Assembly: GCA_022539475.1 (NCBI GenBank)
Contig: VCMS01000061.1
Coordinates: forward strand, 1-44,117
DNA: 44,117 nucleotides
DNA from: Gracilaria domingensis
Lineage: Eukaryota > Rhodophyta > Florideophyceae > Gracilariales > Gracilariaceae
Direction of reading: 5' to 3'
Below, in pieces: positions 1 through 44,117 of this stretch. Each line of letters begins with the position of its first letter. Position 1 is the stretch's first letter. A program made the position numbers and the translations under genes. The notes below the pieces were generated by a model, which saw only the letters and a program-made list of their open reading frames with translations, ran no database searches and was not told where the DNA came from.

Positions 1-577
1 GTAGTTCCGGTGAGCCACAGCGAGTGGAGATATCCAAACCAACGGTGTTGGGCAAAACGGGCAACCAACGAGCCGCGCAGCGGGGCACTGACTCGCGAGA
101 TCGAGAAATATTTCCAGACAGTGTGGGTCAAACCTGTATAACAGGGCAGAGCGATAGGAGCCGTATGACGGAAATAATAACAATAAAACAACACAAAAGA
201 TGCCGTAACGACGGTCTAGAACTCCTCAGTGGTAGAGGTCGGATGGCTAGCCCGGAATTGTGGCGGCTTACCCGATTAGGGACGAAGACCGTTCACAAGC
301 GGCAAGAAAGTGAGAGCCAGAAGCCTCCTTGAGGTTTACTTCCCATACAGTGGCGGCAAGTGCCGCCACCTATATAGGGCACTTGAAAATATCAACTAGA
401 AATATCTAACTATCCGGCGCTACCGGCCAACATCCTACACGTGTGAAACCGTGGCAGGCTTGCCATGGCGCAACCGGCATCGGGCCAACTCAGCACACGT
501 GTGCAGAAACACTACCCTTCCCAGGCATACCCCAAAATAGGGCCACTACCACAATAGCCTCTCATTACATGAGGTGT
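1..577 (-). repeat. Left terminal direct repeat (3' LTR, truncated by window start)
   Basis: Bases 1-577 match 10750-11326 with a constant offset of 10749 and only a handful of substitutions, all in the last 150 bases. A palindromic TATA-like CCTATATAGG lies at about 368-377, next to the small inverted repeat TGGCGGCAAGTGCCGCCA. Identity stops abruptly after GAGGTGT at 577. The shared end is not a clean TG/CA terminus, although ACA at 567-569 with TGT on the minus strand is close. The 102-codon open frame inside the repeat is identical in both copies because the DNA is, and is not treated as a gene. Confidence 0.8.
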
Positions 578-680
578 GGAAATAAAGAATTCTCCGAAGA
601 CGGGTCTGCCGAGAACTGTTCGGAGCCACCAACACCTGCGGTGTCAATAGCGAACCTCGCCATCTCGAGCCCTGCCGCGA

Positions 681-2377
681 TGTCCAACACACCGAACGCC
701 CATCCGTCTTCAACCGCACGTATGCAAGTTTCGAACCCGCCGTTCTGGTCTGTACCTCTTCCGCAGTCGGCGGCTGCCTCCCAGCCGGGTTCTTCCGGAC
801 AGGATCACGCTCCAGCTCAGGCTGGTCCCGCGCCCGTATGGGATTGGTTCAACGCCGAGATGCCAGCTACGCTGGGTGGATGGCCTACCGCAGGCGCGTT
901 ACGCATCTGGGATTCGCACCGGCACAGTTTCCTTTTCGCCCAGGCTTCCTGGCTTGACGCCGAGGCCGTTCGGGATACCGAGCTCGTCGACTCGTACGCT
1001 GTCGACGGTCAACTCCCTGGTGGGCTTCCTGCTGACGTTACCCGTTCATGGGACTGGGTCGCCTGCGTTGCGGTCACACCGAGTTGCCTGTTTGTAGGTC
1101 GAAACGAGACGAGACAATTCGCTCGCAATGAGATGGCCCGCATTGGGTACGCGCGACACTTCCGAGCTCCGAACGAACATCCGGTGCTGGCACAGTACCA
1201 GTATGACGTGGCACGTTACCGACCTTTCGGCGAGGTCGGCTACGGCGACCATCTAGCCAACGCGTTGGACGAAATTGACCGATATTCGGACACCGTTCAG
1301 CCGCAGCAGTAGTTGATCCTGTGGGCGCGGCCCATTCTTCGTGCCGAGTTCCGGTTCCTTCGCCGTCCTGCACGGTCTCAGTTTCATGAAGGCCTCCGAT
1401 TCGAGAGGAAATGGCGTTCTTGCTTCGGAATACTGGTGCCGTACCAGTGCACGGAGGTCGAGCGCATCGCGCGATACTCCCATACTGAGCGATACCTGCC
1501 GCTGCCGTCGTTCTGGCCTGCGGTCGAAGTCCCACGAGGGTGTCACGTAGAGCTACCGCCCTGTCTAACGTACATAGGCTCGTACTTCATGAACGATCCG
1601 CCTCGCGGCCTGTGGAGCATCCTGGCAACAGAATGGACCGTCCGCGTTGCGGCTTTCCTCCTCATCGAGGCATATGATTCGTACCGAGTTTCGTTCATCC
1701 CGAAGCTCATCCGGCAAGCGATCCGAGCGTTGGATCTCTCCGAGATGCTCGGCTCGGTCCACAATGCGCGCGAAGCCACCGCGTTGGTAGACGTCATTAA
1801 CCAGATTGACTGGAATGAGGTGCCTGCTAGTGAGGTTTCCGACGGGGTTCGTCGGCAGTCGCACCGTTATCCCGGACGGAACGTCAATGCCGGCGACTTC
1901 GTATACTTTGACCCATGGATTTGAGAGATAACTAGTCCCGCTGAGGCGGCTGGTCGCCGCCGAGAGGAGCGTCATATCCCGGAAGGGCACCTGCGTGGGT
2001 TCGTATGCGTCGATGACGACGGTGATGACCCTACTGAGGGAGGAAGCCCCATGGATGAGGAGAGCCCAGTGGGCGTGGAGGTTGTACCGGAGCCCGGAGC
2101 TATGGGCGACGACGACGAATTCGAGGTTGTTGTCCCACCTGCTGTAGCGGCTCCCGATCCGACCGGCCCGTGGGCTCAGGACGTAGCATCCGCCGGGGGC
2201 GGCAGTTTCTCACTCACTCCGCGAGCGGCGGTCATTCGCGACTTCCTTCGAGGCGTAGGAGTGGCCGTTCCCGATACGGTGAACGACGAGTCAGAGTTGC
2301 AAGCGATAGCGGCACAGCGCTTCTCCGGGGCTCCCGGTAGTGGGGGCACCCCAGGTGCTGGGCCGTCTGGCGCGTAA
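681..2377 (+). pseudogene. Antisense ORF between pol and left LTR, unknown protein, two in-frame stops
   Basis: One plus-strand frame stays open from inside the repeat (from 443) to the stop at 2375-2377, apart from TAG at 1310-1312 and TGA at 1922-1924. From the ATG at 681 this would be about 565 codons. ATG 570 is an alternative start at the edge of the repeat. Both stops can come from single C-to-T changes: CAG to TAG and CGA to TGA. The product starts Ser/Pro/Ala-rich, then has a Trp-rich globular-looking region (VWDWFNAEMP near codon 50, SWDWVACVAV near codon 115), a middle part rich in aromatic and basic residues, and an acidic then Gly/Ala/Pro-rich tail. I do not recognise the family. 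It is antisense to gag-pol, in the position where some LTR elements carry an extra antisense or env-like ORF. It could also be captured host sequence. Confidence 0.55.
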
Positions 2378-2894
2378 TTCCTCGGCTCGCGATCCCTGAC
2401 GGGCCACGGTAGTTCGTGATAGACCCCGATGATGAGGGGCGACTCAATAGGTAGAGGTAAACATCTCCATCCTTGCTGGCTTGGCTCAAACTTTTCGTCT
2501 TGTTCTACCCGTTCTCAGTAGGCAATACCTCGTTCGAGGCTGTTACAAAAGGCCCACGAGAGAGGGGTAACTTTCCGCAGAAGCGGCTGTAGCGATAAAA
2601 CTTCTTAGTCTTCCTTCCAGTGTCCTGGCTTCTTCTCCTTCTTCTTAGGCGTCTTTCTTCTTCATCTTCTTCTCCACTGTAAGTGGCTTCCGCGTTTCGC
2701 GGCTTGTCTGCTCAGACAGAGATTGTCCGCATAGAGCTGCATATTGCTGCTTTTCAGTAGCTTCCGCCTAGGGCGGCTTGTTAGTATCAACATCGTTGCG
2801 TTCGCGTGAAGCGGCAAGTTTTGCATGATGCAATTCCATCCGCGTGAAGCGGCATATTCCGTCCGAGACGGCATAAATCACAAGTTGTGGGTGG
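2378..2894. other. Non-coding interval between antisense ORF and chromodomain, with polypurine tract
   Basis: No gene is seen here. Bases 2629-2676 are almost pure pyrimidine on the plus strand, so on the retroelement's own strand this is a purine-rich tract, just downstream of the chromodomain stop. Such a tract is what primes second-strand synthesis in LTR elements. Several short GCGGCTT/AAGCGGC motifs recur between 2690 and 2870 in both orientations. Whether the tract marks the true start of the 3' LTR is discussed in the findings. Confidence 0.4.
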
Positions 2895-4322
2895 TCAACC
2901 CACTTGGGCTCTGTCAAGCGTAGCCGGTATCGGTGTTCGTGTGCGACGGTGGTACTGTAGGACCTTAGAGCGAGGAAGATGCTCGAAAGGCTCATGTGTA
3001 TCCTTCGAAGAAGAACAGCCGTACCAACGGACTCGATACAATAGATCTCCATCAGAGGCGTAGCCTTGAATAATCAGACGGTCCATAACGTACTCTCTGT
3101 CGAGGACACGCCACTCAGTGAGCGGTTCGGTTATTGTGCTCTCTTCTGGGGTGTCGTTGATTGCTTTCCCGTCGCGGGCGTCGCTGCCAAACGGCTTCCA
3201 TCGTGACGGCAGTGCATTCTGCACGCCAGGTGGTCCTGGTGAGGATTGTGTGTTCCTGACATTCAGGCTTCCATATTTCTGGCTTTCTATCCCGTGTTGT
3301 CGGGCTGTGATCTTACTTTGGTCTTCTCGAACAGCGAGCTTCCGGCGTTCCGGCCGGATCTCCCGTCGTGAGGGTGAACGGTCCGCCTTGCGGTGCGCCA
3401 GTGAGTGGTGCTGTTGTGCGCGCCGTGGCGGAGTTTCGCCACTCACTGCTGGTGATGGGGCCTGCGCCGTTGCACGGGTGTGCAATGCCGATTCAAATTC
3501 GGAATTTCCGTTTTCGGCTGCCGCAAGCCTTACAGCAGGCACGTGCCCGGCTCGTGTGCTATTGTCCTCCACTGGAGGCGGATCGCCGACGAAGCCAGAC
3601 ACTTGGCGCATTGTGCGCGCGTGTGCAGCGTTGTGCTGCTTTCCACTTACTGTGGCGTATCGGCTCGCCATATCGGCGGTTTCCTCCGTGTTTTCAACGG
3701 CTTCATCACTCGATGCTTCACTGGGATCTCCCGAAGTCGAGTCTGCCGTAACAGCACGGTCCCTTTTGACTAACTTTTCTTCCGGACTTCCGGCTTTCCT
3801 TGATGAATTTGCGTTCCCGCTCGCGGGCTCCGACTGCCGCACGGGTGTATTCTCCGCATTCGACGCGGCTGCTGCGGTGTTTACCACACTCTTTTCCGGC
3901 GTACCGGTCTCACGCTGCACAGCTGGGGCAGGTTCTTGTCCTTCCGTCTGTGACGGCCGTACAGTGCTATCCGCGTGCGACGAGTCGGCTTCTGCAGCAG
4001 CTACATCCTGGTGTTCTTCCGGTTTTCTGGCTTCGTGCTCCACCGAAGTGTTGCGTTCCTCCTCAGACTTCCGCAATAATTGTGGGTCAGACTTTTCGTT
4101 CCGGATCTCCGGATGCTTCTCCTGCGTCAGCGCGTGCTGCGGCGGGACAGAGGTCTGGGAAGGCAATTCCGTCGACGACGGTGACAAAGAACGATCTGAC
4201 TCCTTCCCCTCCTCAGTTGGAGCGTCGGGGGCGGTGGTTAGTATCCCCGGAGAGGCCAGTATCGGCGTGCGTACGTGAGCGGCAGCAGAGACTGACTGGT
4301 AAGATTCCGGCTTATCCGGCAA
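2895..4322 (-). pseudogene. pol: Pol C-terminus: disordered spacer plus chromodomain
   Basis: A 475-codon open stretch in the same minus-strand frame as the rest of pol, bounded upstream by a TGA near 4336. The first 400 residues are Ser/Glu/Pro/Thr-rich and look disordered. The last 70 residues match a chromodomain: EWRVLDREYV, then LLYRVRWYGC, then HEPFEHLPRS, with the terminal helix before the stop at 2895. In chromoviruses this module follows integrase and steers integration to chromatin with modified histones. The usual TWEP is THEP here, so one aromatic-cage position is changed. The matching spacer in the plus-strand copy (13990-14963) is about as long, but that copy is cut before the chromodomain. 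Confidence 0.75.
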
Positions 4323-4598
4323 ATCAGCAAGTCAGCGGTTGGGATGCGGCAATACTGACAATGAAGTGCGCGCTTCCGCTTCAGCGGCTGGTTCCACAGG
4401 AGGCATAGCGGTGTCCGGCGTTTCCGGTTGCGTTTCATGAGAAGCAGGCGTTTGCGCAGGCGTTACGCGATCTCGCGAAAAACGCTCGTACTCTCCCTTG
4501 ATGTCAAGGACAACCGTAGTGTCGGTAATTGAAATGACCCCATAGGGACCATCCGCGATAGGAGAAAGCTTATGGCGCTTCTTCTTCTCGGGATTGTA

Positions 4599-6113
4599 TC
4601 ATTCCTTTCGTATGAAGGCATAGCTACCTTCCCTCATCTGAGGGGCATGTTTGCGCACTCTTGCGTCGAAATTCCGCTTGTAGGCGGTTTGTGCCTTAGC
4701 GATATTCTGCCTAACCGTAGGAATAAACTTCGTGAGCCATCCCTTCCACGCGTCCCTATGGAGGCGGGGCAAGGGGAATTTGTCCAGTACTGGCTGTGGC
4801 TCGATGACCACCGACGGTGGTACGCGTGATAGCACAAGCTCGAACGGCGAGATCTGAGTAGTGCGATGAACCTGCGTATTGTAGGCATGTGTCACCGCAT
4901 CGGTGTATTGATTCCATTCCGACGGGTGCTCGGCAACCAATGTCCGTTATGCGTTGAGCATTGTGCGGTTAAAACGTTCAACCTGCCCATTACTCTGGGG
5001 ATGATATGTTGTCGTGAACCTGTTTTGAATCCGCAAGATGTGGCAGACGTCTTGAAAGAACTTAGACGCGAACTGCGGTCCATTATCCGATAACAAATCA
5101 ATCGGCGGTCCGTAGACAAAAACCCAGTGTGTGACGAAAGCTTGGGCGACCGCACTGGCAGTAACCTTCTCCAAAGGCACAGTCCGTACCAGCTTAGAAA
5201 AGCATTCAGTGATCACCAGTAGAAACCGGTATCCCTGACGGGTGCGAATAAACCCGCGGAGCAAGTCGATAGCCACGAACTCCAGTGGAGCCCTAGCAGG
5301 GAAGAGTACCAATTTCTTGGAGTACTTCCGCAGTTCAACGCGATTCTTGGCGAAATCAGAACATCCACGAACAGTGGCATACGGATCGAACGCCATCGCT
5401 GGCCAGTAGAAGTCCTTCCTCAAAGTGTAGTACAACTTCCTGCCACCAGGGTGGGCTGAGAGCTTCGCATAGTGCGACAGATGCAGTACTCGTGACTGAA
5501 GTGAGTGAGGAACCACAATCTGTGGCCTGCGCCCGACACTTCGGATGAGGAACCCTTGGTCGTTCTCGACGAAAGACAGTCGTGCTCCGCAGTTCAGACG
5601 GCTACGAATCTCCGTACAAAACCGGTCTGTGTGCTGCTCTCTGATGAGTTCTTTCGGCTTGATCGGTACGAAAGAACCCGGTTCTGGGCGCGTGTATGAC
5701 ACATTTAAAACAGCATCGTAGATGTCCCATCTTTCCGAATCTTCATCGGCATCGCTCGAGCCGTCTTCCGCGAGGAAGCAAGGTATTTCTAGGTCATCGA
5801 CTGGCGCAGCTTCAGCCGTTGTTTTCAAGCGGGACAGTGCATCAGCCTGAGTGTTCAGGAGTCCTTTCTTGTAGCGGATTTCAAAGTCGAATTCCGAGAA
5901 GCAAAGTCTCCACCGCATCAAGCGGCCAGATGGCTCTGCTATAGAGATTAGCCAGCGTAAGGCCGTATGATCGGTATGAACAATGAAGCGAGTTCCCATA
6001 AGATAGGGCCGCAGTGTCTGTAATGCACAGACAACTGCCAACCACTCCTTCTCGGATACCGAGTAATTCCTCTCGTGATCGTTGAGGCTTCTTGACCAAT
6101 ACCCAATTGGCAA
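4599..6113 (-). pseudogene. pol: RNase H C-terminal part and integrase (pol), interrupted by stops
   Basis: The segment 6113-4947 is 388 codons. It begins in RNase H (SEKEWLAVV near residue 20, catalytic HTDHTALRW near 46-54, closing QADALSRL near 89-96) and runs into integrase. The zinc-binding region has the histidines (SHYAKLSAHPGG near 213-224) but only one Cys of the expected CxxC (GCSDFAKN). The catalytic triad is present: D near 283 (VAIDLL), D near 343 (LSDNGPQF) and E near 379 (NGQVERFN), with the normal spacing between the last two. A TAA at about 4944 breaks the frame. The integrase C-terminus continues from 4940 to a TGA at about 4596. All of it is in the pol frame, so these are point nonsense changes, not rearrangements. 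Confidence 0.85.
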
Positions 6114-6185
6114 TCGCTCGCCATCCTCTGTGGTCTGGAAAAAAGCGCAGCCAACTTGGTAGTCGCTCGCATCCGTATCGATAGC

Positions 6186-7625
6186 TTACGGCAAACCAGC
6201 CCTGGGTAGGGATAGAATAGGTGGCGATGTCACCGCGTCCACGAGCGACGAGAAAGCCGCAGCCTTGCGGTCGTCGAATTTTTCCAGGTTGACTGGCTGT
6301 TCTTTGCAAAGGGGCTCATTCAACGGGGCCGCAATGTCCGCAAAGTTCGGTATAAAGCGGGGGTAAACATCACACAAGCTGAGAAAGGATCGGAGTTCAG
6401 TCTGCGTCCGCGGATGCTTAGCCTCTTTGAGGGATTTTACACTGACTTCGTCTATCGACAGCCGTCCAGGACGGATAACGTGGCCGAGATACCTGACGGT
6501 TTCGGTAAAGAACTCGCACTTTTTCAGCTTGAGTGTAATGACTGCATCTCGTAGGACTCGCATCACATCCCGTACGTGGGTCAAGTGCTCGTCCAGGTTG
6601 CTGGAGTAGACAATGATGTCGTGCAGGTAAACCAGGCAAGTCTTCCACTTGAAACGGGCGAGCAAAATGTCCACAGCATGTTGAAATGTGGCTGGCGCGT
6701 TCGTTAACCCCAGGGGCATCCGATTGAATCGGTATAATCCTTCATGACATACGAAGGCTGTCTTGTCACGATCTTCAGCCCTCACGGGGACTTGCTAATA
6801 GCCCGAATTCGCGTCTAGGGTTGTGAAAACTTTCGCCTCGCCCAATGAATCGATGCATTCATCCATTCGTGGGATAGGATATACATCCTTGACCGTAGCC
6901 GCGTTTAGCTTTCGGTAATCGATGCAAAATCGCCAAGACCGATCGGCTTTGGGCGCAAGCACCACCGGCGAAGCCCGTGGTGACTGGGCCGGCTCAATAC
7001 CTCCAGCGCGGAGCATTCTCTCAACTTGGGCTTTCTCCTCCTGCCGAGCTGTCGGTCCTGCCTGGTAAGGGTGCTGTGAAATGGGCCGAGTATTCGGTAG
7101 CAAATCAGTCCGATGTTCGGTAATACCAATCTCACCCAGTGTGCCATCCCACATGGGCGTGAACTCTTCGAGCATGTGCCGCAATTTATCGCGGTGAGTC
7201 TTTGGGACATGTTCAAGATCCAGAGACTCGAGTTCTTGTACTGCCTTATCCTTCGTGTCAGCAGCATTCAGGTCCTTATCATTACTTTCTGACGAGGTCG
7301 GCATTGCCTCCTTCGACAGGCTGCGGTTATTCGCATCCGACAAAGTCGGCGTAGCATTTACCGACGGACTATCCGGTCCTGTATTCGGTTCGGAATTGTT
7401 CCGTTCCGCCTCCCCCTCGTCAGCTTCGAGGATTCCGAGAACTTCGGCCATAGAAACCTGAATAGGCACTATAGCCGCAGGGTGCGGGAGCAATGATCCA
7501 ATAACTTGGCTCCTAACCAACCGTTGGGGAAAACGGCTGAAGTTCGCAACCAGCACCTGAAAAGGCTTCTCGGGTTCGACGAAAAAAATCCCATGAGCCA
7601 GGGCGAGCTGATGCTTCTCCTGCAA
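6186..7625 (-). pseudogene. pol: Reverse transcriptase and start of RNase H (pol), with TAG stop and YLHD active site
   Basis: This is the 7625-6795 segment continued by 6785-6186, same frame. After an acidic linker come the RT palm and fingers: RTDLLPNTRPISQ, ASPVVLAPKADRSW, CIDYRKLNAATVKD, FTTLDANSGY. There the frame hits TAG (6795-6797) where this family normally has Trp (SGYWQ), so a TGG-to-TAG change is likely. Next are RFNRMPLGLTNAPATFQ and the catalytic loop, read as VYLHDIIVYS. The first Asp of YxDD is His (codon at 6621-6623), which should abolish polymerase activity. The segment ends at TAA 6186-6188, where the second copy keeps a Tyr codon; the RNase H start (IDTDASDY) follows immediately. 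RNA-templated synthesis by this copy is very unlikely. Confidence 0.88.
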
Positions 7626-8291
7626 CGCAGGCTAGGGTTTCACCGTTTGTAAGCGACATTGTGGAGATGTTACAGTAACCCAGAGCTGCGATTCGGGCGG
7701 GATGAAAATAGATCGAGCAACTCGGATCTTCGTAGACTTCCGTTCATCAGCGGCAGGCTCCTGCGCAGCAGGCAAGGGCACTTGCTTCTTCAAAGCCCGT
7801 CAAAGGGGACGCCGAACGATCGGTACAATGGTTCCATCCTCCATTTCGATGGTTCTTTGTGGCGGTCGAATTGATTCGACGAAGCGGTCACAGAAGTCAC
7901 ATCCGCGTATACCCGGCGCAGCGAGCTGTTTGCAAACAAAGAAATCGAGCTTCACCACTTAGTGGCCAAGCCTGACAAACAGGTCTTTCACTCTCACTGT
8001 AGAGAGTGGCCGATTATTCGCATCCGTGATGTCAATATGCGGTGCCGCACGAACGCGAGACCACAAGTGCAGCGGAATCATAGACTCAACCAAAACATTT
8101 GGCCCAGCTCCGATATCGAGCACGGACAACTGCCGGACCATATACTGGTCGGAAACACCTAGGTTGGCGTAAACTTTGTAGTTACGTTTCGCCATGACCA
8201 GGACTCTATCCGGGGGCCGGCTGTTCTTAGACCGTATCCACGGGTGACGCAAGACACCAAGTTGCTCAGAGGCCACGTCTGTAGTGGCCAT
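7626..8291 (-). pseudogene. pol: Retropepsin-type aspartic protease region
   Basis: An open stretch from 8291 to 7959 carries the active-site signature LDIGAGPNVLV (Asp near residue 59, in the DTGA position of retropepsins), followed by strand motifs such as HIDITDANNRPL and VRVKDLFVRLG. The frame is the same as the downstream pol pieces. Between 7959 and 7626 the same frame still yields protease-like sequence (CDFCDRFVESI) but with stops, so the C-terminal half and the junction to the RT linker are damaged. Retropepsins cut the gag-pol polyprotein. Only one Asp is supplied per chain and dimerisation makes the active site. Confidence 0.7.
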
Positions 8292-8391
8292 CTTCCTCGA
8301 AAATTTGTCACCGGGGAGCGAGGCTTCTCAGCCTCAGGCGAGCTAGATCCCGTCTCTGGGAGCGCCTCTCCATTGCTGGAGGCTCCCATGC

Positions 8392-10260
8392 TCAGTTTTT
8401 CTGAGCTTCGCCGCCAATCTGTGGAGGTTTCAATTCCGCAGGAGCTGCTACAGTTCCACCATTCGATGGCACCGTTTCCTGGGTTCCAGACTGAGTCTCC
8501 GCCTTCGAACGAAGGTACGATTTGACGGGAACGCGTTCCCGTTCGGCAGGCGTCAACGACTCGTATTGAGGCACGGTCTTCGCCATATCCCTTATGGGCA
8601 TTAAACAATTCGGGGCGATGTGTCCATGCATGTAACAGGTGTGGCAAATAAGGTGCCGGAGTAGATCGGATTCGGCTAACGGCGCTCCTGTCCTGGGGAA
8701 TAGGGATCCCTCCAACCAGGGCGTTGACTGCGATATCCACCAGCGTGTGGCACGTGCAAAACCGGAACGTGTTGACCGGTGTACAGAGCAGGGTCTACGT
8801 CAACAGTAGGCGGCTCCGTCGTTGACGGCAACTCCGTAGTCGGCATTGAACCATCAGCCTGTAACAGGTGTAGGTTGTCATAACCCTCTTGAACCGAACC
8901 TCGCGATAGAGGCAAAGAAGAATCCCGGCCTTCTACATGAAGGAGGCGGCGCGTGCGCGTCTTGACACCAGCGCGCCCGCGAGCTGCATCTCCCTCAGCT
9001 TGGGCAAATTGTACGAGTTCCAGATAGGTAATCCGGCATTTGTTCTCCCGATAACGGGCTACCAACGTCCGAATTGATCGGTCCAGTCCATCAACAAACA
9101 TCGCACACCGCTCAGCTGCGAAAAACACGTTGCCACATCTGTGGAAAGCCTTGTTGAGGCGGGTAGAATAAACGGTTTCCGACTCATCGGCTCCTTGCTT
9201 CGTGTCTCCCACCCTGTATCGCATTGCCTGTCGCGTAAGAGCTCAGAAGATATTTTACCGCTTCCGGCCAGCACGTGACTCCTCCTCCGGAGGCGCGAGA
9301 TGACCCACGAACCGAATTGAATTGATCTTCGGCTACGCCCGTCAAAACGTACGGCAGCGCAATGTAGGCCTGTGCCTCACTCATCCGAAGTACATCGGCT
9401 TCCGCCACGAGGCGGCCAAGAAAATCCAAGACAAGAATTGGATCTTCCCCAGAGAACTTGTCGGGCTTTAGCGTGAGCTCCTTTTGTCGGAGATGGTTTC
9501 GCACCTTGCCAGTACCACGTGGGGTTCTCTGTGGCGTCGTGTCCTCCAGCCGATAATATCGGTACGATAGCAGCTTCCGATACAGTAGGTTTGTCGGCTT
9601 CAATTCCTTCAATTCAAGGTGTCTCCGTCCTTTCGTACCGCCTCGTGCAACACCAGAAGTGGCTTCAGTAGCCCGCGAACGGGAAGCACGCTGGCGAGAG
9701 CGATCGTTCTCGCTGTCCGACGAGTTGGATGAAGATCCCACATTTTGGGCTTTTTCTTCTGAAGATGACGAAGAAGACGAGTCAGACTCAACCTTGACCT
9801 TCTTCCTTGCCGGACGATCGCGGGAACGGCGCAAGTGCTGAGAACCCTCAGAAACCGGGGCTCCCGGCTCAACAGCATCAGATACGATGATTTGCTCGAC
9901 CGTCTCCAGACGGGTAGCCAGGCGGTCCAGGCGTGCAGAAGCCTGCTCGTGCAGAGCAGCCGATACCTGTCGGTGTTCCATAATCTGGTTGACATCAGAC
10001 CGTAAAACACGGACGTCGCTCGAAACATCGCGGACACCGGCTTCATCGAGCCGTTGCCGGAGTTTCGTAATATCCCGGATGAGGCCCACTTCGGAGTTCT
10101 GCAGGATGCGAATCTGAGCCTCTAATTCACGGAGGGTGTACTCGTCGGCCCGCGACGACATAACGTCAACATCTGCGGCGGAGTCAGCCGCAGGTGCGGT
10201 TTCAGTTGGCCCACGAGTGAGTGGGGTCCCGTTATTAGAACGGAGACCCCAGGAAGCCAA
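8392..10260 (-). pseudogene. gag: Gag with coiled coil, gag core and CCHC zinc knuckle (two frameshifts)
   Basis: The ATG at 10260 opens 358 codons: a helical heptad-rich region (about residues 38-130), then a Ser/Glu/Arg-rich patch with basic KKVKVE, then the gag core (LKPDKFSGEDPILVLDFLG and following helices). Near 9250 the core continues in the next frame (9224-8676: SETVYSTRLNKAFHRCG, FVDGLDRSIRTLV). Near 8710 it returns to the first frame, where the nucleocapsid zinc knuckle CHTCYMHGHIAPNC (C-x2-C-x4-H-x4-C) lies at about 8646-8605. The frame therefore changes twice, which looks like indel damage. Gag packages the element RNA in cytoplasmic particles. Confidence 0.75.
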
Positions 10261-10749
10261 TTACGCCATTACCGGGGATCCCGAGGGTGTCCTTCGGCAG
10301 CGGGGGCAGACTTGCCGGCAAGCCGGACAAACCGGGCACAGAAGCGGCACGTGGCGCACCACTCCTGCGACGGGACGACATCGTTCACCGACACAGTCGG
10401 CCAATTGGGAACCAAAACAACTTCCGAAAACGGACAATGAAACAACCGTAAGAACGGATATTCCCAACTATCTGGGCTTCAAACAAATGAACAAACTCAT
10501 ACGATTGTTGGGCAATAAAGCCGATTCTAGGTCGGGAGACCAGTTTGTGGTGCAATCCCACGAGTGGGCAAACAAGAACCGCGTCGCGGAAACCGCACTT
10601 ACAGAGTGTTCGAGCCCCGCTCCCTATAGGGTTAGGGTCGGTGGTAGAACCCTCCGGTAGGGCTGACACAGGCCGGATGTAAATCCGGGCAGCCCCGTCC
10701 TGGGCGTGCAGCCGGAGGTTGGGGTGGGTAGAGTCGACGTAGAGTCCGG
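10261..10749 (-). other. Leader between gag start and the mapped repeat, with PBS-like sequence
   Basis: No gene is supported. At 10608-10623 the plus strand reads GTTCGAGCCCCGCTCC, which looks like a tRNA T-loop with the 3' half of the T-stem. A primer-binding site of a minus-strand element should show tRNA 3'-end sequence on the plus strand, so this is a candidate, but no CCA follows where expected. The part right of about 10625 probably belongs to the right terminal repeat: its counterpart would lie left of the window, so the repeat start cannot be mapped. Confidence 0.3.
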
Positions 10750-11326
10750 GTAGTTCCGGTGAGCCACAGCGAGTGGAGATATCCAAACCAACGGTGTTGG
10801 GCAAAACGGGCAACCAACGAGCCGCGCAGCGGGGCACTGACTCGCGAGATCGAGAAATATTTCCAGACAGTGTGGGTCAAACCTGTATAACAGGGCAGAG
10901 CGATAGGAGCCGTATGACGGAAATAATAACAATAAAACAACACAAAAGATGCCGTAACGACGGTCTAGAACTCCTCAGTGGTAGAGGTCGGATGGCTAGC
11001 CCGGAATTGTGGCGGCTTACCCGATTAGGGACGAAGACCGTTCACAAGCGGCAAGAAAGTGAGAGCCAGAAGCCTCCTTGAGGTTTACTTCCCATACAGT
11101 GGCGGCAAGTGCCGCCACCTATATAGGGCACTTGAAAATATCAACTAGAAATATCTAACTATCCGGCGCTGCCGGCCAACATCCTACACGTGTGAAACCG
11201 TGGCAGGCTTGCCATGGCGCAGCCGGCAACGCGCTAACTCAGCACACGTGTGCAGAAACACTACCCTTCCTAGGCATACCCCAAAATAGGGCCACTACCA
11301 CAATAGCCTCTCATAACATGAGGTGT
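10750..11326 (-). repeat. Right terminal direct repeat (5' LTR)
   Basis: This is the second copy of the 577-base repeat at the window start. It contains the same TATA-like CCTATATAGG at about 11117-11126 and lies upstream of gag on the minus strand, as a 5' LTR should. Matching stops exactly at AGGTGT (11326). The next bases lead into the oppositely oriented pol fragment. The repeat may extend left to about 10625, because the window does not contain the matching part of the left copy. Confidence 0.8.
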
Positions 11327-11499
11327 CGAAGCCGGTAACGGATCAACAAACTATGAAAATCACCTCGGTGCATCCCCACAAAGGGCGTTTTGCTCTACAT
11401 GAGATGGCAGGCTCGGTAAGACTGGAATAACCGAACATCGGATCGATCTAATGCCGAACACACGGCCAATCTCACAGCACCATAACAGGGCACGACCGA

Positions 11500-12360
11500 C
11501 AGCTCGGCAAGAGAAGAAAGCTCAAGTTGGAAAAATGCTCCGCGCTGGAGTGATCGAGCCGGCTCAGTCACCTTGGGCTTAGCCGGTGGTGCTCGCGCCC
11601 AAAGCTGATGGGTCTTGGCGAGTTTTAATCGACTACCGCAAGCTGAAAGCGGCCACCGTCAAGGATGTATATCCTATTTCACGAATGGATGAATGCATCG
11701 ATTCTTTGGGCGACGCGAAAGTGTGTACAACCTTATACGCGAATTTGGGCTCTTGGAAAGTTCCCATGAGGGCCGGAGATCGTGACAAGACAGCCGTCTT
11801 TTGTCATGAAGGATTGTACCGATTCAATTGGATATCCTTTTGGGTTAACAAACGCGCCAGCCACATTTCAGAGAGCTGTGGATATTTTCCATGCCCGCTT
11901 CAAGTGGAAGACTTGCCTGGTTTACCTGCACGACATCATTGTCTACTCCAGCAACCTGGACGGGCACTTGACCCACGTACGGGATTTGATGCGAATCCTG
12001 CGCGATGCAGGCATTACGCTCAAGCTCAAGAAGTGTGAGTTCTACACCGAAACCGTCAGGTATCTCGGCCATTTCATCCGTCCTGGACGGCTGTCTATGG
12101 ACGAAGCACGTGTGAAGTGCCTCAAAGAGGCTAAGCATCCGCGGACGCAGACCGAACTCCGATCTTTTCTCGGCTTGTGTAATGTTTATCGCCGCTTCAT
12201 ACCGAACTTTGCGGACATTGCGGCCCCATTGAATGAGCTCCTCCGCAAAGGACATCCAGTTAACCTGGAAGAATTCGACGACCGCAAGGCTGCGGCTTTC
12301 TCATCGCTCGTCGAAGCGGTTACCTCGCCACCAGTCTTATCCCTACCTAGGGCTAGTTTG
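11500..12360 (+). pseudogene. pol: Reverse transcriptase fragment (second copy)
   Basis: Translation gives VLAPKADGSW, IDYRKLKAATVKDVYPI, MDECIDSLGDAKV, then after a frame change FGLTNAPATFQRAVDIF, CLVYLHDIIVYSSN, VRYLGHFIRPGRL and FLGLCNVYRRFIPNF. These match the first copy with roughly one change in ten bases. The catalytic loop again reads YLHD (His codon at 11929-11931), the same substitution as in the other copy. A TAG occurs near 11581 and the frame changes near 11780-11860. The 5' end is truncated in the linker before RT. Confidence 0.85.
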
Positions 12361-13715
12361 CCGTATGTCATCGATACGGAGCGAGCGACTACCAAGCTGT
12401 CTGCGCACTATTCCAGACCACCGAAGATGGCGAGAGACTGCCAATTGGGTATTGGTCAAGAAGCCTCAACGTTTATGAGAGGAATTACTCGATATCAGAG
12501 AAGGAGTGCTTGGCAGTGGTCTGGGCCTTACAGATACTGCACCTCTACCTAATGGGGAATCGTTTCATTGTCCATACCGATTATTAGGCCTTGCGCTGGT
12601 TACTCTCTATTGCAGAGCCATCTGGCCGCCTGATGCTGTGCTGACTCCGGCTAGCCGAGTTCGATTTCTAGATTCGGTTCAAGAAGGGACTTCCAAACAC
12701 TCAGGTTGATGCACTGTCCCGCTTGGAAACAGCGGCTGAAGCTGTGCCAGTCGATGATCTGGAGATACCGTGCTTTTTCGCGGAAGACGGCTGGAGCGAT
12801 GCTGACGAAGATTCGGAAGAATGGGACATCTACGATGCTGTGTTAGCCGTTTCAGACACGCAACGAGAACGGAGCTCTTTCGTACCGATCAAGCCGGGAG
12901 AACTCATCCGAGAACAGCACACGGACCGTTTATGTACGGAGATTCATAGCCGTTTGAACGGCGGAGCACGGCTGCCTTTCGTCGAGAACGACCAAAGATT
13001 CTTCATCCGAACTGTCGGAAACAGGCCATAGATTGTGGTTCTGCACTCGCTTCAGTCACGAGTACCGCATCTGTCTCACTATGCGAAGCTCTCACCCCAC
13101 CCTGGTGGCAGGAAGTTGTACTAGACCTTGAGGAAGGATTTCTACTGGCCAGCGATGGCTTTCGATGCGTATGCCACTGTTTGTGGATGTTATGAGTGGG
13201 CAAAGAAACCCGCCCAACTGCGGAAGTATTTCAAGAAGTTGGTACTTTTCCCCGCTTGGGCACCACTGAAGTTTGTGGCAATTGACATACTCGGCGAATT
13301 CATACTTACCCGCCGAGGATACCGGTTTGTACTGGTTATAACCGACCGCTTTTCTAAGGTGGTACGGACTGTGGCCCTCAAGACCATTACCGCCAGTGCG
13401 GTCGCCCAAGCCTTCGTTACTCACTGGGTTTTTGTGTACCGACCGCCGATTGATCTGCTATCGGATAATGGACCGCAGTTTGGGGCTTAGATCTTTCAAG
13501 ACGTCTGCCGCATCTTGCGGATCCAAAACTGGTTTACGAAAACATATCATTCCCAGATTAATGGGCCGGTTGAACGTTTCAACCGCACAATGCTCAATGC
13601 ATTGCGGATGTTTGGTGCCGATCACTCGACGTAATAGGATCAATACACGGATGCGATGACTTACGCCTACAATACGCAGGTTCGTCGCATTACTCAGATC
13701 TAGCCGTTCGAGCTC
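12361..13715 (+). pseudogene. pol: RNase H and integrase fragment (second copy)
   Basis: RNase H is frame-shifted after PRASLPYVIDT (about 12345-12378), which still shows the Tyr codon lost in the first copy. Integrase pieces follow: ENDQRFFIRTVG, LRKDFYWPAMAFDAYATV, FVAIDILGEFILTRRGY, LLSDNGPQFGA and PVERFNRTMLNALR. The three catalytic acids are visible, but stops occur after KLY (about 13122), after QFGA (about 13488) and near 13632. The zinc region reads GCYEWAKK, so the second Cys of CxxC is missing here too, replaced by a different residue than in the first copy. Confidence 0.82.
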
Positions 13716-14963
13716 GTGCTATCACGCGTTCCACCGTCAGTGGTCATCGAGTCACAGCCAATGCTGGATAAGTACCCCTCGCTCCGCCTACACAGAAACG
13801 CGTGGAAGAGCTGGGTCACGAAGTTTATTCCTACGGTTAGGCATAATATCGCTATGACACAAGCCGCCTACAAGCTGAATTTTGACGCCAGACTGTGCAA
13901 ACATGCCCCTCAGATCAGGGAAGGTAGCTATGCCTTCATACGGAAAGAATACTACAATCCCGAGAAGGAGAAGCGCCACAAGCTGTCTCCTATCGCGGAT
14001 GGTCTCTACCGGGTCATTTCAGTTACCGACATTACGGTTGTCCTTGACATCAAGGGAGAGTACGAGCGTTTTTCGCGGGTTCGCGTAACGCCTGCGCCAA
14101 CGCCTGCTTCTCAGGAAACGCAACCGGAAACGCCAAATACCGCTACGCCTACTGTAGAACCAGCCGCCGAAGCGGGAGCGCGCACGTCGTTGTCAGTATT
14201 GCCGCATCCTAACCGCGAACTTGCTGACTTGCCGGCTAAGCCGGAATCTCACCAGTCAGTTTCTGCTGCCGCTCATGTGCTAACACGGATACTGGCCCCT
14301 TCGGGAATACTAATTACCGCCCCCGACGCTCCAACTGAGGAGGGGGAGGAGGCAGATTGCTCTTCGTCGTTGTCACCGTCGTCGACGGATTGGCCTTCGC
14401 AGGTCTCTCTCCCACCGCAGCACGCGCCGACGTAGGAGAAGCAGCCGGAGATCCGGAGCCAAGAGACCGACCTGCAGTTGCCACGGAAACTTCTTGAGGA
14501 GAGCAGCATTTTGGTGGAGCACGAAGCCGGAAAACAGGAAGAACACCACGATGTAGCTGCTGCAGAATTCGCCGCTTCGCCCGCGGATGGTACTGTATTG
14601 CCATCACAGACCTAGAGACAGGAGCCTGCCCCAGCTGTGCAGCGTGAGATCGGCACGCTGAAAAAAAGTGCGGCAAACACAGCAACAGCCACGTCAAATA
14701 CGGAAATTACACGTTTGCCGCAGCCAGAGCTCGACAGCGGTAGCGCCCTTGCGCCGAAGAAAACAAGAAGTCCGGAAGAAACGTTAGTCGGAAGAGACCG
14801 TTCTGTTACGGCAGGCCCGACTTCGGGATATCTTAGTGAAGCATCGAGTGATGAAGCCGTCGAGAACATGGAGGAAACCGCCGATATGGCGAGCCGGTCG
14901 CCGCAATAAGTGGGAGGCAGCGCATCGCTGCACACGCGCACACAACGCGCGAAGCGTCTGTCT
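13716..14963 (+). pseudogene. pol: Integrase C-terminus and spacer fragment (second copy), truncated before chromodomain
   Basis: An open stretch of 239 codons (13716-14435) matches the integrase tail (AAYKLNFDARLCKHAPQ, EGSYAFIRKEYYNPE, RFSRVRVTPAPTP) and the start of the Ser/Pro/Glu spacer. A TAG ends it, and the spacer goes on in the same frame from about 14436 to 14909 with further stops (ENMEETADMASR near the end). Similarity stops near 14963. The two codons that are stops in the first copy (KE-YNPE and NR-LAD) are sense codons here, which helps reconstruct what the family encoded. Confidence 0.8.
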
Positions 14964-15450
14964 TTTCCAGATGCTAGTTTTTGGCAAGGGTCGTCCAGTA
15001 AATGTTTTGAAGAAATATCGAGATCAATTATTTCAAAGTTTGTTTCAAAATTTGGAGATAATTGCTTGTGTCGTCCAGAATCGCTGTGCAGTAAATACTG
15101 GTGGGTTTTTCACTCGTGCTAGTCCTTTAGTCGAGGGCTATCTGAAAGGTATTTGGCAAAGTCTAGGTTCAGTTTCCATTAAGGTGCATATAACACGATA
15201 CCTCCTGCGGAATGGTACCCTGCAACGCATGGAATAGTGGTGCTAGTACAGATAATGCCCATTGTGAAATCATACCGTTTTATTCGTATCTATTCTTCTA
15301 TCGACGGCTTTTGTTAACCACTATTTTGCTATATTACATGTACCATTTCGCCATGATGGAGCGGGAGTAGGCGCAATCTGCGGCAGTTGCCGCAGACTGC
15401 ACCTGCACCTACACCAAAGTGCGGTATCGGTAGAACACGTACGCACCCCA

Positions 15451-15481
15451 AGAGGATGAGGCGCTTCGCGCCTCATCCTCT
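15451..15481. repeat. Perfect 14-bp hairpin with 3-base loop
   Basis: AGAGGATGAGGCGC is followed by TTC and then its exact reverse complement. It is isolated, has no run of T after it, and is not next to a gene end, so its role is unknown. Confidence 0.75.
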
Positions 15482-15899
15482 CGGTTCCTCAAGTAGGGAA
15501 CCATCCCCAGATGCATACGCGTTGATCGTTCAATTCGCCTGCAACTCGTTAGCTACGTTCATATCAGAAGTCATTTACCTGTATATGGAAGCAAAAGATA
15601 TCCATAGGTTAGCCAATGCCCCATTGGATACATTTCAAATACGATGGAACGTACCATTGAAAAAGCAAAAAAGAGACGTTGGGCTAGGAAAATCGAGAGA
15701 CCTAATAAATCGCAAAAGGAAGAAGAAGAAGGAAAGGGATCGGTTAGATTAGCAACAGTCCATTCATCGTAAAGTTTGAAAGATGGCGAAGCGAGAACTC
15801 ACAATCAAGGACACTAAGAATGCCCATGCAGCAAAAATACTGCAAGATGCGATAAATGAGAGAGCAGGTTATGTCGGAACCAAGTACCAGAATCGCCTA

Positions 15900-16270
15900 T
15901 CTCGCAAACCAGTCGACCAAGATCGCCAATACAGGAAGATCAACGTAAGGCGCGAGAAGAAATGCGAGCCTGTGAGGCAACCAAGTCAAACCATATCGCC
16001 AATGCACCAAAAGTAACGCAAGACGCGAGAAGAGAGAGACCATCCTATGGCGTAACCTAGTCAACCAAGATGGCCAATGAACCTATCGCGCAAGCCAGTC
16101 AACAAATATCGCCAATACACTAAAAGTAGCGCAAGACGCGAGAAGAGAGAAAAGTCTATGACGCAATCAAGTCAACCAAGATCGCCAACAAACCAAAAGT
16201 AGCGCAAGATGCGAGAAGCTAGAGACGCCTATGGTGCAACAAAGTGAACCAAGATCGGCAATACAGCGTG
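15900..16270. repeat. Imperfect tandem repeat, unit about 70 bp
   Basis: Variants of CCAAGATCGCCAATAC followed by GCGCAAGACGCGAGAAGAG recur about five to six times, with spacing that varies around 70 bases (starts near 15919, 15990, 16063, 16105, 16175 and 16249). Units differ by many substitutions, so the array is old. Confidence 0.6.
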
Positions 16271-16678
16271 ATAGGTTACACGAACAGTCAGAGATCGATC
16301 TTGAGAGACGAAATGAAACTGGTGGCGTACTTACAGTCGTCGTGGACGTCGGAAGAAATACAACGGACGCACGTCAAAAATTGGTTACCTTCAAACAAAT
16401 CAATGTGAGTAGCAAGACGTAGAACAAGATGAAACATATCGTAAGCAGAACGTAGTTGAACAAATGGAACGAGTTGGAGGGTGACAACGGGAACCTTTTA
16501 ACCCACAGCTTATTTTCTGCCGTTTACATGTCGCAAAGAGCGAAAAAACGTGGTGAGGATGGGTCAGTTTAGGGCAAAAATACGTAGAAGGATATGAAAG
16601 AACGTACGAAAAGACTGCACGGAATACATCCGTGAGATACGGATGATGTCCGCTTTATGGGGGCGTCGGACGAGAGCG

Positions 16679-16759
16679 GAGAAAGAGAATGAGATACGCT
16701 CCATGTCCGCTTAATGGAATCCATTAAGCAGACATGAAGCGTACTTCATTCTCTTTCTC
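16679..16759. repeat. Long hairpin (about 40-bp arms)
   Basis: The arm GAGAAAGAGAATGAG...CTTAATGGA is followed by its near-perfect reverse complement centred at about 16720. It lies about 420 bases upstream of gene 1A. It may be a MITE-like remnant or mark the left border of cluster A, but I could not find a matching sequence at the other end of the cluster. Confidence 0.6.
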
Positions 16760-17177
16760 AGCACTCTGCTTCGTAGCGAGTGCGAGGGCGGAAAAAAGTA
16801 CGACGGAGCGGAGTAGAAGGCGAGGATGTAGATGGCACGGATCACGACGGTAACAGAAGGTCGGACGTCGGACGGGCGGGGGCGGCGGCAGAGGGAAGAG
16901 ATTTATTTTTCTGTGCGAGATTGGACAAGTGTACAGCGTACAACGTTGGGAGACCACAGGTTTATTACCAGTGGTAGATAATACGAGACGTACACCCTTG
17001 TGTTGAGGTCGACGTGTACCTACGCTCCTTTTTGAACGAAAGCACGTGATTTAAACTCAAAATATATTCTCCGTTCTGAGCAAGACGTCGATATTGACTG
17101 TCGCTCGACCTCCTTCTCCCTTCGGACGCCCTTCCCTTGCAGTCTTTGTCGTCGTTTCTCGTTCATTTCTTCTTCCC

Positions 17178-20100
17178 ATGGTCTACTACTGTACACATAA
17201 GAAGCGTGGGTGCCCCTTCGTTACTCGCCGAGGAGTCTTATCTCTTCAACAGCATGTCAACCATTGCCCGTTTCGTCTGAAAGCAGCGCTGGAAGACGAC
17301 AATAGCCGGCCCATTCGGAGAAGCAAGCGTCTCAAGCTTTCCGCACCCGCGCCCGCATCTTCCGAAACGGTCACTGCCCCTTGTCGCCTTCCCGAGCCTC
17401 CGGTGTCCGAGGACATCGTCGACCCCACTCCGTGCGCCCCTCCCATTCCGGACACTTCGCATTGTGTTTCTCCTTCCCCGGGTCCCGCGTCATTAGAGCG
17501 AGAACACGGAAGCAGTTCCCGCCCAGTGCCTTCTGAGGAGACCCTCGGTGATTTGCATATGGATTATCTCACGGTTTGTCTGGCTTCAGTAGCTTCCAAC
17601 CTTGGTCATCGTGAGGCTGACGAGCTAATTGGGCTACTTCGGGACCCGCGATTCTCGCAAAAGCGATTCAACGAGATCATAACAAGTTCCAAGCGCTGTA
17701 CAGAACCGAAGAACGCCATTTTCGAACGATACGCCTCAAAGGACGGTTTCAATCGAAGAACTGTCTCGCCAGAAGGATGTAAGTTCAGCGCCACCCTCTA
17801 CACGAGAGACCCCGTTCAGACACTTGTGAAACAGCTCCAGTTGGCTCACAACGAAAACACATTCTTCCACCCTATACCTCAGACCCACTCCACGAAAGTA
17901 TCTCACCCCATGTCCGGCTCTCTCGCAAGAGACGCCACTTCAAAACTTAAGGAAATGGTCATGGGCTCTTTGGATAGTAGAATAGTGTGGTACTCCCAAG
18001 AAATAAGTTACAGTGAATCTTTCGTAGGTCTTCTGCAGGTATACACCGATAAGTCTTCAACAACTCTAAAGCAAACATCGGTTACCGCCTATCCTCTCAC
18101 CTCATATTTCTCAACTTCTCCGACGAGCTTCGCCGTAAGTGTATCCGTGATGACCTCACAGTAGTGGCATACTTCCCTACCACACTGATCGAGGTTTCCG
18201 CATCTGAAGCAGACGCAATGCCATTCGCTTCTAGCAAGTCTCTACGCGAGTCCAGGATGCAAATCCTTCAAGAATCTCTTCGTCAAGTCCTGGAGCCCAT
18301 TCTAAATCTCACGCAGAAAGGTTTTCAGTTCATCGGCGAAGACAAACTAAGTCGAGTGTGCCATCCTCTGCTTGCAAGTTATTGTGCGGATATTCCTGAG
18401 GCTAAGGACATTCTGTCTATTCTTCATGGGACCAAAACAGAAAGCCCGTGTCATAGATGCAAAGCCCCTCGCTCATCTTTATGCAGTCCTATTCCCACCT
18501 CATTCAACGGACGTTCTCAAAAGCACACGAAAAGCATCCGAAAGACATACACAGCTATCTTGCAACATGCACAAAAAGACGAGGCGGAAAGACTTCCACG
18601 TCGTGCGAGGGAGAGGAGATCTCAAGCGGATACTCTGATGCGTTCAAATTCCATATCTCTCATTCCTTCGTTCCTCCAAACTTCCGTAAGCCTTGGAATG
18701 ATCCCAGGATTGTCTCCATACAGTCTGTTCTCATTCGAACCATTACACAACTTGCATCTCGGCATCTCAAAGTTGATAAAAACGGCCACAATCGAGAGAC
18801 TGCAGTCAGACACCCTGTGCATCACAATAGGAACATCTGCATCGCGTTCATTTCGAACGATACGCACCCAACTTCTCAACCATGCAAACGGAATTCTAGC
18901 TGCCATAGAACGCGATTCTCCTGCCAAAGGTTTACATATCGATTTCTCCACGCAGGACAAAGGCAAATCTTTGAATGGTATCTTCACGAAAGACGGTCTC
19001 CGTGGAATGCTGGAGGCCAAAAACTACAAAGCACTTGACATGGTCTTTCCCTTCATAGTAGCATTCTTTAACATATGCTGTGGAGAACAGAACGTTGCCC
19101 CAATCACAACCGTTTTCTCTCAGTACTCGGACTTGCTTTCGACCTTATTCAGATACAATCGTGACCCGTATTGGACTGAAAGCTCTCTCCTGTGTCTTAG
19201 TTCGGAGATTGAAGCCTTCAAGCGTTCCGCAACAAAGACTCTGGCGGATTTTCATCCCTCCAGACTGGGAACTCTGAAGTTTCATCTTCTCGATTATCTC
19301 GTGGACGATATTCGCTGTCTGGGAAGTATCAAGTACTACGACGCAGGCATATACGAACATGCACACCTGCTATTTAAAAGACACTACAAAAAGACGTCCA
19401 GAAGAACAGCAACGGCTGTGGAGGAGACTATTCGCTCCATTGAGCATGGACATGTTAGAAAGCAATGGAATGGCAATACTCCTTACCAGCGTAATCCAGG
19501 TTTACCAGAAACTTCCACACAGCTTCCTCGGTTTGCAATGAGAGGGAGTTCTTTCACTTTACGAGCTCTTCAACAATTTATTTCAAGTATGTCCAGTTCA
19601 AAAACAAGGACTGCTGTTAGAGAGATGTTCTCAAGTACGGACACAAGGTCGATTCTTGACCAAATTTGTGAACAGGCCCTTCCTCCTTTCCTCAGTCTCG
19701 TGAAAGAAACACTGGATGAGCACTCTATTACATACTTCCCAGAAAAGACAAGGATAACTCTGGTGAATTCGGCCCTCGTGAAAGGCGGTTTCGTTCCGAC
19801 TCTTGAACACTTCGATTCGTCTTCTAAGGCACTTAAGCTGGGACGACCCAAATACCCCATCATCCAACGTGTCTTCGCTTCTCCAGCATTTGGTCCCAGT
19901 AGAAAGTTAAAGTTTTCCACTGTATTGGTAAGCGGAGAAGATTCAGAGACTTGGGTTGCCCAGGTAGTCGCTCTGATTCGAATATCTCTCCTTGATTCTG
20001 CACTTACCGCACCAGAGGTGGCATTCGTCCGGTATTTCGAGGTTTTACCCCCCGCAACAAACATCGACCACATATTGAAATGCATATCTTTACGGTGGGC

Positions 20101-20356
20101 TACAAACGATGAAAAGAACCACACTCTTCCGTTCCCTCGTCATTCCAAAGCGGAGACTATCGTAGAGTTAACTCCTTGGTACGGGATGGTTCCGGCTCCT
20201 GCACTACAGGGAACTGTCCATGTTGTTCGATCAAACTACCCTGCTCCACCTTTTTGTCCTCCACTTCAATGGTTTCAACACCGATTCTACATCAATCGAT
20301 TCTATCATGATTCAGATGAAGGACCAACTGAGCACGTTGATCTTGTACAGCCTTAA
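17178..20356 (+). pseudogene. Gene 1A: transposase-like protein with N-terminal zinc finger (one frame break)
   Basis: The ATG at 17178 opens a frame starting MVYYCTHKKRGCPF and ending the zinc-binding region with HVNHC, a Cys/His finger like those at the N-terminus of KDZ/Plavaka-type transposases. The frame breaks near 18100, where one C appears to be missing (CTCACCTC). The next frame continues the same protein to the TAA at 20354-20356, about 1060 residues in all. Copy B confirms the join, because its protein runs straight through this point. Conserved blocks include ADIPEAKDIL, HGTKTESPCHRC (zinc-like CxxC), FSFEPLHNLHLGISKL, which resembles the DPMHNLxLG block of Tnp2-like transposases, LHIDFSTQDKGKSLNG, FHLLDYLVDDIR, GIYEHAHLLFKRHY and the C-terminal RFYINRFY. 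Its likely role is strand transfer for the element. The exact superfamily (Tnp2, KDZ or Plavaka) and the catalytic acids are not assigned. Confidence 0.62.
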
Positions 20357-22749
20357 ACATTAAGGGCTCCATCCTCTACATGTTCACCTTGTGGTGCCTT
20401 TTCTTGTGATCCTGTGTTACTTCCGAAATCGTTCATGTCCATTTCCTTGAACTCCATATCCCCTTCCTCGCATTCACCAACGAAGCAATCGCTAATAGAC
20501 CCCAATCTTCGGCTCACACTGTCAATAAAAAATTGTTCTTTCACAGTGAGGTAAATTCTTCCGTTCGACGGCATTCGATATCCAAATGTAGCCTCTCTCA
20601 TGTCATTACCAAGAACCTTAGTCCAATCTTCCGTTGTCGTTCCAAAATTATGAAACTCGCTGGAATTGGTCCTCAAGACACGTTGCCTAACATCCCCCAG
20701 AACATTCTTTAAACACAGAGGTTGCAGTTCGGCAAACTTCTTTGTAAACAGTTTCTGTCTCTGGCCACCCCTTGACACATCCGTACTTAGAAGGCTCACA
20801 ACCGTCAACACCCAAGCGTCCAAACGTGCGAGCAACAGTATTGTGCCATCTAAAAAGGTGCCCGTATCCTTGTATTCCACATCCTACCCAATTAACTCCT
20901 TCAGCACTTGTACCCCGACACGGTTTCGGAAGAACAAGTCTTGATCTTCCGTCGGCATATCCTCGACATTGTCCGCATTGGAGTACTTTAGACGAACAAA
21001 TGGGGCTTTTCTCCACCATGAAGTGTTCGGTACACCATTTTCGTCAAGACGCAGTATGTTCTCCTGCGCTTCCTTCAACTGCATTGTGAGTTCGTCAGCA
21101 TTCTCTTCTACCAGCTTTGTTCTTCTCCAAATCAGATCGTACCCCAGGAGCAGAAATAGTTTATCCCTCGTATTTCTCTTACGAACGCCCACGACGTCAC
21201 TCATGGTCTGCCGCATTCCCTGCCTAAGGCACATATCTGCACAAAGTTCCAGTATACACCTGTCGGTAAGAGATGCTTTTCTAATACCTTCCCAGCTCAA
21301 CTCCTTCAACTCGCTTTCAACCATTTTCTTCAGCAAAGCATCTGGCCCCCCCTCTACCGACGGTGTGAACATGCCAAAACTGCCCAAGAGCTCCACGGGG
21401 TTTTTAGGAACCATGTATGAACCACCTTCCTCCGGCTCAATAAGCCCTTCCCCACTCTCAGTTGCGTCTTCCACCTTCTCGGCACGGTTACCCCAATTTC
21501 GGGTTAGCGACTCACCTTCGAGCCATAGCTCATTTGTTTCTCTCCTTGCCCACGTCAGCATGTTGTGATACACTGCTCGAGCAACCCCTCGAAACTCGTC
21601 GCACACCTCAATTTTATGCTTCTTTCGACCTGTCTGCCCAGGTTCACCAGCACGTGTACTCCTATCTCCCTCCTGTTTCAGTGCCCCTCTTAGCCCTTCA
21701 ATGACTAGATCCTTCTCTTCAAGCCTCTTTTTCAAAGCCGTACTCTGCTCTTGAGCGACCTTCACTAGAATTCCCCGAACCATCAAGTCCTCTTGTAGCG
21801 TCTTAACCTTTTCTTTCAAGCAATTCAGTTCATTTAAAAGATCACGTCTGTTCATAGAGGTTGATTTCACACCAGTGTAGATATCTTCCGGTATTTCCCT
21901 AGCCTCTTCGGCGACAGGCCCCGGTAATGCCGCAGGATTCGGTGTTATTTCGTTATCGGAACTATCCTCATGTGCCATAGCCTTAGACACGAGAGGCTGC
22001 AGGCGTTCTGTGTCCACCCTTGGCACGGCTCCGAGCTCCAACTCCCGTGTCTGTCCTCCTCCATGGCATGGTATATCAGATGAATTGGGCCTCGTACGAG
22101 CTGCAACGGCCCCCGTTCTGGAAAGAGGGGAAGGTCGAGGAGTAACTCGTCTATCAGTTGTCTCTAGATTTCTTATTGTCTTTCTCCCTTGTCCGGACCC
22201 ATTGCGAGGCATGATACGATTCATAGCGGCCCCAGTTCTAGAAGACAGGGATGGACGTGACGATCTTAATATACTAGGGCTCTCACGACTTCTCGTCATT
22301 GTCCCTTGTTGTCCAGATCCACTGGGCGGCGTAATCCGCGCCCCAGTAGCTCCGGTCTTCGATATCGGCCGGGGACATGAAGGTTTTGGTGTCATACGAA
22401 CCTCTTCAGTTCCAGTTGTCATGCCCTCCTGTCCTGACCCGCTGGGCCGAGTTACCTCATCTTCTTGAGGAGCAGAGACAGATGCACGATTTGCATTATC
22501 GGCAGTTGACGGCACGACATCGTTCGCTGCTCCACGAATTCTTGACGCAATCCCGGAAGACGCTCCGCTGCGAGATGGGCGAGAGAGTCCTGTAGAAGGA
22601 CGCCCACTGACTATCTCCTTCGTCGAGGACGACTTCCGTTTAGGAAGTGCGGTGCTTGTAGCCTGATTCGTATCATCCGATGCTCTTCTCTTCTTCTGTC
22701 CACTCATGTTCGGCTGCGTACTATTTCGCTTTCTCGGCGTTATACCCAT
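20353..22749 (-). pseudogene. Gene 2A: coiled-coil protein of unknown family (one in-frame stop)
   Basis: The start chosen is the ATG at 22749, because the frame upstream of it runs through a G/C homopolymer. The product has a basic Ser/Arg/Pro-rich region with about four repeats built on RPSGSGQ-like segments, then a coiled coil (about residues 290-370, LLNELNCLKEKVKTLQEDL), then a conserved globular part (EFRGVARAVY, RNWGNRAEKVE, FTPSVEGGPDALLKKMVE, GVRKRNTRDKLFLLLGYDL). A TAG at 20881-20883 interrupts it after ELIG. Copy B has Tyr there, and the frame continues as DVEYKDTGTFLDG to 20353. The family is not recognised. The stop codon overlaps that of gene 1A in a shared TTAA, so the two genes are tail to tail. 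A DNA-binding or scaffold partner of the transposase is a guess from position only. Confidence 0.6.
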
Positions 22750-22782
22750 GTTGTGGAGATAAACAGGGTAATGAAACGAAAT

Positions 22783-22809
22783 TGTTGGGGGGGGGAGGGG
22801 GTGGGGGGG
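22783..22809. repeat. G-rich homopolymer tract
   Basis: Runs of 9, 5 and 8 G on the plus strand broken by single bases lie just upstream of gene 2A. A tract like this can form a G-quadruplex and is also error-prone in assembly. Confidence 0.8.
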
Positions 22810-22993
22810 GTGCATGGTTCAGATATTCCGGGAGACTCCGCAGTTCCTGCTTTTTAGGAATTTGAGGTGCCCAATGGGTCGCAAATATCGCCGTTACAGA
22901 TGAAGAGCTCCAGTGTACATGTACAACAACGCGTATTGCAGGCAGCTGCAACACTCAAAAGCATATTTACTTTTTTTTCGGTACTGAACTCAT

Positions 22994-25900
22994 CTATTGC
23001 TCCAATGTCAGAGCCCAGTCCCAGGCGTACTGCTCTCCGTAGTTGAAATACAACTCTTCGCCCCTCTCAATATCTCTTACTGCTCTACAGCGAAGTAGAG
23101 CATAGTTAGAAAGGTCTGACTTAAACTGTATCACGGACTTCGCTTCCACCATCTGCACATTGGCACTTCGAGTCCTGTTTGACCGGGGCCCCGATAAATC
23201 GGGATCCCCGGCATGATATCCGGCGTCGTTAATGTAGCCCCCGATATAAAAAGGCGCCGGGACAATGTAGACTTCGCTCTCCTTTCTATCCTGAGCCTGT
23301 CCTGGTCTGTTCCTCAGGTGCAGAAACTCCGTACCAGTCACAGTGACCATCATAGAAAACAACTTGTACCGCACTGGAGTTGCTCCGAGACAGCCACTTC
23401 CATACGTTAAGTGTCTTTCCTTCCGGTTCGTCAGATCCGTGTATACCAAAGTTCCATAGAAATGACAGATAGTTTCCCCAGCCAATATCTTATGTTCCGT
23501 GAACACCCCCATACCAGCACGGGGATGTCGAATCTTAGAAGATGCTATATGTAAGCGATAGCGATTGGCTTCAACAGTCAACAGCATATGCATATCCATA
23601 AGATTCAGAGCTCCTCGGTACTTCCCCTCCCAAAGATCTACAGTACGCTGTCCACACTTCTCGACAAAGTCCCAGTCCTTCCAGTATCTTCCTAGGAACT
23701 GAGTAATATGTCCAGGCATCACTTGGTACTGGGGGTAACCAAATGGAGCCTCCCATTCAAGCCGACCTCGGTCCCGATGTGGAACCCGTTCATAAGTCGT
23801 TGAAGCCGCATCCACCACCTCCTGTTCAACCAGGATGTCATTCTTCCCCCCGCGAATAACTTCGGCCATAAGAGTCGTTAGATGGTGCTTCGCATGGCTG
23901 AAGCATGGCCTATTCTTCTCGCACCCCAAGAACTTCCTATGCTTTGTCAGCGATAGGCACGCCATACCCGTAGAAAAAGTTCCCGCGAACATGTCCATGA
24001 CAAGATCACCCGGTCTTGTGAACCGACATATCAACTCCTTCATCAACTCCCTCGACTTCTGCTCCGGTCTTATGTACTGCCCACCTGGTACTGAACTACC
24101 TGGCTCATGTACCTTCCATGTCAACCACTCCCCCGCTCTCGGTTTTGGCACCCGGTCAATTACATTCCTGTTAGCCAGGAAAGTAGAAGGAATGAAATTG
24201 TTCTCCTCAAATGGAGTAAGACTGGCTTCCTCCGATGGTCGCAATCCACGCTTCACCCCATGAACGGCGTACTCCATTACGGGCTGTATCCCAAACTTCC
24301 GTGGATTCCCTCCAACATTACTGCGATCCCGGATGAACACCAGTGGATTCGCATCCACTTTAAACGAAGGCATGAGTTCTGGTTTACCTTCGCTTCCAGC
24401 TTCATCTTTCGTACTCGCCGTTTCCGAAAGTATCCTGTGCCACACATGAAACTGTGCCATGGCACAGAATATAATGAAGTGCCCACCTGACCGAAGCGCG
24501 GAACTTATTAAGTCAGCCGTACGGATCATGTCTTCCTCACTGAAGACATCGTGACCACTATTCCGTTTGTTCCTCTTCCTTCGAGTGTTAAAGGGAGGGT
24601 CTGTTAGGACAAGCTGTGCCTCACCCCATAAAATCTCACTCTGATTCACAAACGTTTCGTGTGTGTGCCTCAGGTCCTTCATGTCACAGTTGTACGCTAC
24701 AAAGTGTGACTTTCTCATCCCCTTCCACACCTTGTCCATATTCATTCGAAGGAGACTGGATATCCCCTTCATGGGCGGCTCAATACCAGTCTTTTGGATG
24801 TTGTAACCAGCAACCCGAGATTCATGCTCCGCAAGATTCACCGGCTTCTCGAAGTCGTCGCTATCGGAGCTCACGAGGTTCATATACTCTCGACGAGGTG
24901 GGGGTGGGGCAGACTTGGTCGAAGAAGGTTCGGCATTACCGGAACTTTTAGGGGTTTTCGTCAGTTCAATATCAGGTTTCGCGTGAATGCCGACATGGAA
25001 CTCTGCCGCATGACGCATATCCTGTATCTGTTTCCATAGCAACTCCGAAAACTTCTGAAATCGAGCAGGCAACTCACCGGAGTCAGAGCTAGATACGGTA
25101 TCCATCCGTATCTCCGAAAACTCTGTCCAGTTCCTCATCTGATAAGCCCGTAAGCTATTGAGGCTATCGTGGGTGCATATGGTTTCGAGGTCTGTCAAAA
25201 ACTCCTTAGCCAGTATTCGCAGGTTTGTATCGCATTCATCACTCAAGGTCTCCACCGATCCACTAGTACTGCTCTGTGGCACATCCTTTGTGTTGAATCG
25301 AGTACTCTGGCTCGGCGGGGCATAACCAGACTCCCGTGTCTCTAGCGCTGTATACTTCAACGTCTGCATATTCATGTAAATGTATGGTTTCACCATGTGC
25401 TGAACGTTCGTGTATCCAAGATGAGCTGCAAAACAACTCCATGCCCATACGACCTCACTGATAGCGAAACCCAGTCGATCACAGTTGTCTTTGGAGAACG
25501 ACGTAAGGTATGTACACAGATGGTACATGGTTCACTTTTCGTTTCTTTTTCGGTTGTTTCTTCTTCATCATTCGGATGTTGTCGTTCTCTCCCATTATGT
25601 GGCCGAGGTATGATAAGTATATAACGACCTCAAATGGGTTCACAGCTGTTGGTGGGATGAACACTGTCGTCTTCAGAACCTGCTTTCTCCTGGTCATGAA
25701 ATAACCAACCAGGCATCGCACCGGTAGGAATATACCCATATCCATAGAGAGAAGGAAAAAATCGCGCAGTCTCTGGTCCTCATCCCGTCCTTCTTGTCAA
25801 GAAGCTTCGTTACAAGATATCGTTGTTCCACAGGTTTGTTATTCACAACACTCTTTCGCAGCTGTTGCAGTGTCACGTTCTGCAGATTCTTGGGTTAGTG

Positions 25901-26124
25901 GCCTCCTCAAACATCTTCCTTGCCTCCGGAATATCCTTATAGTTCTCGGCGCAGAACTCTATTAACCCTCTAAACCCCACGTCCCGTGGGCGATCAGGGC
26001 CTCCATCGCTGTTTGCCAAAGCATCGCGAAGAACCAAGAAAAGTCTGACATATGCATGGAACGCCGGAGGCGGAGCACTCATGTCGATAGGATGTATCTC
26101 CTCTCCAACATCGGTGGAATCCAT
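22994..26124 (-). pseudogene. Gene 3A: DNA amino-methyltransferase fused to SET domain (frameshifted N-terminus)
   Basis: The ATG at 26124 starts MDSTDVGEEI. Copy B shows the protein then continues through three frames (26124-25873, 25876-25694, 25745-25479) into the long open part 25528-22994 (844 residues). That part has an acidic DSDD linker, then a methyltransferase in beta order: motif IV as LVLTDPPFN (about 24610-24586), then the EQKSRELMKELI helix, the PGDLVMDMFAGTF motif (about 24015-23975) and FLGCEKNRPCF. Beta-type enzymes with this motif methylate the amino group of adenine or cytosine in DNA, with S-adenosyl-methionine bound at the later motif. A SET domain follows: GMGVFTEHKI, ICHFYGTLVY, GGYINDAGY and ELYFNYGEQY before the stop at 22994. 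SET domains usually methylate lysine in proteins such as histones. The usual NHS is NDA here. The fusion is open and continuous over both domains. Confidence 0.78.
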
Positions 26125-26136
26125 GGCTACAGCGCA

Positions 26137-26235
26137 AACAACGGAGGCGAGCCTTTAAATGGCGACTTACGCTGGGCACCCCCGCTTTCGGCAGCTCCTC
26201 CCAGCGCACTGCCAGTCTCGTCCGTGTCCGTGTCC
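26137..26235. promoter_or_regulatory. Upstream element of gene 3A, inverted copy at 27505-27600
   Basis: About 95 bases directly before the gene 3A start reappear in inverted orientation before gene 4A. The block contains CTTTAAATGG, a TATA-like box, about 30 bases upstream of the gene 3A ATG. The matched arms make it likely that the two divergent genes share one promoter type. Confidence 0.5.
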
Positions 26236-26281
26236 GCTCGGAGCGATAGCGTCGCGTGTCGGAGCGATAGCGTCGCGTGTC
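26222..26281. repeat. Short tandem duplication
   Basis: GGAGCGATAGCGTCGCGTGTC occurs twice in direct succession, with a related GTCCGTGTCC duplication just before. It lies at the inner edge of the inverted promoter block of gene 3A. Confidence 0.8.
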
Positions 26282-26394
26282 GGTCACGTCGCGATTCGGA
26301 GCTATTGCAACGGTCCCGTATTGTGCTAAAAGTCGCGGATCAAGTGGGTGTGAAGCGCTAGTTTTCTCTAGTTTGATATATGTGCACGGCGTGT

Positions 26395-27290
26395 GCAGCA
26401 AAATCACTGCCGGAAGTGCCGGGAGGAGTGTTTTGGGAGGTCTCCGGAAGGCCCCGGAATGTGGCAAGAACGTGCCCGCGGGCGGGAGGGTCGGTCGTGT
26501 TAGGGTAGGTACCCTAACACGACCGGATCCCCCCGCCCGCGGGCATAAAATCGCACATTTTTCAAAAAGTCGTCCAAAACGTGCCCGCGGCGGGGGGGGG
26601 GTCGGTCGTGTTAGGGTAGCTACCCTAACACGGCCGACCCCCCCCGCCCGCGGGCACGTTTTGGACGATTTTTTGACACCCTCCGGAGACCTCCCAAAAC
26701 ACTCCTCCCGGCACTTCCTGTACCCACTGCGTCACCTCAGTGCACCATCCCGGAAATTAGGGAGTGTCTGGAGGTGGAGAAGACGGGATGGTCACCTCAG
26801 TGCACCATCCCGGAAATTAGGGAGTGTCTGGAGGGTGAAGATGACGGGATGGTGCACTAAGGTGACGCAGTGGGTACAGGAAGTGCCGGGAGGAGTGTTT
26901 TGAGAGGTCTCCGGAGGGTGCCAGAATGTGGCCAGAACGTGCCAGCGGGCGGGGGGGGTCGGCCGTGTTAGGGTAGGTACCCTAACAAGACCGACCCCCC
27001 CCCGCCCGCGGGCACGTTTTGGGCGATTTTTTGAAAAATGTGCGATTTTATGCCCGCGGGCGGGGGGGTCCGGTCGTGTTAGGGTACCTACCCTAACACG
27101 GCCGACCCCCCGCCCGCGGGCACGTTTTGGACGATTTTTTGAAAAATGTGCGATTTTATGCCCGCGGGCGGGGGGGTTCGGTCGTGTTAGGGTACCTACC
27201 CTAACACGACCGACCCCCCCCGCCCGCGGGCACGTTCTGGCCACATTCCGGTGCCTTCCCGGGACCTCGCAAAACACGCCGCTGCGCAGT
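26395..27290. repeat. Fold-back array with five GC-rich palindromes (divergent region of copy A)
   Basis: The interval folds on itself: the left arm (CGGAAGTGCCGGGAGGAGTG..., 26409-26745) pairs with 26845-27290. Inside lie five palindromes at about 26471-26545, 26579-26660, 26939-27018, 27051-27125 and 27160-27236. Each has the layout CCCGCGGGCGGGG, GGTCGGTCGTGTTAGGGTA, then the reverse complement, with small changes at the centre (GGTACC, AGCT or CCTA). The middle (26748-26845) holds a direct repeat of ATCCCGGAAATTAGGGAG. Open frames across it are products of the repeat and are not genes. Confidence 0.85.
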
Positions 27291-27504
27291 GATTTCGATA
27301 CACCCGGCCGCCGGTACGTTGGCGCCGCTGTCCACGTGTATTGGTGGGAGTAGGCTGTACATGGAAGTGAATGAGTGTACTCTTGACTACTATGCAAAGC
27401 ATTTGAAGAGCATGATTAGAGAACGCGACCATTGCTCGCGTGAGTCATCATTGCGCGAACTCCACGACTCTAAAGCGTACAATCAGTGTGCGAGCGGCCA
27501 CGGA

Positions 27505-27600
27505 CAGCACACGGACGAGACTGGCAGTGCGCTGGGAGGAGCTGCCGAAAGCGGGGGTGCCCAGCGTAAGTCTCCATTTAAAGGCTCGCCTCCGTTGTTG
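27505..27600. promoter_or_regulatory. Upstream element of gene 4A, inverted copy of 26137-26235
   Basis: CCAGCGTAAGTCTCCATTTAAAGG and its surroundings match, inverted, the block in front of gene 3A. It lies 60 to 150 bases upstream of the gene 4A ATG, and an extra TATA-like GATATACACC lies between. Confidence 0.5.
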
Positions 27601-27659
27601 TATCGTCCAGGAGCGAGCGTATTGTTGATATACACCTTTCACTGCAATAGCTGTTCAAC

Positions 27660-30600
27660 ATGAAGCCAACTCGTGTTCGAAAGCGTACGCAAAGCGTGAC
27701 TCCTCGCACTCGGCGGAGCACTCGATTATTGCAAGGTGGAATGCGGGTTTCTCTGCAGATGGATATTGAGGATGAAGGAAAGGTGATAGTCGGGGAAGCG
27801 TTGTTGCATGGAATTGGAAGTGTTCTACGCCGCGAGTTGCACGGGAAGCAATTAGACCCAGGTCTTGTGGTGGTTCATAATATTCTCATCAGTCGAAGCG
27901 GTCAGACGTTCTACCCTTACCGGGCGGAGGGCCTGGATCTTCCACAATATATCCAGGATCTCCGGACGGCCGCTCCTTGGGATGAGAAAATGATGGAACC
28001 GGTGGCAGCCAGCATTCCGGCGTCGAAGCGAGGAACGGTGAGCGCTATGAGTGAGGTGATGACGCCGACAAGCCGCACGGAGCCAATTCGAAGTTCATCA
28101 ACACCGAGAGGTAGCGCATCAGTAGCACCTTCGCGTTCAGGTCCGTCCTCTGTTATGAAGCGGTCTATGGAGACGAGAGCATCCCCAGCTACGAAGCGGA
28201 CAGGTCAAACAAAGTCTACCTCCGCTACGAAACTCACTGCGTCGAAAAGGGCTTCTCCTGCGATGAATCAGACCATCGACAGAAGGGGATCTTCTGCGTC
28301 GAAACAGACGGTTCAGCAGGGGACGGCTGTGCAAGAGAGGAAGATGAGATCATGAAAGGTCCCCTTCCAGACGCGGATGCGCAATCCGCGCAAGGAGCTG
28401 GTCCATCTGTACCCCAAACTGCACCAGAAACTGCGGAGCAGCAGGACGATGACGTTGTGCTTCTGTCCGCAAGAATGGCACGTTTCAAGTGTTTCTGGCG
28501 AGCGGTCTGGAACACAAGGGACACCTACTCGGAGCAGACGTTTACAGACGAATGTCTTTCAGAAGGTACCAAAGGTGAACCTCAAATCAGTACCGGATGG
28601 TTGTTGTTACTGTTGACATCACCNNNNNNNNNNNNNNNNNNNNNNNNNNNNNNNNNNNNNNNNNNNNNNNNNNNNNNNNNNNNNNNNNNNNNNNNNNNNN
28701 NNNNNNNNNNNNNNNNNNNNNNNNNNNNNNNNNNNNNNNNNNNNNNNNNNNNNNNNNNNNNNNNNNNNNNNNNNNNNNNNNNNNNNNNGGATACTGGACA
28801 AGGGACGCCTAACGAAGAAGTTGCTTCATTGTAGATGGGTTTGCATCGTCTAAAGCCTATACAATATTTGGCAGCGACTGGTGCACCGAAGTGAAGCGAT
28901 TAGCCAAGGTTTGGCGTGGCCAATCTGCTGATACGAAGAGATGGAGGTCCCATTTGGCATGAGGAATTTGTTATGTGTGCTTCGTACTCAATGAATCGAC
29001 GATACCAGCGAAGGATTTGATGTTTCTGCAGACAAGATACAACTTCTATAGTTAGTGGGTTGCCATTCTAATGAAATGTTGAGGGGGGTGACGCCGGCAG
29101 ACGGATCCTGACCAGAAGTGACAGAAGTGTTGAGGAGAGCAACTTGATGGGACTGCTGCAAGAGCGTCAGTACCTGAGTATATGCCAATGTCGCCCTGCA
29201 ACTCATGTCTCGTGAGGGAATGCTGGCCCATTTCGAGGATATATGTGAGACTGTGAGTGACATAGGTCTCACACATCTGTCCCATACTCCGCTATATGTT
29301 CTGGATGCCGAGGAGTTTTCCTTCATTCTTGATTGTCTTCAGATGTTTCTATTGAAGGGCAAGTCGACGAAGACAAAGCAATGGAAAAGCTTTGAGGAGG
29401 TTCGAGGTTTCTTTTATGATAGAGCAGTGTCTCTGTTCCGCGCGGCTAGAGCAATGAGGAATGAACTGAACGAGGAAGAGTCCATGGAAGTGTTCCTGAA
29501 ACGCGAAGTCAGTCTTTCTGCTCCATCGAATGAAGATTACATTGAAGACCCAGACAACAACGCAGCTGTGTATCAGTTCCTTTTGGGACAAGTTGTGAAC
29601 TTCAACACATTGCCGCGTGTTCGGAGCAGGACGAACTCAATTAGAACTGCCACGACTTCCGTTCAGAATCGATTGCGGACGATGCTCAAGGTAATTCCGC
29701 CCCCCGCACCAGTGAAGCAGTCCGTGACGAAGAGGAGGACTCCCGCTGCTGCTGCTGCAACATCTGCCAGTGAAGAAGGGAAGCCGCGAAGAAGTGCACG
29801 AGAACGGGCGCAGGTGAGTTATAGGGAAATTGAGCACGGCCGAAATCGAGGTGCCATAGAAGTTCTGGATAGCTCTGAAGAAGAACAGCGGGCTCCGCCG
29901 AGGAAGAAACGGAGAAAGACTTTCACACAACAGATGAGATCTACTCTGAACAGCATGACACCGGATGAACTGATGTCTCAACTAAATGAACATGTGCTGA
30001 GAGGAAGTTCGATGAAGGTTCAGTTCGTGGCATTGGGAGAGGGAGCGAATGCAGAGAACGCAGGCAGTTCTGCATTTGTGGATGACGATGAGCTTCTTTC
30101 TGTGACAGTTCCACGGGTTGTCACAGTCGAGAAAGATGCTGCGCCAGACGATCAGCAAGAGACAGGTGGGGGGTCATTTGATGACGAGTTACCTACAGCT
30201 CTTCCGGAATCTGAGGAGCACGGACTTGTTCGAGGTGACCCATATGATGGCCCACCGAACCCATCATGGTGCGGGCATGCCAGGCTGATACCGCAGGAAT
30301 GGCAAGGGAAGAACGTAATTGAGCACAAGGACCCCTGGCTCAGAGTCATTCACTTGCCGAAGGGACATAGGTCGGAGCTGCTAAGTGTCTCGAATCTCAG
30401 AGATGTACACCATCTTGTCTTTTGGCACGCTGCAAGGGCTGAACATCGCCTACGGGCGGAGACATTTGGTACGCAGTATCCTCGTACTCGACCGACAGGT
30501 ATGGATGATGAAGAGGTGCTGTGGGTTGCTGCGAAGGAGCATGACAAATTTGGGCAAAAGTTCTTCGCCCGAATGCAAGCTGAGCTAAGGCAGAATGGAT

Positions 30601-30944
30601 ATTGTGTGCTTGATGGCTTTGCGACGGATAATGGTGTCCCTAAATGGGAGGAGTTGGAAGAAGTTCGGGAGTTCGGAGATGTGTCGGGGAAGTTGGTGGA
30701 CTTCTTCGAGAATGAGTATGGAGCGATGCCGGATATACGGAAAGGAGAGGAACAGAAGTCGTTTGTTCAAATAATCAACGATGATGAAGGATGGAAGGAC
30801 GGTAGCGATGGACCATTTGAGGGGAGAGTGATGTCGACACGTTGGGGTACGGTGGAGAAGCCGGAGGATAATGAGGAGCTCAGGTGCGTCTGTGTTTCCG
30901 GGATGCTAGTTTACAGTCCAAAAATCGCAGAAAAAAAATGCTAG
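27660..30944 (+). pseudogene. Gene 4A: basic low-complexity protein with possible dioxygenase-like part, broken and gapped
   Basis: The ATG at 27660 opens 231 codons: a basic start (MKPTRVRKRTQ), a small globular part (VGEALLHGIG, RRELHGKQLDPGL, HNILISRSGQTFY), then a Ser/Thr/Lys repeat-like region. The frame seems to shift near 28345 into an acidic segment (EQQDDDVVLLS), which runs into a run of N. After the gap stops are frequent until 29205, where 579 codons are open to 30944: a helical part, a low-complexity part with RRSARERAQ and DSSEEEQRAP, and a C-terminal part with LRQNGYCVLDGFATDNG and FVQIINDDEGW. The last block resembles the opening strands of 2-oxoglutarate/Fe(II) dioxygenases, but the HxD...H iron site is not present before the stop. 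A GTGCGT donor-like site (30891) follows AGCTCAG, so an intron or truncation is possible. Confidence 0.4.
28624..28788. other. Assembly gap (165 N)
   Basis: A run of unknown bases lies within gene 4A. The real length and content are unknown. Confidence 0.99.
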
Positions 30945-31106
30945 TATTTCATATGTTAAATTGCGATTAGTGGAAGTTTGAAGTGGAAGAAAAACTAGAG
31001 TAAACTCCAGATTCTGCAGTATGGTTTGAATGGAATACTAGGCTTGACTTTCAAACTACGAGCTATTTCTAAGAAATATGAAAGTTGCTAGAATCTTAGA
31101 ACTAAC

Positions 31107-31201
31107 TTCCATTTCTGCTAGTTCACTAGTACTACCGGTCCATCGGTCCAAAACAGCCATCGGTCCGAAAGCACGGTGGAAGTTCCATCCTAGCAGAAAT
31201 G
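31107..31201. repeat. Short inverted repeat CATTTCTGCTAG
   Basis: CATTTCTGCTAG at about 31108 is matched by CTAGCAGAAATG at about 31190, enclosing GGTCC-rich short repeats. It is possibly a small MITE-like remnant directly after gene 4A. Confidence 0.4.
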
Positions 31202-31832
31202 AATGTTATTGATGCAGTATTGCAGGTTCATGCAAGGTATAGCACCACATGAAAACAGGTCCAAACCGGTCATCGTACACATCTCCACCCTACTTCTCAC
31301 CCCCGAAAATCCATTCTGACATCACCAAAGAAGCCCTGTATCATTTGGAAGACAATTACGCATCGAAACTCACCGAATAGATACCCTGAAAATGCTCTCG
31401 TTGCCCTCAATGTAGACATCCCCTTGGTTAGTTTTCTGTTGCCTAGTCTCTTCGTCCATCCCAACATGGAAATAAACACACTTACCTCAACATTCTTCGC
31501 CATCTTCATCTCCCCAACTCCCTCGAAAACATCTCAACTGCACAATTTCCAGCACCGCCACCGATCCATTGCCATCCAACGCACCTGCACATGCACAAAC
31601 ACAAGCTAGTCAAATACTCCGTTAGATACTTTTCCATCTTCGAAACTTTCCCAAATGCACACTTATCTACTTACCATGTGTCCCTACCTCACCAATAGCC
31701 TCGAAAACACGAATCAAACTGTCCCGAAAATCCTGCACATACACATAAAACAGTAACCAGTTAGCATTCTTATCAGAACTCGAACAAAAAACATCTCGTA
31801 CTTACCCCGACGCGTACCTTGCCATCCACACC

Positions 31833-31942
31833 GAACTCTGACGAACAAGAATTTGGATTAATGGCAAAGAATGATTACCTGGAAGGCCTCCGTTGAGGTA
31901 ATCATTCTTTCCATGACCCCAAACTCTTGTTCGTCAGAGTTC
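31833..31942. repeat. Hairpin with about 48-bp arms
   Basis: GAACTCTGACGAACAAGA at the left is matched by its reverse complement ending at 31942. The inner arms AAAGAATGATTACCT / AGGTAATCATTCTTT are perfect, with a 15-base loop. Confidence 0.8.
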
Positions 31943-32008
31943 AGGGTCATTAGCATGATTCCTCTAGAAACCCAACCACCCAGCCACATCGTAACCATTC
32001 TCCTTATC

Positions 32009-32086
32009 CACTTCACCTCAAAAAACACGTTACACATAGGAAACGAACTTCGTTTCCTATGTGTAACGTGTTTCTGATGTGAAGTG
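32009..32086. repeat. Hairpin with about 38-bp arms
   Basis: CACTTCAC...ACACGTTACACATAGGAAACGAA is followed after one base by its near-perfect reverse complement. Confidence 0.85.
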
Positions 32087-32122
32087 CTTGAAGTAAACCA
32101 CCGCCTTCCGCCCCATCCCCAT

Positions 32123-32665
32123 TCCACTTCCAATCCAAAGATCCCGCACGCTATAACTCCATGAACCTATCGCGCTCATTCTCGCAAACAGCCCCCGCCG
32201 CGCAGTCACATATCCCGTTAGCTAACTCTTCGCTCTTCGAAACATTCTCAAATGAACACTCATCTACTTACCATGTGTCCCCTACCTCACCAATACCCTC
32301 GACAACACGCATCAAACTGTCCCAAAAGCCCTACGCATACGCATACACCATTATCCAGTTAGCATTCACATCAAAAGTCGAACAAAAAGCTCCTCAAACT
32401 TACCCATAGGCCCCCGCCCAAGACATTCACGCTAACCTGCTTCCAAATCCTCTCCGTGCGTCTCGCAAAATCACGTAACGTTCCGCAGTTAGACTTCGCA
32501 AACACCATCAGCATCAAAAGGTCTCACTTACATTGAACCCATTCAGTACGCATCCCAAACATAAAAAACCTGAACTACTCCGGTTCCAATCCAAAGATTC
32601 CGCACGCTGCAGCTTCATGAACCTGTCGCGCTCATTCTCGCACACAGCCGCCGCCGCGCAAAAAC
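32123..32665. repeat. Diverged direct repeat pair (32123-32208 and 32580-32665)
   Basis: TCCAATCCAAAGATCCCGCACGC and the following CATGAACC..CGCGCTCATTCTCGCA recur about 457 bases apart. On the minus strand both encode CENERDRFM, which suggests a duplicated exon. Confidence 0.7.
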
Positions 32666-33069
32666 ACTGGTCAGAGTCGCGCATATTCGCCATATCAAAC
32701 ATTTACGCCTCGACTTACCTGTTTCGCACGTTTCACATCCCAGGACAGGACTCTGAGAGGCAACGCCACTGAAGCTCACAGAAGAAGAACTTCAATCGCA
32801 GCCACACTGTACGTCAATCATCGCCGGCCGCGTAATGCGCCGTCCGCGAAAATTTTGAAAGTTGTGTTCAGAAAAGTTCGAAATCCTCCCCACACTGAAA
32901 CATGCAGGAAAGGTACGTAAACGATCACGTGCACGGTGGAGTTGGTGGCGTATAAACACACTTTATACTCTCCCCTGCTGGGTGCTCCAAGATTCTGCGC
33001 CGCACCATCACCACCGACCTCCCTCTGCAAGCAACTTCCCTCACTACTTTCATACCCTCTCACCCAGCC

Positions 33070-36000
33070 ATGCACAACTGTTGTTTCCCCCGCTGCTCAT
33101 TCCATACACAGTCCCTCGCCTCTCTCGCCCAGCATCAGAAGCGATGCAGACACAGGACTGACCCAAACCCGTTTCTCACCCCAACACCTCATCGAGGATC
33201 CCACTTCCCTCCCCGAACCAAGCGCCGCAGACTCAACAACACCGAACCCCCTTCCTTCCCCCCTCTAACCGCCCGTCCGATAACGTAGCACTCGCAGACG
33301 ACGACCCTTATCTCCAGGAACAGCTTGCTCTCTCCCTACGCTCATCCGACGCAGCACAGATACTCAGCCCGCATCACCAACTCGCCTCCCAGTCCCCTTC
33401 CACAGGCTCAGGTAACGCCTTCTCCCCCTCTCCACCCTCACAGAAAGACCACATCCATAACCTCGTCACCTACATATCCTCCATCGCCACAAAACTCGGA
33501 AAGCGTTCTGCTGACGAGCTCATCAACATTCTCAGGCAATCCACCTTTCCCTCTTCCCTCTTCCAGACCTCCATCACTTCCGCTGCCGAATGTCTGAAAC
33601 TGCACTCCAAAATCTTCGAAGAAACAGTCAGCTCCATTGGGTTCACCTCAACCATCATCCATGACAAAAACCATAACTTCTCCGCCACCCTCTACCTCAG
33701 GGACCCCGTTCAGGTTCTCCTACAACAACTTCGTCTCGCATCCCACAGCAACTCCTTCTTTCATCCAGTCAAACAAGCTTCAAGAACAGGAACTACCGCA
33801 ATCGCACACCCTATGGCTTCGGAACTCGGCCGCCATGTCGTCCCGACTATCAAGAGGCATATCATGCATTCTCCGGACCCCGACGTCATCTGGCACGATC
33901 CCAGTATCACCGGCACAGACTCGTTCGTCGGCCTCGTTCAACTATATTCAGACAAGTCTTCCACCTCTTTGAAAAGTTCTTCTGTTACGTCGTATCCTCT
34001 TCACATCACCCTCCTCAATTTCAATGACGCCTTCCGCAGAAAGTGCATCACGCAGAACTACACACTCGTCGGATACATACCCACATCCTTCACCTCCGAC
34101 TCGTCCTCCACTGACACAGATTCCTTGGAAGTCGCTCCCTCAACCCCCAGCGTGACCCGCATTGTGCGCATGCAGCTCGTCCAGGAGTCCCTAGAAACCA
34201 TCCTCAAACCTCTGTATCATATCGGTATGAAGGGTTTTCCCTTCCGCGACGCCAAAGGAGTCCTTCGTCAATGCCATCCAGTCATCTCCAACTACAGCGC
34301 TGACATCCCCGAAGCCAAGGACATTCTCGCAGTACTTCATGGCACAAAGCCAAGCAACCCTGCCACCGGTGTCTCCTCCCTCGTTCAAAACTCAACCTCT
34401 ACCAACCTACTCTCACAGAGCGAACCCTCTCACACACTTTGCAAACCAGAAAAAGACATGATGACCTACTTCTCGAGGCAGATTCTGCTCTCCTCTCCCA
34501 TAGACCACGGGTTGCAAGGAACCTCAAAGAAGAAGCTGCAGAACTTCTCCACTCCACCTCTCTCTCTCCATACAAGTCCTTTCTGGAATCTTACCCTCTT
34601 CTCAACATCTCTTCACTGCTCACTCCTTATTCAATCTTCTCCTTCGAGCCCTTCACAACTTTCACCTTGGCATCTCTAAACTCATCAAACTCGCCACAAT
34701 CGAACGCCTGAAGTCCGATTCTCTTCACACTTCCGTGGGCTTCAATGGATCCTCCAGGTCGTTTCGGTCCATCAGAACATCTATTCTTACTCACGCCAAC
34801 TCCATCCTAGCTGACATCGAACGCTCGTTTCCGGCTCCAGGGCTTCATATTGATTTCTCGACATCTGAAAAGGGTAAGTCTCTCAACGGCTTCTTCACCA
34901 CTGACGGAATCAGAGGCATGCTAGAAGCAAAGGACTATCGCGCCCTGGACATGGTCTTCCCCTTCATCGGTGCATTCTTCGACCGTTGCTGCGGTGAAGT
35001 ATCTCCCGCCCCAATAACCACCATTTTCACCTCTTACGTCGATCTCGTCAATAACGTTCTTCACTACCACACTGCCCCAGAATGGACTGATGATCGCTTA
35101 CGCTCTTTGGAGACTCTCATCAAGAACTTCAAGACTCAAACTGTCTCAGTTTTGGGTCCATACCAGGCTCCAACTTTCGTACTCTCAAATTCCATCTCCT
35201 GGATCACATCATTCCAGACATCCGTCGATACGGAGGCCTCCATTTCGGTGATGCAGGTGTGTACGAGCACGCGCATCTCCTGTTCAAGAACCACTACCGC
35301 CGTACCTCTCGCAGAAGATCAACTGCGCATAAGGAAACAGTGGACTCAATCCAAGAGTCGCAGATTTCTTACACTCCATCTCGGTAAGGAAACACTTCTC
35401 CATGTCTACCAACTCGGCCAGTCGTTTGTCGCAGCGGTGTCCCTCCATGGTTCGTGATGGTAGTTCATTCTCCCTCTTCGACATCATCACGGCCGACAAG
35501 TATCTACGGTCCCATCCAAACGTCCCGTCATCTGCTCTCACAGATTTGTTCTCCAAAACTACATTGCAGTTCATCAACCAAATCTCTCGCGACGCCCTCT
35601 CTTCCTTCCGTACCCTAAGCTTAGAAACTCTTCAACCGTTGGACAACCCCCATGACATCAAAATCACCGTCGTTAACTCCGCTTACATTGTTTCTGGATT
35701 CTGCCCCTCGCTGGATGACTACGATCGTCACTTTCAATGCATTAGACTGCGAGAGCCGGAGGTCTCTTTGTGTGAACGTATTTTTGCAACCACTTCTTTC
35801 GGCCCTTCCAAGTCCCCAAAATTCTCTACCGTCCTGGTTAATGGAACTCCTCCTCCCGGTTGTGACTTCCCGACCGCATGGGTATGCAAAGTCTTTGCCC
35901 TGGTTCGCTTTAGCAGATGTAACCAAAGCAATTCCGATTCTGAATTTGCCTTTGTTCGCTTCTTCGAGGTAACGGAGCCGTTGGATAACATTGACGAATC

Positions 36001-36283
36001 CTTGAACTGCATTTCCCTCCGCTGGGCCACGGATGACGAGGAAGATCACACATTGCAAACCTCCAATTCTCTAAAACGGTCAACAACTGCATCTGTATCC
36101 CCATGGTTCGGTCTCGTCCCATTCTCTTCGATCAAAGGCTCGGTACACATCCTCCGACAAAACTATCCCGCACGCCCCTTTTTCCCTCCATTGCACTGGA
36201 AGTTCCACCGATTCTACATTAACAGATTCTATCGCAATCCCCGAGCTCGTGTACACTACCATCCAATCACCAAACTTTCGTAA
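33070..36283 (+). pseudogene. Gene 1B: transposase-like protein with N-terminal zinc finger (several frame breaks)
   Basis: The ATG at 33070 opens with MHNCCFPRCSFHT and ends the finger with HQKRC, matching the zinc region of gene 1A. The protein then continues with frame changes near 33270, 34358, 34650, 35175 and 35385, all located by alignment to gene 1A. At most of these one C of a short run seems to be missing. Conserved blocks: FSATLYLRDPVQ, SADIPEAKDIL, HGTKPSNPCHRC, FSFEP followed by HNFHLGISKLIK, LHIDFSTSEKGKSLNG, FHLLDHIIPDIR, GVYEHAHLLFKNHYRR and RFYINRFYRN near the end. About 1070 residues once frames are followed. It may be intact if the breaks are consensus errors. The role is as for gene 1A. 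Confidence 0.6.
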
Positions 36284-36299
36284 CGTAAACCATAATGCA

Positions 36300-38851
36300 T
36301 TAGTGACGTTCTATCCAATTCTCCTCATGTAATCCTTCTTGCACAGACCTTTCCCTCATATCCCTCTCTGCAGTTATGTCGTAGAACATACGGTCTCCCC
36401 GACTGCAGCATCCAACATAGCAATCCAGTACAGCTCCGAGCTTCTCAGAGATCTCTCCCATAAACACATCTTCTCGGACAGCAAGGTACATTTTCCTTTT
36501 CGACGGAATCCAGTAAACCACAGTGCCCACCCGGTCATCATTTCCATGCCGCGCATCTTCAGCATTCGATGGGCCATTTCTGAACTCTGTTGGATAACTC
36601 TGCTGCATGCGGACCCTCACGGTCTTCAGTATACTCTCAAGTGCCAGTGGTAGATATTTCCCGAACAAGTTGGAGAACAACACTTGTCTCTTACCACCTC
36701 TCCCTCGTTCAGACTCTGTCGCGCGAACAACGGACGCTATCCAGGCATCAAGACGTGCCAGATGCATAATTGTTCCATCCACTGGATCCCTCTCTTCGGT
36801 ATTCCTCGAACTTGTTTGTAAAACGTCGTAGCCCATGAACTCACGCAGCACCTCCAAGCTCAGGCTGTTCCGAAAAAGCAAGTCACATGGTTCATCTTCG
36901 GTTGCATGATATGGGTTAAAGCCCGAGAAACATATATCTTCTACCTTCTGAGTTCTCCACGACGACAGAATCTCACATCCATTTGCATCTTCGGGTAGGA
37001 GTTTTTCACGTACCTCTCTGGTTTGTATTTCATACTTGTTCTGCTCCATTTCATCATTTTTTATCGGGGTCCTTACAAGCATGTCGTAACCTAGTCCCAT
37101 CAATAACTTCTCCTTCGCATGGCGTTTTCGAACACCTATTGCATCACTTAAAGCCTGTTTCAACCTTCTGCGCAAACAAATGTCGTGCGTTAACTGTTTC
37201 ACACAGTCATCTTCCATTTTCATTCCTCGGATAGATTCCCAACGTGGCTTCATTACCTCCGTCTCCACAATTTGCATCAACAAATGGTCGCCTCCACCAC
37301 GTACGGATGGCGTGTACGCCCTCATTTCCATGGCAAGATCCATTGGGCACCGTGGCACTATCTCCTTCCCATCAACAACCAGCACACTGTCGTCTTTCTC
37401 AGGTCCAACTGTCTCACTTCGGTTGCCCCAGTTCCTTGCCGGTATACTCATCTCGAAGCATAGCTCTCTTGTCTCGTCTTTGGCGTATTGAAGTATGGAG
37501 TCATAGACGGTCTTCGCAACACCAACAAACTCGTCGTTCACGTCAATGTTGTACCGCTTCCTGCTCTTGTTACTGTCACGTTCGTTCCTTTTCCCTCCAC
37601 GTCTGAGAGCCTCTCTCAAAGAGTGTATGAGAACCTCTTGTTCTCTGACCTTAACCTCCAGTTGCTCTATGTTCTTCTGAGCAAGTCGTACGCTCATTTT
37701 CAGACTTTGCTTGTCCTCTATTGTACGATACAGATCTCCCTTCAGTTTCCCGATCTTTTCCAAAAGCTCGTATCGCGGAGTAAGGGATTCATCTTCATCT
37801 TCTTCCATTGCACCATGCAGGGAAAAGCTCCGTGACAAAGCACCACGATCAACATCTTTATCGTTCCATACTTCTCTACGGGCGTTTGCTATGACAGGTT
37901 GCCGATCGTTCCCCACCCGTCTATTCTCATTTCCATGGTTCGTCCTTCTTCTGACCTGATTGAACCTGTTTCTCTGTGACTCACCTGTGACTGGTGTCGG
38001 TTGTATCTCGTTTCGTCTTCGTCTTCCTTGTGTCTGGACCCAATATGAGGGACGGAATCATGCCTGCCTTCGATGGGAGCCATATGCGTTGCATTTCCGG
38101 CGTCCACGTTGTCGTTCGCCTCCACGTTATCCTTGTCCTCGACGTCACTTGGGATATCTACTGCGTCCGTGGACTCCCGCTCCTTTCTTCCACTGCCTTT
38201 CTTGGCACGAGAGACACCCTCATTCATTTTCTCGTTCCTCTTCACTTTTCTCGAATCATAACTGTTACGTTCTGTTCCGGCAGCGCTTCTGGGTATCTCC
38301 CTATCCCCAGGTTCGGCTCTAGGTTCGGCTCTCACGATGGCGCAATCCACGGTTTCCATCTCCGCATTGTCATCCGCAGTTCTCACCTTGTCGAAACAAT
38401 CATCGATACGAGGACCTTCTGTTCCTCCACTGCCTCTTGTCCTCCTTACATTCTGACGTACAGCCGTTCTTCTCTTATTTCCTTTCATCGCTTTGATATC
38501 TACATTTCCATCATCACTGACCCTTGGCTCTTCCATTGCAGCCATGTGGCGTGTAACAGGCCCACGCATTGCACTATCCTTGGCTTGAACGGTTTCACTT
38601 ACTGTGCGTTCCGTAGTGCATGTGGAAGCTCCTGACCTCCTTCTCGGTTTTACTTCCGATACTGTAGATGAAGATTTTGGTTTGCGAAGTCCAGCACGAG
38701 GTGCTCGGCCTCGGCTACCTCTCCCATTAGTAGCACTACTTCGTGAGACGACCGCGCTCCTACGTTTGGCCACCCCAGTATCCCAGCGCTCCGGCGGTAC
38801 CGATGCCTTTCGCGGTTTACCACCTGCATGCTCCGCACGTTGAGGAGCCAT
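36300..38851 (-). pseudogene. Gene 2B: coiled-coil protein of unknown family (one frame break)
   Basis: The ATG at 38851 (MAPQRAEHAGG) is chosen because the open frame upstream of it has no counterpart in copy A. The N-terminal third is basic and Ser/Arg/Glu-rich. The frame changes near 37905 in a G-rich stretch, then runs open to 36300. The coiled coil (IGKLKGDLYRTIEDKQSL to LIHSLREALRR) is followed by blocks shared with gene 2A: DEFVGVAKTVYDSIL, RNWGNRSETV, YTPSVRGGGDHLL, GVRKRHAKEKLLMGLGYD and GTIMHLARLDAWI. The gene ends 16 bases from the stop of gene 1B, tail to tail as in copy A. The function is unknown. Conservation in both clusters argues it is a working part of the element. Confidence 0.6.
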
Positions 38852-39315
38852 CCGAGATCCTTCGGCCTTCGTGCGCGGTAGTATTACGGAACAGATATAG
38901 AAACGTGAACGATACTGAAGGTATATGATTGAGAGTGATATGTGAGGGTCACGTACTCGGTGTGCAGGACTGATATGTGAAGGGGAGGGGAATTTAACCT
39001 CGTACTGCATATATGGAGAAAAGCATTCTGCAGCATTTGTGGCGGATCGGCATTCAATTTTTGGACCTTTCCCGGGTCCATATTCCGGACTTGGTCCGAT
39101 TTTCCCGGATGTTGCGCCCTGCATATACAAGTACGGCACTTTCAACGATCTTTCATACCACTATATGCATCAATATGTTACACAGTACAGCTTGAGTGTA
39201 CATATGAGTAGTATTTCTGCAATCATAGCAGAAGTGTTCAATACAATTTACTTCAACAAAAAGCTTTTCTCACTACATTGAGCCCATACGAAGTCCAAGG
39301 ACATTGTCTGAGAAC
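38852..39315. other. Intergenic interval between genes 2B and 3B
   Basis: 464 bases with no convincing gene. The open frames here overlap each other in several phases without shared motifs. It must hold the promoter of gene 2B on the minus strand. I see no clear repeat. Confidence 0.5.
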
Positions 39316-42300
39316 CTAGGTTAACCTTTCCCAAGGATATGTGGGTCCATAGTCAACGTAAATTTCGTCGTGCTCCTTAATGTCCCTTGAGGCCGTGACT
39401 ACGAGGAGTCTGTAGTTCTCCAAAAGCCCCAAAGTTGTAGCCTGATACTCTGTGGGCTGGCGAATGAATACATTTGGTTTGCGTGCCATGTTAGAATCCA
39501 TTTCTTCCAATTCCTTGTCCTCATCACCTTCACGATATGACGCGTCATTGATATAGCCCGCTACACAGAAAGGAGCAGGAACTATCCAGGCATGACCAGC
39601 GTTGACTTCAGTATCATAATGCGGGAGAGTGTTGTACATTTGCCCCTTCAGCCTCACTTGCATGCAATACTTCCTGAACCGAGATGCAGTGGCCCCCAGC
39701 ATTCCGTCTCCATACGTCAAATGTGTGGTATTGCGTCGGCTTAGATCATGATACACCAAGGTCCCATAAAAGTATCCAATAACCTCCCCTTCGGAAAACG
39801 CCCTACTCGTAAATACTCCATTTCCACTTGCTGCATGTTTGATATTCGACTTCTTCACATAGAGCCATAGCGATGTCGCCTCGACAGAGAGTAAAGTGTG
39901 ACTGTCCAACGTAGTCATCTTCCCTTGTAAGGCAAGTGGCCACTCATGGAACGGTTTCTCTTTGTACGTAGTGATAAGACCAGGTTCATTCCAATAGGTG
40001 GATAGGTACGACATGATATGGAATGGGAAAGATTGGTACGATGGGAATCCCTTGGGTGCATTCCATATAGTCGAAGTCTTTCGTTTCCGTTCAGGAAATT
40101 TGGCATCCACCACATAAGACGCTTGAACTACCTCATTCGTAACCGGTTCTTTCATCTTCAATTCATTGCGCCACACCTTTCTTGCGTAATGCACAATAGC
40201 ATTGTGCTTGGCATGAGAGAAACACTGCTCATCTTGCTCACATCCAATGAAACGCCGAGGCCCCTCAATATCCATACATGCCAGCGCGCACGAGAACGTC
40301 CCGGAGTAGAGATCAACCACAACATCCCCGGGATTCGAGAACCTCGCTATCAGCTCCATCAGTAGTTGCCTCGACTTTTGTTCTGGACGAGCGTTCGCGG
40401 TTCGAATTCTTCTACCACTCTTCACTCTCCATCGGAGACTCTCCCCAGGCGTAAGATTTGGAACCTGGTCAATGATAGAATAGTGCCCAGGATAGCGAGC
40501 TGAAACGTAGTTGAAGTTCTGATAGTTCACCATTACCTTCTGTTCCGCGTACGGGTTTCCATTCCTCACGCCATGCACGGCGTACTCCGTCGCCCCAAAC
40601 AGGCGAGTAGTATTACGCGCAGGGTTCTTCAAGGGGTTCGAACGAGAACGAATGAAGTTCATGGGCGTCGAATCCACTAAGAATGATGCGGTTTTCTTTC
40701 CGCTTGCGTCCTCCGACTTGTGCTCTCGCAAAATCTCTTCCCAGTCTCCAAACTGGTCGATACTGCAGAACAAAACGAAATGTCCTCCTGGTCGAAGCAT
40801 GGATGCCATGATGTCCGCAGTATTGTCCATATCATCGTCAGCCAATTCGTCGTACTCGCTGTCGCGGATGCCATATGGTGGGTCTGTGAGCACGAACTGA
40901 ACGTTGCCTTCCAAAGATGTATCCGATGGGAAGATAGTACCATGAGCCTCCACCAGTTCGTCATATCCGACACAATGCATTGAGAATTGCTTCTCCATGC
41001 TTCCTCGCACCATATCTAGAGCATTTAACGTGCGCGTGTCATCAAAGTCATGAGGGGGGAGAACCCCATCTGGAACGTTATCTTTCGCCCCAACAGAGGC
41101 ACCAGGTGTATCACCTTCTTCATTGTCGCTATCGAGAATGACGATGACATCGGAGTTAACTGAGCTTTTCCCTGCGGCGTTCCTCTTGGAGGAGCTCGGA
41201 ATCTGTATCGAGTCCTCAACCTTAACCGTGACGGTATTACTTCCTCCATCCTGCCTGAAGGAGCGGCCCTAGGGATAAGTCGAGATGGTTGGAGGTTATG
41301 TACAGACATCGCTTGACGAATAGAAGACACGTACTCTTTGGAGAATACATTGAAACGGGGTGGTACTCGTGCGGGGCGGCCAGGTCTGAAGCTTTCCAAC
41401 AAATTCCATCTTGACGTTGGGGACATTTTGTATAGGAAGCCATTCAACACAATCTTGCTGACATCTGCCAAGAATTCCTTTGCCAACTCCCGTAAGTTGG
41501 CGTCGATAGTATCCGGAAGAGTATGAACCCAAGAAACGGTGTCGGTCACATCCAACGTGGGTTTCAGTTCTTCCCCCAACGTATGAAAAGCTGACTCCGG
41601 ACTGTACCCAACAGAGCGGGATTCAATGACATGGAACCCAAGCGACTTCTTTTCTACAAGCAGGTATGGCAGCAACATCTGCTCACCATCACCAAAGCCT
41701 AAGGTTGAGGCAAAGAAATCCCATCCCTTACAAATCGTTTGCACTGCATGTGCCATCCGTCTCCCGTGCGTCTCATTCGAAGCTATGTAGCCGTCGACGA
41801 ACTGCACAGCTCTATGGGTTCCCTTCCCGGTCTTTCCTCTCTTCGCCGCTGGGAGATTTCTCTCCGAAGTTATATGCTTCACGAAAGAGAGATAGAGTAA
41901 CTGCTGAAAACGAGTGGGAGGCCCAATCCTGAACGTAGTTCTCTTCGTCTGCTTACTGCCTGGACCATGTCGTTTGAAAAGGTCATTCCAGAAAGCCCGT
42001 TCTATGAACGAGCTACCGTTGTCGACATCCTTTTCAAGACTCCAGGTAAACAAATCTCTCACGCGCCGATCAGAATTCTCGTCGTCTAGATCAGTGATAC
42101 GCGTATATTTGTAGACCCTGCTCAGAAAACGCACGTCCAGACAGATCTTCGTGACTTCTTTTGCGGAGTAGTTTTGGAAAGGACCCTTGACCGCAGTGGT
42201 GATGAACTCTCGTGCACATGCCAGGTGTTCACGGTTTGATACAGCGTATTCCACAATTTCCGTGTACCCAACTTCACGCGGATTACCAGTACCACTTCTT

Positions 42301-42482
42301 GAAGCGGCATACGCATCTCGCAACTCAATGAACAACCCCCAACATTTCAAGAAACGCGTTGCCATGCTGGCTGAATCGAACGACGCGCTAGAGGATGCGC
42401 TAGAGGATACCGTGCCGTGGTTCTCATCGGCCAGCACACTCTGCTTAACAGTCCGAGGAGCGTCATTTCCGGTGGACGCCAT
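39316..42482 (-). pseudogene. Gene 3B: DNA amino-methyltransferase fused to SET domain (one frame break in linker)
   Basis: The ATG at 42482 (MASTGNDAPR) precedes an N-terminal domain of about 330 residues shared with copy A. The frame changes near 41265. The linker then contains DVIVILDSDNEEGD (about 41150), a good SUMO-interacting motif. The methyltransferase follows within 41013-39316: VLTDPPYGI (residues 42-50 of that part), EQKSRQLLMELI, then PGDVVVDLYSGTF (228-240) and FIGCEQDEQCFSHAKH (255-270). This is beta order, and DPPY fits adenine-N6 or cytosine-N4 methylation. The SET domain covers the last 200 residues: GNGVFTSRAFSEGE, IGYFYGTLVYHD, AGYINDASY and DEIYVDYGPTYPW. It likely acts in the nucleus on element DNA and on chromatin. 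Both enzymatic halves are in one open frame, so the fusion is not an artefact of the frame break. Confidence 0.82.
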
Positions 42483-42768
42483 GTAAGAACTGAGAATCAG
42501 AAAGGACGCGAAGTAAACGAGTATTGTGAAACGGTAGAAGTTTCGGAGATGTTTAAATGGGTGGGAAGCGACGGAAACGTCGGGAAGCGTCGGAAACAAT
42601 GGTGGAGAGCGCGGTTGCGACGGATTACCGAGAACTGAGCGGGTAATGAAATAGAGAGACGAGAGTGGGATCTAAACACATCAAACCGGTGGGGCACGTC
42701 AGTATGTGCAGTGCATTATATGTCTAGTATGTAAAACCAACGTAGAAAACACTGGGTTCGTACATCTT

Positions 42769-43397
42769 TGAACATCGCCCGAGCGCGGTGTGGGAACCGC
42801 GGTTCGCCGAGTTCATAGCCGAGATCATAGCTATGATCTCGGCTATGAACTCGGCGAACCGCGGTTCCGGCACGGCGCATCTGACGAAACGCCACGTGTA
42901 TACCGCCGAAAGACCCCCCCTGAGGACCCCCTGGAGACCACTTCTACTACACAATGCGCACCAAAGCACCTGTTCTCACCCACACCACCACTACCTGGTG
43001 GTGTTGCTGGCGTTTATATGGGCAGTGAATAAGTGACGCCCCGTCGATGGCCGCCGCCCTCCGTGCGCTGCTCCGCTCCCACCGCATCGTCTCTCCTCCT
43101 CAAGCCCTTCCCCTCCGTCTTCCACGCTTGCTACACAATGTGTCCGAAGTGTCATCCGCGTCTCCATCGCTCTCCCGTTTATTCGACGTCACTGCCCACA
43201 TAAACGCCAGCAAGGGGTCCTCCAGGGGGGTCATCAGGGGGGGTCCTTTCGGCGGTATACACGTGGCGTTTCGTCAGATGCGCCGTGCCGGAACCGCGGT
43301 CGCGAGTTCATAGCCGAGATCATAGCTATGATCTCGGCTATGAACTCGGCGAACCGCGGTTCCCACACGGCGCTCGGGCGATGTTCAAAGATGATGA
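42769..43397. repeat. Fold-back structure with two long palindromes (divergent region of copy B)
   Basis: The outer arms CATCTTTGAACATCGCCCGAGCGC (left) and the reverse complement ending at 43397 pair. Inside them lie palindromes at 42793-42868 (38-bp arms, perfect) and 43290-43363 (near-perfect, same sequence). Further in, CGCATCTGACGAAACGCCACGTG...CCGAAAG pairs with 43247-43285, and TGCTGGCGTTTATATGGGCAGTGA pairs with about 43188-43212. The left arm has about 65 extra bases (42935-43005) that the right lacks. Open frames across it are repeat products. Confidence 0.88.
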
Positions 43398-43642
43398 AAG
43401 GCGGGGACAGTGGTCAACCAGGACGGAATCAGACATTGATCCAACCATTTATAACCATCAGGAACTGTACCCACACTGCTCACGTGGGCATTGCAGCCGT
43501 TTTGAACGTGAGTGGTTGCGTCCATTGTGCTCACGCGAGAAAGGGCGGAGATTCGAACACGAGCGGTTGCAACTTCACGGGAGCAAACGTACGATTTGAA
43601 GAACACCAGGACTCGTGTATATCACACACACTGGCACATATA

Positions 43643-44117
43643 ATGGATATGAGGGGACTGGGAAAGGGTCAAATGAGACGCTCTCGAAAGGTGAGAAAGC
43701 CTCGACGAACCATGGCACCAAACTTCGGAGCGGGACCAGAACTGCTGAACCGAACGCAGCGACGGGGAACGCATCCACAGCTATGAAGTCGAAGCCCGCA
43801 CCAGGCGAAGAAGTGACCTTGTTGTTGGGAGGGGCAGGAGGGAACAAAGCAGCGATTGGGAAAGCTGTTCTCGTTGAAGTGGACGCTGGTGGAGGGAAGA
43901 CAACGTTCAGAAGGGAAATGCATGGACATGCTCTGGCAGGGAAAACCAGGGGAAGATGTAGTTGGTATATGGCGAGCGAAATAATCTCATGAGCTTGACA
44001 CTCCCCTCCAAATATTCCCTATCTCTTTAGTGTACGATGAAGATTCTGTTTCCGAGAACATATGAAGACATGAACAGGCCGGTTTTACGCCTGGGACCTG
44101 AACTTAATGTCATAAGG
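43643..44117 (+). pseudogene. Gene 4B: start of basic protein related to gene 4A (incomplete)
   Basis: The ATG at 43643, just after CACATATAATGG, starts a basic protein (MRRSRKVRKPRR). The frame seems to change near 43780, and the continuation (IGKAVLVEVDAGGG, FRREMHGHALAGK, to about 43990) matches the small globular part of gene 4A, where VGEALLHGIG and RRELHGKQL occupy the same places. The frame closes at 43992 in this phase and the window ends at 44117, so the rest is unseen. The position, divergent from gene 3B across a palindromic interval, is the same as in copy A. The similarity is short, and confidence rests mostly on synteny. Confidence 0.4.

Follow-up and report, generated by a model that had tools for sequence, protein, structure and literature searches.

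Two nested, related families of Plavaka-like DNA transposons with a conserved four-gene set, including a predicted methyltransferase-SET gene, in the red alga Gracilaria domingensis

Two four-gene sets, one inside the other

The window, i.e., the whole stretch of 44,117 nucleotides of Gracilaria domingensis DNA that was analysed, contains two sets of four genes, named A and B, and their features are collected in Table 1. When the A set was compared with the B set by BLASTP, all four gene pairs matched in identical order and orientation, while none of 20 shuffled sets gave a match at E<=1e-3. Protein identity was 41-59% for gene 1, 35-40% for gene 2 and 27-46% for gene 4 (the family B side of the last comparison being the C12 copy); gene 3A aligned with gene 3B at 38% over 608 columns (E 8e-124), their amino-terminal parts at 28-31%. 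At the DNA level, BLASTN of A against B returned only three matches, of 397, 76 and 40 bases. These results bear out the original prediction, made from the window sequence, that one four-gene system occurs here twice with conserved order and strongly diverged sequence, and that the proteins align while the intergenic DNA does not. The two colinear sets are two related DNA transposon families of about 20-23 kb.

The prediction had placed the sets side by side, at 17178-30944 and 33070-44117; both were indeed found, but with other limits and in another arrangement. Family A extends from its terminus at 14955 to 30886, where it is cut, and family B begins at 30887 and continues past the window end, as does gene 4B; family B is thus inserted inside gene 4 of family A, and the two are nested. 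Genes 1A, 1B, 2B and 3B are split between frames in the window copies. Single-frame versions are present elsewhere, namely 1A (1097-1101 aa) in 45 of the 59 listed rows, 1B (1110 aa) and 3B (1118 aa) in contig C12, and 2B (953 aa) in C299, C127 and C403, and gene 4A is an open frame of 1075 aa in C60.

The order of genes 1-4 is kept in A and B, and that of genes 1-3 also in a subfamily B', at about 35-69% protein identity. The stretch past gene 4 differs between families A and B.

Table 1. Positions of the element features in the window
Feature	Position	Strand	Remarks
Left terminus of family A, CGTCTGTCTTTTCCAGATGCTA	14955..14976	+	corresponding terminus in other contigs, with other flanks
Subterminal tandem repeats of family A, unit about 73 bp	15893..16261		copies in C246 and C591 also give multiple matches
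Gene 1A, Plavaka-type transposase, two frames here	17178..20356	+	PF18759 E 8.7e-13; at least 58 further copies
Gene 2A, coiled-coil protein of unknown family	20353..22815	-	no Pfam match; homologous to 2B; at least 69 places
Gene 3A, predicted beta-class amino-methyltransferase + SET	22994..25796 (upper limit approximate)	-	PF01555 E 4.9e-15, PF00856 E 2.7e-7; at least 56 genome matches
Probable insert with inverted repeats (3A-4A interval)	26137..27599		91-nt arms 99% complementary
Gene 4A, 5' part only, cut by B	27660..30886	+	run of N at 28624-28788; break at residue 575
TG, left copy of inferred 2-bp target duplication of B	30885..30886		empty site C60; right junction C12, C233
Family B element, left part	30887..44117	+	continues past window; 19977 bp between ends in C12
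Gene 1B, Plavaka-type transposase, split frames here	33070..36283	+	PF18759 E 7.7e-19; at least 130 matches
Gene 2B, coiled-coil protein, split frames here	36300..39145	-	homologous to 2A, E 8e-56; at least 81 matches
Gene 3B, predicted amino-methyltransferase + SET	39316..42482	-	PF01555 E 7.1e-15, PF00856 E 1.1e-6; amino-terminal part in another frame
Insert with inverted repeats (3B-4B interval), ends CATCTTTGAAC...	42763..43393		91-nt arms 99% complementary; also in C12
Gene 4B, start only	43643..44117	+	98% DNA match to C12 copy

Termini and target duplications

Terminal inverted repeats and target duplications were sought, as the original prediction had suggested, and both were found. 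The termini CGTCTGT...ACAGACG are common to families A and B. The left terminus of A occurs with different flanks in C246, C105, C29, C262 and C469, and in the C203 copy its first two bases are changed; that of B occurs with different flanks in C12, a second copy in C61, C22, C277, C233 and C202. The right terminus of B lies at C12:85355, and the right end of A, not seen in 6 kb of C60, was seen in C29 and C296. A search of the window for long inverted ends found none, the actual ends being short and family A being broken up by B. The flanks of A in C105 and C29 are both similar to a retroelement at 8.1-8.3 kb.

Paired ends were sought for A in C168, C203, C328, C262 and C29, and for B or nested A in C12, C22, C277, C233, C293, C42, C8, C202 and C469; both ends of one presumed copy could be read only in C469, C29, C203, C12, C233 and C293. 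One of these six same-contig pairs, in C469, has a matching duplication, which is the 2-bp TC of family A, with its empty site in the window, and no matching duplication was found in the other five. The left end bases are altered in C203 and C293, and C12 and C233 have a common right flank and different left flanks, indicating that copies there were mis-joined or recombined. The TG duplication of family B was pieced together across contigs, from the left junction in C61, the right junction in C12 and C233, and the empty site in C60. A 2-bp target duplication is documented for two nested insertions.

Transposase

The Plavaka profile, PF18759, scored 48.6 and 68.5 bits in the two gene 1 copies, above its cut-off of 26.3, and the Pfam scan of the frames gave no CACTA transposase match. 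Of the C(2)C and H(3-4)H motifs that Plavaka transposases have between their catalytic residues, a candidate for the first, CHRC, was seen in frames of both copies. By its profile, the predicted transposase is of the Plavaka (CACTA-like) and not the KDZ type. As to KDZ membership, the duplication is of 2 bp rather than the 8 bp of the Zisupton type; as to PlavakaA or PlavakaB proper, the termini match neither, hence the term Plavaka-like. The parallel originally drawn with KDZ transposons linked to TET/JBP oxygenases was close in its logic, but the transposase belongs to Plavaka, and the gene 4 pieces have no Tet_JBP match.

Copy number and linkage in the genome

The four-gene set was searched across the Gracilaria domingensis genome, where dozens of near-identical copies were found. 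The matches scored are the best of the first-look candidates (59 of 1625 for 1A, 54 of 931 for 3A and 69 of 785 for 2A), and the counts are lower bounds; identical rows occur in different contigs, and these could stem from duplication in the assembly. Gene 3B lies with 1B at 49 of 66 places and with 2B at 41 of 66, and 2B lies with 1B at 69 of 73, each pair in a single order and orientation save one of the 69 2B-1B pairs. These linkage counts omit second pieces of listed places (9 of 75 rows for 3B, 8 of 81 for 2B, 2 of 56 for 3A) and 30 of the 130 1B rows, about 19 of which are gene 1A copies at 44-47% identity, the rest being second pieces and short fragments. Direct 3A-1A pairs numbered 2 of 54 among the best-scored candidates. 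The original prediction had named independent occurrence of genes 1 and 3, and synteny confined to one locus, as findings that would speak against it; instead, 3B accompanies 1B at most of its places and the synteny recurs across the genome. Its main proposal, that of a family of large DNA transposons bringing along a DNA- or chromatin-modifying enzyme of their own, is supported by the termini, the 2-bp duplication with its empty site, the dozens of near-identical copies and the linkage.

The methyltransferase-SET gene

As judged from motifs and profiles, gene 3 encodes a beta-class amino-methyltransferase (DPP[YF]) joined to a divergent SET domain. Motif IV, DPP[YF], precedes an FxGT-type motif I, the N6_N4_Mtase profile is matched, and LTDPP is invariant in all ten gene 3 sequences, seven of which are database proteins. 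The PDB relatives, over 60-70 residues, include the 6mA enzymes DpnA, CcrM and MboIIA; the N6_N4 methyltransferase profile spans both adenine and cytosine specificities (PMC8885841). The SET profile is matched in both A and B, with the motif N-D plus DYG or NYG. The catalytic motifs typical of SET domains are N-H-S and D-Y, and most of these domains have N-H at the position of this N-D. Among the seven relatives of gene 3 from outside, four (P0003-P0006) had no SET match.

A scan of prokaryotic contigs with gene 3 returned four distant loci, and one of viral contigs five distant matches, each involving the methyltransferase part. The latter bears on whether the unit might be, instead of a transposon, an element that is virus-like or descends from a giant virus. 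Large size and many genes would fit such an origin, and modification enzymes of this kind are often found in viruses, but the scanned frames (a subset of all frames) contained no gene for a polymerase, a capsid or packaging, the transposase is from a known transposon group, and the ends are short, inverted and bordered by a 2-bp duplication, all of which makes a viral origin highly improbable.

Gene 3 shows purifying selection, as estimated between B and B' (about 68% identical): dN was 0.20-0.21 and dN/dS 0.07-0.08 overall, and dN/dS was 0.12-0.15 in the SET part; in the methyltransferase part dS was saturated and dN was lowest, 0.16. This constraint argues against the reading that genes 2-4 ride along as cargo picked up from the host and have no role for the element. 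Capture does happen, since family A copies have HAD hydrolase frames and a ribulose-phosphate epimerase gene downstream of gene 4, and these have no DNA match in the equivalent part of B in C12. However, it is the downstream stretch that differs, while the order of the four genes is kept at the divergence given above, and we regard the cargo reading as improbable.

The same constraint, together with the position of the methyltransferase next to the transposase at those 49 B places, would fit a role in gating transposition rather than in evading silencing, in which gene 3 marks the ends, the transposase acts only where the DNA is hemimethylated or unmethylated, and the mark is reset by gene 4. 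The subterminal repeats close to the ends could be the targets, and there is a precedent in Tn10, the ends of which are marked by Dam methylation. The SET domain would be superfluous for such a role, though, and any target motif is putative; gating is thus a possibility that we consider unlikely, if credible.

The gene 4 product

Gene 4 had been described as a basic protein, which holds but is incomplete. It probably carries a PhyH-like 2-oxoglutarate oxygenase region, and frames of the C12 copy of gene 4B carry regions homologous to gene 4A. Against a 27-sequence PhyH profile, gene 4 gave an hhalign score of 35.1 (P 1.3e-4, probability 54%), compared with best scores of 21.5 for shuffled PhyH and 18.6 for shuffled gene 4 (n=40 each), 12.9 when reversed and 16.5 for the gene 3 profile. 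Its LWVxxGSH and distal H align with PhyH, HxD doing so only where the alignment is extended at low confidence; P0010 (29% identical) and family B retain all three motifs. The oxygenase pieces of gene 4 and P0010 had no Pfam match up to E 10, Tet_JBP included; the region had no NCBIfam match, and its PDB matches, like those of the A3 profile, were at chance level. A second protein search, with a gene 4 alignment, added no relatives, and P0010 was not among its hits. A ParB-like region is weakly supported by partial matches of the C60 copy to ParB-like phrogs (E 4.7e-4, 0.0092, 0.043 and 0.31); for ParB, gene 4 had no Pfam match and P0010 no match.

The annotated gene 4 proteins P0008 and P0009 both omit a stretch of 555 bases, in frame and bordered by GT..AG, in which the entire oxygenase core is contained. 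If this omission reflects real splicing, at least one gene 4 product lacks the core. It is therefore conceivable that gene 4 has no oxygenase role, either because the HxD...H pattern arose by chance or because the region is spliced out, a reading in keeping with the missing database matches and the modest hhalign probability. Nonetheless, the score is well above the 80 shuffled controls and the unrelated profiles, the aligned motifs are kept across homologs, and C60 has the 555 bases as open, in-frame sequence, so that we find this rather unlikely.

Proposed function

Taken together, it is likely, in our judgement, that these are families of the Plavaka/CACTA kind with a conserved four-gene module that sets the modification state of the element DNA and so avoids host silencing. 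The gene 1 product would bind and cut the element ends, with the gene 2 product as its DNA-binding partner at the subterminal repeats. Gene 3 would methylate an exocyclic amino group on the element DNA, most likely of adenine (6mA), its SET domain would modify a histone, and gene 4 would oxidise or remove the base mark; jointly, genes 3 and 4 would set the modification state, by which silencing is avoided and transposase access controlled. The element thus probably marks its own DNA and chromatin and perhaps unmarks them, a function read from sequence, and its DNA-methylating, histone-methylating-type and possible oxidising enzymes may give it control over its own DNA marking. CpG decay was sought in 27 B copies and not seen (29/5856 versus 142/19584), and nothing therefore suggests that CpG methylation is the mark being fought.

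A fuller version, possible but doubtful, is a complete write-and-erase (or write-and-hypermodify) system, in which an amino-methyltransferase joined to a histone-type methyltransferase is paired with a ParB-guided 2-oxoglutarate oxygenase, with gene 4 splicing as a possible switch. If true, the element DNA would have a modified base peculiar to it, which the element's own transposase or chromatin would read. As copies are numerous, little diverged and open in frame, these proposals can be put to the test, native methylation being directly readable from long reads of this alga, and the families lend themselves naturally to the question of whether, in a eukaryote, transposons are shielded or have their movement controlled by 6mA or a different modified base.

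Comparison with known systems

CACTA/EnSpm transposons have subterminal repeats and a second protein, both of which are resembled here. The transposase groups are akin, whereas CACTA/EnSpm termini are CAC..GTG with a 3-bp duplication (PMC12730594), in contrast to CGTCTGT..ACAGACG and 2 bp. No published account of this four-gene set was found in the literature searched. There is a close likeness to the fungal TET/JBP-carrying Plavaka and KDZ transposons (Kojima 2025, PMC12730594), in that a Plavaka transposase and a 2-oxoglutarate oxygenase gene occur there in one element, as is probable here. Fungal target duplications are of 2 bp in PlavakaA and 2 or 3 bp in PlavakaB, and their termini are TGT..ACA and CATCA..TGATG, respectively (PMC12730594). 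The oxygenase there is TET/JBP, and here PhyH-like, if at all; the hosts are fungi rather than a red alga; and the methyltransferase-SET gene present here was not seen in the cited portions of that account. The same source cites Phytophthora HarbingerS and MuDR elements, which likewise encode a SET methyltransferase in a DNA transposon but belong to other superfamilies, fusion to a DNA methyltransferase not being stated in those portions. The giant Plavaka repeats of Amoebidium (PMC11244446) are also large, multigene and flanked by Plavaka transposase, and some of their genes have relatives in red algae; they differ in that many genes are tyrosine recombinases, and the passages cited mention no methyltransferase-SET gene. 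The bdelloid rotifer N4CMT (PMC8885841) similarly joins a beta-class N6_N4 methyltransferase of bacterial origin to a chromatin domain, but it is not in a transposon, has a chromodomain and SPPY, and makes 4mC, whereas gene 3 is transposon-borne with SET and DPP[YF]. With the present families, the range of epigenetic enzymes carried by transposons comes to include a red algal host and a new combination of enzymes, in which one protein could write on both DNA and histones and a second could oxidise DNA.

Mobility of the four-gene element

The original prediction had read the recurring four genes, most simply, as a large DNA transposon family, and they are indeed borne by a mobile element. The left end of family B, CGTCTGTGTTTCCGG, lies at 30887 within gene 4 of family A; its right end in contig C12 is the inverted form of the left end, 19977 bp away, beyond which gene 4A resumes. 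The uninterrupted target site, found in C60, is CAGGTGGGTTG, and the element is preceded by CAGGTG in C61 and followed by TGGGTTG in C12 and C233; comparison of these left and right flanks with the empty site of C60 therefore gives a TG target duplication, combined from the four contigs. Beyond the window, C61:44118-50500 (L032) begins with a 2031-base N run, after which C61:46149-50500 is an inverted, 98.8% identical copy of 39544-35196; the left end of this inverted B copy is at C61:54766, with a different flank.

The left end of family A, at 14955, is CGTCTGTCT, and its right end, placed where C29 and C296 cease to match, is the inverted form of CGTCTGTGTTCTGCAAAG, the end-to-end distance in C29 being 22772 bp. 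A shortened A copy, read at its ends (10046 bp apart), was found in C469 inside gene 3 of a B copy, where, on the reverse strand, window base 41052 is the last of the left flank and 41053 the first of the right. The copy is bounded by a 2-bp duplication, TC, for which the present window provides the empty site. C166 and C266 likewise have family A right ends inside or next to gene 3B. Matching duplications were absent from five other same-contig end pairs (C29, C203, C12, C233, C293); C12 and C233 agree in one flank only, which makes misjoining or recombination of copies likely.

Identity and linkage of the genes

In Pfam, genes 1A and 1B matched the Plavaka transposase profile and genes 3A and 3B the N6_N4_Mtase and SET profiles; the coiled-coil gene 2 matched no family above cut-off. 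The PDB matches of gene 3 included 6mA methyltransferases, over short stretches, and a search of 5.8 billion proteins retrieved seven relatives of 26-42% identity. SET was present in P0001 and P0002 (precomputed domain) and above cut-off in P0007 (profile scan); no SET match was found in P0003 and P0006 (scanned) or in P0004 and P0005 (precomputed list). LTDPP was invariant across the ten-sequence gene 3 alignment, and the DPP[YF] motif favours adenine over cytosine as the target; the family by itself is not decisive, because a rotifer enzyme with SPPY is described as making 4mC (PMC8885841).

The window covers the first 44117 bases of contig C61 in a 77.9-Mb eukaryotic assembly, and searches of that assembly revealed numerous, near-identical copies, with matched stretches numbering at least 59 for gene 1A, 130 for 1B (some being gene 1A), 69 for 2A, 81 for 2B, 56 for 3A, 75 for 3B and 74 for 4A. 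For linkage counts, second pieces of listed places were removed, as were, for 1B, gene 1A matches and short fragments. Among the matches listed, and with 15 kb as the limit, 3B had 1B as a neighbour at 49 of its 66 places and 2B at 41 of them, and 2B had 1B as a neighbour at 69 of 73; two of the 3B places lacking 1B reach the contig end (C166, C149). In family A, again among the matches listed, 3A paired with 2A at 20 of 54 places (spacing 182-414 bp), with 4A at 21 of 54 (19 oriented as expected) and directly with 1A at 2 of 54, and 2A with 1A at 16 of 69 (spacing 533-535 bp); 3B-2A pairs numbered 0 of 66 among those listed. Gene 3 of subfamily B' is 61-68% identical, in the same gene order as in B (e.g., C109, C37, C489).

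Downstream of gene 4 in the A copy of C296 are two frames for HAD-type hydrolases, of which one passes the Pfam cut-off and the other falls just short of it, together with a ribulose-phosphate 3-epimerase (E 1.6e-61) and two matchless frames; most of this cargo is common to C29, and its first 4.1 kb to C60. About 460 bases of the epimerase-bearing region are missing from C29. The stretch after gene 4 of B in C12 had no DNA match to the A cargo; the four-gene part is thus the core common to A and B.

Gene 4 as a candidate oxygenase

Gracilaria domingensis, a red alga, is the species named for two database proteins with 95% and 89% identity to gene 4A. The match of the window's gene 4A to most copies listed ends near residue 575, and C171 has the same junction. 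Its gene 4A equals that of the window over 587 residues, followed by a gene 1B match at almost the same distance as in the window (4425 versus 4395 bases); an allele, a duplicate or an amplified nest are possible readings.

The C60 copy has an open frame of 1075 amino acids, the N-terminal part of which matched four ParB-like phage families (E 4.7e-4, 0.0092, 0.043 and 0.31). Three motifs, HTD, LWVSAGSH and THAGA, lie in its last part; they have counterparts in family B and in P0010, a protein of 29% identity from another source. Profile comparison of gene 4 with a 27-sequence PhyH profile scored 35.1 (P 1.3e-4, probability 54%), against best control scores of 21.5 (40 shuffled PhyH profiles) and 18.6 (40 shuffled gene 4 profiles), and 12.9, 16.5 and 15.4 for the reversed profile, gene 3 alignment and ParB-region alignment, respectively. 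LWVxxGSH and the distal H fell inside the confident alignment; HxD aligned only on forced extension. The region has no match in Pfam or NCBIfam and only chance-level matches in PDB, and the annotated gene 4 proteins P0008 and P0009 both omit 555 in-frame bases, bordered by GT..AG, that contain all three motifs. Either faulty gene prediction or genuine splicing, perhaps regulated, could account for the omission. On balance, gene 4 probably carries an oxygenase region. The database names of the two proteins are mediator subunit 15-like and cell-wall-anchored protein.

Selection and proposed function

Between B and B', gene 3 had dN of 0.20-0.21 and dN/dS of 0.07-0.08 overall and 0.12-0.15 in the SET part, dS being saturated in the methyltransferase part; between near-identical copies, dN/dS was ~0.7. 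Judged from these few pairs, the gene 3 protein has been kept functional through the evolution of the element. CpG decay was absent from 27 copies of B (CpG sites, 29 of 5856; other C/G sites, 142 of 19584), and this test lends no support to CpG methylation as an opposing force. In the working that we propose, gene 3 would mark both DNA, by amino-methylation, and histones, gene 4 would oxidise or remove a DNA mark, and this may keep the element active or time its movement.

Other features

Features of the window and of L048
Feature	Position	Remark
Ribulose-phosphate 3-epimerase gene	L048:4731-5516	inside transposon copy
Inverted retroelement copies (reverse transcriptase, RNase H, integrase; chromodomain below cut-off)	2895-14964	arms 81-88% complementary
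Exact 300-nt direct repeat	1-300 and 10750-11049	inside retroelement region
Foldback-like stretches within elements	42763-43393 (B) and 26137-27599 (A)	
Near-perfect palindromes, near left parts of both elements	32030-32078 (by eye), 16672-16766, 31828-31947	

The inverted retroelement copies end immediately left of element A, and the direct repeat is possibly a long terminal repeat. The foldback-like stretch of B occupies the same place in C12, and therefore moved with B. The palindromes are possible binding or silencing signals.

Comparison with known elements

No description of this gene set was found in the titles, abstract starts and passages covered; by word search, "red alga" and "rhodophy" are absent from a eukaryotic 6mA survey (PMC12695648). 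Giant Plavaka repeats are described in Amoebidium (PMC11244446), SET genes are present in Phytophthora HarbingerS and MuDR elements (cited in PMC12730594), and TET/JBP oxygenases are carried by fungal Plavaka and other transposons (PMC12730594).
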